This document shows, piece after piece, positions 1 to 64,000 of a DNA stretch of 64,000 nucleotides. The notes under the pieces are model-generated. The model had not been told where the DNA came from. It did no database searches and saw only the letters and a list, made by a program, of their open reading frames with translations. The position numbers and the translations under genes are program-made. Numbering within the stretch: the stretch's first letter is position 1; every line of letters starts with the position of its first letter. The DNA is from Bacteroides stercoris ATCC 43183 (GTDB lineage Bacteria; Bacteroidota; Bacteroidia; Bacteroidales; Bacteroidaceae): the NCBI RefSeq assembly GCF_025147325.1, contig NZ_CP102262.1:1116001-1180000 (forward strand), given 5' to 3'.

Positions 1-2
1 TC

Positions 3-578
3 AATATTGTAGACTCTTTCTTCGGTATGCTTGCCGAGAACCTGTTGAAAGGACTGCATCGCGAAGTTATGATTGCCAAATTCCTGATTCCGATTAATAC
101 GATACGGCGAATCATCATAGCCGTTCCTCCCAAGGCGGAATACGAAGCAGGCTTTCAGAAGTGGGTGGAGCATTTTTGCCGGATGGGCGGTACGTTGGGC
201 TGCCGGGTACATTTCTTTGCAAACGAGGAAACAACTGTACAGTTGCAGGCATTGGTGAAGAAAAAGTATGGACAGACCTTGACGGATTTCTCTCGTCTGG
301 ATGATTGGGGGGACTTGCTGATATTGACCGGACAAGTGAATTACGACCATTTGCTGGTAGTGATAAGCGCGCGTAGGGGTTCTATCTCCTACGACAGTTC
401 TTTCGAGAAACTTCCGGCGCAGTTGAGCAAATATTTTTCCAATAATAGTTTGATTGTACTTTATCCCGACCAGTTGGGCGAACCCCAGGATGCCGTCTCT
501 TTCTCTAATCCGCGAAATGAGGCGCAGCATTACGAGAAGGTAGGAAAGTGGGTTTATAAATGGTTTAAGGAAGATTAG
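3..578 (+). CDS. Cation/proton antiporter, C-terminal part (5' end outside window)
   Basis: The reading frame is open from the first bases of the window, so this is the last roughly 190 residues of a longer protein. No membrane segment remains. What is left is a soluble alpha/beta domain with alternating hydrophobic strands (RIIIAVPP near the start, DLLILTG and HLLVVISARRGSISY further on), like the UspA-like cytosolic tail of Bacteroidetes Kef/NhaP-type sodium/proton exchangers. The assignment rests on memory of that tail and not on a transport motif. It ends 34 bases before tcdA on the same strand. Any start inside the window, such as the ATG at 27, is an internal methionine. Confidence 0.6.
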   Translation, partial: NIVDSFFGMLAENLLKGLHREVMIAKFLIPINTIRRIIIAVPPKAEYEAGFQKWVEHFCRMGGTLGCRVHFFANEETTVQLQALVKKKYGQTLTDFSRLDDWGDLLILTGQVNYDHLLVVISARRGSISYDSSFEKLPAQLSKYFSNNSLIVLYPDQLGEPQDAVSFSNPRNEAQHYEKVGKWVYKWFKED

Positions 579-612
579 TAAGTGATTAGTGATTAATGAT
601 TAGTGGTTGGCG

Positions 613-1326
613 ATGATGGAGGATTGGAAACAGAGAACCCGGCTTTTGCTGGGAGAGGAGAAAATGGAAAGGCTGCAACAGGCGCATGTGCTGGTTGTAG
701 GTCTTGGTGGAGTAGGCGCTTATGCAGCCGAAATGATATGCCGTGCAGGTGTGGGGCGGATGACGATTGTGGATGCGGACACGGTGCAACCTACCAATAT
801 AAATCGTCAACTGCCTGCTTTGCATTCCACTATGGGGAGGGAGAAGGCGGAGGTTTTGGCGGCACGTTTCAAAGATATCAATCCGGACATACAGTTGACG
901 GTGCTGCCGGTATTTCTGAAAGACGATAATATACCCGAACTGCTTGATGCCGCCCGATATGATTTTATAGTGGATGCCATTGATACACTTGCTCCCAAAT
1001 GCTATTTGATAGCGGAAGCACTGAAACGGCATATTAAGATTGTATCGAGTATGGGGGCGGGCGCAAAGAGTGATATTACGCAGATACGTTTTGCCGATAT
1101 ATGGGATACCTATCATTGCGGATTGAGTAAGGCGGTGAGGAAACGTTTGCAGAAGCTGGGGGTTAAGCGTAAACTTCCGGTTGTATTCAGTACCGAGCAA
1201 GCCGACCCTAAGGCAGTGCTGTTGACGGAAGATGAACAGAATAAAAAGTCCACTTGCGGAACTGTAAGCTATATGCCGGCTGTATTCGGCTGTTACCTTG
1301 CGGAATACGTCATTAAAAGGTTGTAA
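613..1326 (+). CDS. tcdA: tRNA threonylcarbamoyladenosine dehydratase (TcdA/CsdL)
   Basis: This is a ThiF/E1-like enzyme that uses ATP to cyclise t6A37 in tRNA to ct6A. The nucleotide-binding motif VVGLGGVGAYA lies at about residues 28-38 and is followed by the acidic strand end IVDADTVQPTNINRQ, which is typical of E1-like folds. The C-terminal CGTVSYMPAVFG segment matches TcdA. At about 237 residues the length suits the family. I chose the ATG at 613; a second ATG follows at 616 and a TTG lies at 607. It has its own short intergenic gap before the ABC ATPase. Confidence 0.9.
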   Translation: MMEDWKQRTRLLLGEEKMERLQQAHVLVVGLGGVGAYAAEMICRAGVGRMTIVDADTVQPTNINRQLPALHSTMGREKAEVLAARFKDINPDIQLTVLPVFLKDDNIPELLDAARYDFIVDAIDTLAPKCYLIAEALKRHIKIVSSMGAGAKSDITQIRFADIWDTYHCGLSKAVRKRLQKLGVKRKLPVVFSTEQADPKAVLLTEDEQNKKSTCGTVSYMPAVFGCYLAEYVIKRL

Positions 1327-1410
1327 TAGGGCTATCAAACAGTTAGAACGTACCTATGTGTTAAAGATAAAATGTGTCATGACCGTAAGGAATAAACAGT
1401 AACTAAAACA

Positions 1411-2067
1411 ATGATACGATTAGAAGGAATAACGAAGAGTTTCGGCAGTTTACAGGTGTTGCGGGGCATCGACCTGGAGATAAAAAAAGGGGAGGTTGTC
1501 AGCATTGTCGGTCCCAGCGGTGCGGGCAAGACCACTTTGTTGCAGATTATGGGAACTTTGGACATGCCCGATAGCGGTTCGGTAACGATTGACGGTACAT
1601 TGGTGAATTGCCTGAAGGAGAAAGAACTCTCCGCCTTCCGTAATAAGCATATAGGCTTTGTCTTTCAGTTCCATCAGTTGTTGCCGGAATTTACGGCTTT
1701 GGAGAATGTGATGATACCGGCTTTCATTGCCGGAATGGGACAGCAGGAAGCCAGAGCGGCGGCTGCCGAAATATTGGACTTCATGGGATTGGCGGAACGC
1801 GCTTCGCACAAGCCCAATGAGTTGTCCGGTGGAGAGAAGCAAAGGGTTGCCGTTGCCCGTGCGCTCATCAATCATCCTGCGGTGGTGTTGGCGGATGAGC
1901 CGTCCGGAAGTTTGGATACGCATAATAAGGAAGAACTGCACCAACTGTTCTTTGATTTGCGTAACCGTTTGGGCCAGACATTTGTAATTGTGACGCATGA
2001 TGAGGGATTGGCACAAATCACCGACCGTACCATTCATCTGAAAGACGGTGAAGTTTGTAAGGAATAG
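1411..2067 (+). CDS. lolD: ABC transporter ATP-binding protein, LolD type
   Basis: A 218-residue stand-alone ABC ATPase. Walker A is GPSGAGKT at about 34-41, the signature LSGGE is at 138-142, Walker B with AVVLADEP is at 157-164, and a THD switch histidine follows. Length and sequence style fit the LolD/MacB group (lipoprotein release or related export). No permease lies beside it, as is common for lolD in Bacteroidetes, so the partner must be elsewhere. Other members of the same ATPase group, such as FtsE-like proteins, cannot be fully excluded. Confidence 0.8.
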
Positions 2068-2082
2068 CTGTCTGTCTCTTCA

Positions 2083-3015
2083 TTATTCAAAACAAACATA
2101 GTGGCTAAGCCGCTCCAAATCGCTTTCGGTAAATTCTTGGTAGAGGGCAAATGGTTTGAGGTTGTGGAGTATTCCTTTCTTTTTACGGTATTCCACAAGG
2201 GCTTTTGCCTGGTAAAAGTTTATATAAGGATGGTTGCGAAGGCGCTCTATGCCGACCCGGTTCAGATTGATGCGTCGGATTTCAGAAGGCGTAACGGTGA
2301 ACCATGCTTGCAGTTGGCGATAATCCAAATGAATCTCCTGCAATTGCTCTATTCGGTAGAAGCCGCCTAAACGTTGCCGATAGTTCACTATCGACCGGGC
2401 TATGCCGCTGCCTACGCCGGGAATTTTCTTCAATTCAGTGGTATCTGCATGGTTTAAGTTAAGCACGGTGCCTGCCGGATATTTATAAATACTGTCTTTG
2501 GGTGTCTGCTGAAGAGTGAGTAGAGAGGTCGCCTTTCTTATAGTGTCTTCTGCCGTAAAATAGATGTAGGGAGAGAGCGTTTGGTACTGTTCTTCTGTCA
2601 ATCCATATACTTTTTTGAAATCTTCGGCCTTACGGAACTTTCCCCCTTTGCTTCGATAACGTAAGATGTTCTTTGCCATCCATGCAGGAAGACCTAAGCG
2701 GCAGAAGGTGACGGAGTCCGTACGGTTAGGGTCGAAAGGAGCTAATACAACTGTTCTCTTTTTATATCTCTCCGATTTTTTGAAACGGCTGTTCTCGTTT
2801 TTTTCTTGTTCCCGCACAGAACTGATAAAGTTGTCGTATTCTTTCAAGGCGGCAGCCTGTATCCTGGATTCTTCTTCAGAAAGTTGCCTGCTGTTTTGCC
2901 GGAAAGAATAGATATATCCGGAGAGAAAGATGAGGACTATCCCAATGATGAGAACAAGGATACCTCGCCTTTCTCCCCGGGAGAAGTATAAGAAGTCTTT
3001 AAACGGATTCTTCAT
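2083..3015 (-). CDS. Membrane-anchored helix-hairpin-helix protein
   Basis: A short cytoplasmic start (KDFLYFSRGERRG) leads into one transmembrane helix at about residues 18-37. The rest contains three helix-hairpin-helix units: about 105-150, about 188-220 (the clearest, with LKKIPGVGSGIARSIVNYR) and about 248-285. This layout resembles ComEA-like DNA-binding proteins, and Bacteroidetes genomes often carry this tandem form. DNA binding is expected, but a role in DNA uptake is not shown. It starts 6 bases after the end of the sodium symporter on the same strand, so the two are probably cotranscribed. Confidence 0.75.
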   Translation of the reverse strand: MKNPFKDFLYFSRGERRGILVLIIGIVLIFLSGYIYSFRQNSRQLSEEESRIQAAALKEYDNFISSVREQEKNENSRFKKSERYKKRTVVLAPFDPNRTDSVTFCRLGLPAWMAKNILRYRSKGGKFRKAEDFKKVYGLTEEQYQTLSPYIYFTAEDTIRKATSLLTLQQTPKDSIYKYPAGTVLNLNHADTTELKKIPGVGSGIARSIVNYRQRLGGFYRIEQLQEIHLDYRQLQAWFTVTPSEIRRINLNRVGIERLRNHPYINFYQAKALVEYRKKKGILHNLKPFALYQEFTESDLERLSHYVCFE

Positions 3016-3021
3016 TATGGT

Positions 3022-4389
3022 TTATTTGAAGAAGCCCAACTCGTTGATGAAAATAAGTCCGATTCCTATTGGGGCGATATATTTCAGAATGAAGATAAGC
3101 AATCTGTATATATGTATATTTAAAGTTCCGTTATTGCTGACTTCTTCCCACACAATCTTTTTATCCAGGTACCATCCGGTGAAGATAGAGATAAAGAACC
3201 CGCCTAAGGGCAACATGATTTTAGCGGTGACGAAGTCGAATAAATCGAACAGGTTAAGGCCAAAAATCGTGTAACTCTTTCCTACGCCCAATGACAGCGA
3301 ACATAACACTCCCAGCACAATACAGCCGGCGGTAACCAGTTTGGCTGCTTTTCCTCGTGTAAACTTGAACTCCTCATGCAGATATGCTGTTACCACTTCG
3401 TGTAAGGAAATGGTTGAAGTCAATGCCGCCAGCGCCAGCAAAACGTAGAACATGATGGATAAGGCGATTGCCAGCCAGGGTATGTTGCCGAATGCCTGTT
3501 GAAATACGTTGGGTAAGGTGATGAACAATAAACTCGGTCCTGCATCCGGCTGGATGCCAACGGAAAACGCCGCAGGGAAGATAATGAATCCGGCAAGAAT
3601 GGCGACTAACGTGTCGATACCTGCCACATTGAGTGCTGTTTTAGGCAGGTTGGTGTCATTTCTGAAATAAGAAGCGTATGTGCAAAGACATCCCATACCG
3701 AGGCTGAGTGAAAAGAATGCCTGTCCCATTGCACCTAAGAAAACATTACCGTCCACTTTGCTGAAGTCGGGTTTCAGCAGGAATTCGATACCCGCACTTG
3801 CACCGGGTAGTGATACGGAACAAATGGCAAGCACTACCAGCAGGATAAACAGCATGGGCATCATTATCTTGGCTGATTTTTCAATACCCTTTTCCACTCC
3901 TTTTATGATGATGAAGTGTGTGGCTAACAAGAATACCACCAACCAGATAACAGGACGCCACGGATTGCTGACAAAGCCGTTGAAGGAAGCGATGAACTCT
4001 GCGGCGGACTTGCCGGCAAAACTGTTGGTTGCGGCTTCTCCTATAAATTCCAAGGTCCAACCCGCTACTACCGAGTAGTAGCCCAAAATAAGGAATCCGG
4101 CTAATACACCCATTCGTCCCACCCAACGCCAATGGGTTCCCGGAGCCAGCTTTTGATACGCTCCGGCAGTGTTGGCGCGTGAACGGCGTCCGATAAGAAA
4201 TTCGGCTATCATGATAGGAATACCTAATATAAGTACACATACCAGATAAATCAGTATGAAGGCTGCACCGCCATGATTGCCTGTTTCAAAAGGGAATCTC
4301 CAGATATTACCCAGGCCAACTGCAGAACCGGCTGAAGCAAGTATCACTCCCAATTTGCTTCCAAAGTTGGCTCTTTCATTTCTTGTCAT
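3022..4389 (-). CDS. Sodium-dependent transporter, NSS (SNF) family
   Basis: A 455-residue inner-membrane protein with about 11-12 hydrophobic helices. The N-terminal signature FGSKLGVILASAGSAVGLGN followed by IWRFP is the sodium and substrate site of neurotransmitter:sodium symporters such as LeuT and MhsT. The family imports amino acids or related small solutes with sodium; the substrate cannot be read from the sequence. A minus-strand -7 box lies about 50 bases upstream and the HhH protein follows directly. Confidence 0.9.
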   Translation of the reverse strand: MTRNERANFGSKLGVILASAGSAVGLGNIWRFPFETGNHGGAAFILIYLVCVLILGIPIMIAEFLIGRRSRANTAGAYQKLAPGTHWRWVGRMGVLAGFLILGYYSVVAGWTLEFIGEAATNSFAGKSAAEFIASFNGFVSNPWRPVIWLVVFLLATHFIIIKGVEKGIEKSAKIMMPMLFILLVVLAICSVSLPGASAGIEFLLKPDFSKVDGNVFLGAMGQAFFSLSLGMGCLCTYASYFRNDTNLPKTALNVAGIDTLVAILAGFIIFPAAFSVGIQPDAGPSLLFITLPNVFQQAFGNIPWLAIALSIMFYVLLALAALTSTISLHEVVTAYLHEEFKFTRGKAAKLVTAGCIVLGVLCSLSLGVGKSYTIFGLNLFDLFDFVTAKIMLPLGGFFISIFTGWYLDKKIVWEEVSNNGTLNIHIYRLLIFILKYIAPIGIGLIFINELGFFK

Positions 4390-4438
4390 AAAACGTGGAT
4401 TTTTCTTACAATTCGTTATTAATTGCTCTTAAAACGCA

Positions 4439-4446
4439 CAAATATA
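4439..4446 (-). promoter_or_regulatory. Promoter -7 box for the NSS transporter
   Basis: Read on the minus strand this is TATATTTG, matching the Bacteroides -7 consensus TAnnTTTG. It sits about 50 bases upstream of the NSS start. I see no clear -33 TTTG at 19-21 bases spacing. Confidence 0.5.
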
Positions 4447-4458
4447 GAAAATGTTCCA

Positions 4459-4466
4459 TACTTTTG
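4459..4466 (+). promoter_or_regulatory. Promoter -7 box for the VanZ-family gene
   Basis: TACTTTTG matches TAnnTTTG and lies 26 bases before the VanZ start codon. It is back to back with the opposing NSS promoter. Confidence 0.55.
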
Positions 4467-4492
4467 CACACAGATTGTTCATAATTTGAGAT

Positions 4493-4891
4493 ATGCTATA
4501 TTATATTAAGAAATATCCGGTATCGCTGGTGATAATACTTGCTGTAATTTATCTGTCGTTTTTTAAACCGCCCACTACCGATCTGGGCACTATCCCTAAC
4601 CTTGACAAGGTGGTGCATATCTGTATGTATTTCGGCATGTCCGGTATGTTGTGGCTGGAGTTCTTGCGGGCGCATCGGAGAGACCGTACGCCTATGTGGC
4701 ACGCATGGGTAGGAGCATTTGTCTGTCCGGTATTGTTCAGTGGAGCGGTAGAATTGTTACAGGCATTTTGTACTACCTACCGTGGCGGCGATTGGCTGGA
4801 TTTTGCAGCCAATACCACGGGAGCTGTCCTGGCGTCATTGGTGGCTTGTTTCGTGCTGAAACCAAGAGTGATGCGTAAATCTACAGATTAG
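4493..4891 (+). CDS. VanZ family membrane protein
   Basis: A 132-residue protein with about four hydrophobic segments. The ADLGTIPN-like stretch (TDLGTIPNLDKVVHICMYFG) is followed by FLRAHR and by ELLQAFCTTYRGGDWLDFAANTTGA, the usual VanZ pattern with conserved H, E, Q, D and N residues near the membrane. VanZ-like proteins have no settled biochemical function outside teicoplanin resistance. The stop codon overlaps the convergent murF stop by 4 bases. Confidence 0.8.
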   Translation: MLYYIKKYPVSLVIILAVIYLSFFKPPTTDLGTIPNLDKVVHICMYFGMSGMLWLEFLRAHRRDRTPMWHAWVGAFVCPVLFSGAVELLQAFCTTYRGGDWLDFAANTTGAVLASLVACFVLKPRVMRKSTD

Positions 4892-6186
4892 AGATAATCG
4901 ACTACCGTATTCAGTTTTATTCCGTTCGAGCCTTTTATCAGGATTGTCTTTCCGCAGGGTTTGTTCTTTTGGAGCGCGGCTATTAGAGCCGGAGCATCGG
5001 GATAAGTGGTATACGTGTGGCGGGTTGCTGCAAATAATTCGCCTACCAATATTACATCCTCAAAGCCATATTCTTCCAGATAGTCCACTATTCTCTGGTG
5101 CTCTTCGGCACTGTCTTTTCCCAGTTCGCGCATATCTCCCAATATCAGCATTTTTTTCTCGGCTTGCATGTTGCGGAAATTTCCGATGGCTGCCAGCATG
5201 CTTGTGGGATTGGCGTTGTAGGCATCGATAATCAGGGTGTTGTCGGCCGTTTTTTTCAGTTGCGAACGGTTGTTCCGGGGTTCATATTCATTCAGGGCTT
5301 TGTCTATCTTCTCTGCTTCTACTCCGAAGAAATGTCCGATAGTGACGGCTGCCAGAGCATTGGGAAAGTTATATTCGCCAATCAGTCGGGTATGCACTTG
5401 GTGAAATTCTCCTTCTTTTCCGGCTCTCCACTCAAAAGCGAGGTAGGGGGAATTGCCGGTAACGTGGCCGTTGATATAAAGACTGTTTTCTTCTCCGTAG
5501 GTTATCGGATTCAGTCCCCGGGCTATTTCCCTGAGGTAAGGATTGTCCTGATGAAGGAAGATGGTGGAGTTTCCCTGCCGGCGCAGATAGTCGTACAGTT
5601 CGCCTTTGGTCCGGATAACGCCTTCGAAAGAACCGAAGCCTTCCAAATGAGCCTTTCCTACATTGGTGATAATCCCATAATCGGGTTCGGCTATTTCCAC
5701 CAGTTCCTTGATGTCGCCGGGGTGGCTGGCTCCCATTTCTACTACGCCGAGCTCATGCTCTGTTGTCAGGCGCAACAAGGTGAGCGGTACACCGATCGGA
5801 TTATTCAGATTTCCCAGTGTGTACAGTACATTGTACTTTTGGGACAATACGGCGGATATAAGCTCCTTGGTCGTTGTTTTCCCATTGGTTCCTGTAATGC
5901 CGATGATGCGCGTACCCAGTTGGCGGCGGTGATAATTGGCAAGCTGTTGCAAGGTGTGCAGGCAGTTATCCACTAATATATAACGTGTATCTCCGGCAGG
6001 AGCATAGGCGGCTTCGTCTACAACGGCGTAGGTGCTGCCTGCTTCCAATGCTTTGGCGGCAAAGGCGTTGCCGTTGAACGTATCGCCTTTCAAGGCGATA
6101 AACAGTGAGCCTTCGGGGCAGTTGCGGCTGTCGGTGGTTATGCCGGTGCAGCCGAGAAATATCTGATAAAGAGCGGTTATATCCAT
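4888..6186 (-). CDS. murF: UDP-N-acetylmuramoyl-tripeptide--D-alanyl-D-alanine ligase
   Basis: This cytoplasmic Mur ligase adds D-Ala-D-Ala to UDP-MurNAc-tripeptide. The ATP loop TGTNGKTT lies at about residues 98-105. The N-terminal substrate domain includes TDSRNCPEGSLFIALKGD, and the C-terminal domain has ILGDMRELG. The frame is open up to 6315, but I place the start at 6186 because an AAGGAGA sequence precedes that ATG and the 432-residue product matches family length. It complements ddl at 46.4 kb and murI at the window end in the same pathway. Confidence 0.93.
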   Translation of the reverse strand: MDITALYQIFLGCTGITTDSRNCPEGSLFIALKGDTFNGNAFAAKALEAGSTYAVVDEAAYAPAGDTRYILVDNCLHTLQQLANYHRRQLGTRIIGITGTNGKTTTKELISAVLSQKYNVLYTLGNLNNPIGVPLTLLRLTTEHELGVVEMGASHPGDIKELVEIAEPDYGIITNVGKAHLEGFGSFEGVIRTKGELYDYLRRQGNSTIFLHQDNPYLREIARGLNPITYGEENSLYINGHVTGNSPYLAFEWRAGKEGEFHQVHTRLIGEYNFPNALAAVTIGHFFGVEAEKIDKALNEYEPRNNRSQLKKTADNTLIIDAYNANPTSMLAAIGNFRNMQAEKKMLILGDMRELGKDSAEEHQRIVDYLEEYGFEDVILVGELFAATRHTYTTYPDAPALIAALQKNKPCGKTILIKGSNGIKLNTVVDYL

Positions 6187-6240
6187 ATCTTTCTCCTTCG
6201 GGGAGTTTTGCAGTTCGTAATAAAATTGATATTTTGCGAA

Positions 6241-6248
6241 CAAAGATA
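6241..6248 (-). promoter_or_regulatory. Promoter -7 box for murF
   Basis: On the minus strand this reads TATCTTTG, an exact TAnnTTTG match about 54 bases upstream of the murF start. It supports the shorter start, because the longer reading frame would begin upstream of this promoter. Confidence 0.55.
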
Positions 6249-6291
6249 CCTTATTTTTCAGACTTGGTGTACCAACAATGGCTTTTTTGTT

Positions 6292-6299
6292 TACATTTG
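6292..6299 (+). promoter_or_regulatory. Promoter -7 box for folP-cdaA
   Basis: TACATTTG matches TAnnTTTG and ends 27 bases before the folP ATG. It faces away from the murF promoter. Confidence 0.55.
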
Positions 6300-6326
6300 C
6301 AGATATATAAATCAAAAAACGCTGCC

Positions 6327-7199
6327 ATGAAAGTTCTGCAATCCAAATATATAAACGTCAACGGTTCGCTGTTGGACCTTTCTTCTCCCTGCGTCATGGG
6401 AATTCTCAATGTCACCCCCGATTCTTTTTATGCCGGCAGCCGCATGCAGACGGAAGCCGACATAACAAGCCGCATAGGGCAGATTGTGGCGGAAGGAGCT
6501 GCTATCATCGATGTGGGCGCTTACTCTTCGCGTCCCAATGCGGAGAATGTGTCGCCTGCGGAAGAGATGGAACGCTTGCGCATGGGGTTGGGTATTCTGA
6601 GAAAAGTACAGCCCGATGCGATTGTTTCGGTAGATACCTTTAGGGCGGATGTGGCGAGAATGTGTGTCGAGGAATACGGTGTGGCAATTATCAATGATAT
6701 AGCTGCCGGAGAAATGGATGATGATATGTTCCGTACGGTTGCCGATCTGAATGTTCCTTATATCATGATGCACATGCAGGGTACACCGCAAAATATGCAA
6801 CAGCATCCCCATTATGATAATTTGCTGAAAGAGGTGTTTATGTACTTTGCCCGTAAGGTGCAGCAATTACGCGATTTAGGTGTAAAGGATATCATATTGG
6901 ACCCCGGGTTCGGCTTTGGAAAGACCATTGAGCATAATTATGAATTGTTGGCTCATCTGGAGGAATTTCGCGTTTTTGAACTTCCCTTGCTGGTTGGCGT
7001 TTCCCGTAAATCTATGATTTATCGTTTGTTGGGAACTACTCCGCAGGAAGCGTTGAACGGTACAACCGTATTGGATACCATCTGTCTGTTGAAAGGGGCT
7101 GATATACTTCGTGTGCACGATGTGCGCGAGGCAGTGGAAACGGTGAAAATCGTGGAAGCCATGAATGCGGCCCGTTCTGCGTTAATCGCTAATAATTAA
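6327..7199 (+). CDS. folP: Dihydropteroate synthase
   Basis: This enzyme condenses 6-hydroxymethyl-7,8-dihydropterin pyrophosphate with p-aminobenzoate in folate synthesis. The GILNVTPDSF signature is at about residues 25-34. Later come VDTFRADVA, MMHMQGTPQNMQ, and DPGFGFGKTIEHNYELL, and the pABA/sulfonamide-site region VSRKSM. The frame is open further upstream, but the ATG at 6327 gives the normal 290 residues and sits just after a -7 box. The cdaA gene starts 19 bases downstream, a gene pair often seen in Bacteroidetes. Confidence 0.93.
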   Translation: MKVLQSKYINVNGSLLDLSSPCVMGILNVTPDSFYAGSRMQTEADITSRIGQIVAEGAAIIDVGAYSSRPNAENVSPAEEMERLRMGLGILRKVQPDAIVSVDTFRADVARMCVEEYGVAIINDIAAGEMDDDMFRTVADLNVPYIMMHMQGTPQNMQQHPHYDNLLKEVFMYFARKVQQLRDLGVKDIILDPGFGFGKTIEHNYELLAHLEEFRVFELPLLVGVSRKSMIYRLLGTTPQEALNGTTVLDTICLLKGADILRVHDVREAVETVKIVEAMNAARSALIANN

Positions 7200-7218
7200 C
7201 CATTAATCACTTGCGACC

Positions 7219-7983
7219 GTGTTTTTTGAATTTGGCATAAAAGATTTTATAGATATCCTGCTGGTAGCTTTCCTGCTTTACTATACATATAAGCTGATGA
7301 AAGCTTCCGGATCTATCAATGTGTTTACGGGTATACTGGTGTTTATCCTGATTTGGCTGGTGGTTTCTCAGGTGCTGGAGATGAAACTGTTAGGGTCTAT
7401 TTTTGATAAACTGGTCAGTGTGGGTGTGTTGGCACTTATCGTCTTGTTTCAGGATGAAATACGGCGGTTTCTGCTTACGCTCGGTTCGCATCAGCATGCC
7501 AGTGCGTTGGTGCGCTTCTTTACGGGAAACAAGAAAGAAGGCATGGAACACGATGAAATTATGCCCGTTGTAATGGCTTGTATCAGTATGGGCAAGCAGA
7601 AAGTCGGTGCATTGATTGTGGTGGAACATAATATGCCGTTGGACGATGTGGTGCGTACAGGGGAGATTATCAACGCCGATATAAACCAGCGCCTGATAGA
7701 AAATATCTTTTTCAAGAACAGCCCGTTGCACGACGGAGCTATGGTTATCAGCAAGAAACGCATTAAGGCGGCAGGATGTATCCTGCCCGTGTCGCACAAT
7801 CTGGACATTCCGAAAGAATTGGGTTTGCGGCATCGTGCGGCGATGGGAATATCTCAGGTGTCGGATGCCCATGCGATCATTGTATCGGAAGAAACAGGCT
7901 CTATTTCGGTAGCCTACAAAGGGCAGTTTTATCTGCGCCTGAGTGCCGAGGAATTGGAGAGTCTTTTGACAAAAGAAATTTAG
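7219..7983 (+). CDS. cdaA: Diadenylate cyclase (CdaA type)
   Basis: A membrane-bound enzyme that makes cyclic di-AMP from two ATP. Three hydrophobic helices fill about residues 1-80. The DAC domain follows, with the catalytic DGA at 172-174 and RHR at 204-206. The start is GTG at 7219, which gives the usual N-terminus MFFEFGIKDFIDILLVA. It is the second gene of the folP transcription unit. No CdaR-like partner is adjacent. Confidence 0.92.
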   Translation: MFFEFGIKDFIDILLVAFLLYYTYKLMKASGSINVFTGILVFILIWLVVSQVLEMKLLGSIFDKLVSVGVLALIVLFQDEIRRFLLTLGSHQHASALVRFFTGNKKEGMEHDEIMPVVMACISMGKQKVGALIVVEHNMPLDDVVRTGEIINADINQRLIENIFFKNSPLHDGAMVISKKRIKAAGCILPVSHNLDIPKELGLRHRAAMGISQVSDAHAIIVSEETGSISVAYKGQFYLRLSAEELESLLTKEI

Positions 7984-8105
7984 ATGCGGCATTAGTAGGC
8001 TGAGGCGCATTGGTTGTTCGGTAATCAAAGGTAGCTCTCCTTTCTGTATTCCCCCGTTATATTGAGGATAAGCGACCTGTAATTTATAACTTATAACAAA
8101 TTTAT

Positions 8106-9644
8106 ATGGATAGACGAAACTTCTTGCGAACCGGCGGAATGGCCGTTCTTGGTTCACTGGCTATGCCTTCGCTGGCTATGCCCGGGTCTGTGCGCGGAGC
8201 ATTGGGCGGTGCGGACTCTAAGTCTGCCGTTGCTGCCGCTGCCAATCATTTTGGTGTGACGGAAGCGGATTTAAAGAAAGTAATGGCTGTTGCTTTGGAA
8301 AAGGGCGGCGATTATGCGGACCTTTACTTCGAACACACTTTCAATAATAGTGTGAGTTTAATGGACGGTAAGGTGAATAACTGCGGCTCCAATATCGATT
8401 TCGGTATGGGAGTGCGTGTGCTTTCCGGAGACCAAAGTGGCTATGCCTATGTAGAAGGCGTTACCTTGGAAGAAATGTTGCGTGCCGCCCGTACTGCTGC
8501 CCGTATTGCATCTTCGGGCAGGGCAGGCAAACCTGTGGGGCTGACGGAGAAAACCATAGCCCGGAGCTGCTATGCCGTGGCTACTCCCTGGGAAGATGTG
8601 GGCGTAAAAGAGAAGATTCCCTATTTGGAGAAACTGAATGAGAAAATATTCTCTTTGGACAACCGTGTGCGAAAGGTACAGGCCTATTTGCAGGACAGCA
8701 CTTCGCATGTACTGTTCTGCAATTCGGAAGGTGTGAGTTATTACGACTACCGTCCAATGGTATCCTTTATGGCAGTCTGCATCATGGAGGAGAACGGTAA
8801 GATGGAAAACGGCTATGCAGGCAGGTCTTACCGCAAGGGATTCGAATTTATGACCGACGATGTGGTGGACGTGATTGCCCGTGAAGTGGTAGATCGTACT
8901 GCTATTCTATTTAAGGCCATTAAGCCTAAAGGTGGTGAAATGCCCGTTGTAATGGGTTCGGGCGGTTCGGGAATCCTGCTGCACGAGGCTATAGGGCATG
9001 CGTTCGAGGCAGACTTCAACCGTAAGGATATATCCATATTTGCCGGTCAGTTGAACAAGAAGGTGTGCAACGAACATATTAACGTGGTGGATGACGGTAC
9101 GATACCTTTCAATCGGGGTTCCGTGAATTTCGACGATGAAGGCGTAGAGGGGCAGAAAACGTATATTGTCAAGGAAGGTGTGCTCACCAGCTACCTGCAC
9201 GACCGTATCAGTGCAAAGCATTACGGTGTGAATCCCACCGGAAACGGTCGCCGCGATACATTCCGTAACCTGCCTATTCCCCGTATGCGTGCTACGTATA
9301 TGGAAGCCGGCAATATGAAAGAAGCGGATATTATTTCTACGGTGAAGAACGGTATTTTCGTAGACACGTTTACGAATGGTCAGGTACAGATTGGAGCCGG
9401 TGACTTTACGTTCTTCGTGAAGTCCGGTTATTTGATTGAGGACGGAAAGCTGACGCAACCCATTAAGGACATCAATATCATAGGTAACGGTCCGAAAGCA
9501 TTGGCAGACATCACAATGGTGGCCGACAATGATAAGATTGACAATGGTACATGGACCTGTGGTAAGGATGGACAGTCTTGTCCGGTGACGTGCGGTATGC
9601 CGTCGGCATTAGTCAGCAAACTCACCGTAGGAGGGGAAAATTAA
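8106..9644 (+). CDS. tldD: TldD-type metallopeptidase subunit with Tat-like leader
   Basis: TldD is the metal-binding half of the TldD/TldE heterodimeric protease that clears unfolded peptides and processes some modified peptides. The zinc motif HEAIGH lies at about residues 293-298. The N-terminus is MDRRNFLRTGGMAVLGSLAM, a twin-arginine-like motif plus a hydrophobic stretch, which would direct the protein across the inner membrane; the well-studied E. coli protein is cytoplasmic. The tldE gene follows after 71 bases. At 512 residues it is longer than the usual 480, which the leader explains. Confidence 0.9.
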   Translation: MDRRNFLRTGGMAVLGSLAMPSLAMPGSVRGALGGADSKSAVAAAANHFGVTEADLKKVMAVALEKGGDYADLYFEHTFNNSVSLMDGKVNNCGSNIDFGMGVRVLSGDQSGYAYVEGVTLEEMLRAARTAARIASSGRAGKPVGLTEKTIARSCYAVATPWEDVGVKEKIPYLEKLNEKIFSLDNRVRKVQAYLQDSTSHVLFCNSEGVSYYDYRPMVSFMAVCIMEENGKMENGYAGRSYRKGFEFMTDDVVDVIAREVVDRTAILFKAIKPKGGEMPVVMGSGGSGILLHEAIGHAFEADFNRKDISIFAGQLNKKVCNEHINVVDDGTIPFNRGSVNFDDEGVEGQKTYIVKEGVLTSYLHDRISAKHYGVNPTGNGRRDTFRNLPIPRMRATYMEAGNMKEADIISTVKNGIFVDTFTNGQVQIGAGDFTFFVKSGYLIEDGKLTQPIKDINIIGNGPKALADITMVADNDKIDNGTWTCGKDGQSCPVTCGMPSALVSKLTVGGEN

Positions 9645-9715
9645 GTACTAACGGAGCATTGATAACTGATAATTTCTAATTGTCAATTATCAATAGCTAA
9701 CAATCAACTGAAAAT

Positions 9716-11035
9716 ATGATTACAGATAATAATAAAAAGCTGGCGCAGTGGGCAATGGACTATGCCTTGAAAAACGGGTGTCAGGCAGCAAAGTTGGTGC
9801 TGTACTCCAACTCCAACGCTTCATTTGAATTACGCGATGCCAAGATGGACAGATTGCAACAAGCCTCGGAAAGCGGGTTGAGCATCAGTTTGTATGTGGA
9901 CGGCAGGTACGGTTCTTATTCAACCAACCGTTTGGATAAGAAAGAACTGGAGACGTTTATAAAGAACGGTATCGAATCTACGCGCTATCTGGCAGTGGAT
10001 GAGGCACGTGTGTTGCCCGATGCTTCCCGTTACTATAAAGGTGGAAAGCCGGACTTGCAATTGTTTGACAGGCGTTTCGAAACTATTAATCCGGACGACA
10101 AAGTTGCCATTGCGCGTGCTGCTGCCGAAGAAGTCTTGGGCAAAGACAGCCGCATTATATCCGTAGGAACTTCGTATGGTGACGGAGAAAGTTCTTCCTA
10201 CCGTTTGACGAGCAACGGTTTTGAAGGCGAGTCCAAGTCTACCTGGTTTTCGCTTTCTGCCGATGTGGCATTGCGTGGCGAGGGAGAGGCGCGTCCATCT
10301 TCTTATTGGTATGAATCGGCTCTGTTTTACGACAAACTGGTAAAATCGGGTGTCGGAACGAAAGCCTTGGAGCGCGTACTGCGGAAACTCGGACAGAAAA
10401 AGGTTGCTTCCGGCAAGTATACAATGGTGGTAGACCCGATGAATGCAAGTAATTTGCTCAGTCCGGTACTGAGTGCGCTGTACGGTTCGGCATTACAGCA
10501 AAAAAACTCTTTTTTGTTGGATAAGCTGAATGTGAAAGTAGGGACCGGATTGTTGAATCTGATGGATGAACCCCATTTAATCGGTGCAAGCGGTGCGCGC
10601 TATTTCGATAGCGAAGGAGTGGCAACCGAACGGCGTTCTATCTTTGAAGAAGGTGTGTTGAAAACATACTTCATTGATACCTACAACTCTAAAAAAATGG
10701 GAGTGGAGCCGACTGTCAACTCTCCTTCCTTATTGGTGCTCAAACCGGGAAACAAAGATTTGAACGGTCTGGTGGCCGACGTGCAGAAAGGCATCCTGGT
10801 TACCGGATTCAATGGCGGTAATTGTAACAGTAGCTCCGGAGACTTTTCGTACGGTATAGAGGGCTTCCTGATTGAAAATGGTAAATTGACCCAGCCCGTC
10901 AGCGAAATGAATGTCACGGGTAATATGATTACGCTTTGGGCTTCTTTATCGGCTGTGGGTAATGATCCCCGTATGTCTTCTTCATGGCGCATCCCGTCGC
11001 TGGTATTCGAAGGGGTAGACTTCAGCGGATTGTAA
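9716..11035 (+). CDS. tldE: TldE/PmbA-type metallopeptidase subunit
   Basis: Partner of TldD, 439 residues, with the same overall fold but without the HExxxH zinc motif, as expected for TldE/PmbA. The region FNGGNCNSSSGDFSYGIEGFLIENGKLTQPV corresponds to the TldD segment QIGAGDFTFFVKSGYLIEDGKLTQP, which shows the two are paralogues. It has no signal peptide, unlike its partner, so either the pair does not assemble in one compartment or one of the two localisations is misread. Confidence 0.88.
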   Translation: MITDNNKKLAQWAMDYALKNGCQAAKLVLYSNSNASFELRDAKMDRLQQASESGLSISLYVDGRYGSYSTNRLDKKELETFIKNGIESTRYLAVDEARVLPDASRYYKGGKPDLQLFDRRFETINPDDKVAIARAAAEEVLGKDSRIISVGTSYGDGESSSYRLTSNGFEGESKSTWFSLSADVALRGEGEARPSSYWYESALFYDKLVKSGVGTKALERVLRKLGQKKVASGKYTMVVDPMNASNLLSPVLSALYGSALQQKNSFLLDKLNVKVGTGLLNLMDEPHLIGASGARYFDSEGVATERRSIFEEGVLKTYFIDTYNSKKMGVEPTVNSPSLLVLKPGNKDLNGLVADVQKGILVTGFNGGNCNSSSGDFSYGIEGFLIENGKLTQPVSEMNVTGNMITLWASLSAVGNDPRMSSSWRIPSLVFEGVDFSGL

Positions 11036-11041
11036 GAACTG

Positions 11042-12055
11042 TTAATTCAGCATTAAACTCATGTAAGGGTTTGATGGCGATAATATCTTTTCGGTAAGTT
11101 CGCCGACAGTGAGTGCCAAGTGGCTGCCCGGCAGCCGCTTGGCACTACTTATACACTTGCCGTTATTCAGATAGTAGTAACCGTTATTGGCGCTGATCTG
11201 TGGGTCTGTAAGTGCGATGCTCATTTTCAGTTCCGGATGCTCGGCGGCATATCGTTGCAGTATCGTTTTGGCATTGATGATGCGCGCCATACCCAATACT
11301 TGCGGGATCGGCTCTGTTTCAGACGGACTAATAACCCGGATGGACGGGAGGTTCAGTTGTTCGCAAATACGTTGTAGTAATAACAGGTACATACCGGAAG
11401 TTTCCGCTACGATTTCTCCTGCCTGCCAAGTACTGCCTGCCGGATATACGATGGCTAAAGCCGTAATCTTATCGCCTTGCTTCAATGTATAGACGCAGCC
11501 TTCCCCCAACTGTAAATCGGCAAGGATTACCCGGAAGTCCGTTTCCGTATGCTGGATGCAATAGGGGCGTTCCCGCAGTTTCCGGTTTAAATAGCGATAT
11601 GATTCTTCCTGATAATCATTTATTTTGTTCAGAACAGCCGTTTCGTCAGCGATGGTAACCTCTGAAGCCGTGAAGGTTGTTGAGGAGTATTTAAAAACCG
11701 GTACGTAGCCCATACCGGCATAATACCCGAATAACCAGGGTTCTGCTGGAATCAGCGTGGAAATGGACATGTCATTGTGTAGCATACGGGTAAAGGCTTG
11801 CGATAACAGTTCGCGCATAGCCCCGCGATTGCGATAATCGGGATGCGTACAGGCCCCCGACACATATCCTGTCTTGATTTCGCTCTTTCCGAATGTCATG
11901 GGATAGGGTAGTATTTGCAGGGCGGCAATCACCTCTTCACCGCTTTGAATGGCGATGTTGACTTCATTGCTGTAACGCAAGCGGAAATACATATCTGTAA
12001 ATTCATCGCTGTCGTTAAAGCATAGTTTCCATAAACTCTTTATCTTTTCCCGCAT
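11042..12055 (-). CDS. GNAT-family N-acetyltransferase
   Basis: The first 140 residues form a GNAT domain: the acetyl-CoA loop is in YVSGACTHPDYRNRGAMREL (V-x-P-x-x-R-x-R/G-x-G/A type) and FGYYAGMGYVPV closes the fold. About 180 further residues resemble the C-terminal parts of Eis-like acetyltransferases. Substrate unknown. Two starts are possible: 12055, which has AAGGGG upstream, and 12073. It ends 6 bases from the convergent tldE gene. The DUF2156 gene just upstream on the same strand may share its transcript. Confidence 0.78.
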   Translation of the reverse strand: MREKIKSLWKLCFNDSDEFTDMYFRLRYSNEVNIAIQSGEEVIAALQILPYPMTFGKSEIKTGYVSGACTHPDYRNRGAMRELLSQAFTRMLHNDMSISTLIPAEPWLFGYYAGMGYVPVFKYSSTTFTASEVTIADETAVLNKINDYQEESYRYLNRKLRERPYCIQHTETDFRVILADLQLGEGCVYTLKQGDKITALAIVYPAGSTWQAGEIVAETSGMYLLLLQRICEQLNLPSIRVISPSETEPIPQVLGMARIINAKTILQRYAAEHPELKMSIALTDPQISANNGYYYLNNGKCISSAKRLPGSHLALTVGELTEKILSPSNPYMSLMLN

Positions 12056-12114
12056 TGCTTCACCCCTTATCATAATTGTGCACCCTGTTTTATAGCCCTG
12101 TCACTTTACCTTTT

Positions 12115-13029
12115 TTACCACTTGATAGCCTCTACCGGCTGTTCTTTTAAACAGGCGACGTATTTCTCCAGAATAATGGCAGGCTGATAGGAAAGTTTTG
12201 CTTTCCGCAACCCTTCAATACCCAAGTCCTCTTCCCGGTTGATGTAGATATATTGTTCAGGAATATGGTTGGCAAATTCGTAATTAATCATGGCATAAGC
12301 GCCGTCTATGCGGGTATCGGCCTTTTCTACATGTACTCCGAACGTGTCTTGGTTGATAGGCATGCCGAAAGTAAAAGCCGCAATCTTGCCCTCTACATGG
12401 AGAATACCGCCCGTAAGCCCTAACGCATCGAAATTGTGCAGGGCGTATATCAATGCACGGCGTTCGTTGCCGGTACCTTCATGCTGGTCGCAGTTGTTGA
12501 CTTTGCACCATTCCGCTTCCAAATCGAGGCACTCCCGGATACGGTCGGCTGTAATCGGAGTGTATTCGTAATTATAAGTCTTTTTGAATTTGTTGATATG
12601 ATTCCGCTTTGCCTGAAACTTTTTACCGGATAAGGTGGCGAGGTCGGAGCGCAGATATACGTAGTCGGCGTAATCCCTGTCTGCCGTAAACTGAAACCTG
12701 CCGGGCATAAAGGTTTCCAGTTCGGAGCACATTCCGGCGCAGATACCCAACAAGCAAAAAGGCTCTCCTTCCCGGTTGGCATCTTCTATCAGCGCATCCA
12801 GTACCTTGTTTAAATCGCCGTTGCCGATAGGCATCATATATACAAGCTCTCCGTCTGCCCAGAATTTCAATAATAGGAAACCGTCCATAATGGCAAACTT
12901 GGTGTTGTATAAGAAACGCCAACTGCATAGGTTGGAGAATGAAAGGTCGCAGTTGCGTCGCGGACTGTTTAAAGTAAAGGAAGTAATCAGCTCTTTATCT
13001 TGTAGTTCGATATCTTTAAATGGAATCAT
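12115..13029 (-). CDS. DUF2156 (phosphatidylglycerol lysyltransferase C-terminal-like) protein
   Basis: A 304-residue GNAT-fold protein of the DUF2156 kind, recognisable from YADYVYLRSDLATLSGKKF, the following AKRNHINKFKK, and the later CDQHEGTGNERRAL and INYEFANHIPEQYIYINREED. Related domains transfer amino acids from aminoacyl-tRNA to lipids, but this protein lacks the membrane half, so transferase activity on lipids is not implied. It has no signal peptide. It probably forms a transcript with the GNAT gene 59 bases downstream. Confidence 0.8.
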   Translation of the reverse strand: MIPFKDIELQDKELITSFTLNSPRRNCDLSFSNLCSWRFLYNTKFAIMDGFLLLKFWADGELVYMMPIGNGDLNKVLDALIEDANREGEPFCLLGICAGMCSELETFMPGRFQFTADRDYADYVYLRSDLATLSGKKFQAKRNHINKFKKTYNYEYTPITADRIRECLDLEAEWCKVNNCDQHEGTGNERRALIYALHNFDALGLTGGILHVEGKIAAFTFGMPINQDTFGVHVEKADTRIDGAYAMINYEFANHIPEQYIYINREEDLGIEGLRKAKLSYQPAIILEKYVACLKEQPVEAIKW

Positions 13030-13081
13030 AAATAATTTCTATTGGTTATAAGAATATAATAACAAAGATAAGAAGATTTTG

Positions 13082-13777
13082 TTAGAGTAACCCTAACAAT
13101 CGTAAAATAGTAGGGGTTAACAAGGCTGTAAATATTCCGTTAAGCGTCAGGCCGAGGCTGGCAAACGCACCGTATTTGCTGCTGATGTCCATTGCTGTGG
13201 ATGTGCCGACAGCATGGGCTGCTGCCCCTAAAGAAAGCCCTTGGGCCATGGGGCTTCCGATATGGGTGAGTTTCATTGTCTTGAAACCGAGGATTCCTCC
13301 CAACAGGCCTACGCAGACCACTACGGCGGCAGTCAGCGCGGGAATGCCGCCTATTGATTTCGTAACTTCCATGGCTATCGGGGTAGTAACGGATTTTGGA
13401 GCCAGCGAGTAGATAATCTCATCGGAGGCTCCCATCAGTTTTGCTATCAGGACTACGGAAATAACCCCTACAATACATCCTGCCAATTGTGAAAGCAGGA
13501 TAGGCAGCAATTGTTTCTTGATAGTCTCCAATTGCAGATACAAAGGAACCCCCAACGCAACGACGGCAGGTTTTAACCAGAATTCAATCAGATGCCCGCC
13601 TTTGTTATAAGTGTCATAACTGATATTTGTCATCTTCAGGAAAATGATAAGCAGGGCGATAGTCAGTAAGATGGGATTCAGCAGCATGATTCCTGTCTTC
13701 TTTTGAAGAAGTTTGGCTAAGAAGAATATCCCGAAAGTAATAGCCAGCAGGAAGAATTCGTTTTCTAAAAAGTTCAT
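13082..13777 (-). CDS. lrgB: LrgB-family membrane protein
   Basis: A 231-residue inner-membrane protein with about six or seven helices and the LrgB landmarks SLAPKSVTTPIAMEV and GLSLGAAAHAVGTSTAM. In staphylococci LrgAB modulates murein hydrolase activity; in B. subtilis the homologous PftAB pair moves pyruvate. The start overlaps the end of lrgA by 4 bases, which suggests coupled translation. Confidence 0.88.
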   Translation of the reverse strand: MNFLENEFFLLAITFGIFFLAKLLQKKTGIMLLNPILLTIALLIIFLKMTNISYDTYNKGGHLIEFWLKPAVVALGVPLYLQLETIKKQLLPILLSQLAGCIVGVISVVLIAKLMGASDEIIYSLAPKSVTTPIAMEVTKSIGGIPALTAAVVVCVGLLGGILGFKTMKLTHIGSPMAQGLSLGAAAHAVGTSTAMDISSKYGAFASLGLTLNGIFTALLTPTILRLLGLL

Positions 13778-14112
13778 TTGATTTTACGTGTTAATTGGTG
13801 AACCCATCCGGTAACCACGAGTACCAGCAGGGTGCTGACTAATGAAGCGATGGCGATAGGCCAGAATTCGGCGGCGATAATGTCGAAATAGAGCATAAGG
13901 GCTACGCCGGGCGGGATAAAGAAGAATCCCAGATTAGCAACCAAGAAGTCGGACATTCCCTGCACCCAGTGCAGTTTTATCCAACCCAATTTTAAGAAAA
14001 GGGTGAGCAGCAGCATACCGATGATGCTGGACGGAAGTTTGATACCCGTTAAGAATACAATCAATTCACCCAAAGCCAGACATCCGAAAAGGATGGCGCA
14101 TTGACGGATCAT
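13774..14112 (-). CDS. lrgA: CidA/LrgA-family membrane protein
   Basis: A 112-residue, four-helix membrane protein. LPSSIIGMLLLTLFLKLGWIKL is the conserved CidA/LrgA segment, and FFIPPGVALM follows. It is the first gene of lrgAB and is transcribed away from pta-ackA, with a -7 box on the minus strand at 14165-14172. The position beside the acetate pathway fits a role in pyruvate or overflow metabolism, by inference. Confidence 0.87.
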   Translation of the reverse strand: MIRQCAILFGCLALGELIVFLTGIKLPSSIIGMLLLTLFLKLGWIKLHWVQGMSDFLVANLGFFFIPPGVALMLYFDIIAAEFWPIAIASLVSTLLVLVVTGWVHQLTRKIK

Positions 14113-14164
14113 AATACCTGATTATTAAATAATACCTAACCTATTGAAAATATTGAAAACGTTG

Positions 14165-14172
14165 CAAAGTTA
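14165..14172 (-). promoter_or_regulatory. Promoter -7 box for lrgAB
   Basis: On the minus strand this is TAACTTTG, matching TAnnTTTG, 53 bases upstream of the lrgA start. Confidence 0.5.
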
Positions 14173-14288
14173 GCTATTTGAAGTGAGGAACTGTCTCGTA
14201 AATCCACTGTTAGTGTTAAATATTACAATAATTCTCATTTGGTGTGGAAAAAGCCCCGAAATTGCAATGTGTATATTGCAAAATTGTG

Positions 14289-14296
14289 TACTTTTG
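14289..14296 (+). promoter_or_regulatory. Promoter -7 box for pta-ackA
   Basis: TACTTTTG matches TAnnTTTG, 48 bases upstream of the pta start. It is divergent from the lrgAB promoter with about 120 bases between the two boxes, room for shared control sites. Confidence 0.55.
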
Positions 14297-14344
14297 CTGC
14301 GTGAATAACACGAACTACTGATTCTTATACACAATTAAAATATC

Positions 14345-15361
14345 ATGCAAAGATTAATTAATGAAATTTTAGAGCGTGCGAAAGCCGATCGTCAACGCAT
14401 TGTTCTTCCTGAAGGTACGGAAGAACGCACTTTGAAAGCTGCCAATCAAATTCTGACAGATGGTATTGCAGACCTGATTCTTTTGGGCAATCCTGCTGAA
14501 ATCAACGCTTGTGCAACGGAGTGGGGACTTGGTAACATTTCCAAGGCAACCATTATCGATCCGGAAAACAATCCCAAGCAGGAAGAGTATGCACAACTGC
14601 TGTTCGAGTTGCGTAAGAAAAAAGGCATGACTATTGAAGAAGCCCGTAAGCTGGTAACCAACCCGCTTTATCTGGGCTGTCTGATTATCAAGAACGGCGA
14701 TGCCGACGGTCAGTTGGCAGGTGCACGCAATACTACCGGCGATGTGCTTCGTCCGGCTTTGCAGATTATCAAGACTGCTCCGGGCATTACCTGCGTTTCC
14801 GGTGCTATGTTGTTGCTGACGCATGCTCCCGAATATGGTAAGAATGGTATTCTGGTAATGGGTGATGTTGCCGTTACTCCCGTTCCCGATGCTTCTCAAC
14901 TGGCGCAAATTGCTGTTTGTACTGCACGTACGGCTCAGGCTGTCGCAGGTATTGATCCGAAAGTGGCGCTGTTGAGTTTCTCTACAAAAGGTTCTGCAAA
15001 ACACGAAGTGGTAGACAAAGTGGTAGAAGCCTTGAAGATTGCTAAAGAAATGGCTCCTGATATTGCTATCGACGGTGAACTGCAGGCTGATGCAGCATTG
15101 GTTCCTGAAGTCGGTGCCAGCAAAGCTCCGGGTTCTGCCATTGCAGGTAATGCAAATGTGCTGGTTGTTCCGAGCCTTGAAGTAGGCAATATCTCCTACA
15201 AACTGGTACAGCGTTTGGGACATGCCGATGCGGTAGGTCCGATTCTGCAAGGTATCGCACGTCCGGTGAACGATTTGTCACGCGGTTGCTCCATCGAAGA
15301 TGTATATCGTATGATTGCCATTACGGCAAATCAGGCTATTGCAGCTAAACACAATAAATAA
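14345..15361 (+). CDS. pta: Phosphate acetyltransferase
   Basis: Converts acetyl-CoA and phosphate to acetyl phosphate, the first step of acetate formation. At 338 residues it is the short form, with only the PTA/PTB catalytic domain and no N-terminal DRTGG domain. Typical segments are RIVLPEGTEERTLKAANQ near the start, ADGQLAGARNTTGDVLRPALQ in the middle and PGSAIAGNANVLVVPSLEVGNI near the end. It is paired with ackA 108 bases downstream. Confidence 0.94.
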   Translation: MQRLINEILERAKADRQRIVLPEGTEERTLKAANQILTDGIADLILLGNPAEINACATEWGLGNISKATIIDPENNPKQEEYAQLLFELRKKKGMTIEEARKLVTNPLYLGCLIIKNGDADGQLAGARNTTGDVLRPALQIIKTAPGITCVSGAMLLLTHAPEYGKNGILVMGDVAVTPVPDASQLAQIAVCTARTAQAVAGIDPKVALLSFSTKGSAKHEVVDKVVEALKIAKEMAPDIAIDGELQADAALVPEVGASKAPGSAIAGNANVLVVPSLEVGNISYKLVQRLGHADAVGPILQGIARPVNDLSRGCSIEDVYRMIAITANQAIAAKHNK

Positions 15362-15469
15362 TTATGGATTTTGAATTATGAATTATGATTGGGGATTTCT
15401 TCCTGTTCATGGTTCATGGTTCGCGGTTCATAATTCGGAATTCATAATTTATAATTTAACATTAGTATC
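15362..15469. repeat. AT-rich palindromes and short tandem repeats between pta and ackA
   Basis: The gap holds tandem copies of GTTCATG (in the order GTTCATGGTTCATGGTTCGC) flanked by ATTATGAATTATG and CATAATTCGGAATTCATAAT, which can pair with each other. No gene or clear promoter box is visible. Confidence 0.4.
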
Positions 15470-16666
15470 ATGAAAGTTTTAGTATTGAACTGCGGTAGCT
15501 CGTCCATCAAATATAAGTTGTTTGATATGGACCATAAAGAGGTTATCGCTCAAGGTGGCATTGAAAAAATCGGTTTGAAAGGCTCTTTCCTGAAATTGAC
15601 CTTGCCTGATGGCGGGAAGAAAATTCTGGAAAAAGACATACCGGAGCATACTGTGGGTGTGGAGTTCATCCTCAATACATTGATCAGCCCCGAATACGGC
15701 GCAATCAAGTCTTTGGACGAAATCAATGCGGTAGGTCACCGTATGGTACACGGCGGCGAGAAGTTCAGCGAATCCGTTTTGCTGACTCAGGAGGTGCTGG
15801 ACGCCTTTACTGCCTGCAATGATTTGGCTCCGCTTCACAATCCTGCCAACTTGAAGGGTGTAAACGCTATTTCCGCCATTCTGCCCGATGTTCCGCAGAT
15901 TGGTGTGTTTGATACCGCTTTCCATCAGACGATGCCCGATTATGCCTATCTGTATGCCGTTCCTTACGAACTGTATAAGAAATACGGGGTTCGCCGTTAT
16001 GGCTTCCACGGAACTTCTCACCGTTATGTATCAAAGCGTGTGTGCGAATTTCTGGGCGTACAGCCGGAGGGAAAGAGAATCATTACCTGTCACATCGGTA
16101 ATGGTGGTTCCATCTCTGCCATTAAAGACGGCAAGTGTATGGACACCAGCATGGGTCTGACTCCGCTGGAGGGTCTGATGATGGGTACCCGTAGCGGTGA
16201 CATCGATGCGGGAGCCGTGACTTTCATCATGGAGAAAGAGGGTTTGGATGCAAACGGAGTATCCAATCTTCTGAACAAGAAGAGCGGTGTAATGGGTATC
16301 TTCGGTGAGTCGAGCGATATGCGCGATTTGGAGAACGCCGTGGCTGCCGGTAACCCGAGAGCTATTCTGGCAGAAAAGATGTACTTCTACCGCATCAAGA
16401 AGTATGTAGGCGCTTATGCTGCCGCTTTGGGCGGTGTGGACATCATCGTGTTTACGGGCGGTGTCGGCGAGAACCAGTGCAACTGCCGTAGCGAAGTATG
16501 CGAAGGTCTTGAATTCATGGGTGTCAAGGTCGACCTGGAAAAGAACAAGGTCCGTGGTGAAGAAGCTGTAATCTCTACAGACGATTCCAGGGTGAAGGTA
16601 GTGGTTATCCCGACCGATGAAGAGCTGATGATTGCTTCGGATACAATGGCTATCTTGAATAAATAA
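15470..16666 (+). CDS. ackA: Acetate kinase
   Basis: Makes ATP and acetate from acetyl phosphate. The N-terminal phosphate-binding strand VLVLNCGSSSIKY, the VGHRMVHGG loop, FDTAFHQTMP, RRYGFHGTSHRYV and HIGNGGS are all present; GGVDIIVFTGGVGEN closes the ASKHA fold. At 398 residues it is the normal length. It completes the pta-ackA energy-conserving unit. Confidence 0.96.
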   Translation: MKVLVLNCGSSSIKYKLFDMDHKEVIAQGGIEKIGLKGSFLKLTLPDGGKKILEKDIPEHTVGVEFILNTLISPEYGAIKSLDEINAVGHRMVHGGEKFSESVLLTQEVLDAFTACNDLAPLHNPANLKGVNAISAILPDVPQIGVFDTAFHQTMPDYAYLYAVPYELYKKYGVRRYGFHGTSHRYVSKRVCEFLGVQPEGKRIITCHIGNGGSISAIKDGKCMDTSMGLTPLEGLMMGTRSGDIDAGAVTFIMEKEGLDANGVSNLLNKKSGVMGIFGESSDMRDLENAVAAGNPRAILAEKMYFYRIKKYVGAYAAALGGVDIIVFTGGVGENQCNCRSEVCEGLEFMGVKVDLEKNKVRGEEAVISTDDSRVKVVVIPTDEELMIASDTMAILNK

Positions 16667-16704
16667 TAATAAAATGGGCAGGCTCTCTCCCTGCTGAATA
16701 AAGT

Positions 16705-16757
16705 GCAGCCATTACCCTGTTTGAAGATTATGCAGAGGTAATGGCTGCTGCTTTTAT
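16705..16757. terminator. Stem-loop terminator after ackA
   Basis: GCAGCCATTACC at 16705-16716 pairs perfectly with GGTAATGGCTGC at 16737-16748 around a 20-base loop, followed by TGCTTTTATATTTTT. It can stop ackA transcripts and sits before the convergent hydrolase remnant. Confidence 0.75.
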
Positions 16758-16778
16758 ATTTTTCGTGTGTTTGATATT

Positions 16779-18368
16779 TCAGTTCAGCCTATTGAACGTT
16801 ATTCTTGAAGGATGTTCTTTTTGATGAAGAATTTTGATTGTGGATTTAATAAAGTCGCTATTGCTGCATTGATATATGTCAATATATTGCTGTGGATTTC
16901 GGTCTACTAAGGGAAACCAACTGCTTTGTATCTGAACAACAATTTTGTGTCCCTTTTTAAATGTATGTGCAATGTCATTCATGGAAAAGCATATATGAGT
17001 GGGTTGATTGGGAGTAAAGGCTTCAGGATGTTCAAAGCTGTTCCTATATCTTCCTCTCATTACTTCTCCCCGTATCAACATTTGATATCCATTCATTAAA
17101 TAGGTGTGCTTTTGAGGTGGATTTTGATAATCATTAGGATATTCATCTATAATTTTAACTACGAAATCTGCATCTGTTGTAGTTATAGCAACTTCTAGTT
17201 CGGCTTTAATGGTACCGCCTAGGGTAATGCTTTCTTTTAGTGGTTCAGTCTTAAAAGACAATACATCTGGGCGGCGTTCGGAAAAACGCTGGTCGCCTGT
17301 CATATATTCTTTAGGGCGGGTATATGTAGTCTTGTCTGTATATGGTACGGGTTTATCGGGGTCTGATATATACTCTGAATGAGATTCCTTTTTTTCTGGA
17401 GGACACATGTTTAGTGTTCCGTTTTCACCCAAATAGAATGAAAGGGGGCGTGTGTCTGTTGGTGGCCATGCATGGAATTGCTTCCACTCGTTTTTTCCGG
17501 AGAAGAAAACGGTTGCCTTTTGTGATGCGGGAGTGGGACTTCCTATATTGTTCAAATGGTATTGTAGGAAAGGATATTCTATATTATTACGGTAATATAG
17601 AACTGTTTGAGAGCCGAAATCTATATTGCCGAGGTTGCTTTGCCCTTTACCGTTCCAAGCGCCATGATGCCATGGCCCCATAATAATTTCCAAATCGGTT
17701 TGAGGGCTTTGCTTGCGAATAGCCTTGTATAACTCCCAGGCTCCATAACAATCTTCTGCGTCAAATAGACCTCCCACTATTAATACAGCGGGATCAATAT
17801 TGTAACAGGAACGACGGCTGTCCCGTTCTTGCCACCATTGGTCATAATTTGGATGTTCCATTAATTCTTTCCAATAGGCGATGCTGTCACCTGCAATGCG
17901 GGTTAAGTCTTTCAGGCTACCGACATTCAGAAAAAAAGAATATTCATCTGTTAGGTAATAGGGCTTGGCTGGTGGCAGGTTGTCGGTTGGGGTGGGGCGT
18001 GGGCGATTGACTGAAGTGGCAAATCTGAAACCGTCGCAAAGCATAAATGCGCCGTTGTGGTGATAGTCATCCCCCATGAACCAGTCGGTGACAGGGGCTT
18101 GGGGAACTACGGCTTTGATTGCCGGATGCTTACTTAATGCCCCCATGAGTGCATAAAATCCTGAATACGAGGAGCCGATAATACCAATATTTCCGTTGTT
18201 GTGTGTATGGGCTAACAACCATTCGGCTGTATCATATACATCACTGGCTTCATCTGTGTCATCCTGTTTTGTTTTATTGCGGATGAACGGGCGTACATTG
18301 ATGAACTCACCTTCGCTCTTCCAACGTCCTCGCACGTCCTGTATTACAAAAATATATTTTTCGTGAAG
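16779..18368 (-). pseudogene. CocE/NonD family hydrolase, C-terminal part (split by IS)
   Basis: This is the larger part of an alpha/beta hydrolase of the CocE/NonD (X-Pro dipeptidyl-peptidase-like) family. It holds the conserved YIFVIQDVRGRWKSEGEF, the nucleophile motif GSSYSGFYAL, the acid region GGLFDAEDCYGAW, the histidine region MGPWHHGAW and the C-terminal jelly-roll domain. The first 92 codons lie beyond an insertion sequence at 20199-20474. Joining 20199 directly to 18368 restores one frame of about 621 codons, reading RLWK-LHEKYIF, so the insertion is the only visible lesion. Confidence 0.88.
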
Positions 18369-20198
18369 GTGTGTCGTAATGCACGATGCACCTCTTTTTT
18401 GTTCATCACTATACAAATCTGTTCATTTTCTTTAAGCTGCGATAATTCGAAGATTTCTTTGATTTATGTGTCTCCAGCATCTAAATAAAGCGACAGTAAG
18501 TTCATAAAACCATCCAATCAGCCATTTCGTATCTTCTTTTGTCAGTTTTGCACACATTTTTTTTATATTGAAGGCAATGGCTAGGAAGGCAAAGTCCATG
18601 AAGACCTTGTCCTTTCCAAAATGTCGGAAACGTTTGTAGTTCATATTGTTTTTAATTTGTCCGAACACGGCCTCCGGTTCTATGCATCTCTGCCCTCTGT
18701 GTTTCAGTCCTTTCTCAGAGCAGAGCAGTTCTTTGGCTCTCCGCTTGTATTGTCTAAGCCTATGATTCAGTTCTATCGTCCTGTTTCCTTTTGCTTTAAA
18801 ACAGCGGCATCGCAGGGGACAACCTTCACACCTGACAGCTCTGTACCGTGCATTTTCGCTGACATATCCGGATGCGGTTTTCACATTCCTGGTGCCTATC
18901 CTCCGCATCCTTTGCCCCATAGGGCAGATGCAGAAGTCATGTTCTTCATTGTAGTAGAAGTTTTCGGCCTTGAACGGGGCCGGTTTGAATCTCGGCCGCT
19001 GCTCCATGTGGAAATAGTTGTACTTTACGTAGGCTTCCATGCCGTTTTCGGACATGAAGCGGTAATTCTCTTCGGAGCCATAGCCGGAATCAGCAACCAC
19101 CGTATGGGCCATCCGTTCATACCTGTTTGAAAAAGATTGCAGGAAAGGAATCAGGGTCAGTGTATCCGTAGGGTTCGGGAAGAGTGCAAAATCGGTGATG
19201 AACTGATTTTCGGTGCCGATTTGAAGGTTGTAACCGGGCTTCGTCTGTCCGTTGCGCATGGCATCCTCCTTCATTCTCATAAAAGTAGCGTCCTTGTCCG
19301 TCTTGGAATAGGAATTCCTCTCTTGCAGTGTTTCCAGATGGCAGTCGTATTCCTGCAGTTTGTCCCTGTGTTCTTCCAGTTCCTTCAGCTGTTTGCGTTT
19401 CTTTTTCAGTTCAGTCTTTTCCTCTTTCGCGGATGGCTCGGAAACCTGTTCCAGTGCATGACGCAATTCTCCTGCCATTTCAGTCAGCATGGCCGGAGTG
19501 AACTCAACTTCCTCATTGTTCTCTGATGACTTCTCCTGAGCAATGACATCGTCTATCTGCCCTAACAGGACATGTATCTTCTTCATCAGGCGTTCACGGT
19601 TCCGCTCAACCGTTTTTCGCCAGACGAAAGTGTACTTGTTGGCTTTGGATTCGAGCTTTGTCCCGTCAATATATTCCACATTCAGGCTGATGAAGCCTTT
19701 GGAAGAGAGAAGAAGTACGGTTTGCGTAAACACTTCGTTAATTTCCTTCTTCACCCGGTTGCGGAAACGGTTGATGGTAATGAAATCCGGTTTCTCATAT
19801 CCGGCCAGCCAGATATAATGGATGTCACGGTGAAGGAGTTTTTCAATTTTCCGGCAGGAGTAGATGTTGTTCATATAGGCATACAGAATGACCTTGAGCA
19901 TCATCTTGGGGTGGTAAGGGCTGCGACCGCATTCCTTATACAGTTTTCTGAAACTTTCAAGATTCAAGCCCTCAACCAGGGCGTCAACCATGCGCACCGG
20001 ATCGTTTTCTGCAATATCCTCATCAATTCTTTGAGGAAAAAGAACGGTTTGGTTGGGATTGTAAGGACGAAAATGTATCTTTGTCATAGTAAAGAACTTA
20101 TGCTTAAAGATACAAAATCTTTAGGTAATAACAAAGCCCCAGCTTGTGAAAGTCGGGGCTTTGTGCGTAAAAAACAGAAGGTGTGCATTTTGACACAC
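18369..20198 (-). mobile_element. IS1182-like insertion sequence, 1830 bp
   Basis: The ends are inverted repeats: GTGTGTCGTAATGCAC at 18369-18384 and, on the other strand from 20198, GTGTGTCAAAATGCAC (14 of 16 identical). One transposase gene fills the element. The flanks are GAAG on one side and CTTC on the other, so the target was the palindrome GAAGCTTC cut at its centre with no visible target duplication. The right end also makes a hairpin with its flank (GAAGGTGTG against CACACCTTC, 20177-20202). A GGGGCTTT stem-loop at 20133-20162 lies upstream of the transposase and may block outside transcription. Confidence 0.85.
18432..20087 (-). CDS. IS1182-family transposase
   Basis: A 551-residue DDE transposase. 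The N-terminal helix-turn-helix domain is in YHPKMMLKVILYAYMNNIYS, the first Asp in EYIDGTKLESKANK, the second in VVADSGYGSEENYRFM and the Glu in EAVFGQIKNNMNYKRF. A Lys/Glu-rich coiled segment lies at about 200-260, and CEGCPLRCRC is the usual Cys cluster before the Glu. The frame is intact, so the element may still be active. Confidence 0.92.
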   Translation of the reverse strand: MTKIHFRPYNPNQTVLFPQRIDEDIAENDPVRMVDALVEGLNLESFRKLYKECGRSPYHPKMMLKVILYAYMNNIYSCRKIEKLLHRDIHYIWLAGYEKPDFITINRFRNRVKKEINEVFTQTVLLLSSKGFISLNVEYIDGTKLESKANKYTFVWRKTVERNRERLMKKIHVLLGQIDDVIAQEKSSENNEEVEFTPAMLTEMAGELRHALEQVSEPSAKEEKTELKKKRKQLKELEEHRDKLQEYDCHLETLQERNSYSKTDKDATFMRMKEDAMRNGQTKPGYNLQIGTENQFITDFALFPNPTDTLTLIPFLQSFSNRYERMAHTVVADSGYGSEENYRFMSENGMEAYVKYNYFHMEQRPRFKPAPFKAENFYYNEEHDFCICPMGQRMRRIGTRNVKTASGYVSENARYRAVRCEGCPLRCRCFKAKGNRTIELNHRLRQYKRRAKELLCSEKGLKHRGQRCIEPEAVFGQIKNNMNYKRFRHFGKDKVFMDFAFLAIAFNIKKMCAKLTKEDTKWLIGWFYELTVALFRCWRHINQRNLRIIAA

Positions 20199-20474
20199 CT
20201 TCCATAGTCTGTTGTTAAACTTCTTTCCGTAGGGTGATGCCTTGTAAGGCGTCCGGGTCATTAATATAGGTGCTTTTTGGGTTCGCTGGAGTGGTTCGTA
20301 TATTGCGGTGTATAAGCATATACCGTCCCGCATGGGAATCATAACTTCTTTTTTATGGTAGTTCTCGGTTATCCAAGTTTCAGTTATCTCTTGTGCCGAC
20401 AAATTAAGTGATAGCCAAATATAAAATAGGGTAAAGCATAAGGCCTTACCCTGTTGATTTATTGAATGGATCAT
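20199..20474 (-). pseudogene. CocE/NonD family hydrolase, N-terminal part (split by IS)
   Basis: The first 92 codons of the split hydrolase: a signal peptide ending near LSLNLSAQ, then the family start KKEVMIPMRDGICLYTAIYEP and MTRTPYKASPYGKKF. Translation would now run into the insertion sequence and end after about 25 foreign codons, before the catalytic serine. It begins 41 bases after the DeoR gene of locus 1 on the same strand, so it may once have been cotranscribed with that regulator. Confidence 0.85.
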
Positions 20475-20515
20475 GATATTAGATGTATTAGATGTAATAT
20501 ATACTATATACCATA

Positions 20516-21280
20516 TTAAACAATGATAAGCTCTATTCCGATTTCTTCGATAGACTGTGCCATTGCTTTGGATATTCCGGAATCTGTGATGATGACGTCT
20601 ACCCGATTGAGGTCACAAATCTTGCCGAAGCCTCTCCGTCCGAATTTTGAGGAATCAGCCAATATGATTGTACGCAGGGAAGCTTCTATCATTTTCTTAT
20701 TTAGATTAGCTTCTGCAATATTTGAGTTGGTGATTCCATGTTCCAAATCAATTCCGTCTACTCCCAAAAAAAGTTTGGAGCAGGTGATTTGTTCAAAAAG
20801 TTGTGAAGTATAATCGCCAATTACAGAACAGGAGTTTTTTCGGACAGTGCCTCCTAATTGGATAACTTCTATGTTATTGACCGCATTTAGCAATATGGCT
20901 GTTTTTAAAGAAGCAGTCACTACGATTAAATGTTCTATTGGAGTCAGTTGTTCAGCAAGCATGTGGACGGTTGATCCTGAAGCTATAATAATAGAGTCGT
21001 TTTTCTCTATTAGTTTGGCAGCGGCTATTGCGATTCTTTTCTTTTCGTTTGTTTGCAGCTTTTCTTTCTCTTGAACATTGATTTCTGGAGTTACGGGGTT
21101 AATGGGACTTGCGCTTCCATGAGTGCGGTAAAGCAGTTTCTTCTCTTCTAAATATTTTAGATCTTTCCGAATGGTAACGGGAGTGACCTCTAGATCTTTA
21201 GCGATATCATTTACTTTGATAAAGCCATTCCTGTTTAAACATTCAAGAATGTACTTATGTCTTTCTGCTATACTTATCAT
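20516..21280 (-). CDS. DeoR/GlpR-family transcriptional regulator (locus 1)
   Basis: A 254-residue regulator. The winged helix-turn-helix spans about residues 5-60, with VNDIAKDLEVTPVTIRKDLKYLEE as the DNA-reading part. The C-terminal sugar-phosphate sensing domain includes IIASGSTVHMLAEQL and FLGVDGIDLEHGIT, and ILADSSKFGRRGF as the typical DeoR end. It is a clear paralogue of the regulator at 49.4 kb. It is divergent from the phosphodiesterase gene, which points to local control by a glycerol phosphate or related compound; the effector is inferred. Confidence 0.9.
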   Translation of the reverse strand: MISIAERHKYILECLNRNGFIKVNDIAKDLEVTPVTIRKDLKYLEEKKLLYRTHGSASPINPVTPEINVQEKEKLQTNEKKRIAIAAAKLIEKNDSIIIASGSTVHMLAEQLTPIEHLIVVTASLKTAILLNAVNNIEVIQLGGTVRKNSCSVIGDYTSQLFEQITCSKLFLGVDGIDLEHGITNSNIAEANLNKKMIEASLRTIILADSSKFGRRGFGKICDLNRVDVIITDSGISKAMAQSIEEIGIELIIV

Positions 21281-21670
21281 TTGGAATTCTATTTTTTACA
21301 AAGGTAAACTAAATCTTAATAAGTAGCAAATGAAAGTTGTAAAAGTTTCATTATATGATATAAATTTCTACTTATCTCTTTTTTATTTCTAAAAACGAAA
21401 AAATATTTGCTTTTTTGTTGTGTTGTATTTCTTTTTATGTATTTTTGCAGTGTTTCTTCTTTCTCTTTATTTCGTATTTATGAAAAAATGAATAGAAATA
21501 AAAGAAAACGAAATAATCCGCACGCCTATGGCAGCATGTTAAAAGCAGAGAAATAGGAAAGTTGGATGTGATATTTATCATTAAACATTTTATTATGTTA
21601 TCCGACCTGTGTGGTGAGTAAGATTTGAATAATGAGTGGTTTGTTTAATGTAAAATTAAAAAATAGTACC
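21281..21670. promoter_or_regulatory. Divergent control region of glycerophosphate locus 1
   Basis: This 390-base AT-rich gap holds a minus-strand -7 box (TACCTTTG, 21299-21306) for the DeoR gene. A plus-strand -7 box (TATTTTTG, 21440-21447) has TGTTG 19 bases upstream as a possible -33. ACGAAA or its complement occurs at 21395-21400, 21470-21475 and 21508-21513, near the plus promoter; similar half-sites occur before glpA. No open frame of note is present, so the phosphodiesterase mRNA would have a leader of over 200 bases. Confidence 0.5.
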
Positions 21671-22576
21671 ATGAAAAACTATGCAAAGCTATTTAAAATG
21701 TCAATGGCTCTCCTTATGTTGGAAGGTCTGTTGGGAGTATCGGATTTGTCTGCACAGAATAAACTGAACACACTGAAATTTGATAAAACATCTCAGCTGA
21801 GAGACTTTTTTAGTTATAAAGGAGACGGAACGATACTGGTTAGCGGTCATCGTGGAGGATACGAGGTGGGCTATGCGGAGAACTGTATAGAAGGTCTGGA
21901 GAATGTTCTTACCCAAATGCCCGCTTTCTTTGAAATAGATCCTCGCCTGACTAAAGACAGTGTGATTGTACTAATGCACGATGCAACTTTGGATCGTACT
22001 ACCACAGGGAGAGGTAAGGTAAAGGACTATACATGGAAGGAACTTCAGTCGCTTCGTTTGAAAGATCATTCCGGCAAAGTGACAGACTGCCGCATTCCAA
22101 CTTTAGAAGAAGTTATTGTTTGGAGTAAAGGCAAAACAATAATCAATTTAGATAAAAAGGATGTTCCGATGTCTATGATCGCAGCTTTGATAAAAAAGCA
22201 TAAAGCGGAAAAACATGTAATGCTGACAGTGCATACAGGTGCACAGGCGAGGTATTATTACGACCGTTTTCCTGATATTATGATGTCTGTCTTTGCTCGC
22301 AACATGAAAGAGTTTGAAGATATATCAATTTCGGGTGTGCCTTGGGAAAACATGATTGCTTATGTTGGCCGCACTTTAACTCCGGAGAATAGTAAAATAT
22401 GCGAAATGCTTCATGCGCATGGAGTGCGTTGTATGATTAGTGTAGCACCTACGCATGACAAACTGCCTACTGTTGAAGAACGTGCGGCAAAATATAAGGA
22501 GGAGATTGACAAGAGGCCGGATATTATAGAATCGGATATACCGACGGAAGTGTGGAAGGTCTTGCACTCTCGGTAA
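21671..22576 (+). CDS. Glycerophosphodiester phosphodiesterase, exported (locus 1)
   Basis: A 301-residue GDPD-family enzyme that would split glycerophosphodiesters into a glycerophosphate and an alcohol. After a signal peptide ending near SDLSAQ, the catalytic residues are in VSGHRGGYEVGYAEN (His-Arg and Glu), FEIDPRLTKDSVIVLMHD (Glu, Asp and the second His) and ATLDRTTTGRGKV. INLDKKDVP follows in place of the usual ExK strand. There is no lipobox, so it is probably periplasmic. I start it at 21671 (MKNYAKLF) because the upstream extension carries no signal features. It leads the plus-strand gene set of locus 1. Confidence 0.88.
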   Translation: MKNYAKLFKMSMALLMLEGLLGVSDLSAQNKLNTLKFDKTSQLRDFFSYKGDGTILVSGHRGGYEVGYAENCIEGLENVLTQMPAFFEIDPRLTKDSVIVLMHDATLDRTTTGRGKVKDYTWKELQSLRLKDHSGKVTDCRIPTLEEVIVWSKGKTIINLDKKDVPMSMIAALIKKHKAEKHVMLTVHTGAQARYYYDRFPDIMMSVFARNMKEFEDISISGVPWENMIAYVGRTLTPENSKICEMLHAHGVRCMISVAPTHDKLPTVEERAAKYKEEIDKRPDIIESDIPTEVWKVLHSR

Positions 22577-22661
22577 TTGATTTGTCTTCCGGAAATAAAT
22601 ATCCCGGAGTTTGTGATAAAAATAACCTAATGGATAATTTAATAATAAGGAAATTATAAAT

Positions 22662-24002
22662 ATGTCAAGAGTTGAAGATGCCTTGAAGGCTGCGAATGAG
22701 ACTTGTGCTCTTCGTATAGGTAGTGAAGTGTTAAATGAGGTCGCTGTTATGTTTAAAGAGCAGTTTCCCGGGAAAAGGGCGGTAGTCGTTGCTGATGAAA
22801 CAACTTGGGATGTTGTTGGTAAAAAAGTGGAAGAAGAATTGAAAAAGGCAGGGGTGAGGTTGCAACCGGCATTCATTTTTACACAGCCGGACCTGTATGC
22901 TGAATATTCTTATATCGATCTTTTGGTCGAATCATTGAAAGAGCATGACGCAATACCGGTAGCGGTAGGTTCCGGAACAATCAATGATTTGACAAAACTT
23001 TCCTCTCATCTGACAGGCAGGAGATATATGTGTGTAGCCACTGCGGCTTCTATGGATGGTTATACGGCATTTGGAGCGTCGATTACGGCGGAGGGTGCTA
23101 AACAAACGTTTAGTTGTCCGGCTCCTTTGGCTGTTTTGGCCGATACGAACATCATTAGAAAAGCTCCCGGCATTATGACTGCTTCCGGGTATGCGGATTT
23201 ATTTGCAAAAGTTACAGCAGGAGCTGACTGGATACTGGCTGATTGGATGGGTGTTGAGAAAATAGATGAGACTGCTTGGAGTATTGTTCAGGATGGTCTG
23301 CATGATGCTTTGGCAAATCCGGAGGGCGCTGCTGCAGGTGATGATGAGGCTATATCGCAACTGGTTGAGGGGCTTATGCTGGGAGGTTTTGCTATGCAGT
23401 GGTCTAAATCAAGTCGGCCTGCTTCCGGTGCAGAGCACCAGTTTAGCCATCTTTGGAATATGGAGCACCATTTGAATAATGGCGAACATATATCTCATGG
23501 ATTTCAAGTCAGTATAGGAATGTTGGCTGTTACGGCATTCTATGAACAGGTTCTGAGGACCCCTTTGGAAAACTTGGATGTCGAAGCCTGTTGTGCAGCA
23601 TGGCCGACTCCGGAGGAATTGAAGAAAGCTGCGCTCGAAATGTTTGTAGGAACTGATTTCCCGAATATCGGAGTACAGGAAACGAAAGCTAAGTACGTGA
23701 CACGTGAAGAATTGGCCGTTCAGTTGCAGCAGTTGAAAGAATATTGGCCGAAAATTCGGGAACGCCTACTTGCACAGTTGCTTCCTTATAAAGAAGTAAA
23801 ACGGCGCTTGGAGTTGGTTGGGGCTCCTACGGAACCGGAACAAATCGGTATTACGAGGAAGCGTTTACGTGATACGTTTATTCGTGCGCAATTTATCCGT
23901 CGCCGTTTTACTGTGCTTGATCTTGCTGTGCGTAGCGGTTATATGAATCAATGGTTGGACGGTTTGTTCGGCAAAGGAAAGATTTGGGAGATAACGGAAT
24001 AA
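22662..24002 (+). CDS. araM: sn-Glycerol-1-phosphate dehydrogenase (AraM/EgsA type)
   Basis: A 446-residue member of the iron/zinc alcohol-dehydrogenase-like group that interconverts sn-glycerol 1-phosphate and dihydroxyacetone phosphate. Diagnostic pieces are VAVGSGTINDLTK (nucleotide site), TAASMDGYTAFGAS (metal Asp region), GAEHQFSHLWNMEHH and HGFQVSIGM (metal His regions). These separate it from glycerol dehydrogenase and from GlpA. The B. subtilis homologue AraM sits next to a HAD phosphatase, AraL, as here. It overlaps no neighbour, has AAGGAAA before the ATG and lies 86 bases after the phosphodiesterase gene. Confidence 0.88.
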   Translation: MSRVEDALKAANETCALRIGSEVLNEVAVMFKEQFPGKRAVVVADETTWDVVGKKVEEELKKAGVRLQPAFIFTQPDLYAEYSYIDLLVESLKEHDAIPVAVGSGTINDLTKLSSHLTGRRYMCVATAASMDGYTAFGASITAEGAKQTFSCPAPLAVLADTNIIRKAPGIMTASGYADLFAKVTAGADWILADWMGVEKIDETAWSIVQDGLHDALANPEGAAAGDDEAISQLVEGLMLGGFAMQWSKSSRPASGAEHQFSHLWNMEHHLNNGEHISHGFQVSIGMLAVTAFYEQVLRTPLENLDVEACCAAWPTPEELKKAALEMFVGTDFPNIGVQETKAKYVTREELAVQLQQLKEYWPKIRERLLAQLLPYKEVKRRLELVGAPTEPEQIGITRKRLRDTFIRAQFIRRRFTVLDLAVRSGYMNQWLDGLFGKGKIWEITE

Positions 24003-24015
24003 AATACGAAAGAAC

Positions 24016-25296
24016 ATGAAACAGGAGGGAATGACGCCTGAGGTGGCAAAGAAGTTTAAGTACTGGCAAACACGAACTATTATAGCAAGCATGATAGGCT
24101 ATGCTTTGTTTTATTTTGTTCGTAAGAACCTAAGTATAGCAATGCCTGCCATGCAGGAAGATTTAGGTATCACAAAAGGAGATTTGGGATTGTTCCTGAC
24201 ACTGCATGGGTTGCTGTATGGGGTTTCAAAGTTCGCTAACGGTTTTATTGGCGATCGTGTGAATGCACGCTATTTTATGGTGACAGGATTGGTGCTTTCC
24301 GCCGTTTGTAATATTTTGTTTGGATTTAGTTCCGCAGTGCTTGTATTTGGTGTTGTTTGGATGCTGAACGGCTGGTTTCAAGGGATGGGTTTTCCGCCTT
24401 GTGCTCGTTTGCTGACTCACTGGATTCCTCCTACGCAACTTGCAACCAAAATGTCCATATGGAATACTTCACATTCTATTGGTGCCGGCTTGGTGGTGAT
24501 AGTATGCGGATATATTGTTAGCCTTGGGTGGCGTTGGTGCTTTTGGTTTCCTTCCATTATTGCTTTGGTAGGTGCGGTGGGACTTTGGTTTGCTCTGCGC
24601 GACACCCCTCATTCTGTGGGTTTGCCAGAACTTAATCAAAAGGGAGCCGGCGAAGCTAAGGAAGAATCTTCCAAGGAGTTTAAGGCTTTTGTACGGAAAC
24701 ATGTTTTTGGAAACCCCACTATTTGGGTATTAGCCTTTGCTAATTTCTTTGTGTATATTGTCCGTTACGCTGTGCTCGATTGGGGACCTACCCTTTTAGG
24801 AGAATGGAAAGGCATCTCCATTCAACATGCCGGCTGGATGGTCGCTGCTTTTGAAATCTCCGGTATTTTGGGGATGTTGACGGCAGGTTGGGCGACAGAC
24901 CGCTTCTTTGGCGGACGCGGACCACGAGTTTGCGTGCTTTGTATGGCTTTGGCTACGGTGTTTATAGCTTTATTTTGGGGATTACAAGAACCTTCGATGT
25001 GGTTGGCTACATGTTTGCTCGGAGCTGCCGGATTCTGCATTTATGGTCCTCAGGCACTCGTTGGTATTGCTGCAGCCAATATAGCTACCAAAAAGGCGGC
25101 GGCTACGGCCGTTGGCTTTACAGGGTTGTTTGGTTATGCCAGTACGTTGGTTTCAGGTTGGGGATTAGGACTTTTGGCTCAACATTATGGTTGGGATGTA
25201 GCGGTCGGTGCGTTGATCTTAATAGCAGTTGTTGGTACTCTTATTTTTATGGCTGCATGGACGGCTAAAGCGAATGGATATGATGAAGGTAATTGA
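24016..25296 (+). CDS. GlpT/UhpT-type organophosphate:phosphate antiporter (locus 1)
   Basis: A 426-residue, 12-helix major facilitator protein. The helix-1 pattern GYALFYFVRKNLSIAMPAM carries the conserved Arg that binds phosphate in GlpT, and NGWFQGMGFPPCARLLTHW is the organophosphate antiporter signature; VRYAVLDWGPT follows in the second half. It is a distant paralogue of the transporter at 54.6 kb. It begins 13 bases after the dehydrogenase gene, so the two are surely cotranscribed. I infer import of glycerol 1-phosphate or another glycerol phosphate. Confidence 0.87.
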   Translation: MKQEGMTPEVAKKFKYWQTRTIIASMIGYALFYFVRKNLSIAMPAMQEDLGITKGDLGLFLTLHGLLYGVSKFANGFIGDRVNARYFMVTGLVLSAVCNILFGFSSAVLVFGVVWMLNGWFQGMGFPPCARLLTHWIPPTQLATKMSIWNTSHSIGAGLVVIVCGYIVSLGWRWCFWFPSIIALVGAVGLWFALRDTPHSVGLPELNQKGAGEAKEESSKEFKAFVRKHVFGNPTIWVLAFANFFVYIVRYAVLDWGPTLLGEWKGISIQHAGWMVAAFEISGILGMLTAGWATDRFFGGRGPRVCVLCMALATVFIALFWGLQEPSMWLATCLLGAAGFCIYGPQALVGIAAANIATKKAAATAVGFTGLFGYASTLVSGWGLGLLAQHYGWDVAVGALILIAVVGTLIFMAAWTAKANGYDEGN

Positions 25297-25308
25297 AGGG
25301 ATTGAAAA

Positions 25309-26151
25309 ATGGATATAAATGAAATAATATTGGAAAAGGTTCGCCGAGTGAAGCATGTAGCTTTAGATATGGATGGAACTATTTATAATGGAGGGACGCT
25401 TTTCCCTTTTACGATTGGTTTTTTAGATAAAATGAAGGAGCTGGGTATTGGCTATTCGTTTTTGACTAATAATCCTTCGAGAAGTACTAACGATTATTTG
25501 AAGCATTTGAATGACATGGGAATTAAGGCTTCAAAAGATGAGTTCTATACGTCAGCTCAGGCTACAATCGATTATCTCCGTTTGTATCGTCCTGATTGTA
25601 ATCGGCTTTTCATTTTGGGGACTCCAAGCATGATAAAAGAGTTTGAGGAGGCTGGGTTTGAGTCTACAATGGACGATGCAAATGATGAGCCGGATGCTGT
25701 TGTTGTAGGATTTGATATGTCCTTGGTATATTCGCGCTTGTGTCGTGCTGCGTGGTGGATTAATCAGAAGAAGTTTTATCTTGCGACTAACCCGGACCGG
25801 ATATGTCCGACTGATAAATCTTTGGTGCTGGTTGATTGCGGGTCTATTTGTTCAAGTTTGGAGCATGCTACCGGGCGAAAACCGGATATGGTTATCGGCA
25901 AGCCTGATCCTCGAATGTTGAACGGTATCATGGAGCGTCATAATCTGCAAGCTGAACAAATAGCTATGGTTGGTGATCGGATTTATACGGATATTCTTAT
26001 GGCACAGCGGGCAAACGCTCTGTCGGTGTTGGTTCTTTCAGGAGAGACAACGTATAAGGAGGCTGTGGCTCTTCAGCCTAATCCGGATTTGATTATGCGC
26101 GATTTGGCGGAATTTCAGGAAATGATTTTATTAGCACATAGTACGTTTTAA
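25309..26151 (+). CDS. HAD-IIA family phosphatase (NagD/AraL-like)
   Basis: A 280-residue haloacid-dehalogenase phosphatase. Motif I is LDMDGTIYNGG, motif II SFLTNNPSRS, and motif III/IV are KPDPRML and MVGDRIYTDILMA; the type IIA cap lies between II and III. Family members act on small phosphates such as glycerol phosphate, phosphoglycolate and sugar phosphates. It begins 12 bases after the transporter. In this context it may release glycerol from glycerol phosphate or remove toxic by-products; the B. subtilis AraL-AraM pair is the closest known parallel. Confidence 0.88.
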   Translation: MDINEIILEKVRRVKHVALDMDGTIYNGGTLFPFTIGFLDKMKELGIGYSFLTNNPSRSTNDYLKHLNDMGIKASKDEFYTSAQATIDYLRLYRPDCNRLFILGTPSMIKEFEEAGFESTMDDANDEPDAVVVGFDMSLVYSRLCRAAWWINQKKFYLATNPDRICPTDKSLVLVDCGSICSSLEHATGRKPDMVIGKPDPRMLNGIMERHNLQAEQIAMVGDRIYTDILMAQRANALSVLVLSGETTYKEAVALQPNPDLIMRDLAEFQEMILLAHSTF

Positions 26152-26167
26152 TATATGAGGGTAGAAG

Positions 26168-26174
26168 TTTTTTT
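26168..26174 (+). other. T7 homopolymer where the EEP reading frame breaks
   Basis: An ATG at 26155, three bases after the phosphatase stop, opens a frame that ends after 15 codons. The frame of the EEP enzyme runs open from 26165 and encodes a hydrophobic stretch (KFFCVLFFSITG). Loss of one T from this run would join MRVEVF to CVLFFSITG and give a signal peptide in frame with the enzyme. Confidence 0.45.
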
Positions 26175-26209
26175 GCGTATTATTTTTCTCGATAACAGGT
26201 AAATACGGT

Positions 26210-27244
26210 TTGTTACAGGCGGTTCAACCGCCTGTAACTTTTTTATTTAAGGCTTTGCAGATGAATATCTGGATGGGTGGTTCTAAGGTGGATGGGGCGG
26301 TTGGTATGATTGTCGATGAAATCATTCATTCGGATGCGGACATCATCTTTCTTAATGAACTGCGGGATTATCGGGGAGAAAATTTTATTTCTTATATGGT
26401 AAAGGAGCTGAACCGGCGTGGTTATACTTTTTATGGGAAGAACAGTCCTTTGTCAGTAGGAGTGCTGTCGCGCTTTCCGATTGATGAGCAGGAAACAGTC
26501 TATCCGCGTGTAAAAGGAGAAAAAGGTGCAATTTTGCGTGTATTGCTTACTGTTGTCGGTAGAAAAGTAACGGTGTATGCCGCTCATCTGGATTATCGGC
26601 ATTATGCTTGTTATCTACCCAGAGGATATAGCGGGAGTGATTGGAAAAAGATAGCTAAGCCTGTGTTGAATGAGGAGGATATCCTTGCAATGAATGGAAA
26701 GAGTGACCGGAAGAAAGCGGTTGAAGTTTTTTTGCAGCGAGTACGGTTGGACATTGAACAGAAACACACCATTCTACTGGCAGGTGACTTCAATGAACCG
26801 TCTCATTTGGATTGGAAAGAAGATACGAAAAAGTTGTGGGGACATAATGGGGCAATAGTGAATTGGGACTGTTCCCGTATGCTCTATGAGGCAGGTTTCA
26901 GGGATGCTTATCGTTCGGTTTATCCTAATCCCGTCACTCATCCGGGCTTTACGTATCCTGCCGGAAACAAATGTGCACCTGTGGCTAAACTGACGTGGGC
27001 GCCTGAGGCTGATGAACGAGAACGAATTGATTTTATTTATTATTACCCTTCCCCGTTTTTGGTTCCGGAAGAAGCTTGGATTGTAGGGCCTGTACATTCT
27101 GTTGTGAAAGGAAAAATGAAAAAGGAGAGGAGTTCGGATTGTTTTATTCGCCCTAAGAGAGGGTGGCCTACAGATCATAAAGCTGTGATGCTCTCTTTTC
27201 GCGTTTCTGGGCTACATTCGGAAAATCCTTGCAATATGAATTGA
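26210..27244 (+). CDS. Endonuclease/exonuclease/phosphatase (EEP) family phosphoesterase
   Basis: A metal-dependent hydrolase of the DNase I/sphingomyelinase-like fold. The motifs, in order, are LQMNIWMGG (Asn), IFLNELRDY (Glu), AAHLDYRHYACY, LLAGDFNEPSHLDW (Asp and Asn), ERIDFIYY and WPTDHKAVML (Asp-His). Many Bacteroides relatives are exported and act on phosphodiesters or phosphomonoesters other than DNA. The start is uncertain: 26210 is a TTG, 26261 an ATG that would cut the first strand, and the likely original start at 26155 is out of frame. A terminator-like hairpin overlaps the start. It is the last gene of locus 1. Confidence 0.75.
   Translation: MLQAVQPPVTFLFKALQMNIWMGGSKVDGAVGMIVDEIIHSDADIIFLNELRDYRGENFISYMVKELNRRGYTFYGKNSPLSVGVLSRFPIDEQETVYPRVKGEKGAILRVLLTVVGRKVTVYAAHLDYRHYACYLPRGYSGSDWKKIAKPVLNEEDILAMNGKSDRKKAVEVFLQRVRLDIEQKHTILLAGDFNEPSHLDWKEDTKKLWGHNGAIVNWDCSRMLYEAGFRDAYRSVYPNPVTHPGFTYPAGNKCAPVAKLTWAPEADERERIDFIYYYPSPFLVPEEAWIVGPVHSVVKGKMKKERSSDCFIRPKRGWPTDHKAVMLSFRVSGLHSENPCNMN
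26212..26244 (+). terminator. Intrinsic terminator-like hairpin at the 5' end of the EEP gene
   Basis: GTTACAGGCGGTT at 26212-26224 pairs perfectly with AACCGCCTGTAAC at 26226-26238 and is followed by six T. By form it is a strong rho-independent terminator for the HAD phosphatase transcript. It also lies inside the open frame of the EEP gene, where it encodes LLQAVQPPVTF. Confidence 0.75.
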
Positions 27245-27267
27245 AAAAAACATGGAGGTGTGTTAAA

Positions 27268-27316
27268 ATAGAATTCGGCTATCATTCTAAACAACAGAAT
27301 GATAGCCGAATTCTAT
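27268..27316. terminator. Bidirectional terminator between EEP and GH13 genes
   Basis: ATAGAATTCGGCTATCATTCT and its exact complement AGAATGATAGCCGAATTCTAT form a 21-bp stem with a 7-base loop. AAAA precedes and TTTT follows the stem, so it can end transcripts from both sides. It separates locus 1 from the polysaccharide locus. Confidence 0.85.
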
Positions 27317-27356
27317 TTTGATATAATCCTGAGTAAGATCTTTTTCTCCATTAATG

Positions 27357-29039
27357 TTATTTGGTCCTTATTTTACATAAGATGGCTGAAGTAGCGGGCA
27401 TTTGAAGGCGTGTTTCTCCTTTTTTTGTTTTAATCCAATAGCTGGAAGTTGTTCCTGCTAACCATTCAATCTTTGAGTTGTCCGGCAGGTTGACGGCTGT
27501 CTCCGCTTTTTGCCCGCTGGGGTTTAACGCGATGAAATATTGTTCATCGCCTATCCATCTCATGTATGCAAAAGGGTATGGCTGTTCTATGTCGCTAATA
27601 GCTTTCCAGTCGCCTCTTGTGCCAATCGCTGGTATGTTCTTTCTGACTTCCAGTAGAGTGCGTACATAATTCAAGATGGAAGTACGGTCGTTTTCTTGCG
27701 AGGCTACATTGGGGTAATTGTCGGCAGGGTCTATCGGCAAATAGATTTGGTTGGATGGTGCGGATGAAAATCCGGCGTTCAATCCTGTTTCCCATTGCAT
27801 GGGAGTGCGACAACTGCTTCTGTTGCGTGCGCTCTTACTCCCTTCTTTGTAAGGGGCTTCTTCCAGGTTTCTCATACCTATTTCTTCACCATAGTATATG
27901 ATGGGTGGCCAAGGCATAGTGAGAAAGAGGGTTAATGCTACTTTGAGTTCTTCCGGTGTGTTGCGTTGCAGGCGGTTCAGTCGCCATATGTCATGGCTGC
28001 ACGTAGGCATGGTGGCATATCCCAGGTTTCTGGTTGCTTGATATTCTTTGCCATAATTAGTTACAAACTCTTTGATTTGTCCATTGCCGGATTTGTCGAA
28101 GTAGCAGTTGTTTGGTTTTCCTTTGTCGTCTGTGTTGCAGACAAGGTTTCGGTATATTTTCACTCCGTTGTGAATAATAAGGTCGATGTTGAATCCAGCT
28201 TTGATAGCTTCATGCGGCATACTCCATTCCGACATCATGATTCCTTCCGGATATTTCTTGTTGAACCAGCTTAGGAGCTCGTCCCACAACTGCATGGTGG
28301 CTGTGTGGTTGCGGTCATCGCGTTTGATGAGGCTTTGTGCCATGTCTACGCGGAATCCGTCTACTCCTTTGTCCATCCAGAAAGCAATGATATTTTTCAG
28401 TTCGCGGCGAACAGCTTGTGGTCCGGGAGCATTGACGGACTGTTCCCAGGGATGGTTGGGATTGGGTTGGGCAAATCCGTAATTCAGTGCAGGTTGGCAG
28501 TCAAAGAAGTTTTTCATATAGTATCCGTTGCGTGCTGCGTCTGGTGCGTCTACGTACTTTTTGGGTTTTTGTTTTTTGTCGGTTGTCCAAATGTAGTAAT
28601 CACTATGTTGCAGGTTGGTATCAGTCTGCTTGGACTGTAAAAACCATGGATGCTTATCCGAGGTATGTCCAGCCACAAGGTCCAAACAGACTCGGATACC
28701 TTTGGAGTGTGCTGTCTGAATAAGTGCTGTCAATGTTTCGTTTTGACCAAACCGGGGATCAATACGGTAAAAGTCAGTGATGTCGTATCCGCCGTCCTTG
28801 AATTCGGAAGAGAAAATAGGGCTGAGCCAAATGGTGTTTACTCCGATTGAACGGATATAATCCAGTCTGGAGTGAATTCCTTTCAGATCTCCGATGCCAT
28901 TTCCGTCACTGTCTTGAAAGCTGCTGGGATATATATGGTATATGACTGCGTCTTTTAGCCATTCGGGACCTTTCTGCGAGAAAGCTTCGGTAGATAAAAT
29001 GAAGCATAATAGTAAAAATAATGTTTCTTTTGTTTTCAT
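27357..29039 (-). CDS. GH13 alpha-amylase-family enzyme, exported (first copy)
   Basis: A 560-residue glycoside hydrolase family 13 protein. A signal peptide ends near STEAFSQ. The four GH13 regions are DLVAGHTSDKHPW (region I, with the usual NH changed to GH), GFRVDMAQS (nucleophile Asp), MSEWSMP (acid/base Glu) and SHDIWRLNR (third Asp). Such sequences hydrolyse short alpha-glucosides or perform trehalose-synthase-like reactions; the exact substrate is not visible. It is a clear paralogue of the GH13 at 37.3 kb and is divergent from the lipoprotein/SusCD genes. Confidence 0.88.
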   Translation of the reverse strand: MKTKETLFLLLCFILSTEAFSQKGPEWLKDAVIYHIYPSSFQDSDGNGIGDLKGIHSRLDYIRSIGVNTIWLSPIFSSEFKDGGYDITDFYRIDPRFGQNETLTALIQTAHSKGIRVCLDLVAGHTSDKHPWFLQSKQTDTNLQHSDYYIWTTDKKQKPKKYVDAPDAARNGYYMKNFFDCQPALNYGFAQPNPNHPWEQSVNAPGPQAVRRELKNIIAFWMDKGVDGFRVDMAQSLIKRDDRNHTATMQLWDELLSWFNKKYPEGIMMSEWSMPHEAIKAGFNIDLIIHNGVKIYRNLVCNTDDKGKPNNCYFDKSGNGQIKEFVTNYGKEYQATRNLGYATMPTCSHDIWRLNRLQRNTPEELKVALTLFLTMPWPPIIYYGEEIGMRNLEEAPYKEGSKSARNRSSCRTPMQWETGLNAGFSSAPSNQIYLPIDPADNYPNVASQENDRTSILNYVRTLLEVRKNIPAIGTRGDWKAISDIEQPYPFAYMRWIGDEQYFIALNPSGQKAETAVNLPDNSKIEWLAGTTSSYWIKTKKGETRLQMPATSAILCKIRTK

Positions 29040-29398
29040 ATTATTTCGATTATTGATGATTTATATATCGCAAATATAATAATTTGTGGAAGATGGGGCA
29101 GATAAATACTCTTTGAAATTGCGACTTTTAACTTTTATTGGACGTCTCTCTTGTTGCGTTTAGCTTTGCTTTTAATGGTTTTGTATTGTGTTTATGTTTC
29201 ATTTATGTTTCTTTTTCTTTAATATTTATCCTTATTCCGTGTTTTTCTTTTCGTTTTCTTGCTGTTATTTTCGTTTTTTTATTTGCTGTATTGTTTTTTA
29301 TATTTATATTTGTCGCGGAAAGTTATCTAAATGAATATGACGACAGATTAAATTTCGTTTATAAATATCTGATATTAATTATTATAATATATAAGACT
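29040..29398. promoter_or_regulatory. Divergent control region of the polysaccharide locus
   Basis: This 359-base AT-rich gap has a minus-strand -7 box (TATATTTG, 29071-29078) for the GH13 gene and a plus-strand -7 box (TATATTTG, 29305-29312) 87 bases before the first lipoprotein. The plus strand is free of stops over much of the gap and gives a hydrophobic, T-rich reading frame from 29138, which I take as base composition and not coding. No regulator gene accompanies the locus. Confidence 0.5.
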
Positions 29399-30529
29399 AT
29401 GAAAACATTATGCAGTATGGCACTAAAGACAGTGCTACTTTGTGCTTGCTTCTCTTCTGTGTTATTTGCTTGTGAAGATGGTGAGACGGTTGAACCTACT
29501 GAAAAAAAGCCTTTGGTTTTTAATGAGCCGTATTTTGAGAAACTTTCGAAACCTCTTTCCGAAGATTTGATTTACAGTAAAGGTGTATCTTTGAAAAGAA
29601 ATGCTGTTATTCAGAGCATGGATATTGCCAAGAACGGTGATATTTATTATGTGCAGATAGCGGGAAGCAGCCAGCATCAGTTGAATGTGTTGCATGGAGC
29701 GCCTAATGCTACCAATCCTTCGGAATGTATGGTATTTGAATTCTTTGGACATGGAACGAACATGGCTGTTGAAGAAGCTGCCGACGGAACTTATATTTGG
29801 TTAGGGAGTCATGGCAATAAGGGGAGTGACAAAAGTTATGGCGGTTCGCAGACGATATGCCGCGTGAAGTATGAACCGGGAACAAGTGTACAGCTTGCCG
29901 GAGGTGATGTATTCCATCTGAAAGGTACCCGTAATATACATCCTGCAATTAATGCGGAGAAAGATTTGCTGGGTGTACAATATTCCAAGAAGGTGTCGGG
30001 GGTTAATACGCGTGTTTTTGTAGCTTATCGTTTGAGTGAAGCAATGAAGCTGGCTCCGGTGGATGTCGTGCTGGAACCTCTGAAGTATGGCGGTGAAGAT
30101 GAGGCTACACCGGAGAAAACAGTGACGTTGACTATCAAGGCGAGAGAGCTTTCTCAGCTTCAGCCTCTTTATCAATTTGCAGTTTCCGACGGACATGGAG
30201 GAAGTGTAGGCGAGTTGGCTTTTCAGGGTTATGACATTGATGAGCAATTCGTCTACTATTATGAGGGTATGGGATATCTTGAAGCCGATCCTTCAAAGGC
30301 TTATGTAAGCGTATTGGACAAAAACGGCCTTCTTTCTGCACGAAAGGAAGTGGCTGCTGTTGCAGATGCCGAGAAACTGAATGAATTCGGAATGACCGAT
30401 CGTGGGTATATGGAAGCGGAAGGTATCAAAGTGAAGAATGGCACACTGTACTTGGGTTTTGCATCGAGAAAAATGGAAGGAAAGGATGATAAGCGTCTGG
30501 CAAATATTTTGATTTATCGCAATAAATGA
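29399..30529 (+). CDS. Surface lipoprotein, possible helveticin J-like beta-propeller
   Basis: A 376-residue lipoprotein: the signal sequence ends in SVLFAC, giving a lipidated Cys near residue 23. The mature part is rich in beta-strand and has IQSMDIAKNGDIYYVQI, then FEFFGHGTNMAVEEAADGTYIWLGSHG and RNIHPAIN. The GHG-plus-W pattern recalls the helveticin J-like family, a six-strand repeat fold, but the match is from memory and weak. It takes the place where other Sus operons have no gene, upstream of susC, and could be a glycan-binding or enzyme subunit. I start it at 29399; upstream codons are intergenic. Confidence 0.6.
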   Translation: MKTLCSMALKTVLLCACFSSVLFACEDGETVEPTEKKPLVFNEPYFEKLSKPLSEDLIYSKGVSLKRNAVIQSMDIAKNGDIYYVQIAGSSQHQLNVLHGAPNATNPSECMVFEFFGHGTNMAVEEAADGTYIWLGSHGNKGSDKSYGGSQTICRVKYEPGTSVQLAGGDVFHLKGTRNIHPAINAEKDLLGVQYSKKVSGVNTRVFVAYRLSEAMKLAPVDVVLEPLKYGGEDEATPEKTVTLTIKARELSQLQPLYQFAVSDGHGGSVGELAFQGYDIDEQFVYYYEGMGYLEADPSKAYVSVLDKNGLLSARKEVAAVADAEKLNEFGMTDRGYMEAEGIKVKNGTLYLGFASRKMEGKDDKRLANILIYRNK

Positions 30530-30573
30530 TTCTGGTTTTAACAGTAAAGATAATTTTCAAAAGATAAAATACT

Positions 30574-32073
30574 ATGAAACAATTCTTTTTTATGTTGCTT
30601 TTGTTGGGAGTCGTCTTTGCAGGATGTAATGATGATGTGACTCCTCCGATTCCTGTGATTAAGGAATTTGAGCTTACAGTGTTGGATAAGGCGGATGTAC
30701 CCATATCCAAAGCGGTGGTAAATATTTTTATGAGCCATAAACCGGATGTATTGGTTATGAGTAAAAATACGGATATTTTTGGTAAGGTGCACTTCTTGAA
30801 CCTCAAGCCGGGAAACTATATTTTTACGGCGATGATGGGTGAGACGGAAATATTGAAGACTGATATGGTAGTGGACGACGATAATGCTCTAAATGTCGCT
30901 ACGATGAAAGCTGACAATTATGAAATGACGGTGGCCGACTATACGGTCATTGTGAAGTCGGATAGAGGTGCTGCTATCTCTGGACGTAAGGTAGATTTGC
31001 TGACCAAAGAGGAGCAGGTTGTCTATAAGTCGGGGTTGACGGATGAGAAAGGTGAAATACTGTTTACTAAAATACCTTTGGATGATTATTTGATTAAAGT
31101 GTATGACGAAACGAATGAGGTGGCAGTACAGACAGAGGCTGTCTCTGTTGTTGAAGACGTTGCTAAAAATATATCCAATGTGGAGATCGTGAAGCTGATA
31201 CATCATTCGGATATTGTTATTACGGGATTCCTTGTGGATCCGAATGGATCTGATTCTCCGAAACCGGGGACTGTGTCAGGCGGTGGTTTCGCTCATAAAG
31301 GCGGTTATGAGTATGTTCAACTGCTGGCATTGAAAGATATTAATTTTGATGAGACTCCGTATTGTGTCATTACGGGTATGAATGCTACGAATCCGGCTGA
31401 TAAAACTTATCCTGCCGCCTTGGATGGCTGGGTAGAATCGAAAGGACAAAATACAAAAACTACTTATCAGATAGACATAAACTCCGGTAGTATAAAGAAA
31501 GGACAATTCTTCTATGTAGGTGGAGCAAGTTATATGATTGCAAGCTATTACAATGATTGGGGAAGTCCTATGATAGAGAAAGATAGATGGTGGGCATACG
31601 ATTTCTATAATAAAAGAGGTAGTAACGATAATGGAGCGGTAAAAGGCAGTTCAGGTATATTCAATAATTTGAATTCCGATAAAAAGACGAATGTGCCCGA
31701 CGGAATAGCAGTGTTTAAAGGAGTGAATATCGATAAGAACACAGTGCCTCAAGATGTTGTATTCTATGGTGGTGAGTCTCCCATCAGAAAAGAAGACCGT
31801 TATCTGATTACCGACAATGACCTGTATCGCACTGTAAACTCCAAAGGTGAACCGCAACCTTATTTTGGCGATGGAACGAATACTTGGTTTGCCAAGCAAG
31901 GACATAATGATGACGGATGTTACATAATGATGGGCGGAGAAGTTACGACAACCGAATGGCTGAAACCTCGTGTTGGTAAATTATACAAACTGAATGTGAA
32001 AGATGGTCCTGAAAGTGTAAGTGTAAGTGATATTGAAGCTGCTGAAGGAGTAACTGTATTTGTTGATAAATAA
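30574..32073 (+). CDS. Surface lipoprotein with two Ig-like repeats and a C-terminal strand-rich domain
   Basis: A 499-residue lipoprotein; the lipobox is VVFAGC, Cys about residue 18. Two similar domains follow (about 28-110 and 120-205): each opens with an ELTVLDKADVPISKAVVNI-like strand and ends in a GKVHFLNLKPGNY or GEILFTKIPLDDY turn, as in CNA-B/CarboxypepD-regulatory-like folds. The rest begins with IVITGFLVDPNG and GGYEYVQLLALKDI, like lamin-tail-like DUF domains in Bacteroides surface proteins. It lies 11 bases before the susC start and may act as a SusE/F-type glycan-binding protein, by position. Confidence 0.65.
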   Translation: MKQFFFMLLLLGVVFAGCNDDVTPPIPVIKEFELTVLDKADVPISKAVVNIFMSHKPDVLVMSKNTDIFGKVHFLNLKPGNYIFTAMMGETEILKTDMVVDDDNALNVATMKADNYEMTVADYTVIVKSDRGAAISGRKVDLLTKEEQVVYKSGLTDEKGEILFTKIPLDDYLIKVYDETNEVAVQTEAVSVVEDVAKNISNVEIVKLIHHSDIVITGFLVDPNGSDSPKPGTVSGGGFAHKGGYEYVQLLALKDINFDETPYCVITGMNATNPADKTYPAALDGWVESKGQNTKTTYQIDINSGSIKKGQFFYVGGASYMIASYYNDWGSPMIEKDRWWAYDFYNKRGSNDNGAVKGSSGIFNNLNSDKKTNVPDGIAVFKGVNIDKNTVPQDVVFYGGESPIRKEDRYLITDNDLYRTVNSKGEPQPYFGDGTNTWFAKQGHNDDGCYIMMGGEVTTTEWLKPRVGKLYKLNVKDGPESVSVSDIEAAEGVTVFVDK

Positions 32074-32083
32074 ATCTGATAAT

Positions 32084-35000
32084 ATGAAAACAATAAATGT
32101 GAATAAAACTTGCCGTATAGCGGTGTTCTCATTGGCGTGCTGCCTGGCTGCGCCTTCATGGGCCGATGATTTGAATCGGGGTGAATGGGGTGTCCGTTAT
32201 GAATCACAAGCTGTGATGCAGAAGGAATTGGTAAAGGGGTGTGTGCGCGACCAGAATGGCGAACCGTTGATCGGCGTAACTGTAAGAGTGCAGGGAACCT
32301 CACAAGGTACCATTACCGATATTGACGGAAATTATAGTTTGGCATTGCCAAGCAAACAGACCAAACTGGAATTCTCTTTTATAGGTTATAATACAGTAGT
32401 ACTTACACCGGGCAGCCGGAATTCTTTGGATGTTACCCTTGAAGAGGATGTCAAGGCTTTGGATGAAGTGGTGGTTGTGGGATACGGTACTATGAAGAAA
32501 CGAGATTTGGTAGGTGCAGTAGACCATATTAATTCCGAAGCATTGGAAGGACGTTCAACTCCGTCGTTGACACGTAGTTTGCAAGGGCAAATTCCGAACT
32601 TGAATATATCCATGCGTGACGGTAAGCCCGATCGCGGAGCGTCTTATAATATTCGCGGTACAACCTCTATTGGTGCAGGTGGAGAAGCACTGATTTTAAT
32701 AGACGGTGTGGAAGGTGACCCGAATTCGGTGAATCCGCAAGATATAGAGAGTGTTTCTGTTCTGAAAGATGCTTCTTCGGCTGCCGTATATGGTGCTCGC
32801 GGTACTTTCGGTGTGGTATTGATTACTACTAAGAATGCGCAGAAAGGTGGCGTGAAAGTGAATTATAATGGTAGCTTCTCTTTCAGCCAGCGCACAGTAG
32901 AACCTGATTTGGTGACAAACGGATTGCAGTGGACAGATGACTTTGTAGAAGCTTTTGTGAACAATAAAGGAACCATGCCTACTTCTATCAATAATATATT
33001 CCCTTATACACCGGAGTGGCACGAAGAATTGCGTCGTCACGATGCGAATCCTGACCTGCCCAAAGTGCAGATAAACGAGAATACCGGACAGTATGAGTAC
33101 TTTGGGAATACGGATTGGGACAAACTTCTCTATAAAGACGTGACAGCCGGGACAGACCACTCAATAAGTATTACAGGTGGCAATGATATAGCCAACTTCT
33201 ATGTGTCGGGCCGTTTTTTCTCACAGGATGGTATCTACCGCGCCAATACAGATGATTACCAGCGTGGAAACTTTCGTGCAAAAGGCTCTATAAAAATCAA
33301 GCCTTGGCTGAGTATTGACAATAACTTTGATATGATGCACAAGACGTATCATTACCCTTTGATTTCGTATGATCAGACTTTAAATATCCAACGTAATATG
33401 GAACAGCAGGGCTTTCCGATGGCTGTAATGTACAATCCAGATGGAAGTCTGACGTATAGTGCTGTCTATTGTGCTGTGGGAGATTTCTATAATGAAAGCT
33501 CTTATCAGGACCAGACAACACTGCAATATAAGAATACTTTTGGAGTAAATATTACTCCTATCAAAGATGTGTTAAAATTTCGTGGTGATTTTACTTATGT
33601 CAATACGGCTTATAAGCGTAATCGCGTTTTGAATTATGTTCCTTACAGCACCGGTCCCGAACAGTTTGCGGAAAAGGGCAAGAGCCTTATGATGGATAAT
33701 AAGGATGAAACCCGCTATATGGCAGCCAACCTTAATGGTACTTGGACTCCGAAACTGGGAGAAAATCATGCTTTGTCCGTAATGGGAGGCTGGAATCTGG
33801 AGACTTCCAATAAAGATACCTTTTATTCGGAAAGAGACGGTTTCCTTTTCCCCGACAGACCGAATTATGATTTAATGGATGGTTTGAACTATAAACTAGA
33901 ACAAGGTGACAAGAACTGGTCTTATGTAGGTGTGTTCTATCGTTTGAACTATGGATATAAGGGACGTTATCTCATTGAAACAAGCGGACGTTATGACGGT
34001 TCGTCTAAATTCCCTGTTAATGAGATGTGGGGCTTCTTCCCTTCTGCTTCAGCAGCATGGCGCATCTCGGAAGAAAAGTTTATGGAGGGTACTCGTTCCT
34101 GGCTCGATAACCTGAAGTTGAGATTCTCAGTCGGTGCATTGGGCAATGGTAATGTAGATCCTTATAAGTTCTTGCCCACCATGAGTATTGATAAAACCGG
34201 TGTGATTGTAGGTGACGGACAAGTGAATTATACAAGTTATCCGGGGTTGATTCCTAATAATCTGACTTGGGAAAAGGTTACCACATATGATGTGGGTGTA
34301 GATGTGGATATGTTTAAAAACCGCCTGACGATAGGATTCGATTGGTACCGCCGTAATACGACTGATATGTATACCGTAGGGCCTACGCTTCCGGAAGTAC
34401 TGGGTACTACTCAACCCAAAGGCAACTATGCCAATTTAAAAACAAAAGGATGGGAATTGACTCTTTCATGGAGAGATAATTTCAAGTTGGCAGGCAGCGA
34501 TTTCCATTATGGAGTGAAGTTCATGTTATGGGATAGCCAAAGTTGGATTACCAAATATAACAATGCTACCGGTAAGTTGAGTGATTACTATGAAGGTTAT
34601 CGCATTGGTGATATTTGGGGGTACAACATCGAAGGCTTGTTCACCAGTTATGATGAAATAGCTAATCATGCAGATCAGGATTATATAAAGATTTCAGACT
34701 CTAAGATATGGCAACCCGGTGACTTGAAATTTGCTGATTTGAATGGAGACGGTAAAATTGATAAGGGTGCACAAACGCTGAGCGATCATGGTGACTTGGT
34801 TATTGTCGGCAATGAGGAGGAACGTTATCACTACGGTTTCAATTTGAATGTAGGTTGGAAAGGCATCGGAATTTCCGCTTTCTTTCAAGGTGTAGGAAAA
34901 AGAGATTGGTATCCGGGACAGGAAACAGGATTTTTCTGGGGCAAGTACAATCGTCCTTACGGCTATTCGCTGAAGATGCATGAGAACCGTTGGACGGAGG

Positions 35001-35359
35001 AGAATCCTAACCCCAACGCTTATTGGCCCCGTTTGGTGGGATATTCTTCTGAAAATGGCGGACGTCCGATGGGAACGCCAAACAACCGCTATATGCAGGA
35101 TGCTTCTTACTTGCGTCTGAAAGCGCTGACTGTTGATTATTCATTGCCGCAAGCATGGGTGTCTAAGTTAGGACTGACCGGATTGAAGATTTATTTTACA
35201 GGCGAAAATCTCTTTACTTTCTCCAATATATGTGAGAATTTTGACCCTGAAGTTATCAAGGGCGGTGATGTCGATTTGAAAGACCGTAAAGGTGAAGAAC
35301 AAGGATATAGTTATCCGATGCTGAAAACGTATACGGTAGGATTGAATGTTTCATTCTAA
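32084..35359 (+). CDS. SusC/RagA-family TonB-linked outer-membrane transporter
   Basis: A 1091-residue outer-membrane protein. After a signal peptide (ending near APSWA) and a spacer comes a CarboxypepD-regulatory-like domain (GCVRDQNGEPLIGVTVRVQG). The next part is the VVVVGYGTMKKRDLVGAV motif, a plug with NIRGTTSIGAGGEALILIDG, and a 22-strand barrel ending in YTVGLNVSF. It imports oligosaccharides with SusD as lid. The start at 32084 follows the preceding stop by 10 bases and is supported by the signal peptide. Confidence 0.93.
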   Translation: MKTINVNKTCRIAVFSLACCLAAPSWADDLNRGEWGVRYESQAVMQKELVKGCVRDQNGEPLIGVTVRVQGTSQGTITDIDGNYSLALPSKQTKLEFSFIGYNTVVLTPGSRNSLDVTLEEDVKALDEVVVVGYGTMKKRDLVGAVDHINSEALEGRSTPSLTRSLQGQIPNLNISMRDGKPDRGASYNIRGTTSIGAGGEALILIDGVEGDPNSVNPQDIESVSVLKDASSAAVYGARGTFGVVLITTKNAQKGGVKVNYNGSFSFSQRTVEPDLVTNGLQWTDDFVEAFVNNKGTMPTSINNIFPYTPEWHEELRRHDANPDLPKVQINENTGQYEYFGNTDWDKLLYKDVTAGTDHSISITGGNDIANFYVSGRFFSQDGIYRANTDDYQRGNFRAKGSIKIKPWLSIDNNFDMMHKTYHYPLISYDQTLNIQRNMEQQGFPMAVMYNPDGSLTYSAVYCAVGDFYNESSYQDQTTLQYKNTFGVNITPIKDVLKFRGDFTYVNTAYKRNRVLNYVPYSTGPEQFAEKGKSLMMDNKDETRYMAANLNGTWTPKLGENHALSVMGGWNLETSNKDTFYSERDGFLFPDRPNYDLMDGLNYKLEQGDKNWSYVGVFYRLNYGYKGRYLIETSGRYDGSSKFPVNEMWGFFPSASAAWRISEEKFMEGTRSWLDNLKLRFSVGALGNGNVDPYKFLPTMSIDKTGVIVGDGQVNYTSYPGLIPNNLTWEKVTTYDVGVDVDMFKNRLTIGFDWYRRNTTDMYTVGPTLPEVLGTTQPKGNYANLKTKGWELTLSWRDNFKLAGSDFHYGVKFMLWDSQSWITKYNNATGKLSDYYEGYRIGDIWGYNIEGLFTSYDEIANHADQDYIKISDSKIWQPGDLKFADLNGDGKIDKGAQTLSDHGDLVIVGNEEERYHYGFNLNVGWKGIGISAFFQGVGKRDWYPGQETGFFWGKYNRPYGYSLKMHENRWTEENPNPNAYWPRLVGYSSENGGRPMGTPNNRYMQDASYLRLKALTVDYSLPQAWVSKLGLTGLKIYFTGENLFTFSNICENFDPEVIKGGDVDLKDRKGEEQGYSYPMLKTYTVGLNVSF

Positions 35360-35374
35360 AAAAGAGGGAAGATT

Positions 35375-37144
35375 ATGAAAAAAATATATTTATATGCAAT
35401 GGCATTGGGACTGATGTTCGCGTCGTGCGAAGATTTTTTGACTGAATATCCAAAAAATAAGATAACGCCTGACGATTTTTTTAAGACAGAGCGCGAGATA
35501 AGTCTTTATGCAAATTCTTTTTATGAAAAAGATATGCCAGGAGTTGGTGTAGCTACCGGAGACGGTGTAGCCGATATTATGGAGGTGGTTTCGGTAAGTT
35601 CGTATTTGACCTCGGGGTATGGGCCCGACAATCAAGGCGGATGGAGCTGGAGTGACTTACGGAATATCAACTATTTCATTGACCGCTTGAAACAGTCGCC
35701 TGTAAGTGATGATATTAAGAATAAATATATGGGATTAGCTAAGTTCTGGCGTGGCAAATTCTATTTTGAGAAAGTGAAAACTTTCGGTGGAGTTCCTTAT
35801 TATGATTACTGTTTAGAGCCTGATGATGAAGCATTGTATAAACCTCGTGATTCAAGGGAGTTTGTAATGGATAAGGTGTTGGAGGATTTGAATGAGGCTG
35901 TAAAATACCTTACTGACAAGAAAGATGAAACTTGTACAACAGTAACCCGGTATGTGGCGTTGGCCATGAAAGCACGTGTATGTTTGCATGAAGGTACATT
36001 CCGCAAATATCATCCGGAAATGAATCTGCCGGATGCTGATAAATGGATCAGAGAGGCTGCTTTGGCGGCAGAAGAGTTGATAAATTCTAAGCAATATAAA
36101 CTGTTGAATACCGGTGAAGCTGAAAAGGACTATCGTAAATTGTTTACAGCAGAGAACCGGGTAGGTGTGCGTTCTATTTTGGATGAGACTATTTGGGCAC
36201 AGGTGTATGATGCAGAATTCCGTCGTTGGCACGATGTGACATGGAAGTATAACTCTGCAACGTCAGGCTCTCGTTGGTCATTGACTCGTTCCTTTGTTAA
36301 TACTTATTTGATGAGAGATGGCAGTCGTTTTACGGATAAGGCAGGTTATGAAACGATGACTTTTCCGCAGGAAGTAAAAGATCGTGACTGTCGCCTGAAG
36401 CAGACAATTCGTACTCCGGGTTACAAACGTATAGATAAAGACAAGGAAATAACTGTTTTACCGGATTTTACTATCACATTGAGCGGTTATCACATGATGA
36501 AATGGTCTTTGGATAATACATTTTACGATGGCCAAGCAGAGGCTACAAATGCAATGCCTATATTCCGATATGCCGAGATATTATTGATTTATGCGGAGGC
36601 TAAAGCCGAGCTCGGTGAATTCACTTCGGATATATGGAATAAGACGATTAAATTGCTGCGCGAGCGTGCCGGTGTCAATGGTAAGGAACCGGAAACGGCG
36701 GATACTTATATGCAGGAAACTTATTATCCAAATATATCGGACAAGTATTTATTGGAAATTAGACGTGAACGTGCCATTGAGCTGATTGCCGAAGACCGTC
36801 GCTATGATGACTTGATGCGCTGGAAAGCTGCTGATTTATTGGCTGCAAATAGGACAAAATGGGAAGGTATTTACATCCCGAAAGTGAATGAAGGGTACGA
36901 TTTGGACGGTGACGGAAAGAATGATGTATGCTTCTACAAAGGTACTAAACCCAGTATTGCAGGAGTTAAGTTTGTGCAGCTTGGCGGTAACCTTACTCTT
37001 TCGGGTGATAAAAGTGGTTATTTGGTTTGGGGAGAAGCATTCCAACGGGAATGGGATGATAAGAAATATCTTCGTCCTATACCGAGAAATGTTAGAGTGA
37101 TAAATCCGGCTTTGGCACAGAATCCGGGCTGGGAAGAAAATTAA
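35375..37144 (+). CDS. SusD/RagB-family outer-membrane lipoprotein
   Basis: A 589-residue SusD-like protein with lipobox MFASC (Cys near residue 18) and the family start DFLTEYPKNKITPDDFFKTE. The TPR-like helices and the C-terminal hallmarks FRYAEILLIYAEAKAELGE and LLEIRRERAIELIAEDRRYDDLMRW are present. It binds glycan at the surface over the SusC channel. It follows susC by 15 bases. Confidence 0.93.
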   Translation: MKKIYLYAMALGLMFASCEDFLTEYPKNKITPDDFFKTEREISLYANSFYEKDMPGVGVATGDGVADIMEVVSVSSYLTSGYGPDNQGGWSWSDLRNINYFIDRLKQSPVSDDIKNKYMGLAKFWRGKFYFEKVKTFGGVPYYDYCLEPDDEALYKPRDSREFVMDKVLEDLNEAVKYLTDKKDETCTTVTRYVALAMKARVCLHEGTFRKYHPEMNLPDADKWIREAALAAEELINSKQYKLLNTGEAEKDYRKLFTAENRVGVRSILDETIWAQVYDAEFRRWHDVTWKYNSATSGSRWSLTRSFVNTYLMRDGSRFTDKAGYETMTFPQEVKDRDCRLKQTIRTPGYKRIDKDKEITVLPDFTITLSGYHMMKWSLDNTFYDGQAEATNAMPIFRYAEILLIYAEAKAELGEFTSDIWNKTIKLLRERAGVNGKEPETADTYMQETYYPNISDKYLLEIRRERAIELIAEDRRYDDLMRWKAADLLAANRTKWEGIYIPKVNEGYDLDGDGKNDVCFYKGTKPSIAGVKFVQLGGNLTLSGDKSGYLVWGEAFQREWDDKKYLRPIPRNVRVINPALAQNPGWEEN

Positions 37145-37186
37145 GTATAATATATAAATTGCTGTAATTTATATAAATGATGGTTG

Positions 37187-37240
37187 AGGCCGGGAGTGAT
37201 GCGACATTGGGGTACATCTCCCGGTCTCTATTCTTTTTTT
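37187..37240 (+). terminator. Terminator-like hairpin after susD
   Basis: GGCCGGGAG at 37188-37196 pairs with CTCCCGGTC at 37218-37226, followed by a run rich in T ending in eight T. It lies between susD and the second GH13 gene and may lower, not abolish, expression of the enzymes downstream. Confidence 0.7.
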
Positions 37241-37274
37241 TATTGATTGATGTTTGAATTATTATAGAAAAACA

Positions 37275-38957
37275 ATGAAAAGAGTAGAAATTATGAAATG
37301 GATTATATTTGTTAGTCTGTTCCTCGTTAGCGGAATAGTAAAGGCACAACATCTTCCGCAGTGGTTGGAAAAGGCGGTGGTTTATCAAATCTATCCGGCC
37401 TCTTTCAAAGATAGTGATGGTGACGGTATCGGCGACTTGAAAGGAATAGAATCGCAATTAGATTATATCAAGTCCATTGGAGTGAACACGATTTGGATTA
37501 GTCCGGTATTTTCTTCTGAGTTTTTTGATGGTGGATACGATGTGACAGATTTCTATTCTGTGGATGAGCGTTATGGAACAAATTCTCAGTTGGTGAGTCT
37601 TGTACAGAAAGTACATGAAAAAGGAATGAAGATTTTTATGGATCTTGTAGCAGGGCATACTTCTGACAAACACCCTTGGTTTTTACAATCCAAGCAGTCT
37701 GATGCGAATTTACAGTATAGCGATTATTTCATTTGGACACCTTCAAAAACGGAAAAACCGAAACAGTTTGTCTCTACAGATTGTGAGCGCGACGGTAATT
37801 ATATGAAGAATTTTTTCGATTGCCAGCCGGCACTGAACTATGGGTATGCCAATCCCAATCCGGAGCATCCTTGGGAACAATCGGTAGATGCCCCTGGTCC
37901 GCAAGCAGTTCGACGTGAATTGAAGAATATTATTTCTTTTTGGATGGACAAAGGTATGGATGGCTTTCGGGTGGATATGGCATACAGTCTGATAAAGAAT
38001 GATCCGAAGCATATCGAGACAAGCCGTTTATGGACAGGTATTAGCACTTGGTTCAAAGAAAAATATCCAGAGGGAGCTTTTATTGCCGAATGGGGAGAGC
38101 CAACCAATTCTATTGGTGGCGGATTCCATATCGATTTTCTGTTCCATATCGGACGAAAGGGGTATACTTCCCTTTTCTTCAATAAGAAAAAAACGGAAGA
38201 TATCAATTGTTATTTCGGGTTGGAAGGAGCAGGACAAGTTAAGCAGTTTATAGAAATGTACCAAAAAGAATATGGAAAGACGAAAGGAAAAGGATATATC
38301 TCTCTACCGACTTCCAATCATGATATATGGCGTCTGGCTTGTGGAAAACGTACAGATTTGAAACAGTTGAAAGTAGCAATGACTTTCTTATTGACTATGC
38401 CAGGAGTTCCTTGCATCTATTATGGTGATGAAATAGGTATGAAGTACATTGAAGGACTGCCAGATGTTGAAGGTAGTGTACTTGCTTCGCGAAATCGTGC
38501 CGGAAGTCGCACGCCGATGCAGTGGAACGGGTCTGTTAATTTTGGCTTTTCTACTGCTCCCGCAGAAAAGTTGTATATTCCGGTTGACCCGGAAGAGGAT
38601 GCCCCCACTGTGGAACAACAGCAGGCAGATGAGAACTCTTTGCTGAATTATGTACGTGATGTATTGAAATTGCGTGGTTCTTCCAAGGCCTTGGGAAATA
38701 CGGGAGACTGGAAGATGATCAGTAATGTGGAGCAGCCTTATCCTTTGATCTATTTGCGTGAAGCGGATGGAGAACGTTATTGTGTAGCTGTGAATCCAAG
38801 TGCTAAGAAAGTGGCAGCTAAATTTCCGGCATTCAAGTCTGGAAAATGGGAAATAGTGATAGGTGATAAGAAACAGGTAAAGTATAAAGCAGGCACAATA
38901 GAAGACCGCATAAACATGTCACCTGTATCTGCTGTGATTTTCAAGATTAATAAATAA
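37275..38957 (+). CDS. GH13 alpha-amylase-family enzyme, exported (second copy)
   Basis: A GH13 enzyme of about 560 residues and a paralogue of the divergent copy at 27.4 kb. The signal peptide ends near SGIVKAQ. Region I is DLVAGHTSDKHPW, the nucleophile Asp is in GFRVDMAYS, the Glu in IAEWGEP and the third Asp in SNHDIWRLA. The Glu/Asp loop differs from the first copy (SIGGGFHIDFLF here), so specificity may differ. ATG codons at 37275 and 37293 are both possible. It lies 7 bases before the alpha-galactosidase gene, so the two enzymes are made together. Confidence 0.88.
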   Translation: MKRVEIMKWIIFVSLFLVSGIVKAQHLPQWLEKAVVYQIYPASFKDSDGDGIGDLKGIESQLDYIKSIGVNTIWISPVFSSEFFDGGYDVTDFYSVDERYGTNSQLVSLVQKVHEKGMKIFMDLVAGHTSDKHPWFLQSKQSDANLQYSDYFIWTPSKTEKPKQFVSTDCERDGNYMKNFFDCQPALNYGYANPNPEHPWEQSVDAPGPQAVRRELKNIISFWMDKGMDGFRVDMAYSLIKNDPKHIETSRLWTGISTWFKEKYPEGAFIAEWGEPTNSIGGGFHIDFLFHIGRKGYTSLFFNKKKTEDINCYFGLEGAGQVKQFIEMYQKEYGKTKGKGYISLPTSNHDIWRLACGKRTDLKQLKVAMTFLLTMPGVPCIYYGDEIGMKYIEGLPDVEGSVLASRNRAGSRTPMQWNGSVNFGFSTAPAEKLYIPVDPEEDAPTVEQQQADENSLLNYVRDVLKLRGSSKALGNTGDWKMISNVEQPYPLIYLREADGERYCVAVNPSAKKVAAKFPAFKSGKWEIVIGDKKQVKYKAGTIEDRINMSPVSAVIFKINK

Positions 38958-38964
38958 TAGTATC

Positions 38965-41112
38965 ATGAAAAAACAACTGCTTATTTCTTTTTTTGCATTA
39001 TTATCTTTAGTGTGTATAAATGCGGAGAATAATAGAACAATTCGTATCTCTACCGATAATATAGATTTGATACTTCAAGTTGGAGAAAATGGGCGTTTGT
39101 ATCAGACTTATTTAGGTAAGAAATTGTTGTATGAACGAGATGTACGGGATTTTCCATGGAATGTATATGCTGCCTCGGACGGTAGTGTCAGTAAACGTGG
39201 TTGGGAGGTGTATAGTGGCTCTGGCAATGAAGATTTTTTTGAACCTGCCCTTGGTATCAGTCACAGTGATGGAAATCTTTCTACTATATTATATTATGTT
39301 ACTTCATACAATCAACCGGTGGAAGGAGGTGTGGAAACAGTCATACAGTTGCGCGATGATCAATATCCGGTAGATGTAATCTTACATTATGTAGCTTATC
39401 CGAAAGAGAATATCATCAAAACTTGGAGCGAAATCAAGCACCAAGAACGGAAACCGATTATTTTATCTACTTATGCTTCCACAATGCTTTACTTTAATAA
39501 TTCCAGTTATTATCTGACTGAATTCAGCGGTGACTGGGCTAAGGAAGCGCATATGAGCAGTCAGCAATTGCAATTTGGTAAGAAAGTGATCGATACCAAA
39601 CTTGGAAGTCGTGCTGCCATGCATGCTTATCCTTTTTTTGAAGTAGGATTAGACCAGCCGGTCAATGAACATCAGGGGACGGTTCTGATGGGTACTTTAG
39701 GGTGGACCGGTAACTTTCGTTTCACCTTTGAAGTAGACAACGTGGGCAATTTGCGCGTTATTCCTGCTATTAATCCTTATGCCTCCAACTATGAGCTGAA
39801 GGCTGGTGAAGTTTTTTCTACGCCTGAGTTTATTTTTACTTTAAGTTACAATGGCACAGGAGAAGGTAGCCGAAACTTTCACGAATGGGCTATTAATTAT
39901 AGTCTTAAAGATGGGCAAAACGACCGCATGACATTATTGAATAATTGGGAGAATACAAAGTTCAATTTCAATGAGGAAATACTTGTTAAATTGATGAAAG
40001 AGGCTAAATATTTGGGAGTAGATATGTTTTTGCTGGATGATGGATGGTTTGGCAATAAATATCCTCGTAAGAATGATCGTGCCGGTTTGGGAGATTGGGA
40101 AGTAACTCAAGATAAGCTTCCCGGTGGAATATCTGCTTTAGTGAAATCGGCTGAAAAAGCAGGAGTAAAATTTGGAATTTGGATTGAACCGGAAATGGTA
40201 AATCCAAAAAGTGCATTGTTCGAAAAGCATCCTGACTGGGCTATTAAATTGCCTAATCGAGAAACCTATTATTATCGTAATCAGTTGGTATTGGATTTAA
40301 GTAATCCCAAAGTACAGGACTATGTTTATAATGTTGTGGCAGGTATTTTAGAGGAGAATCCAGGTGTAGCTTTCTTTAAATGGGATTGCAATAGCCCGAT
40401 TACCAATATCTATTCTCCTTATTGGAAGGAGAAACAAGGACAGTTGTATATTGAGCATGTGCGTGGTATTTATAATGTCTTGAAACGTATTAAGAAAAAC
40501 TATCCTGATGTACCGATGATGCTTTGTTCTGGTGGGGGTGCAAGGTGTGATTATGAAGCATTAAAATATTTTACGGAATTTTGGTGTAGTGACAATACCA
40601 ATCCTGTGGAACGTATTTATATTCAATGGGGTTTTTCTCAGTTTTTTCCGGCTAAAGCCATGTGTGCACATGTAACCGGTTGGAACAAGGCAGCCTCTGT
40701 CAAATTTCGTACGGATGTGGCTTCCATGTGTAAACTCGGTTTTGATATAGGATTGAAAGAGCTTACTACCGGTGAAATTGCTTATTGTCAAATGGCTGTA
40801 GCCAATTGGAAACGCTTACAAAATGCCATAATGGATGGTATGCAATACCGTTTAGTTTCTCCGTATGAAAGTAATCATATGGCCATTAACTATGTAAGTA
40901 AAGATAGGGATAAAGCTGTTTTGTTTGCCTATGATATTTATCCTCGTTTTAAGGAAAAACTAATGCCGGTGAAGCTACAAGGATTAGATTCGAATAAACA
41001 ATATAGAGTAGACGAAATCAACCTGATGCCTGCTACACACTCTAAATTGAAAGCGAATGGGAAAATTTATTCCGGAGACTTTTTAATGAAAGTTGGCACT
41101 ACTGTCCCGTAA
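38965..41112 (+). CDS. GH36 alpha-galactosidase, exported; last codons replaced by IS sequence
   Basis: A 715-residue GH36 enzyme with a signal peptide ending near VCINAE, an N-terminal beta-sandwich, and the catalytic barrel. VDMFLLDDGWFG opens the barrel, AFFKWDCN holds the nucleophile Asp, and EFWCSDNTNP the acid/base Asp. An IS4-family element begins at 41102, so the last three residues after MKVGT (NEK before insertion) are now TVP; the length is unchanged and the enzyme is probably still active. It removes terminal alpha-galactose from the imported glycan. Confidence 0.88.
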   Translation: MKKQLLISFFALLSLVCINAENNRTIRISTDNIDLILQVGENGRLYQTYLGKKLLYERDVRDFPWNVYAASDGSVSKRGWEVYSGSGNEDFFEPALGISHSDGNLSTILYYVTSYNQPVEGGVETVIQLRDDQYPVDVILHYVAYPKENIIKTWSEIKHQERKPIILSTYASTMLYFNNSSYYLTEFSGDWAKEAHMSSQQLQFGKKVIDTKLGSRAAMHAYPFFEVGLDQPVNEHQGTVLMGTLGWTGNFRFTFEVDNVGNLRVIPAINPYASNYELKAGEVFSTPEFIFTLSYNGTGEGSRNFHEWAINYSLKDGQNDRMTLLNNWENTKFNFNEEILVKLMKEAKYLGVDMFLLDDGWFGNKYPRKNDRAGLGDWEVTQDKLPGGISALVKSAEKAGVKFGIWIEPEMVNPKSALFEKHPDWAIKLPNRETYYYRNQLVLDLSNPKVQDYVYNVVAGILEENPGVAFFKWDCNSPITNIYSPYWKEKQGQLYIEHVRGIYNVLKRIKKNYPDVPMMLCSGGGARCDYEALKYFTEFWCSDNTNPVERIYIQWGFSQFFPAKAMCAHVTGWNKAASVKFRTDVASMCKLGFDIGLKELTTGEIAYCQMAVANWKRLQNAIMDGMQYRLVSPYESNHMAINYVSKDRDKAVLFAYDIYPRFKEKLMPVKLQGLDSNKQYRVDEINLMPATHSKLKANGKIYSGDFLMKVGTTVP
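41097..41101. repeat. Left target duplication CACTA of the IS4-family element
   Basis: CACTA occurs here and again at 42414-42418. Removing the element and one copy joins GGC ACT AAT GAA AAA TAA, a clean end for the alpha-galactosidase gene. Confidence 0.6.
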
Positions 41113-42413
41113 AAGTGGATAAATAGTTCTTTGAAATTATTGAAATATAGTCAATTACACGGTTTTTTGAAATGAAACGGACTTGATTTTGCAACTTTGC
41201 AGTCTAATACAAATGGCTGCTATGTTCCAAGACAAATACGTATTCTCTCAATTAACCGCTTTTCTGAACAGGACTCAGTTCAACAACTATGTTCGCAAGT
41301 ATGATGGCAACAGATATGTGAAACATTTCACTTGCTGGAATCAGATGCTCGCGATGATGTTTGGACAACTGAGTAACCGTGAGAGCCTGCGAGACTTAGT
41401 CGTTGCTTTCGAGGCGCATAGGGCCAAGCAATATCATCTTGGTTTAGGTCGTGAACCGATAGCCAAGACAACTCTTGCGACAGCGAACCAGAACCGTGAT
41501 TACAGAATCTTCGAAGACTTTGCATTCTATATGATGAAGGAAGCCTGCGAGAAGCGGACGACCAACATCCTTGACATTTCCGGAAAGAAATATGCGTTTG
41601 ATTCAACAACGATTCCGTTGTGTCTTGCAACATTCCCATGGGCAAAGTTCCGAAGCAAGAAAGGAGGGGTGAAAGCTCATGTCTTATACGACATTGAAGC
41701 ACAAGTTCCTGCCTTCTATACTGTAACTACTGCATCAAAGCATGATTCCACAGCAATGTCTTCAATCCATTATGAACCAAATGCTTATTATATATTCGAC
41801 AGGGCTTATGACTCCTTTAAAGAACTCTATAGGATACATCTTACAGACTCTTTCTTTGTTGTCAGAGCCAAGACGAACTTAAAGTATAAGACAGTCAGAT
41901 GGAAGCGAAGAATGCCAAAGAACATAATGACAGATGCGGAAGTGAAACTGACCGGATATCTCTCCGAGAAAAAATATCCTGAGTCATTCAGACTCGTCCG
42001 ATATTACGACGAAGAGGATGACCGTGAGTTCACTTTTTTGACGAATGCAAAACAACTTTCTGCACTGGATGTCGCCGATCTTTATAAGAAAAGATGGTTA
42101 ATCGAGCTGTTCTTCAAATGGCTCAAGCAGCATCTCAAGATAAAGAAATTCTGGGGCACAACAGAGAACGCTGTTCGCATACAAATCAGTGTGGCTATTA
42201 TCACGTACTGTCTTGTGGCTATTGTCCAACATGATATGAAGTTGAAACGTTCAACCTATGAAGTTTTACAAATTCTCAGCATATCATTGACTGACAAAAC
42301 CCACTTGCGTGACCTGTTCGACAAGACTAATTTCAATGATGTCAAAGATCTAAATGATCCCCTGATTCCGGGGCTTTTTGATTAATTGTTTAACTCGTCC
42401 CATTTTAACGGGA
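41102..42413 (+). mobile_element. IS4-family insertion sequence, about 1.3 kb
   Basis: The left end begins CTGTCCCGTAAAAGTGG. The right end read inward on the other strand has TCCCGTTAAAATGGG, an imperfect inverted repeat with a small offset. A 5-base direct repeat CACTA flanks it. One intact transposase gene fills it. The exact outer bases could shift by one or two because TGTCCCGT at both ends overlaps the duplicated target. Confidence 0.75.
41213..42385 (+). CDS. IS4-family transposase
   Basis: A 390-residue DDE transposase. The first Asp is in KYAFDSTTIPLCL, the second in YYIFDRAYDSFKEL, and the Glu in the YREK-type motif YKKRWLIELFFKWLKQ, which is diagnostic of the IS4 family. I start it at 41213 (MAAMFQDKY); the open frame extends upstream to 41183 only through a TTG. 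The gene is intact, so the copy may be mobile. Confidence 0.92.
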   Translation: MAAMFQDKYVFSQLTAFLNRTQFNNYVRKYDGNRYVKHFTCWNQMLAMMFGQLSNRESLRDLVVAFEAHRAKQYHLGLGREPIAKTTLATANQNRDYRIFEDFAFYMMKEACEKRTTNILDISGKKYAFDSTTIPLCLATFPWAKFRSKKGGVKAHVLYDIEAQVPAFYTVTTASKHDSTAMSSIHYEPNAYYIFDRAYDSFKELYRIHLTDSFFVVRAKTNLKYKTVRWKRRMPKNIMTDAEVKLTGYLSEKKYPESFRLVRYYDEEDDREFTFLTNAKQLSALDVADLYKKRWLIELFFKWLKQHLKIKKFWGTTENAVRIQISVAIITYCLVAIVQHDMKLKRSTYEVLQILSISLTDKTHLRDLFDKTNFNDVKDLNDPLIPGLFD

Positions 42414-42515
42414 CACTAATGAAAAATAAAAATAAAAAAAACAGGTCTTCTTTCATGGTGCTTTTTTTAAATATTTTTTTATATATTAGGCAAATATAAT
42501 TAAAAATAATCAATT

Positions 42516-43279
42516 ATGAAAAACTTGTTAGTGAAAATCCTGTTTGTTGTTGTAGGACTTGTAATCGGTTCTTGTTCGCAAAGTGAAATAGAGGAGCAAG
42601 TCTTAAAGCCAAGTGTTGAACAAGTTCAAATGGAAGAACTAATTCAATATGTGGAAGATATAAAACCTTATGTGCCTGCTCCGCTTGATGTGCACACTCG
42701 TGGCTTTTGGAGTTCTTTTAGAAGCTGGTTTAAAAATCTAGGAAAAGCTGATGCCGGTGGCTATAGATGGGGACGTGATAATGGAATGAATTTTTGGAGA
42801 GGACTTCGTGTTTCTTTAACAACATCTTTGGTAACGGCAATAAATGGGGGGATGCTCGAACTGCCTGGAAGATAAATGATGAATGGAAAGTGTATTCTAA
42901 CTCTTCAAGGCAACATAAAGAGTTGGGTAATAGTCATAATAGGGCTATCTATGAACTTTGTCGGGAGAATCCAACCCTTAGATATGGCAGTAATATCAGT
43001 GATTCTGCTTTGTCATCGATGATTGAAACGAAACTTAAGCAGATGGGGTATAGTGATGTTGGTATATCTTCTTTAGAATGGGGAAATATAATAATTCTTA
43101 TAAGAAATTTGAAAAATGCACTTAACACGTCTTCAGATTTGAATAATGTTTTTATTGCAGGAATTTCAAGCTCACCAACTTTGGACTATCAGTTTTTGGA
43201 TGAATATTTAGATTCTGTTCTTTTGTTGGAAGATAGAGAAGAAATGATTACTTTTACGAAAAAATATATACAAAAATAG
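42516..43279 (+). pseudogene. Lipoprotein of unknown function, frame broken once
   Basis: A lipoprotein start (MKNLLVKILF, lipobox VIGSC) runs in one frame to 42875. A second frame overlaps from about 42794 and continues to 43279 with credible sequence (KWGDARTAWKINDEW onward). The shift falls within 42794-42875, which contains a G6 run at 42846-42851. The first part includes RGFWSSFRSWFKNLG and GGYRWGRDNG; I do not recognise the family. A single-base change would give one protein of about 250 residues. It could be an inactive gene, a slippage-controlled gene or a sequencing error. Confidence 0.65.
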
Positions 43280-43382
43280 ACTCTTTACCAGGGGTGAAAA
43301 AAGAGTTGTTAAAGGGAATGGTTTCGATTGCATTGTGCAGTATAAACCTTTGGGTTCCTGTTTAATAAACATCTCTTTTGAG

Positions 43383-43422
43383 AAAAAAGCCGTCTGAATG
43401 AGTGCTCAGTCAGGCGGCTTTT
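43383..43422. terminator. Bidirectional terminator between the lipoprotein and efp
   Basis: AAAAAAGCCGTCTGA pairs with TCAGGCGGCTTTT around a 12-base loop; A and T runs flank the stem on both sides. It lies between two convergent genes. Confidence 0.8.
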
Positions 43423-43448
43423 AATATTCTTAAGAGAAATGATTCCTC

Positions 43449-44015
43449 TTATGCTTTTACGCGGCTTACGTAAGAACCGTCGCGAGTGTCGATTTCGATA
43501 GTCTCGCCTTCGTTGATGAACAACGGTACACGTACGGTTGCGCCGGATTCTACGGTTGCAGGTTTCAGCGTGTTGGTAGCCGTATCGCCTTTCAGACCCG
43601 GTTCGGTGTAAGTAATCTTCATCTGAACCTTCACGGGTACGTCAGCATACAGAACGGTTTCGGTAGAAGCATCGGACACAACGTCTACAACCATTCCTTC
43701 GAGCAGGAAGTCCACACCGTTAATCAGGTCGTGGGCGATGGGAATCTGGTCGAAAGTTTCCTGGTTCATAAACTGGTAGTTGTCACCGTCGTGATAGAGA
43801 TATTGGTGCGGACGGCGTTCTACGCGTACGTCTTCCAGCTTTTCACCGATGTTGAAGCGGCGTTCCAGCACATAGCCGTTGACTACATCTTTCAGCTTGG
43901 TACGCATGAAAGTATTACCTTTTCCCGGCTTCACATGCAGGAAGTCGATGCAGAAATAAAGCTTGCCGTCCATGCGGATGCAAGTTCCGATTTTAATGTC
44001 TTGGGCATTAATCAT
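43449..44015 (-). CDS. efp: Elongation factor P
   Basis: EF-P relieves ribosome stalling at polyproline. All three beta-barrel domains are present in 188 residues: the KOW-like start with KPGKGNTFMRTKLKDVVNG (Lys in the modification loop), the OB domain, and the C-terminal VRVPLFINEGETIEIDTRDGSYVSRV. A minus-strand -7 box lies upstream; the gene is divergent from rpmH. Confidence 0.96.
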   Translation of the reverse strand: MINAQDIKIGTCIRMDGKLYFCIDFLHVKPGKGNTFMRTKLKDVVNGYVLERRFNIGEKLEDVRVERRPHQYLYHDGDNYQFMNQETFDQIPIAHDLINGVDFLLEGMVVDVVSDASTETVLYADVPVKVQMKITYTEPGLKGDTATNTLKPATVESGATVRVPLFINEGETIEIDTRDGSYVSRVKA

Positions 44016-44071
44016 ACTTTATAGTCTTTATTATTGTTATTTATTAAGATGTTTCGCTCAATTTGCGAGTG

Positions 44072-44079
44072 CAAAAGTA
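44072..44079 (-). promoter_or_regulatory. Promoter -7 box for efp
   Basis: On the minus strand TACTTTTG matches TAnnTTTG, 57 bases upstream of the efp start. Confidence 0.5.
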
Positions 44080-44153
44080 ATGGAAATCGGTAAAAAACAC
44101 AAAAAGTTTTGAGATAAAAAGAGTTATCTCTTGGTTATTTTAGAAAAAGTCTC

Positions 44154-44161
44154 TATTTTTG
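44154..44161 (+). promoter_or_regulatory. Promoter -7 box for rpmH
   Basis: TATTTTTG matches TAnnTTTG, with TTGG 19 bases upstream as a possible -33 element; the rpmH ATG follows 43 bases later. Confidence 0.55.
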
Positions 44162-44204
44162 CAGCCCGATTACGTAGAATAATAACATAAAACAAGATAC
44201 AGTA

Positions 44205-44366
44205 ATGAAAAGAACATTTCAACCTTCTAACAGAAAGAGAAAAAACAAACACGGATTCCGTGAGAGAATGGCTACAGCTAATGGTCGTAGAGTATTAGCC
44301 GCACGTCGTGCCAAAGGCAGAAAGAAACTGACTGTTTCTGACGAATACAACGGAGTGAAGGCATAA
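44205..44366 (+). CDS. rpmH: 50S ribosomal protein L34
   Basis: A 53-residue, very basic protein beginning [18 protein letters not shown] and containing [22 protein letters not shown], the L34 signature. It has its own promoter and terminator and lies divergent to efp. The usual rpmH-rnpA-yidC order is not present here; the next gene is a PASTA protein. Confidence 0.96.
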
Positions 44367-44389
44367 TCATTCCTTTTAATAGAGATAAG

Positions 44390-44432
44390 AGAGCCGCAAA
44401 GGACTGGTAACAGTGTTTTGCGGCTTTTCTTT
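44390..44432 (+). terminator. Terminator after rpmH
   Basis: AGCCGCAAA at 44392-44400 pairs with TTTGCGGCT at 44417-44425, followed by TTTCTTTT. Confidence 0.8.
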
Positions 44433-44472
44433 TGTGAAACTTTCAAGAAAACATCATTGCAATGCGCCTAAA

Positions 44473-44576
44473 TTGCATTATCTTTGCATCAAAAGCGAAG
44501 ATAAACTGCACCCCGGCATAAAAAATGAACGGGTTCATTTTATTCTGCTCTCGGTTTGCATTATCTTTGCATCAAA
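44473..44576 (+). promoter_or_regulatory. Duplicated promoter segment before the PASTA-protein/rluD/ddl genes
   Basis: A 21-base sequence containing TTGCATTATCTTTGCATC occurs twice, at 44473-44493 and 44556-44576. Each copy carries the -7 box TATCTTTG (44479-44486 and 44562-44569). The second lies 18 bases before the PASTA-protein start. Two tandem promoters, or one promoter and a duplicated control site, are possible. Confidence 0.55.
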
Positions 44577-44587
44577 TTGTAGTGATT

Positions 44588-45241
44588 ATGACTATAAAGG
44601 AATTTTTTTCTTTCCGGCAGAACAAATACTTCTGGATAAACATCCTGGCAATGATTGCCGTGGTAGTGTTGTTGATGTTCGGAACATTAAAAGGAATCGA
44701 TATATATACCCATCACGGCGAGGCTGTGGTAGTGCCCGATGTGAAAGGCATGACGGTGGCGGAAGCCGGAGCGGTGTTTGACAGCCGGGGACTGGCTTGT
44801 ATCGTTTCCGACTCCACGTATGTCAAGGATAAAACTGCCGGCTGCATCCTGGACTATAATCCGGCTGCCGGGCAGAAGGTGAAAGAGGGGCGTATCATTT
44901 ATCTGACAATCAATGCTATCAATATACCTTTGCAAGTCGTTCCCGATGTGGCGGACAACAGTTCCCTGCGTCAGGCGGAAGCGCGTATCCTGGCTTCGGG
45001 CTTCAAGTTGAATGACATCCAATATGTGCCCGGCGAAAAGGATTGGGTGTACGGCGTGAAGTACCGTGAGCGTATGCTCGCTATCGGTGATAAAGTGCCT
45101 ATGGGTGCAACGCTGACTTTAATGGTAGGCGATGGCAACAGGGAAGTGATGGAAGGCGATTCTTTGTCTGCGGACGAAAGCATGGGGAACCCGGACGAAG
45201 CCGTTTCCGAAGGTTCTGCTGCCGACGAATCCTGGTTTTGA
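44588..45241 (+). CDS. PASTA-domain membrane protein
   Basis: A 217-residue protein with one transmembrane helix at about 15-35 (YFWINILAMIAVVVLLMFG). Two PASTA repeats follow, beginning VVVPDVKGMTVAEAGAVFDSRG and VVPDVADNSSLRQAEARILASG, and a short acidic tail. PASTA repeats bind muropeptides or mediate contacts in the periplasm; without a kinase domain the role is unknown. It precedes rluD and ddl, a common Bacteroidetes gene order. The ATG at 44588 is chosen because the helix starts shortly after it. Confidence 0.85.
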   Translation: MTIKEFFSFRQNKYFWINILAMIAVVVLLMFGTLKGIDIYTHHGEAVVVPDVKGMTVAEAGAVFDSRGLACIVSDSTYVKDKTAGCILDYNPAAGQKVKEGRIIYLTINAINIPLQVVPDVADNSSLRQAEARILASGFKLNDIQYVPGEKDWVYGVKYRERMLAIGDKVPMGATLTLMVGDGNREVMEGDSLSADESMGNPDEAVSEGSAADESWF

Positions 45242-45294
45242 TGTTAAAGGTGTGCGAGAGTGAAAGTGTCTTTAATCCGTAAAAAGGACAAACG

Positions 45295-46365
45295 ATGATC
45301 GAAGAGTTACCGGACGACATAGAGAATGATGTACTGGACGATATAGAACCTGTAGGTGACGAGTCGCAGCTTTACGAGCACTTCCGCGTAGTAGTGGATA
45401 AGGGGCAGGAGATGGTGCGTGTGGACAAGTATCTGTTCGACCGCCTGACCAATGCCTCGCGCAACCGTATACAGAAAGCTGCCGATGCCGGATTTGTGAT
45501 GGCGAACGGCAAACCGGTGAAGAGCAGTTACAAGGTGAAGCCTCTGGATGTGATAACGGTGATGATGGACCGTCCCCGCTATGAGAACGAGGTTATTCCC
45601 GAAGATATTCCCCTGGATATAGTGTATGAGGACAAGTACCTGATGGTAGTCAACAAACCGGCAGGGCTGGTGGTGCACCCCGGACATGGGAACTACCGTG
45701 GCACGCTTGTCAATGCCATTGCCTGGCACATGAAAGATATTCCCGATTATGATGCCAACGACCCGCATGTGGGGCTTGTGCACCGTATCGACAAAGATAC
45801 ATCCGGTTTGCTGGTAATTGCCAAGACGCCGGATGCCAAGACCAATCTCGGTCTTCAGTTTTTCAACAAGACCACCAAACGCCGTTACCGCGCCCTTGTC
45901 TGGGGAAATGTGGGACAGGACGAAGGCACAATCGTCGGTAACGTAGGCCGTAATCCCAAAGACCGTATGCAGATGACCGTCCTTCCGGACGACCAGGGCA
46001 AGCATGCCGTTACCCACTACCGTGTGTTGGAGCGCTTGGGGTATGTGACGCTCGTGGAGTGTGTGCTCGAAACGGGCCGTACCCACCAGATCCGTGTACA
46101 CATGAAACACATCGGGCATATTCTCTTTAACGATGAACGCTACGGCGGTCATGAGATTCTGAAAGGAACTCATTTTGCCAAATACAAACAGTTTGTAAAC
46201 AATTGCTTCGATATTTGTCCGCGGCAGGCGTTGCACGCCATGACGCTGGGGTTTGTGCATCCCGTTACCGGAGAAGAAATGTACTTTACCTCGGAGCTGC
46301 CGGACGACATGAACCGGCTGCTCGATAAGTGGAGAGGCTATATTAGTAATAGAGAATTAGAATGA
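45295..46365 (+). CDS. rluD: 23S rRNA pseudouridine synthase, RluD family
   Basis: A 356-residue enzyme. An S4 RNA-binding domain (VRVDKYLFDRLTNASRNRIQKA) is followed by the RluA-type catalytic domain with GLVHRIDKDTSGLLVIAKT, where the Asp is catalytic, and ETGRTHQIRVHMKHIGHI. RluD targets U1911, U1915 and U1917 in helix 69 in E. coli; other RluA/C/D members are possible by sequence alone. The stop overlaps the ddl start as ATGA. Confidence 0.9.
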   Translation: MIEELPDDIENDVLDDIEPVGDESQLYEHFRVVVDKGQEMVRVDKYLFDRLTNASRNRIQKAADAGFVMANGKPVKSSYKVKPLDVITVMMDRPRYENEVIPEDIPLDIVYEDKYLMVVNKPAGLVVHPGHGNYRGTLVNAIAWHMKDIPDYDANDPHVGLVHRIDKDTSGLLVIAKTPDAKTNLGLQFFNKTTKRRYRALVWGNVGQDEGTIVGNVGRNPKDRMQMTVLPDDQGKHAVTHYRVLERLGYVTLVECVLETGRTHQIRVHMKHIGHILFNDERYGGHEILKGTHFAKYKQFVNNCFDICPRQALHAMTLGFVHPVTGEEMYFTSELPDDMNRLLDKWRGYISNRELE

Positions 46366-47336
46366 AACGCACAATCGCTATTGTATGCGGAGGAGACACT
46401 TCCGAATTTGAGGTCTCCTTACGCAGTGCACAAGGAATCTACTCCTTCATCGACAAGGAGAGATACACATTATATATTGTGGAGATGCGCGGGACCGACT
46501 GGCACGTGCAGCTCCCCGACGGAACGAAGACTCCGGTAGACCGCAACGACTTCAGCTTCCGGCTGGACGGTGCGAAGGTAGTGTTCGACTTCGCCTATAT
46601 CACTATCCACGGCACTCCGGGAGAAGACGGACGCCTGCAGGGGTATTTCGATATGCTTCACATCCCTTATTCCTGTTGTGGGGTACTTGCCGCCGCACTG
46701 ACGTATGACAAGTTTGCCTGCAACCAGTATCTGAAGGCGTTCGGCGTGCGCATTGCCGATTCCTTGCTGCTTCGTCAGGGACAGTCGGTTTCCGATGAAG
46801 ATGTAATCGGGAAGATAGGCTTGCCTTGTTTTATCAAACCCAGCCTGGGCGGTTCCAGCTTCGGTGTGACGAAGGTGAATGTGAAGGAACAGATACAACC
46901 CGCCATTGCAAAGGCTTTTGCTGAAGCCAAAGAAGTTTTGGTAGAGGCTTTTATGGACGGTATGGAGATTACCTGCGGCTGCTACAAAACCAAAGAGAAG
47001 TCGGTGGTATTTCCTATTACGGAGGTGGTGTCGCATAACGAGTATTTTGACTATAAAGCCAAATATAACGGTGAGTCGGACGAGATAACTCCGGCGCGCA
47101 TCCCCGATGAACTGCGCGACCGCGTACAGAAACTCACTTCCGCCATTTACGACATTCTCGGCGCTTCCGGAATTATCCGCGTCGACTATATCATTACCGA
47201 AGGAGAAAAGATAAATCTGCTGGAAGTGAACACCACTCCGGGTATGACTGCCACCAGTTTTATCCCGCAGCAGGTGCGCGCGGCGAACCTGGATATTAAA
47301 GATGTGATGACAGATATAATAGAAAACCAATTTTAG
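46362..47336 (+). CDS. ddl: D-alanine--D-alanine ligase
   Basis: An ATP-grasp enzyme that makes the D-Ala-D-Ala used by MurF. The start IAIVCGGDTSEFEVSLRSAQ, the loop CFIKPSLGGSSFGVTKV, and the end LLEVNTTPGMTATSFIPQQ are characteristic. At 324 residues it is normal length. Translation is coupled to rluD by a 4-base overlap. Confidence 0.94.
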   Translation: MKRTIAIVCGGDTSEFEVSLRSAQGIYSFIDKERYTLYIVEMRGTDWHVQLPDGTKTPVDRNDFSFRLDGAKVVFDFAYITIHGTPGEDGRLQGYFDMLHIPYSCCGVLAAALTYDKFACNQYLKAFGVRIADSLLLRQGQSVSDEDVIGKIGLPCFIKPSLGGSSFGVTKVNVKEQIQPAIAKAFAEAKEVLVEAFMDGMEITCGCYKTKEKSVVFPITEVVSHNEYFDYKAKYNGESDEITPARIPDELRDRVQKLTSAIYDILGASGIIRVDYIITEGEKINLLEVNTTPGMTATSFIPQQVRAANLDIKDVMTDIIENQF

Positions 47337-47428
47337 ATATTAACTATTAGGTATCAACCGGCTATCAGATGCCCGCTTGTTAGTCTTGAAACCAAATACT
47401 TATTGTTTAAAATTTAAAATTGCATATC

Positions 47429-48568
47429 ATGGAATTTGAAGAAATCCGCCCTTATCATGACGAAGAATTACCTCAGGTTTTTGAGGAATTGATTGCTGAC
47501 CCGGCGTTCCAACAAGTGGCTTGCGCCGTTATGCCGGGTGTCCCTTTTGAAGCTATCGCGCAAAAGATGCGTGCAAGCAAGACCAAGCAGGAGTTTCAGG
47601 AAAATCTTTGCTACGGCATCTTGCATAAATTGGCCAAAGATACTACAGACGGACTGATATTGGAGAGCATGGCTGTGCTGAACAAACAGTCGGCCTATAC
47701 CTATGTCTCCAATCATCGGGACATTATTCTCGACTCCGGTTTTTTGTCTGTTCTCCTGGTGGAGCAGGGATTGGACACCGTGGAAATCGCTATCGGTGAC
47801 AATCTGCTGATTTATCCCTGGATCAAGAAACTGGTGCGTATCAACAAATGTTTCACCGTACAGCGCGCGCTGACCATGCGCCAGATGCTGGAATCGTCCA
47901 TACGGATGTCTCGCTATATGCACTACACCATTGCGGAGAAAAAACAGTCTATCTGGATTGCCCAGCGCGAAGGGCGTGCAAAAGATTCCAATGACGTTAC
48001 GCAGGACAGCGTTCTGAAGATGCTGGCAATGGGGGGCGATGGAGACATTATCACCAATCTTCAGGAATTGAATATCGTTCCGCTCTCCATTTCGTACGAA
48101 TACGACCCTTGCGACTATCTGAAAGCGCAGGAGTTCCAACTGAAACGCGACATACCCGACTATAAGAAAACCACGGATGATGACCTGCTGAACATGCAGA
48201 CCGGACTTTTGGGATATAAGGGCCGCGTCTGTTTCCGTATGGCATCCTGTATCAATGAGGATTTGGGCGAACTGGAGCGGACATTGCCGAAACCGGAGCT
48301 GTTCGTAGCCATATCTGCTTTGATTGACAAGCGTATCCATGCCAACTACCGTATTTTTGCCACCAATTACGTGGCTCACGATTTGCTGTATAAGGAAGAA
48401 CGCTTTGTAGAGCATTATACCGCAGAGGATAAGAAGCGTTTTATAAGTTATATCGACGGACAGTTGGAACGTATCACCCTTCCCAATAAGGATGTGGACT
48501 TCCTGCGTGAGAAGCTGCTGCTGATGTATGCCAATCCGCTGACGAATTATCTGGCTGCAACCAAATGA
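47429..48568 (+). CDS. Glycerolipid acyltransferase, PlsC/PlsB-like
   Basis: A 379-residue protein with the acyltransferase motif NHRDIILDSG (H-x4-D) near residue 90 and a second block WIAQREGRAKDSND that binds the glycerophosphate end. It resembles 1-acylglycerol-3-phosphate acyltransferases of Bacteroidetes with long N- and C-terminal extensions. Acylation of a glycerol phosphate in lipid synthesis is likely, but the acceptor is not certain. The start is the ATG at 47429; a TTG lies 9 bases upstream. Confidence 0.75.
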   Translation: MEFEEIRPYHDEELPQVFEELIADPAFQQVACAVMPGVPFEAIAQKMRASKTKQEFQENLCYGILHKLAKDTTDGLILESMAVLNKQSAYTYVSNHRDIILDSGFLSVLLVEQGLDTVEIAIGDNLLIYPWIKKLVRINKCFTVQRALTMRQMLESSIRMSRYMHYTIAEKKQSIWIAQREGRAKDSNDVTQDSVLKMLAMGGDGDIITNLQELNIVPLSISYEYDPCDYLKAQEFQLKRDIPDYKKTTDDDLLNMQTGLLGYKGRVCFRMASCINEDLGELERTLPKPELFVAISALIDKRIHANYRIFATNYVAHDLLYKEERFVEHYTAEDKKRFISYIDGQLERITLPNKDVDFLREKLLLMYANPLTNYLAATK

Positions 48569-48617
48569 TGTTTTTGCCGTGCGCCGGAGTGGAATTGTAA
48601 CAGTTTGCGTGGTAAGT

Positions 48618-49304
48618 ATGAAAAAACATTGCTGTAGTCTGCTTGTCGTCCTGCTGTCGTGTCTGCTGGCATCGTGCGGAGACGATGATTACCGCTATCC
48701 TTCCGTGAAGCAGGATTTCCTGACTGCATTTTCCGGAATGGACGGGCGGCTGGAATCGGTGCTGACCGATGAAGGTGAGCGGCTTCGGATTGTTGAAGGC
48801 GCATCGGGGCTGCGTGTAAGTGCGGACACGGCCATTCGCATCGTTGCCAATTACGAGACATTGGCAATTGGGGACGGCGATGTTGCGGGCGCAAAGCTGT
48901 ATGCTTTGCTGCAAACGGTTTCTCCCGTGCCACTGGCTGCCGCGGAGTTTGAGGAGGGCGTGAAAACAGAACCTTCGGAGATACAGAGTATCTGGCGGGG
49001 GTATGATTATCTGAATATTATAGTAAAGGTAAAACAGCAGGGCAAGCATCTTTTCCATTTTGTGGAGGATGAGGCTGTTGTGGATGAAAACAGCGGACGT
49101 GTCAAGGTGCGGTTGACCTTGTATCACGAGGTAAGCAGCAGTGTGCAGGATTATGGCAAGCGTGCTTATCTGTCCGTCCCTTTAAAGCAATATATGACCG
49201 AAGGCGTGCGGGGGGTGGATGTCCGGTTTAGGATTTATACTTATTCCGGCTGTTTTAAGACTTATGTTTTGGACGAAGCGGGGCTTCGTGTAGAGGAAGG
49301 CTGA
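48618..49304 (+). CDS. NigD-like lipoprotein
   Basis: A 228-residue lipoprotein (lipobox LLASC, Cys near residue 20) with two predicted beta-domains. DDYRYPSVKQDFLTAFSG and the Asp-rich start after the Cys match NigD-like proteins of Bacteroides. The function of this family is not settled. It follows the acyltransferase by about 50 bases. The ATG at 48618 is chosen for the signal peptide. Confidence 0.75.
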   Translation: MKKHCCSLLVVLLSCLLASCGDDDYRYPSVKQDFLTAFSGMDGRLESVLTDEGERLRIVEGASGLRVSADTAIRIVANYETLAIGDGDVAGAKLYALLQTVSPVPLAAAEFEEGVKTEPSEIQSIWRGYDYLNIIVKVKQQGKHLFHFVEDEAVVDENSGRVKVRLTLYHEVSSSVQDYGKRAYLSVPLKQYMTEGVRGVDVRFRIYTYSGCFKTYVLDEAGLRVEEG

Positions 49305-49320
49305 TTTTATACATTATATA

Positions 49321-49392
49321 TATAGATAAGAAAGTGTATCAAAGTGGGGCGGGATTTATATGCCGGTGCTTTGATACACTTTCTTGTCTATA
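49321..49392. terminator. Long bidirectional terminator between NigD-like and DeoR genes
   Basis: Twenty-four bases at 49321-49344 pair with 49369-49392 with one mismatch (GTGTATCAAAG against CTTTGATACAC at the base of the loop). The genes on both sides converge on it. Confidence 0.8.
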
Positions 49393-49393
49393 T

Positions 49394-50179
49394 TCAGATG
49401 CTGTTGTGATGAACGCTGTCGGCAATTGTCACTTCAATGCCCATTTCTTCCAGGCGTAAAGCGGTGGAAGGCGGGATGCGTGAGTCGGTAATAATGTGGT
49501 CTACATCTTCCATATCGGCAATCTTGCTGAAACCTCTCCGTCCGAACTTGGAGGAATCCGCAAGCACTATCGTTTTCTGGGCAGTCTGCATCATTACGCG
49601 GTTGAGGCTCGCTTCCATCATATTGGTAGTGGTGATGCCGAAGTCGAGGTCGATGCCGTCTACGCCGATAAACAGCTTGCTGCACGAAAAGTCTGCCAAT
49701 ATGTTTTCTGCATATTTCCCTACCACGGACAGACTGCTGTGCCGCAATATGCCGCCGAGTTGAATAATATAGATGTTCTTTTCGCTTGCCAGGATATTCG
49801 ATACTTCCATGGAAGCGGTAATAACGGTCAGTTCATCTGCCGGAACGATGCTGCGGGCAAGTGCGTGCATGGTTGTTCCCGATGCTATCAATATGGAATC
49901 TTTGGGAGTGATGAGGCTGGCGGCTTTCATTCCAATCAGTCTCTTTTCTTCGACATACAGCTTTTCTTTCTCACTGACGTTCCGGTTGTCGATGTAAGGG
50001 TCTATCAAAATAGCCTTTCCGTGGTTTCGGTATAGTTTCTTTTCTCTTTCGAGGTCTGTTAAATCCTTACGTATCGTAACTGACGAAACATTGAGGTGTG
50101 TGGCTAAATCTGTTACCAAAATAGAATTATGCTGTATCAACAACTCCAGTATGATAGATTGTCTCTCTTCTTTTGTCAT
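49394..50179 (-). CDS. DeoR/GlpR-family transcriptional regulator (locus 2)
   Basis: A 261-residue regulator and paralogue of the one at 20.5 kb. The DNA-binding part is LVTDLATHLNVSSVTIRKDLTDLE, and the sensing domain has ILIASGTTMHALARSI, FIGVDGIDLDFGIT and VLADSSKFGRRGF. It is divergent from glpABC, so it is probably the local repressor released by a glycerol phosphate, as GlpR is in E. coli; the effector and sign of control are inferred. Confidence 0.9.
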   Translation of the reverse strand: MTKEERQSIILELLIQHNSILVTDLATHLNVSSVTIRKDLTDLEREKKLYRNHGKAILIDPYIDNRNVSEKEKLYVEEKRLIGMKAASLITPKDSILIASGTTMHALARSIVPADELTVITASMEVSNILASEKNIYIIQLGGILRHSSLSVVGKYAENILADFSCSKLFIGVDGIDLDFGITTTNMMEASLNRVMMQTAQKTIVLADSSKFGRRGFSKIADMEDVDHIITDSRIPPSTALRLEEMGIEVTIADSVHHNSI

Positions 50180-50505
50180 AATAGGCCTTAAATAGTATTC
50201 AATGCGCTAATATAGCTGAAAAAAACAGTATAAAGAAACTCAGAATGCTAAGAAATGATAAAATGTTTGTCCGATAATATTCCCTTTTGAAACGTAAGTA
50301 TAATCTGTGCTTACAGGTATTAAACTTCTTGCCTGAAGATTTTTTTTCTGTTATTCAGTGAAAAAACAGCGAAAAAGTTTCGTAGTTATAAAAATAGCTT
50401 TTATATTTGTTGCGAAATGAAACCTTGTTTGTTTTGATAAGAAAGCAGCGGTGCTGTTATACTAATCTTGAAAATCAAACTGCGTTAACTAATATTATAA
50501 GAGAC
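50180..50505. promoter_or_regulatory. Control region of glpABC (locus 2)
   Basis: This 326-base gap holds a -7 box TATATTTG at 50402-50409. The palindrome CGAAAaagTTTCG lies at 50370-50382 and overlaps the expected -33 position (19 bases upstream), a good site for the DeoR regulator. A further GCGAAA follows at 50412-50417. No other gene is visible. Confidence 0.55.
50370..50382. promoter_or_regulatory. Possible DeoR-family operator before glpA
   Basis: CGAAA and TTTCG are inverted around three bases. GlpR-type operators of other bacteria are built from TTCG/CGAA half-sites, so this is a candidate binding site for the regulator encoded at 49394-50179. Confidence 0.4.
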
Positions 50506-52110
50506 ATGATACTTAATAGCGAGATTAACGAATTTGACGTCATCATTGTTGGCGGAGGCGCAACCGGAGCAGGTACGGCAAGAGATTGCGCTTTGCGCGG
50601 AATGCGCGTTTTGCTTGTTGAACGCTTTGATTTTGCTGCCGGCGCCACCGGACGAAACCACGGTTTGCTTCACAGCGGCGCCCGTTATGCAGTGACCGAT
50701 AGAGAATCGGCAGCCGAATGTATTAAAGAGAATATGATTCTCCGGAAGATAGCACGCCATTGCGTAGAGGAAAACGGAGGTCTGTTTATCTCTCTTCCGG
50801 AAGACGACCTTTCATATCAAAACTTATTTGTAGAATCGTGCCGGGCAGCGGGTATCGATGCACAGGTAATCGACCCTGCAGAGGCGAGGTTGATAGAACC
50901 TTCGGTGAATCCTGCGATAATAGGTGCAGTGAAAGTGCCCGACGGTTCGATAGACCCTTTCAGACTGACGCTGGCAAATGTCATCGACGCCAAGGCTCAC
51001 GGTGCGAAAGTGCTGGTGTATCACGAAGTGACCGCATTGATTCAAGAGCAGGGAAGAGTTGTAGGAGTCACGGTACTTAATCATAAAACAAAAACCGAAC
51101 ATAATTATTACGCACCTCTGACTATAAACGCGGGTGGCATTTGGGGACATGGCATTGCTGCAAAAGCAGGCATAAGGGTGGACATGTTCCCGGCAAAAGG
51201 CTCGTTATTGATTTTTGGGCATCGAATCAATAATGTAGTGCTTAACCGTTGTCGTAAACCGGCTAATGCAGATATTCTTGTTCCTGGAGATACAATCTGC
51301 TTGATTGGAACGACTTCCAGCCGCGTGGGTTTTGATGAGGTGGATGATGTGCGGGTTACACCGGAAGAGGTGGATTTGCTGTTGTCGGAGGGCGAGAAAT
51401 TGGCTCCTGCTCTGGCTACAACCCGTATTTTGCGTGCATACGCCGGCGTTCGCCCGCTGGTGGCTGCCGATAATGACCCTTCCGGCCGTAACATCAGCCG
51501 CGGCATCGTGTTGTTGGATCACGAAGTGCGCGACGGTGTTCCGGGTTTCGTAACTATCACCGGCGGAAAACTGATGACATACCGGCTGATGGCGGAATGG
51601 GCCACAGACCTGGCTTGCAAGAAGCTTGGCATCGACAAGCCTTGCATTACAATGAACGACCCCCTTCCCGGTTCGCGCATGGAAGAGGATCGTTCGGGGG
51701 GCAAGCAGGTGGTGGCGGAACAACCAAAACGTTCTTCGGTAGGCCGTCACGGTGAAATGGCTGCCAGGATTGCATCGGAAAGCAAGTACGATAACAGCCT
51801 GGTTTGCGAATGTGAGGATGTGACCGTAGGTGAAGTGAACTATGCCGTGAACGAACTTGATGTGCACAACCTGATAGACTTGCGCCGCCGCACACGTGTC
51901 GGCATGGGTACGTGTCAGGGGGAACTCTGTGCCTGTCGTGCGGCAGGATTGCTGGGCGAGGCGCATAATTGCTCCCAAAAGGCGAAAGAGGATTTGGCTT
52001 CGTTCCTGAACGAACGCTGGAAAGGATTGTATCCTGTGGCATGGGGCGAGGCGCTGCGCGAAAGCGAATATACCCAGTGGATATATGGTGGAGTTTGTGG
52101 AATGGAATAA
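50506..52110 (+). CDS. glpA: Anaerobic glycerol-3-phosphate dehydrogenase, subunit A
   Basis: The FAD-binding catalytic subunit that oxidises sn-glycerol 3-phosphate to dihydroxyacetone phosphate. The Rossmann motif DVIIVGGGATGAGTARDCAL lies at about residues 11-30, the FAD/substrate region is GATGRNHGLLHSGARYAV, and a C-terminal BFD-like [2Fe-2S] domain has CECEDVTVGEV and TCQGELCACR, as in E. coli GlpA. The start is the ATG at 50506, right before the domain. It leads a tight glpABC group: 11 bases to glpB, 4 to glpC. Confidence 0.94.
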   Translation: MILNSEINEFDVIIVGGGATGAGTARDCALRGMRVLLVERFDFAAGATGRNHGLLHSGARYAVTDRESAAECIKENMILRKIARHCVEENGGLFISLPEDDLSYQNLFVESCRAAGIDAQVIDPAEARLIEPSVNPAIIGAVKVPDGSIDPFRLTLANVIDAKAHGAKVLVYHEVTALIQEQGRVVGVTVLNHKTKTEHNYYAPLTINAGGIWGHGIAAKAGIRVDMFPAKGSLLIFGHRINNVVLNRCRKPANADILVPGDTICLIGTTSSRVGFDEVDDVRVTPEEVDLLLSEGEKLAPALATTRILRAYAGVRPLVAADNDPSGRNISRGIVLLDHEVRDGVPGFVTITGGKLMTYRLMAEWATDLACKKLGIDKPCITMNDPLPGSRMEEDRSGGKQVVAEQPKRSSVGRHGEMAARIASESKYDNSLVCECEDVTVGEVNYAVNELDVHNLIDLRRRTRVGMGTCQGELCACRAAGLLGEAHNCSQKAKEDLASFLNERWKGLYPVAWGEALRESEYTQWIYGGVCGME

Positions 52111-52121
52111 AATGAATAAAG

Positions 52122-53366
52122 ATGAAATTTGATACTTTAATAGTAGGTGGGGGGCTTGCCGGTCTGACGTGTGGCATCCGTTTGCAGAAGAATGGCGTGA
52201 AGTGTGCTATCATTTCCACCGGACAAAGTGCATTGCATTTTTCTTCCGGTTCATTCGATTTGCTCAACGAACTGGCCGACGGGACAAAGGTGGATAATCC
52301 GCTTGCGGCTGCCGGCAGGGTTGGCGCAAATCACCCCTACGCCAAGCTGGACGGTAAGTTTGCATATTATGTCCGTGAGGCGAAACAGTTGTTCCTTGAT
52401 TGCGGTATTGAAGTGAACGGTGATGCGGAACGTAATCATTTGCGTATAACTCCGATGGGCACGTTGAAGCCGACGTGGCTGACGTTCTCCGACTTCACGC
52501 AACTTTCATCGCCCCATGATATAGCAGGCAAGAAAGTGCTGGTGGTCAATATAGCCGGATTTCTTGACTTCAATACGAAGTTTGTAGCCGACAGTTTTGA
52601 GAAGTGCGGTGCTGAATGCCGTATATCTTCTATCAATCTTCCCGAACTGGAAAGATTGCGGATTAGTCCGACGGAAATGCGTTCCACCAATATTGCCAGG
52701 GTTCTGGAGAATGACAAAACGCTTGAGACTTTAATCAGGGAGTTGGCCGGAAAGGTATCCGGCTTCGACAGCGTTGCTTTGCCGGCTGTATTCGGACTGT
52801 CGTCTGCCGCACCGGTAAGAAAGCTGAAAGAAGCGTTGGACATTCCGGTATGGCTGATTCCGACAATGCCGCCCTCTGTGCCGGGCATCCGTGCACAGCA
52901 ACAGCTACGCCGTTCTTTTGAAGCGCTGGGCGGAGTCTATATGCTGGGCGATACGGTAGTGAAAGCCGACTTCAAAGGCAATAGAGTGCAGGCGGTGTAT
53001 TCCGTCAATCATGGAGATATCTCGTTTGTGGCGGAAAACTTCGTGCTTGCTTCCGGCAGCTATTTCAGCAATGGACTGGTGGCGCGGCCGGACAGTGTTA
53101 TCGAACCGGTTTTTGGCAGTGATGTGGATTTTACGGCGGGCCGCGACAGTTGGTATGACAAATCGTTCTTCAACAAGCAGAATTATATGACGTTCGGTGT
53201 GGCCACCGACGCCAAGTTGCGGATAAAGATTAAGGGTGAAGTGCAGCAGAACCTGTTTGCAGCAGGTTCGGTACTGAGCGGCTCTAATACGATACATGAA
53301 GGTTGCGGTGCCGGTGTTTCCATGCTTACGGCATTGTTTGTAGCGGATAACTTAATAAAAGGATGA
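52122..53366 (+). CDS. glpB: Anaerobic glycerol-3-phosphate dehydrogenase, subunit B
   Basis: A 414-residue flavoprotein subunit with the nucleotide-binding start FDTLIVGGGLAGLTCGIRLQ and a second FAD segment near the end (NLFAAGSVLSGSNTIHEGCG). GlpB sits between GlpA and GlpC in the membrane-associated complex. The length matches E. coli GlpB and the gene order is the standard one. Confidence 0.92.
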   Translation: MKFDTLIVGGGLAGLTCGIRLQKNGVKCAIISTGQSALHFSSGSFDLLNELADGTKVDNPLAAAGRVGANHPYAKLDGKFAYYVREAKQLFLDCGIEVNGDAERNHLRITPMGTLKPTWLTFSDFTQLSSPHDIAGKKVLVVNIAGFLDFNTKFVADSFEKCGAECRISSINLPELERLRISPTEMRSTNIARVLENDKTLETLIRELAGKVSGFDSVALPAVFGLSSAAPVRKLKEALDIPVWLIPTMPPSVPGIRAQQQLRRSFEALGGVYMLGDTVVKADFKGNRVQAVYSVNHGDISFVAENFVLASGSYFSNGLVARPDSVIEPVFGSDVDFTAGRDSWYDKSFFNKQNYMTFGVATDAKLRIKIKGEVQQNLFAAGSVLSGSNTIHEGCGAGVSMLTALFVADNLIKG

Positions 53367-53370
53367 CGTC

Positions 53371-54624
53371 ATGAATATGCAGCAGAATAATATAAGCGAA
53401 AACAATTTTGAGCAATGTATCAAGTGTACGGTCTGTACGGTATATTGTCCGGTTATTCCGGTGAATCCCGAGTATCCCGGTCCGAAGCAGGCCGGTCCGG
53501 ATGAGGAGCGTCTTCGCTTGAAGAGAGGCGAATACTTTGATGAGGCGTTGAAATATTGTCTGAACTGTAAACGCTGTGAAGTGGCTTGCCCGTCGAATGT
53601 GAAGATTGGCGACATTATCCAGTTGGCGCGTATCAAATACAGCAAGAAGAAACCGGCATTGCGCGATATTATGCTGGCAAATACGGATTTCGTAGGAACC
53701 ATGGCATCTGCCTTTGCTCCCATTGTGAATACCACATTGTCTCTGAAGCCGGTGAAAATGGTAATGGACGGAGTCCTGAAGATAGACCATCATCGTGTGT
53801 TCCCGAAGTATTCTTCCCAGACATTCGAGAGCTGGTTCAAAAAGAATGCGATGGCTTCGCAGGATAATTACAAGAAGCATGTAAGTTTTTTCCACGGCTG
53901 TTATATCAACTATAATTTCCCTCAGTTGGGCAAAGATATGGTAAGCGTGCTTAATGCAATAGGCTATGGAGTGCATTTGCTTGAAAAGGAGAAGTGCTGC
54001 GGAGTGGCTTTGATTTCCAACGGCTTGATCAATCAGGCACGTAAGCAGGCTGAGGCAAATCTCCGTTCAGTCCGTAAGTCGGTCTTTGAGGATAAGCGTC
54101 CGGTCATCGGAGCTTCATCGACTTGTATTTTCACGATGCGCGACGAATACCCGCATCTGCTTGGCATTGACAATGCGGACGTACGCGACAGCATAGAACT
54201 GGCTACCCGGTTCATATTCCGTCTGCTCGAAGAGGGAAACGTAAAACTGAAATTCCGTGATGACGTGAAGATGAAGATTGCCTATCATACTCCTTGCCAC
54301 ATGGAAAAGCTTGGTTGGGCGTACTATTCCATCGCTTTGTTGCGCAGTATTCCCAATATAAACCTTACCGTGCTCAATTCCCAATGTTGCGGAATTGCGG
54401 GTACATACGGCTTTAAAAAGGAGAATTACGAAACATCGCAGGGAATTGGCGCTTCGCTGTTCCGGCAGATAGAAGAAGTGGCTGCCGACTTTGTCGCTAC
54501 CGATTGCGAAACTTGCAAATGGCAGATTGAAATGTCCACTTCGGCAAAGGTGAAGCATCCCATTTCGATACTGGCAGAAGCGCTCGACCTGGAAGCAACC
54601 CGTAAATTAAACAGTGATAAATAA
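53371..54624 (+). CDS. glpC: Anaerobic glycerol-3-phosphate dehydrogenase, subunit C
   Basis: The iron-sulfur, membrane-anchoring subunit that passes electrons to menaquinone. Two [4Fe-4S] clusters are bound by C16-x2-C19-x2-C22-x3-C26 and C63-x2-C66-x2-C69-x3-C73. Two CCG-type domains follow (KCCGVALISNG and QCCGIAGTYGF, with CETCKWQ). At 417 residues it is normal. Electrons probably go on to fumarate reductase, the usual anaerobic sink in Bacteroides, by inference. Confidence 0.93.
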   Translation: MNMQQNNISENNFEQCIKCTVCTVYCPVIPVNPEYPGPKQAGPDEERLRLKRGEYFDEALKYCLNCKRCEVACPSNVKIGDIIQLARIKYSKKKPALRDIMLANTDFVGTMASAFAPIVNTTLSLKPVKMVMDGVLKIDHHRVFPKYSSQTFESWFKKNAMASQDNYKKHVSFFHGCYINYNFPQLGKDMVSVLNAIGYGVHLLEKEKCCGVALISNGLINQARKQAEANLRSVRKSVFEDKRPVIGASSTCIFTMRDEYPHLLGIDNADVRDSIELATRFIFRLLEEGNVKLKFRDDVKMKIAYHTPCHMEKLGWAYYSIALLRSIPNINLTVLNSQCCGIAGTYGFKKENYETSQGIGASLFRQIEEVAADFVATDCETCKWQIEMSTSAKVKHPISILAEALDLEATRKLNSDK

Positions 54625-54648
54625 TATTATTCTTAAAATCGTAGTACT

Positions 54649-56046
54649 ATGTGGAATTTTTTAGCACCACCTGCTCATAAGCAGGAATTACCGGCAGAGA
54701 AGATTGATTCGGCGTATAAGAGTTACCGTTGGCAAGTCTTCCTGGGTATATTTATCGGTTACGCAGGTTTTTATATCGTGCGTAAGAACTTCTCGATGGC
54801 CATTCCGGAACTTGCCCAGTTTGGTTTTGAAAAGGGCGAGCTGAGTATCGTTCTCTCTATGAATGCCGTAGCTTATGCTTTGTCCAAGTTTCTGATGGGA
54901 AGCGTGTCCGACCGCAGTAACGCACGTGTATTTCTTCCGTTAGGATTGGTTTTGGCTGCCGTGTCCATGATGTTTATGATTGTGCCGGTGCAGTTCTTCG
55001 GCCCGGAACAGAAATCACTGGCCATTATCGTAATGGCTGTTTTAAATTTCCTGGTAGGTTGGTTCAACGGTATGGGATGGCCTCCTTGCGGACGTGTCAT
55101 GACCCACTGGTTTTCGGTGACCGAACGCGGAACGATGATGTCCATCTGGAATTGTGCCCATAATGTGGGCGGTGCATTGGTCGGCCCGATGGCAGTTTAC
55201 GGTGCGTTGTGGTTCGGTTCCTGGTTCTATGGTGCCGACGCATCCCGTTACTTCCTCATCGGTACGTATGTATTCCCGGCAGCGGTGGCTATTCTTGTAG
55301 CGTTGGTGGCATATTGCCTGATTCGCGATACCCCTCAGTCTTGCGGGCTTCCCACTATTGAGAAATACCGTAACGACTATCCTAAAAACTATAGCGAGAA
55401 GCAGGAAGAAGTGCTTACTGCAAAGGAGATTTTCTTCAAGCACGTATTCAACAACAAGATGCTTTGGTACATTGCTATTGCCAATGCTTTTGTCTACATG
55501 GTACGTTACGGATGTCTCGACTGGGCTCCTACTTTCCTGAAAGAAGCTCAGGGATATGATATCAAGCAAGCCGGCTGGGCATACTTTGCCTATGAATTTG
55601 CTGCAATCCCCGGAACATTGGTTTGCGGCTGGTTGAGTGACAAAGTATTTAAAGGCGGACGCGCAATGACTACTATCATCTTTATGGCTATCGTTGCCTT
55701 GTTCATCTTCCTTTATTGGCAGTTCTCCGATAACTATATAGTCGTAACCTTGTCTCTGATTGCTATCGGTTTCTTTATCTACGGACCGGTAATGCTGATC
55801 GGTGTTCAGGCGCTCGATCTTGCTCCCAAGAATGCCGCAGGTACGGCTGCCGGACTTACCGGGTTCTTCGGGTACTTCTTCGGAACCGCCATTCTTGCCA
55901 ACGTCGTTCTCGGTTACGTAGCCGAAATGGCAGGCTGGGATTGGACGTTCATACTGCTGCTTATAGCTTGCGCCCTGTCAATTATTCTGATGTCCTTTAC
56001 CTATAAGGACGAAAAGGCATTGCTTGCAGAAAGAAATAAAAAATAA
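54649..56046 (+). CDS. glpT: Glycerol-3-phosphate:phosphate antiporter
   Basis: A 465-residue major facilitator protein. GYAGFYIVRKNFSMAIPEL holds the GlpT helix-1 Arg, NGMGWPPCGRVMTHWF is the organophosphate antiporter signature, and MVRYGCLDWAPTFLKEA matches GlpT in the second half. It is closer to E. coli GlpT than the locus 1 transporter is. It starts 24 bases after glpC. Confidence 0.93.
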   Translation: MWNFLAPPAHKQELPAEKIDSAYKSYRWQVFLGIFIGYAGFYIVRKNFSMAIPELAQFGFEKGELSIVLSMNAVAYALSKFLMGSVSDRSNARVFLPLGLVLAAVSMMFMIVPVQFFGPEQKSLAIIVMAVLNFLVGWFNGMGWPPCGRVMTHWFSVTERGTMMSIWNCAHNVGGALVGPMAVYGALWFGSWFYGADASRYFLIGTYVFPAAVAILVALVAYCLIRDTPQSCGLPTIEKYRNDYPKNYSEKQEEVLTAKEIFFKHVFNNKMLWYIAIANAFVYMVRYGCLDWAPTFLKEAQGYDIKQAGWAYFAYEFAAIPGTLVCGWLSDKVFKGGRAMTTIIFMAIVALFIFLYWQFSDNYIVVTLSLIAIGFFIYGPVMLIGVQALDLAPKNAAGTAAGLTGFFGYFFGTAILANVVLGYVAEMAGWDWTFILLLIACALSIILMSFTYKDEKALLAERNKK

Positions 56047-56103
56047 TCTTTTTAAGATAATATAGAATGACATTAAACCAGTATTTACCTTAAAAATTGA
56101 ACT

Positions 56104-57516
56104 ATGTCGAAGAATCCAATCAAATTAAGTGCAACCTTGTTAGGTATGGCCTTAGTAGCTTTCACTTCCTGTGAAGATCAAGATTTTACAGATGTGAATA
56201 ACGATGCAACACGTGTTGAAGTAAACACAATCTCTGCCGAAATGGCAAAAGTGCGCGACTATGTACCCCCTTATGCTGTAATGGCTCACCGCGGTTCTAC
56301 TTTCTGGGCTCCGGAAGAAACGGAATCGGCCTGGCGCTGGGCACGCGAAATGGGTGCGGACTACCTCGAATCCGACCTTCAGTGTACGAAAGACGGTGTT
56401 ATCCTTGCCAATCACGATGACAACCTGAAGCGTACCACTAATATTGAAAATGTATATAGCGAACTGGTTCCGGCAACCCGTAAGGCGTTCTATATGCGTC
56501 ATGGAATGAGTGAGGCGGAAGCCGAAAAACTTGTAGAAGCCGATAAAGCAAGTTTCCGTCCTTACTATGCAATGTCTTACATGTATGAGGAGTTGCTTGC
56601 ACTCGATGCCGGCAGTTGGTTTAATGAAACAAGCATTGAGCAGGCTCGTGAGTCGTTTTCCGAACAACACCAGTATATCTCGGCTCTTGAAGACCAAATC
56701 CGTTACGCCGAAGGAAAAATGCTGAAGCGTGATGTTAACGGTGAACGCATATACACTGTTACCGGTACTTGGAATCCGGATAAACCCCGCGACTGTCTGA
56801 CATATAAATTTGAATATGTGGATGATCCGCAGGATACAGGCAACCGTCCGGGTGTCTATATTGAATTCAAAGAGTCTTGGCTGAACCCTTCGGACTTTGA
56901 AAAGCGCGTTTACAATAAACTTGACGAACTTGGTTGGAACATCATTACCAAACCTTGCGACGGCGAACCGTTCTATAAGAATAATAAAGTAAATGTCGGT
57001 AATACCAACGGTAAGGTCATTCTCCAGACATTCTCTCTCGAAAGCCTTCGCCGTACGGCAGAAGAATTCAAAGGCAAAATTCCTATGTGCTTCCTGTTGT
57101 GGGAAGGTAACGGCGCTACCGACCTGAAACACGATACTCCTCAGGGTTATGCTTCTTTCATTAATCTCGGTTTGGAATACAAGGCTCATATCATCGGTCC
57201 TTGCATCGCAGGCGCTCCCAACGACTATCCGGAAATGAATGCTCCGTGGCAGGCCTATCTTATCAAGAAATCCGGTATGCTCAACCATCCGTACTCATTC
57301 GATTCTTATGCGCAAATGGGAAAATATTTCGGTCAGTACAACTGGGGAAATACAGTACAATATGATGAGCTCCTGCATGGCATCTATGGCGACGGTCTGT
57401 TTACCAACCGTTCTGAAATGAGCTTGAAATACTTAATTGACAACGGTCTGCGTAAGGCTCCGGCTCCTCAGACAGTGCCGGATGCTGTTGAAACACTTAA
57501 GAGACTTGGTTACTAA
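56104..57516 (+). CDS. Glycerophosphodiester phosphodiesterase, lipoprotein (locus 2)
   Basis: A 470-residue GDPD enzyme anchored as a lipoprotein (lipobox FTSC, Cys about residue 22). The catalytic parts are MAHRGSTFWAPEET, YLESDLQCTKDGVILANHD and KRTTN. Two extra segments set it apart from the usual 300-residue form: about 45 residues between KRTT and LDAGSWF, and about 40 residues (around 195-240) before PGVYIEFKESW. The locus 1 enzyme lacks both. It supplies glycerol 3-phosphate to GlpT. Confidence 0.9.
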   Translation: MSKNPIKLSATLLGMALVAFTSCEDQDFTDVNNDATRVEVNTISAEMAKVRDYVPPYAVMAHRGSTFWAPEETESAWRWAREMGADYLESDLQCTKDGVILANHDDNLKRTTNIENVYSELVPATRKAFYMRHGMSEAEAEKLVEADKASFRPYYAMSYMYEELLALDAGSWFNETSIEQARESFSEQHQYISALEDQIRYAEGKMLKRDVNGERIYTVTGTWNPDKPRDCLTYKFEYVDDPQDTGNRPGVYIEFKESWLNPSDFEKRVYNKLDELGWNIITKPCDGEPFYKNNKVNVGNTNGKVILQTFSLESLRRTAEEFKGKIPMCFLLWEGNGATDLKHDTPQGYASFINLGLEYKAHIIGPCIAGAPNDYPEMNAPWQAYLIKKSGMLNHPYSFDSYAQMGKYFGQYNWGNTVQYDELLHGIYGDGLFTNRSEMSLKYLIDNGLRKAPAPQTVPDAVETLKRLGY

Positions 57517-57549
57517 TTAATTTATTAACACTAATACAGATTATATTAT

Positions 57550-58893
57550 ATGAAAAAGTATATTTTAATGCCGGTATTGGCTGCATTGTCACTGTCAGGA
57601 TCGGTTGCCCAAGCCCAGGACTTTGATAATAAGCCGGTTGTTAATGTAAGCAACTCCAAGGAGAATCTGAACTTTACGATTGGCGCACGTTTTATGATGG
57701 ACGGTGCATACTATCATTCGGATTTCACTCCGGTGAAATCGGGAGCTGCTATTACCGATGCGCGCATCCGTACCTCTATGAGCTATGAAGACTGGTACTT
57801 CTATGCCGATTTCGACTTTTCCAAAGGCAAGTTCTCACAGAAGAATATCTTCCTGCAATACTCGCTGGAAGGTGTAAAAGGTACTCATCGCTTTAAAGCC
57901 GGTTATTACAACAATCCGGCATCCATGGCAAACAATACCAGCCGCGGAAGCCTGCACTTCATTTCCCGCTCGGCGGCAGCCAACGCTTTCTCACCGTCAC
58001 GTGAGCTGGGTTTGAGTTATATTTTCTACAACAACCACTTCTTCGCCAATCAGGGTGTATTTGCCGAGAACAAGTACAACGACCAGCCGTCGGGATATCA
58101 GGGCATGTCATTCGGCGGCCGTTGGGTATGGCGTCCCATTAATAACGAAGACAGAACATTCCACGTAGGAGCAGCTTTCCGTTATGCCAATATCGCTACG
58201 GGTGTGGTGGAGAACAACGTATTGAAAACAGAACTGGATCTCGGTTCTTCATTGGAAACTTACGTAGATGCTACTCAGGACTTCCTGTCTGCCAAACTGC
58301 CGTGGGCGAAGAATGTATTTGATGTAGGTGCTGAATTCTTATACAAGACAGATAACTTCTTTACCCGTGGTGAATATATGTACAAACATGTTACCAAAGA
58401 ACGTGACGACCAGGCATTGTTCGAAGCTAATCTGGGTTCTATCGACTCTTGGGGTTCACTCGAAGCATGGCAGAAAGGTAATCCGCTTGGTGAGAACTCT
58501 TTCCACGGAGCTTATATCGAAGCCGGTTACAAAATCTTCGGTGATCCGTATCAATACAGCAATTCCGATGCTTTGTTGAAAGGCTTGAACGGAAGAGCGC
58601 TTGAAGTGGTTGCCCGTTATAGTTATACCGGTCTGAATGACCTCGTTGAAGGCGAGAAATATATTCCCGGACGCGACCAATACTATCCCAACGGTATATT
58701 GGCAGACTATCCGGCTACATCATTAAGTGTCGGTGGCGGTAACATGCACTCCGCTACTTTGGGTGTAAACTACTCTTTCAACAAGTTTGCCCAAGTAATG
58801 TTGAGCTACACTTACAATCGTCTTGACCGTGACAAGTTCCAATATGACAAGAACTTCCACGTGCTCCAGGCCCGTCTGATGTTCCAATTCTGA
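57550..58893 (+). CDS. OprP/OprO-type porin
   Basis: A 447-residue outer-membrane beta-barrel. The signal peptide ends near GSVAQAQ, the first strands are NLNFTIGARFMMDGAYYHSD, and the last is FHVLQARLMFQF, ending in Phe as barrels do. Related porins take up phosphate or polyphosphate. Its place after the phosphodiesterase suggests it admits glycerophosphodiesters or glycerol phosphates. Locus 1 has no such porin. Confidence 0.85.
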   Translation: MKKYILMPVLAALSLSGSVAQAQDFDNKPVVNVSNSKENLNFTIGARFMMDGAYYHSDFTPVKSGAAITDARIRTSMSYEDWYFYADFDFSKGKFSQKNIFLQYSLEGVKGTHRFKAGYYNNPASMANNTSRGSLHFISRSAAANAFSPSRELGLSYIFYNNHFFANQGVFAENKYNDQPSGYQGMSFGGRWVWRPINNEDRTFHVGAAFRYANIATGVVENNVLKTELDLGSSLETYVDATQDFLSAKLPWAKNVFDVGAEFLYKTDNFFTRGEYMYKHVTKERDDQALFEANLGSIDSWGSLEAWQKGNPLGENSFHGAYIEAGYKIFGDPYQYSNSDALLKGLNGRALEVVARYSYTGLNDLVEGEKYIPGRDQYYPNGILADYPATSLSVGGGNMHSATLGVNYSFNKFAQVMLSYTYNRLDRDKFQYDKNFHVLQARLMFQF

Positions 58894-58950
58894 TTGTGTG
58901 CATTTGTTTATAATAATGGTTAGTGAGCCTCTGTAATGAGGTAAAAACAA

Positions 58951-58984
58951 GAAAGGGGATGCAGTGAAAAGCATCCTCTTTTTT
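58951..58984 (+). terminator. Terminator after the locus 2 porin
   Basis: AGGGGATGC pairs with GCATCCTCT around an 8-base loop, followed by TTTTTT. It ends the glp transcript. Confidence 0.8.
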
Positions 58985-59091
58985 GTTGTACAGAGGTGTA
59001 GGTGCAGATATTTCCCGGTATGGGCGGCATAATAAACGAAAAAGTTATAACTTTGATTGCATTTTTAATTCAGACTAAAATAAGTAGACTT

Positions 59092-59478
59092 ATGAAAGTA
59101 TTCTTTGCGGGCATTTGCCTGTTCTTCTCCACTCTCTTCTCATGTCAGCAGAAAGGAGAGGATTTCGAATCCGTCTCGGCGGACGAGTTTGCCACATTGA
59201 TAGCAGATTCCGACATTCAGCGATTGGATGTACGTACGGTTGCCGAATATTCGGAAGAGCATATTCCGGGCAGTATCAATATCAATGTGCTGGACGAACA
59301 GTTTGCTGCCATTGCGGATTCTACACTTCAAAAAGATAAACCGATAGCTCTTTATTGCCGCAGCGGAAAGCGTAGTAAGAAAGCCGCCGCTATTTTGAGC
59401 CGGAAAGGGTATAAGGTTTATGAGCTCGACAAGGGCTTTATCGGGTGGAAAGAGGCCGGAAAGGAAACGGAGAAATAG
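59092..59478 (+). CDS. Rhodanese-domain lipoprotein
   Basis: A 128-residue lipoprotein (lipobox TLFSC, Cys about residue 17) with one rhodanese domain. LDVRTVAEYSEEHIPGSINI leads in, and the active-site Cys is in ALYCRSGKRSKKAA. Such periplasmic rhodaneses may carry sulfur or act in thiol chemistry; the substrate is unknown. The frame is open upstream to 59002 but the signal peptide starts at 59092. Confidence 0.85.
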   Translation: MKVFFAGICLFFSTLFSCQQKGEDFESVSADEFATLIADSDIQRLDVRTVAEYSEEHIPGSININVLDEQFAAIADSTLQKDKPIALYCRSGKRSKKAAAILSRKGYKVYELDKGFIGWKEAGKETEK

Positions 59479-59835
59479 TTTCTTTTAATTCTGATTCTGT
59501 CCCCCTTACCGACACATAGCACTGACCGAGCTGCCGTTTTGCAGAAAGGAGCTTGTGTGAGTGCTGGCAAATATAAAGAACAGTGCTGGCAAATCCTTGG
59601 CCGGTATGCTGTGTTTTATTCTTCGGGCACATGTAAAATGTCGTTATGCTTATAGTAAAACTTCGTTTTGCAGTTGCGGGCTGCCCGGTTGCCAATTGCG
59701 GGCCCGACAGCCCGCAGCTGGAAACTATTCGTCCCGCAATTGCGGGACGAAAAAAAACATAAGGCATACTAAGGTTTTGTATCGTATATAAGCGTATTAT
59801 CTATGAGAGATACGGAGATTACGATAAAATGGTAT
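59479..59835. repeat. Gene-free segment rich in direct and inverted repeats
   Basis: This 357-base gap between convergent genes holds a 13-base direct repeat AGTGCTGGCAAAT (59560-59572 and 59582-59594, 22 bases apart). Further on, GCGGGCTG and CAGCCCGC form an inverted pair at about 59687-59716, and CGTCCCGCAATTGCGGGACG at 59730-59749 is a perfect 20-base palindrome. CAATTGCGGG occurs twice. No open frame or promoter box is evident. Confidence 0.55.
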
Positions 59836-60789
59836 TTATAACCCTTCTATCAGGCGTTTCAACACGACTGTCGCAGAAATCTCTCGGTTGGCAGCTTCCG
59901 GTATTACGATGGATTGCGGGCTTTCAATCACGTCGTCCGTTACAATCATGTTGCGTCGTACCGGCAGACAGTGCATGAAATAGGCATTGTTGGTTACGGC
60001 CATTTGGCGGTCGCTCACGGTCCAGTCACGGTCTTTGCTCAGTATTTGTCCGTAGTTGTCGCCGGTATAGGCAGCCCAGTTCTTGGCATATACGAAGTCC
60101 GCACCTTCAAAGGCTTTCATCTGGTCGTATTCCACACGGGCATTGCCCACGAATTTCGGGTCGAGCTCATAACCTTCAGGGTGGGTAATGACAAAGTCAT
60201 AATCCGTGGCGTTCATCCATTCCGCGAAGGAGTTGGGAACAGCCTGCGGCAACGGACGGGGATGCGGAGCCCATGTCATGACGACTTTGGGACGTGCCGT
60301 TTTCTTATATTCCTCAATAGTAATGAGGTCTGCAAAACTTTGCAGCGGATGGCGCGTGGCGGCTTCCATAGAGAATACCGGCCGGCCGGAGTATTTGATA
60401 AACTGGTTCAGTATTACTTCGTTGTAATCGTATTCGCGGTCTTCGAAGCGGGCGAAGGAACGCACACCGATTACGTCGCAGTAGCAACCCATTACGGGGA
60501 TAGCTTCCAGCAGATGTTCAGGCTTGTCGCCATCCATGATGACGCCGCGTTCGGTTTCCAGCTTCCATGCTCCCTGGTTGATGTCCAATACAATGACATT
60601 CATGCCCAGGTTCAGAGCGGCTTTTTGAGTGCTGAGGCGGGTACGCAGACTTGAGTTGAAGAATATCATCATCAGTGTCTTATTACGTCCCAGCTCTACA
60701 TATTTGAAACGGTCTTTTTTGATTTCGAATGCTTCGTCCAGTGCAGTTTTCAGATTGCCGATATCCTGCACACAAGTAAAGTTCTTCAT
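59836..60789 (-). CDS. argF': N-succinylornithine carbamoyltransferase (ArgF')
   Basis: A 317-residue transcarbamylase in the arginine pathway. The carbamoyl phosphate motif SSLRTR lies at 46-51, HPLQ follows at about 147 and HCLP near 275. Residue 90 is Pro, in GDKPEHLLE, the position that separates succinylornithine enzymes (Pro) from acetylornithine enzymes (Glu) in published work on the B. fragilis protein. It is the third gene of a proB-proA-argF' series on the minus strand. Confidence 0.92.
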   Translation of the reverse strand: MKNFTCVQDIGNLKTALDEAFEIKKDRFKYVELGRNKTLMMIFFNSSLRTRLSTQKAALNLGMNVIVLDINQGAWKLETERGVIMDGDKPEHLLEAIPVMGCYCDVIGVRSFARFEDREYDYNEVILNQFIKYSGRPVFSMEAATRHPLQSFADLITIEEYKKTARPKVVMTWAPHPRPLPQAVPNSFAEWMNATDYDFVITHPEGYELDPKFVGNARVEYDQMKAFEGADFVYAKNWAAYTGDNYGQILSKDRDWTVSDRQMAVTNNAYFMHCLPVRRNMIVTDDVIESPQSIVIPEAANREISATVVLKRLIEGL

Positions 60790-60829
60790 ATTTTTTTTAG
60801 CGATTAGTGATTAGCGATTAAGCGTTAAT

Positions 60830-62077
60830 TTACTTTCTTATCTGTCCTTCTCCTTCAATAATCCACTTGTACGTGGTGATTTCCTCTAAAGCCATAGGAC
60901 CGCGGGCATGCAGCTTCTGTGTGCTGATGCCGATTTCCGCACCCAGTCCGAACTGTGCGCCGTCTGTAAAGGAAGTCGGGGCGTTGACGTAGACGCAGGC
61001 GGCATCTACTTCGCGGCAGAACCAGTCGGCATGTCCTTTGTCTTCGGTTACGATACATTCGCTGTGTTTGGAACCATACTGCTGTATGTGTGCTATGGCA
61101 CTGTCCATGCCTTCAACGACTTTTACAGCCAGTTTGTAGTCCAGAAATTCCGTACCGAAATCCTCTTCCGTGGCTTCTTTCAGCAGTTCCGCCGGATAGT
61201 GGCCTTGCAAAGAGGCGTATGCAAGTGTATCTGCGTAGATAATCACATTGCTTTCCTGCAGCGGTGCACAGAGGGCGGGCAGGTCTTTCATGCGGTCGCC
61301 GTCTACGAGCAGGCAGTCCAAAGCATTGCATACGCTGACGCGGCGCGTCTTGGCGTTGTTGACGATGGCGGCTCCTTTCTTTACATCTCCGTAACGGTCG
61401 AAGAAGGTGTGGCATATGCCTGCACCGGTTTCTATCACCGGGATGGTGGCATTCTGACGGACAAAGTTAATGAGGTTGCTGCTGCCGCGCGGGATAATCA
61501 AATCGACATAACCGTTGGCATGCAGTAATGCTGCGGTGGCTTCACGGTCGGAAGGAAGCAGCTCCACAACGTGCAGGTCTACTTCAAACTGTTTCAGTAC
61601 GTCGTGTATCACGCTGATAATGGCGCGGTTGGAAGCGTCTGCATCACTTCCGCCTTTTAGTATGCAGGCATTGCCGCTCTTTAGGCAGAGCGAGAATACA
61701 TCGAAACTGACGTTGGGGCGTGCTTCGTAGATGATGCCGATTACTCCGAAAGGAACGCTTACACGTTTTATCTTCAGTCCGTTGGGCATTACTGCCTGCT
61801 TTTGTACGCGCCCTACCGGTGAGGGTAGCTTGGCTACCTTGCGGATATCGTCTGCAATTCCCTTCAGGCGGTCTGCCGTCAGCTTCAAGCGGTCGTACTT
61901 CGGATTAGAGATGTCCATGCGGTCCAGGTCTTTCCGGTTCTCGGCAAGGATAAAGTCTTTCCGGTTCTCGGCTGCATCTGCAACGGCCAGTAATATCTGG
62001 TTAATCTTTTCGTCGTTCAGCGCCAAAAGCTTGCGACTGGCATACTGTACGGCGGAAAAGGTCTTGTTTAAATCCAT
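60830..62077 (-). CDS. proA: Glutamate-5-semialdehyde dehydrogenase
   Basis: The second proline-pathway enzyme, which reduces gamma-glutamyl phosphate. The 415-residue sequence has [34 protein letters not shown], and the catalytic Cys in [16 protein letters not shown]. It lies 63 bases after proB and 40 before argF'. Confidence 0.94.
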
Positions 62078-62140
62078 TTTCAGTGATTTATTAATTGATA
62101 CTTCTGCAAATGTAGTGATTATAATCGGTATTAACCGGAC

Positions 62141-63265
62141 TTATTCTATATAAAGATAGTCATAGTGCACTACAGGTTTCTTGCCGTGCTTTCCCATAGC
62201 CTCGCGAGCCTGCTCCGAACTGCAATTGGCTTTGCCTACGCCTATCGGATTTCCTTCAAAGTCTATGATGCGCACAATGTCGTCCTTCTCGAACTCACCC
62301 CGCACATCGGTAATGCCTATGGGAAGGATGCTGACTGCCTTGTCGGATGCAAGTACTTTTGTAGCGCAATCGTCGATGTGCAGTTCGCCTTTGGCAAACC
62401 CTTCACTGTGGGCTATCCACTTCTTTACGCTGGATACAGGCTGGGGAGCGGGAATGAAGCGGGTGTAAGTTAGTTGAGAATCGAGAGCAGAGGATTGAAC
62501 ATCGGGGAATAGGGAGGGGAGTTCCTGATGCAGCAGGTCTACAAGGATATTGTCGCGCTTGCCATTGGCGATGATAACGGTAATTCCCTCATCGGCCACT
62601 TTACGGGCAATATTGGTTTTGGTGAGCATGCCTCCGCGTCCGAAACTGGATTTGGAAGTCTGTATGTAAGAGGATAGGTCTTTGCCGTGCTCTATCTTAC
62701 GGATGACTTCCGATGCAGGGTCGGCAGGCGAGCCGTTGTAGATGCCGTCGATATTGCTGAGGATAATCAGGACTTGCGCATCCATCATGGAAGCTATCAG
62801 TCCGGAGAGCTCGTCATTATCGGTGAACATCAGTTCGCTGACGGAAATGGTATCGTTCTCGTTGACAATGGGAATTACTCCGTTTTCCAGCATTACGGTC
62901 ATGCAGTTTTTCTGGTTGAGATAGTGGCGGCGGGTAGCGAAGTTCTCTTTCATGGTGAGCACCTGCCCCACAGGGATGCCGTGTTCACGGAATAGTTCGT
63001 AATAACGGTTGATGAGTTTGGCTTGCCCCACGGCAGAGAACAGTTGGCGCTGGTCTACGCTATCCAGCTTTTTGGCGGGGTGTATCTCGCTTCGTCCCGA
63101 AGCAACGGCTCCGGAAGAAACGAGAATGATTTCCACGCCTGCTTTATGCAGCTCCGCCACTTGGTCTACAAGGGCGGACATGCGGGTTACGTCCAATGTG
63201 CCGTCACGGCGTGTCAATACATTACTGCCTATTTTGACAGCAATTCTCGTTAGTTGTTGTTCCAT
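62141..63265 (-). CDS. proB: Glutamate 5-kinase
   Basis: A 374-residue amino-acid kinase that phosphorylates glutamate in proline synthesis. RIAVKIGSNVLTR starts the kinase domain, IILVSSGAVASGR and IPIVNENDTISVSE follow, and a C-terminal PUA domain begins near ASDKAVSILPIGITDV. I start it at 63265 (MEQQLTRIA); the frame extends upstream but has no fold features there. Confidence 0.94.
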   Translation of the reverse strand: MEQQLTRIAVKIGSNVLTRRDGTLDVTRMSALVDQVAELHKAGVEIILVSSGAVASGRSEIHPAKKLDSVDQRQLFSAVGQAKLINRYYELFREHGIPVGQVLTMKENFATRRHYLNQKNCMTVMLENGVIPIVNENDTISVSELMFTDNDELSGLIASMMDAQVLIILSNIDGIYNGSPADPASEVIRKIEHGKDLSSYIQTSKSSFGRGGMLTKTNIARKVADEGITVIIANGKRDNILVDLLHQELPSLFPDVQSSALDSQLTYTRFIPAPQPVSSVKKWIAHSEGFAKGELHIDDCATKVLASDKAVSILPIGITDVRGEFEKDDIVRIIDFEGNPIGVGKANCSSEQAREAMGKHGKKPVVHYDYLYIE

Positions 63266-63293
63266 ATTTGTGTGTTTCCCGATGCGGGAAGAT

Positions 63294-63533
63294 TTAATCT
63301 CCGTCTTCTTTCTTTTCGTATGAGCGAACCACTTCCATGGCTGCTTCATAATTCGCTTCATTGACGAGTACTGCTACATCGACTGCTGTCTCGGGCAGGA
63401 CAATGTTTACTATCATCCCGTCTTTCAAGGTTGATTCGATGCCATTGTTTTCCAGCAAACTTTTTACAAGTTCGGCTTCCCAAAGCGATCCGTTGAATAC
63501 TTCGACGAGCTTGCTTTTATCTTCTTCTTTCAT
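63294..63533 (-). CDS. DUF2007 small protein
   Basis: A 79-residue protein with VEVFNGSLWEAELVKSLLENNGI, the signature start of DUF2007 (a ferredoxin-like fold also found in PII-related signalling proteins). It lies 28 bases upstream of proB on the same strand and could be cotranscribed. The function is unknown. Confidence 0.8.
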   Translation of the reverse strand: MKEEDKSKLVEVFNGSLWEAELVKSLLENNGIESTLKDGMIVNIVLPETAVDVAVLVNEANYEAAMEVVRSYEKKEDGD

Positions 63534-63613
63534 AGCGGTATGAATTTAGAGTTCTTGTCCTACAAATATAACAAGTTTTTTCGATTTAATGTTTAATACC
63601 GGACAATTTATGC

Positions 63614-64000
63614 CTATAGCTCGATGCGCTGCACCGTTACCGCTTCATTCAGGAAGATAGAGGCGGATTCGGTGAATTTGTCTTCCGCTTCGGTGGTATA
63701 GTAACTGCATTTGCCGTTCTGGGTACATTGGGCGTCTATTTCGGGATGGCGGTGGAGATAGTCTTTCAAACTGTCGGCCACTAATTTGCCTTGTGATACT
63801 ATCGTGATACTCTCCGGCATATATTTCCGGATTTTGGGTAGCAGTATCGGATAGTGCGTACAACCCAAGATGGCGGTGTCTATTTCCCGGTCTTTGGCAA
63901 GGAGTTCATTTATGTATTTGCGGACGAAGTAATCCGTTCCGTCGCCTTGTGCTTCATTGTTCTCTACAAGTGACACCCATAGCGGACAGGCTTCTCCGCT
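63614..64000 (-). CDS. murI: Glutamate racemase, C-terminal part (5' end outside window)
   Basis: The frame stays open to the last base of the window, so about the last 128 residues are seen. SGEACPLWVSLVENN and ILGCTHYPILLPKIRKY, with the second catalytic Cys in GCTHYP, are typical of MurI. It supplies D-glutamate for peptidoglycan, the same pathway as murF and ddl here. Confidence 0.9.
   Translation of the reverse strand, partial: SGEACPLWVSLVENNEAQGDGTDYFVRKYINELLAKDREIDTAILGCTHYPILLPKIRKYMPESITIVSQGKLVADSLKDYLHRHPEIDAQCTQNGKCSYYTTEAEDKFTESASIFLNEAVTVQRIEL

Follow-up and report, generated by a model that had tools for sequence, protein, structure and literature searches.

The window, i.e., the whole 64,000-nucleotide stretch of the Bacteroides stercoris ATCC 43183 genome that was analysed, contains two loci with parallel parts, namely (i) locus 1 (20516-27244), with a DeoR regulator, a glycerophosphodiesterase (GDPD), an AraM-like dehydrogenase, an OPA transporter, a HAD-IIA phosphatase and an EEP phosphoesterase, and (ii) locus 2 (49394-58893), with a DeoR regulator, GlpABC, a GlpT-like transporter, a GlpQ-like GDPD and a porin O/P (Table 1). 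An earlier sequence-only reading had delineated both; open reading frames (ORFs) were found at those coordinates and their families were matched in Pfam and NCBIfam, i.e., DeoR (twice), GDPD (twice), Fe-ADH_2/AraM, MFS (twice), HAD-IIA, Exo_endo_phos, GlpA, GlpB, GlpC and Porin_O_P. The regulators are paralogous, as had been proposed, DeoR1 and DeoR2 sharing 52% identity over 248 residues; the transporters, MFS1 in locus 1 and GlpT in locus 2, share 38% identity over 442 residues, and GDPD1 and GDPD2 a weak 27% identity in one 109-residue stretch only.

Table 1. Features of the two loci and adjoining genes (positions in the window; L numbers denote loci of relatives).
Feature	Position	Strand	Evidence
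DeoR1, locus 1 regulator	20516..21280	-	PF00455/PF08220; 85-86% identical orthologues upstream of AraM operon in L014-L016, also in B. faecalis
Putative DeoR1 operator, box AAGAAAACGAAA at 21502-21513	21494..21513	+	Best PWM match of the window, 21.9 bits
GDPD1, predicted exported glycerophosphodiesterase	21671..22576 (ORF from 21632)	+	PF03009; closest solved chain 3mz2; without GlpQ-type QxF/HPY/FTN motifs
AraM-like sn-glycerol-1-phosphate dehydrogenase, 446 aa	22662..24002	+	PF13685; NF002022 best match, below cut-off; G1PDH chains 9h4x, 4rgq; D132/H259/H279 invariant
OPA-family organophosphate transporter (MFS1), proposed G1P:Pi antiporter	24016..25296	+	TIGR00881/TIGR00712 matches below cut-off; >40% identical relative near AraM
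HAD-IIA phosphatase	25309..26151	+	TIGR01460 above cut-off
EEP (endonuclease/exonuclease/phosphatase) phosphoesterase	26210..27244	+	PF03372; single ORF with propeller protein in L014/L015
GH13 alpha-glucosidase-like enzyme	27357..29039	-	PF00128; no B. faecalis cluster counterpart; apparently strain-specific addition
Second putative DeoR1 operator, upstream of uptake operon	29249..29268	-	PWM rank 2 in window, 20.3 bits
Beta-propeller-like surface lipoprotein	29399..30529 (ORF from 29138)	+	Weak PF21311 match below cut-off; start read by eye at 29399
Ig-like/CarboxypepD-type lipoprotein	30574..32073	+	Weak Pfam matches
SusC TonB-dependent transporter	32060..35359	+	Own genome's best match to L023 SusC (1469 bits; next 444)
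SusD substrate-binding lipoprotein	35375..37144	+	Own genome's best match to L076 SusD (687 bits; next 146)
GH13, nearest solved relatives oligo-1,6-glucosidases	37254..38957	+	Relative in one AraM-centred locus only, L058; apparently strain-specific addition
GH36 alpha-galactosidase	38965..41112	+	No relative in AraM-centred loci; apparently strain-specific addition
DeoR2, locus 2 regulator	49394..50179	-	52% identity to DeoR1; 82% orthologue in L112
GlpA, anaerobic G3P dehydrogenase subunit A	50407..52110 (ORF extent; true start maybe downstream)	+	TIGR03377 797 bits, cut-off 552.8
GlpB	52122..53366	+	TIGR03378 464 bits, cut-off 174
GlpC	53371..54624	+	TIGR03379 640 bits, cut-off 280
GlpT-like G3P transporter	54649..56046	+	TIGR00712 594 (594.4) bits, just below cut-off 632.55
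GDPD2, GlpQ-like phosphodiesterase	56104..57516	+	PF03009; closest solved chains 4r7o, GlpQ 5t91; QTF, HPYS, LFTN motifs
Phosphate-selective porin O/P family	57550..58893	+	PF07396; equivalent position in L111, L112

Dehydrogenases, transporters and phosphodiesterases

The dehydrogenases do belong to different families, namely a glycerol-1-phosphate (G1P) type in locus 1 and a glycerol-3-phosphate (G3P) type in locus 2. In AraM, the Fe-ADH_2 domain scored 123.6 bits, and the protein resembles two solved G1P dehydrogenases (G1PDHs), sharing with 4rgq the motif SRPASGxEHxxSH. Across an alignment of 81 sequences, the G1PDH motif SRPASGxEHxFSH is largely invariant, while D132, H259 and H279, which we take to be the metal-ligand Asp/His/His, are the same in 81/81. 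Its best NCBIfam match, the G1PDH equivalog NF002022, is far under the cut-off (178.7 vs 413 bits) and the protein is therefore named AraM-like rather than an EgsA equivalog. Membership of the G1P-type family is supported at the sequence level, and oxidation of sn-G1P is predicted. In locus 2, the three adjacent GlpABC subunits all score above curated cut-offs, GlpA also passing another one (901 vs 425 bits), and the strain's own genome yields no GlpD-like match except GlpA.

A GlpT-type antiporter had been proposed for each locus. The locus 2 protein is GlpT-like; that of locus 1 belongs to the OPA family and scores higher with TIGR00881 (366 bits) than with the GlpT model TIGR00712 (307 (306.6) bits), both below cut-off. 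Since the TIGR00712 cut-off is missed by both transporters, they are named GlpT-like and OPA-family, respectively.

According to excerpts of PMC7086022, the GlpQ of Bacillus subtilis is an sn-3-specific teichoicase, to whose cutting lipoteichoic acid (LTA), a polymer of sn-G1P, is resistant; the Gln188/Phe190, Tyr259 and Phe279 motifs given there, of which Phe190/Tyr259/Phe279 form the hydrophobic wall, are read in GDPD2 and not in GDPD1. By an eye-level motif comparison, GDPD2 thus appears to retain the motifs associated with sn-3 specificity in GlpQ and GDPD1 none, the profile alignment having left the C-terminal half uncovered and a MAFFT alignment that included four Verrucomicrobial GDPDs serving at motif level only. 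GDPD2 scores 51 bits against PRK11143, below the cut-off of 254, and in its L112 relative the Tyr259 motif reads HAWS. The GDPD1 signal peptide, from the ATG at 21671, and the GDPD2 lipoprotein leader were read by eye; inspected likewise, the EEP gene at 26210 shows no in-frame signal peptide, unlike the EEP of L014-L016 and B. faecalis.

Extent of locus 1 and putative operators

The end of locus 1, previously set at 27244, must be moved to about 37144, as a SusC/SusD uptake unit follows within the locus. The two lipoproteins and the SusC/SusD pair (29399-37144) are assigned to it because (i) their B. faecalis orthologues form one cluster with AraM and (ii) the two top-scoring DeoR-type sites in the window precede the two operons of locus 1. 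In B. faecalis, the single contiguous cluster comprises S15, DeoR1 (86%), a GDPD1 remnant, AraM (82%), MFS1 (90%), HAD (76%), EEP (65%), propeller proteins, the Ig-lipoprotein (69%), SusC (86%) and SusD (75%). Near AraM, relatives of the propeller lipoprotein occur in L014, L015, L076, L082, L088 and B. faecalis, those of the Ig-like lipoprotein in L023, L076, L050, L017, L049 and B. faecalis, and those of SusCD, within 10 kb, in L017, L023, L049, L050, L052, L067 and L076; around more distant SusCD relatives, EEP-family or GDPD genes lie nearby in 6/11 loci read. Thus, an adjacent SusC/SusD pair is co-inherited with degradative enzymes, as in polysaccharide utilization loci (PULs), and polymer use by locus 1 is predicted. 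The GH13 and GH36 genes were considered as part of the core and rejected, being absent from the B. faecalis cluster and, among AraM-centred loci, represented by a GH13 relative in L058 only and by none for GH36.

The view of locus 1 as a diester system parallel to locus 2 was therefore incomplete, SusCD having to be included. With SusCD as part of the locus, what it naturally takes up is probably something larger than simple glycerophosphodiesters. Of the four nearest relatives, only L016 has GDPD1 whole; L014, L015 and B. faecalis retain broken remnants, so the essential enzyme of locus 1 may be another one. Two of these four lack both SusCD and GDPD1, and no SusD was found in the genomes of L014-L016 at E<=1e-80.

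The first putative operator was equalled in 0/300 dinucleotide shuffles and the second in 7/300; positions of the motif in relatives were sampled jointly with the window sequences. Exact AAGAAAACGAAA occurs at six sites in the 4.0-Mb genome, one of them in the second operator, and genome-wide enrichment of this A-rich motif was not found (6 copies vs 7 for the reversed control). At locus 2, a DeoR1 box was sought and rejected (best score only 12.8, equalled by 27/300 shuffles), and a palindromic motif search gave nothing coherent.

Neighbourhoods of AraM in relatives

Of the 80 named loci, 23 carry a G3P dehydrogenase within 8 kb of AraM (17 GlpD-like, 6 GlpABC), joined in several gene orders and in two phyla (Bacteroidota and Verrucomicrobiota). 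A HAD-IIA phosphatase lies within this distance in 62/80. GlpABC-GlpT is divergent from AraM-OPA in the Bacteroides loci L070, L073, L122 and L123; Parabacteroides exhibits AraM-OPA-HAD-GlpABC-GlpT (L024) or GlpABC-AraM-OPA-HAD-GlpT (L063, L068), and the Verrucomicrobiota locus L086 reads GlpT-GDPD-AraM-OPA-HAD-GlpD. The genomes of the four nearest Bacteroides relatives (L014, L015, L016, L070) combine the locus 1 core with a second AraM-OPA pair, from which GlpABC-GlpT diverges. On the AraM tree, three changes are needed per label, two forced by starred branches, in a count over labelled rows with unlabelled ones left out. No G3P dehydrogenase lies that near in the other 57/80 loci, although 27 of the 80 extend for less than 5 kb on a side. 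GlpB occurs in 11/393 genomes of the order, this strain's included, and together with a close AraM in 2/7 AraM genomes of the order sample (Fisher p 0.014). The joining of G1P- and G3P-type gene sets is the pattern that use of both enantiomers would predict and supports it; this part of the earlier proposal stands on enzyme families and gene joining.

Two-locus model and comparison with known systems

This gut-type Bacteroides seems to have one gene set for each enantiomer of glycerol phosphate, that for the rarer one seemingly belonging to a surface uptake system whose diet may be phosphate-linked polymers, e.g., the LTA of other bacteria. We favour, with moderate confidence, locus 1 as a SusCD-linked uptake locus for phosphodiester-linked G1P and locus 2 as a conventional G3P system, a confidence slightly lowered by the GDPD1 remnants in the nearest relatives. 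Against it also speak the low NF002022 score of AraM, the ether-lipid role described for B. subtilis AraM, the lack of SusD in the genomes of L014-L016, the AraM loci with no nearby G3P dehydrogenase, the AraM-GlpB count of 2/7, the polyol-type neighbours of AraM in some relatives and the A-rich, unenriched operator motif. In this two-locus model, gene content, co-inheritance, the joining of both dehydrogenase classes in relatives and the shared operator-like sites are observed, whereas we infer enantiomer, reaction direction, substrate, export and repression. Unit 1 would extend over 20516-37144, the GH13/GH36 genes (27357-29039, 37254-41112) looking like additions of this strain. Surface lipoproteins and SusCD would capture and import a phosphodiester-linked oligomer bearing glycerol-phosphate, which exported phosphodiesterases (GDPD1 in this strain, EEP in the nearest relatives) would cut to sn-G1P; the OPA transporter would carry this into the cytoplasm, where AraM would convert it with NAD+ to DHAP, and HAD-IIA would dephosphorylate a by-product or excess pool, DeoR1 acting as putative repressor of both operons. 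Unit 2 would be a conventional sn-G3P route via porin O/P, the GlpQ-like GDPD2, the GlpT-like transporter and quinone-linked GlpABC.

LTA, as a Gro1P polymer, is the preferred candidate substrate of locus 1. A fuller form of this reading is a tentative proposal, namely that locus 1 is a PUL-type locus for LTA or other poly(sn-glycerol-1-phosphate) of neighbouring Gram-positives, where, in this strain, GH13/GH36 would strip alpha-glucosyl/alpha-galactosyl groups and expose the chain to phosphodiesterases, while locus 2 would draw the sn-3 enantiomer from the headgroups of phospholipids or from wall teichoic acid. Alternatively, both loci could serve glycerophosphoglycerol from phosphatidylglycerol, GDPD2 cutting the sn-3 end and GDPD1 the sn-1 end, next to a separate alpha-glucan/galactoside SusCD/GH locus. 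L086 and L122, each a single locus in which one GDPD accompanies both dehydrogenases, would fit one diester yielding both enantiomers, and GH13/GH36 are typical of dietary alpha-glycoside breakdown; nonetheless, the contiguity of SusC/SusD and both lipoproteins with AraM in B. faecalis, where GH13/GH36 are missing from the cluster, the seven loci with SusCD relatives near AraM and the operator-like box common to both locus 1 operons make this unlikely.

Comparably unlikely is another phospho-polyol (arabitol, ribitol or other) as AraM substrate, released from a phosphoglycan such as polyol-phosphate teichoic acid, in a unit unrelated to G1P. Some AraM relatives may handle another polyol, as an RbtT/DalT-type polyol transporter lies near AraM in 12/80 loci and FGGY kinases occur in L025 and L076, and AraM itself misses the NF002022 cut-off; against this stand a >40% identical OPA transporter relative within 8 kb in 62/80 loci, the joined G3P dehydrogenases, the largely invariant G1PDH motif and the GDPD family being one of glycerol-phosphate enzymes. 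Still less probable is a biosynthetic AraM, making G1P for archaeal-type or heterochiral lipids amid incidental neighbours. Ether-lipid synthesis is the role described for the characterised B. subtilis AraM in excerpts of PMC13400652 and PMC5059525, the former also having PlsY accept both enantiomers and PlsC both LPA forms. However, the ether-lipid role was checked via PcrB (GGGP synthase), with 0 matches in this strain's own genome and presence in 2/7 close-AraM genomes vs 229/386 others (p 0.13, not significant), and the neighbours of AraM are exported phosphodiesterases, an organophosphate transporter and SusCD.

Among the matches listed in the open-licence literature, no bacterial catabolic route for sn-G1P was found, nor, by title or abstract start, anything relevant on teichoic-acid PULs or G1P catabolism; the term G1PDH is absent from the main text of PMC10117117, and in PMC10132767 the single mention of G1P is as a binding control. 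Bacterial AraM relatives, so far discussed mainly as lipid enzymes, would gain a likely role from a conserved module that pairs the two dehydrogenase types, G1P and G3P, in more than one phylum. If the SusCD-linked form is true, gut Bacteroides would be consuming the glycerol-phosphate polymers of nearby Gram-positives; if the LTA proposal is, they would harvest both mirror-image teichoic acid types.

The E. coli glpTQ-glpABC regulon serves glycerophosphodiester use, and locus 2 likewise combines GlpABC, a GlpT-like transporter, a GlpQ-like GDPD and a DeoR-type regulator, with the porin in addition, whereas locus 1 has AraM in place of GlpABC and another GDPD clade in place of the GlpQ type. 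With Bacteroidetes PULs, locus 1 has in common the SusC/SusD pair, surface lipoproteins and exported hydrolases, but its core hydrolases are phosphodiesterases, its regulator is a DeoR and its product would feed glycerol-phosphate metabolism. In B. subtilis, araL encodes a HAD phosphatase in the arabinose operon together with araM, so that a Fe-ADH-type G1PDH relative there likewise sits beside a HAD-IIA phosphatase; unlike it, locus 1 has exported phosphodiesterases, an OPA transporter, DeoR and SusCD, and no arabinose-pathway genes among its annotated neighbours.

Gene content and extent of the two loci

Reading of the ORFs combined with domain searches located both loci at the coordinates proposed in the sequence-only reading, which had described two stereochemically complementary glycerophosphodiester systems, and their DeoR regulators are indeed paralogous (52% identity between DeoR1 and DeoR2). 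In locus 2, GlpABC exceeded the curated cut-offs of the profile search, the GlpT-like protein remaining narrowly below its own (594 against 632.55). As read by eye, the leader of GDPD1 is of the Sec type and that of GDPD2 of the lipoprotein type. The core genes of locus 1 lie where proposed, but the real unit is larger and its downstream SusCD part had been missed; there, domain searches revealed SusC, SusD, GH13 and GH36 genes after the gene for an Ig-like lipoprotein.

Coordinates of the features of both loci and of adjacent elements
Feature	Coordinates	Strand	Place	Basis
S15/CocE-type hydrolase	16779-18416		beyond the transposase from DeoR1	
IS transposase (DUF772/DDE_Tnp_1_6)	18432-20087		between DeoR1 and S15/CocE-type hydrolase	
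DeoR1	20516-21280	minus	locus 1	domain search
GDPD1 (start at signal-peptide ATG)	21671-22576		locus 1	domain search
AraM-like dehydrogenase	22662-24002		locus 1	domain search
OPA transporter	24016-25296		locus 1	domain search
HAD-IIA	25309-26151		locus 1	domain search
EEP-family enzyme	26210-27244		locus 1	domain search
GH13, first of pair	27357-29039			
Propeller-like lipoprotein	29399-30529		downstream of locus 1 core	
Ig-like lipoprotein	30574-32073		downstream of locus 1 core	
GH13, second of pair	37254-38957			
Second transposase (DUF4372/DDE_Tnp_1)	41183-42385		3' end of GH13/GH36 genes	
DeoR2	49394-50179	minus	locus 2	domain search
GlpA, GlpB, GlpC	50407-54624		locus 2	domain search
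GlpT-like transporter	54649-56046		locus 2	domain search
GDPD2	56104-57516		locus 2	domain search
Porin O/P	57550-58893		locus 2	domain search

Among the loci from other genomes (L numbers), L017, L023, L049, L050, L052, L067 and L076 have relatives of both SusC (46-60%) and SusD (44-53%) no farther than 10 kb from AraM, and L082 and L088 also have one of SusD there, weaker or partial matches elsewhere being omitted from these counts. Searched back against the B. stercoris genome, SusC of L023 has the window SusC as top match (1469 bits, runner-up 444) and SusD of L076 the window SusD (687 bits, runner-up 146). In B. faecalis, a contiguous cluster comprises S15, DeoR1, a GDPD1 remnant, AraM, OPA, HAD, EEP, two propeller lipoproteins with a transposase of IS1595 type between them, the Ig-lipoprotein, SusC (86% to the window) and SusD (75%). 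Counted from AraM through SusD, it spans about 13.5 kb, and no relative of GH13 or GH36 was found in it. As such, the SusCD part belongs to unit 1, and the GH13/GH36 glycosidases look like an addition in the window strain. The uptake part is nonetheless dispensable, since no SusD was found at E<=1e-80 in the genomes of L014-L016.

The two GH13 genes, of related families, lie on opposite strands within 12 kb; a GH13 relative stands beside AraM in one AraM-centred locus only, L058 (a MAG), where AraM is seemingly split over two ORFs (10001-11335). The S15/CocE-type hydrolase adjoins DeoR1 in L014-L016 and, in B. faecalis, is close to it. Its length is about 640 aa in L014 and 545 aa in the window, where the 5' end was apparently lost at the IS. 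Since the GH13/GH36 genes are bordered at their 3' end by the second transposase, IS elements stand on both sides of the extended unit 1.

As for regulation, sampling of 29 upstream regions beside DeoR genes, of which 27 belong to relatives and 2 to the window, gave a 20-base A-rich motif. The matrix, built from 23 relatives only, at positions sampled jointly with the window sequences, has its top two matches in the 64 kb ahead of GDPD1 (21494) and of the propeller operon (29249), scores equalled in 0 of 300 and 7 of 300 dinucleotide shuffles of each region, respectively. The core AAGAAAACGAAA occurs six times in the genome, twice at unit 1 and, among the other four copies, once inside a GDPD paralogue; as the reversed control has seven copies, only the placement of the core is of interest. 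No convincing match to the DeoR1 motif was found at locus 2.

AraM and its association with G3P dehydrogenases

The closest solved relatives of AraM by sequence are dehydrogenases of sn-glycerol-1-phosphate (G1P), namely 9h4x, 4rgq, 4rfl and 5fb3. In an alignment of 81 family members, the metal-binding residues D132, H259 and H279 do not vary, nor does most of the SRPASGAEHxFSH motif; the score of AraM is below the G1PDH equivalog cut-off (178.7 against 413). At the family level, we infer from sequence that AraM would be a G1P enzyme.

PcrB, a prenyltransferase using G1P, gave no match in a genome-wide search of the B. stercoris genome, although 231 of the 393 genomes sampled from the order have one (228 over the cut-off), which weakens a role for AraM in ether-lipid synthesis, where the bacterial AraM characterised so far have been placed as G1P suppliers according to excerpts of two articles (PMC13400652; PMC5059525). 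Just 2 of the 7 order-sample genomes with a close AraM have PcrB, a difference that alone is not significant (p 0.13). Around the best 80 of 222 AraM relatives, polyol-type transporters in 12 loci, an FGGY-type kinase cluster member in L025, L076, L087 and L093 (Pfam-checked in L025 and L076), an RbtT/DalT-type transporter in L025, L076 and L093, and a transketolase in L093 suggest that some relatives belong to a polyol or sugar branch, outside the explanation proposed here. In nine L027-like loci, mostly from Pedobacter, the gene directly upstream of AraM encodes a conserved protein similar to phosphoribulokinases/uridine kinases (Pfam-checked in L027), with a LysM protein next to it in eight of them (checked in L047). 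No gene of locus 1 or 2 was detected near the AraM relatives of L071, L078 and L092 (Thermoguttaceae, Planctomycetota).

Considering AraM as a putative G1P dehydrogenase, its neighbours were mapped by tblastn in the same best 80 of 222, a set that is incomplete because it lacks the later-found locus of B. faecalis. An OPA transporter is encoded no more than 8 kb from AraM in 62 of the 80 loci, HAD likewise in 62, a window-like GDPD in 24, an underestimate as L069, L086 and L122 have other GDPDs, and a dehydrogenase of sn-glycerol-3-phosphate (G3P) in 23 (GlpD-like in 17, GlpABC in 6), or in 16 of the 53 loci with 5 kb or more on each side. Against NCBIfam, six GlpD-like proteins matched best G3P dehydrogenase or oxidase families, with 281-338 bits for a dehydrogenase cut-off of 360 bits. 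In the clearest cases one locus combines both systems, the gene order being GlpABC-AraM-OPA-HAD-GlpT in L063 and L068, AraM-OPA-HAD-GlpABC-GlpT in L024, GlpABC-GlpT divergent from AraM-OPA in L070, L073, L122 (GDPD confirmed) and L123, and GlpT-GDPD-AraM-OPA-HAD-GlpD in L086 of Verrucomicrobiota, rearranged in L084; L124 duplicates the place of L073, its OPA gene being in two frames. Given these different orders and the AraM tree, where labelled rows require three changes per label, two of them forced by starred branches, the two dehydrogenase genes are taken as having been joined repeatedly. By our own estimate rather than computation, the odds of two such genes lying close by chance would be on the order of 1% for a genome size of about 4 Mb.

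In the search for co-occurrence advocated by the sequence-only reading, 7 of the 393 genomes sampled from the order have a close AraM (60-100% identity), another two have remote relatives at 29%, and 11 have GlpB; a close AraM and GlpB coincide in two, G000 and G019 (Fisher p 0.014). In the other five close-AraM genomes, a GlpD-like gene stands beside AraM or its DeoR in G006, G088 and G278, and the stretch read shows none in G205 and G337. GlpB is present in 8 of 18 AraM-bearing genomes reached via the loci, or 4 of 14 without those chosen because GlpABC adjoins AraM, one of these four GlpB-bearing genomes (that of L043) being seemingly the same genome as G019. The genomes of L014, L015, L016 and L070, which are the four nearest Bacteroides relatives, each have the locus 1 core plus GlpABC joined to a second AraM.

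Phosphodiesterases and SusCD neighbourhoods

GDPD1 is not a fixed core of unit 1: whole in the window and L016, it is reduced to pieces of the last ~135 residues, in two frames, in L014 (9662-9974) and B. faecalis (L119, 7600-7907), and to the last 24 residues in L015 (9903-9974). A leader peptide precedes EEP in L014-L016 and B. faecalis; in the window, none is in frame. As each locus retains at least one of GDPD1 and EEP with an export signal, as read by eye, overlapping roles are suggested. The window is the reverse of L014, L015 and B. faecalis, with GDPD1 intact and EEP leaderless; at the 5' end of its EEP (26157-26260), a short leader-like ORF in another frame, beside T-runs, suggests frame disruption, slippage or sequence error. 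EEP and the propeller protein form one ORF in two Bacteroides species (L014/L015, 13490-15610).

More distant SusD relatives (40-48%) occur in 14 other genomes of the order; loci were read in nine of these, and the genomes that contain L018 and L068 supplied two more. An EEP-family or GDPD-like gene is near SusD in 6 of these 11, the neighbours of L094, L120 and L121 being outside the scan: an EEP-family gene adjoins SusD in L095, L096 and L097 and is one gene farther in L101, and GDPD-like genes are near in L100 and L102 (6.5 kb away in the latter). These EEPs have their Pfam family in common with the window EEP, but no tblastn match to it. Neither gene was found near SusD in L099, and the L098 locus ends at a contig edge. 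In AraM-linked loci, metallophosphoesterases accompany the same SusCD (L017, L049, L067 and L088 by scan, L082 by clustering). The shared theme of SusCD neighbourhoods is phosphoester cleavage.

Proposed function and comparison with GlpQ

Under the control of DeoR1, unit 1 would capture at the cell surface, then import via SusCD, a glycerol-phosphate-bearing phosphodiester, which GDPD1 and/or EEP would cleave; the OPA protein would bring in G1P, and AraM would oxidise it to DHAP in an NAD-linked reaction, unit 2 being the G3P counterpart. Counted against this reading of unit 1 are the score of AraM below the G1PDH cut-off, the remnants of GDPD1, the polyol-type transporters and the absence of SusCD from three close relatives. 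Among the matches listed from the open-licence literature, the scope of the search, none described such an enantiomer pair or a locus for teichoic-acid uptake. A candidate substrate of unit 1 is lipoteichoic acid (LTA), to our knowledge the most abundant G1P polymer in the gut; GH13/GH36 would match the α-glucosyl and α-galactosyl groups of LTA.

According to excerpts of one article, a hydrophobic wall of Phe190, Tyr259 and Phe279 restricts B. subtilis GlpQ to sn-3 substrates, and the enzyme is unable to cut LTA, a Gro1P polymer (PMC7086022). The nearest structures of GDPD2 are of GlpQ type and it has QTF, HPYS and LFTN at the wall motifs, whereas TVHTG, MIS/MVS and ESD stand there in GDPD1 and its orthologues; an [LM]DxKx[VI] motif is common to GDPD1 and four Verrucomicrobial GDPDs encoded beside AraM. 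On this comparison, a motif reading since the profile alignment stopped short of the C-terminal half, GDPD1 and GDPD2 would differ from each other in the expected direction.
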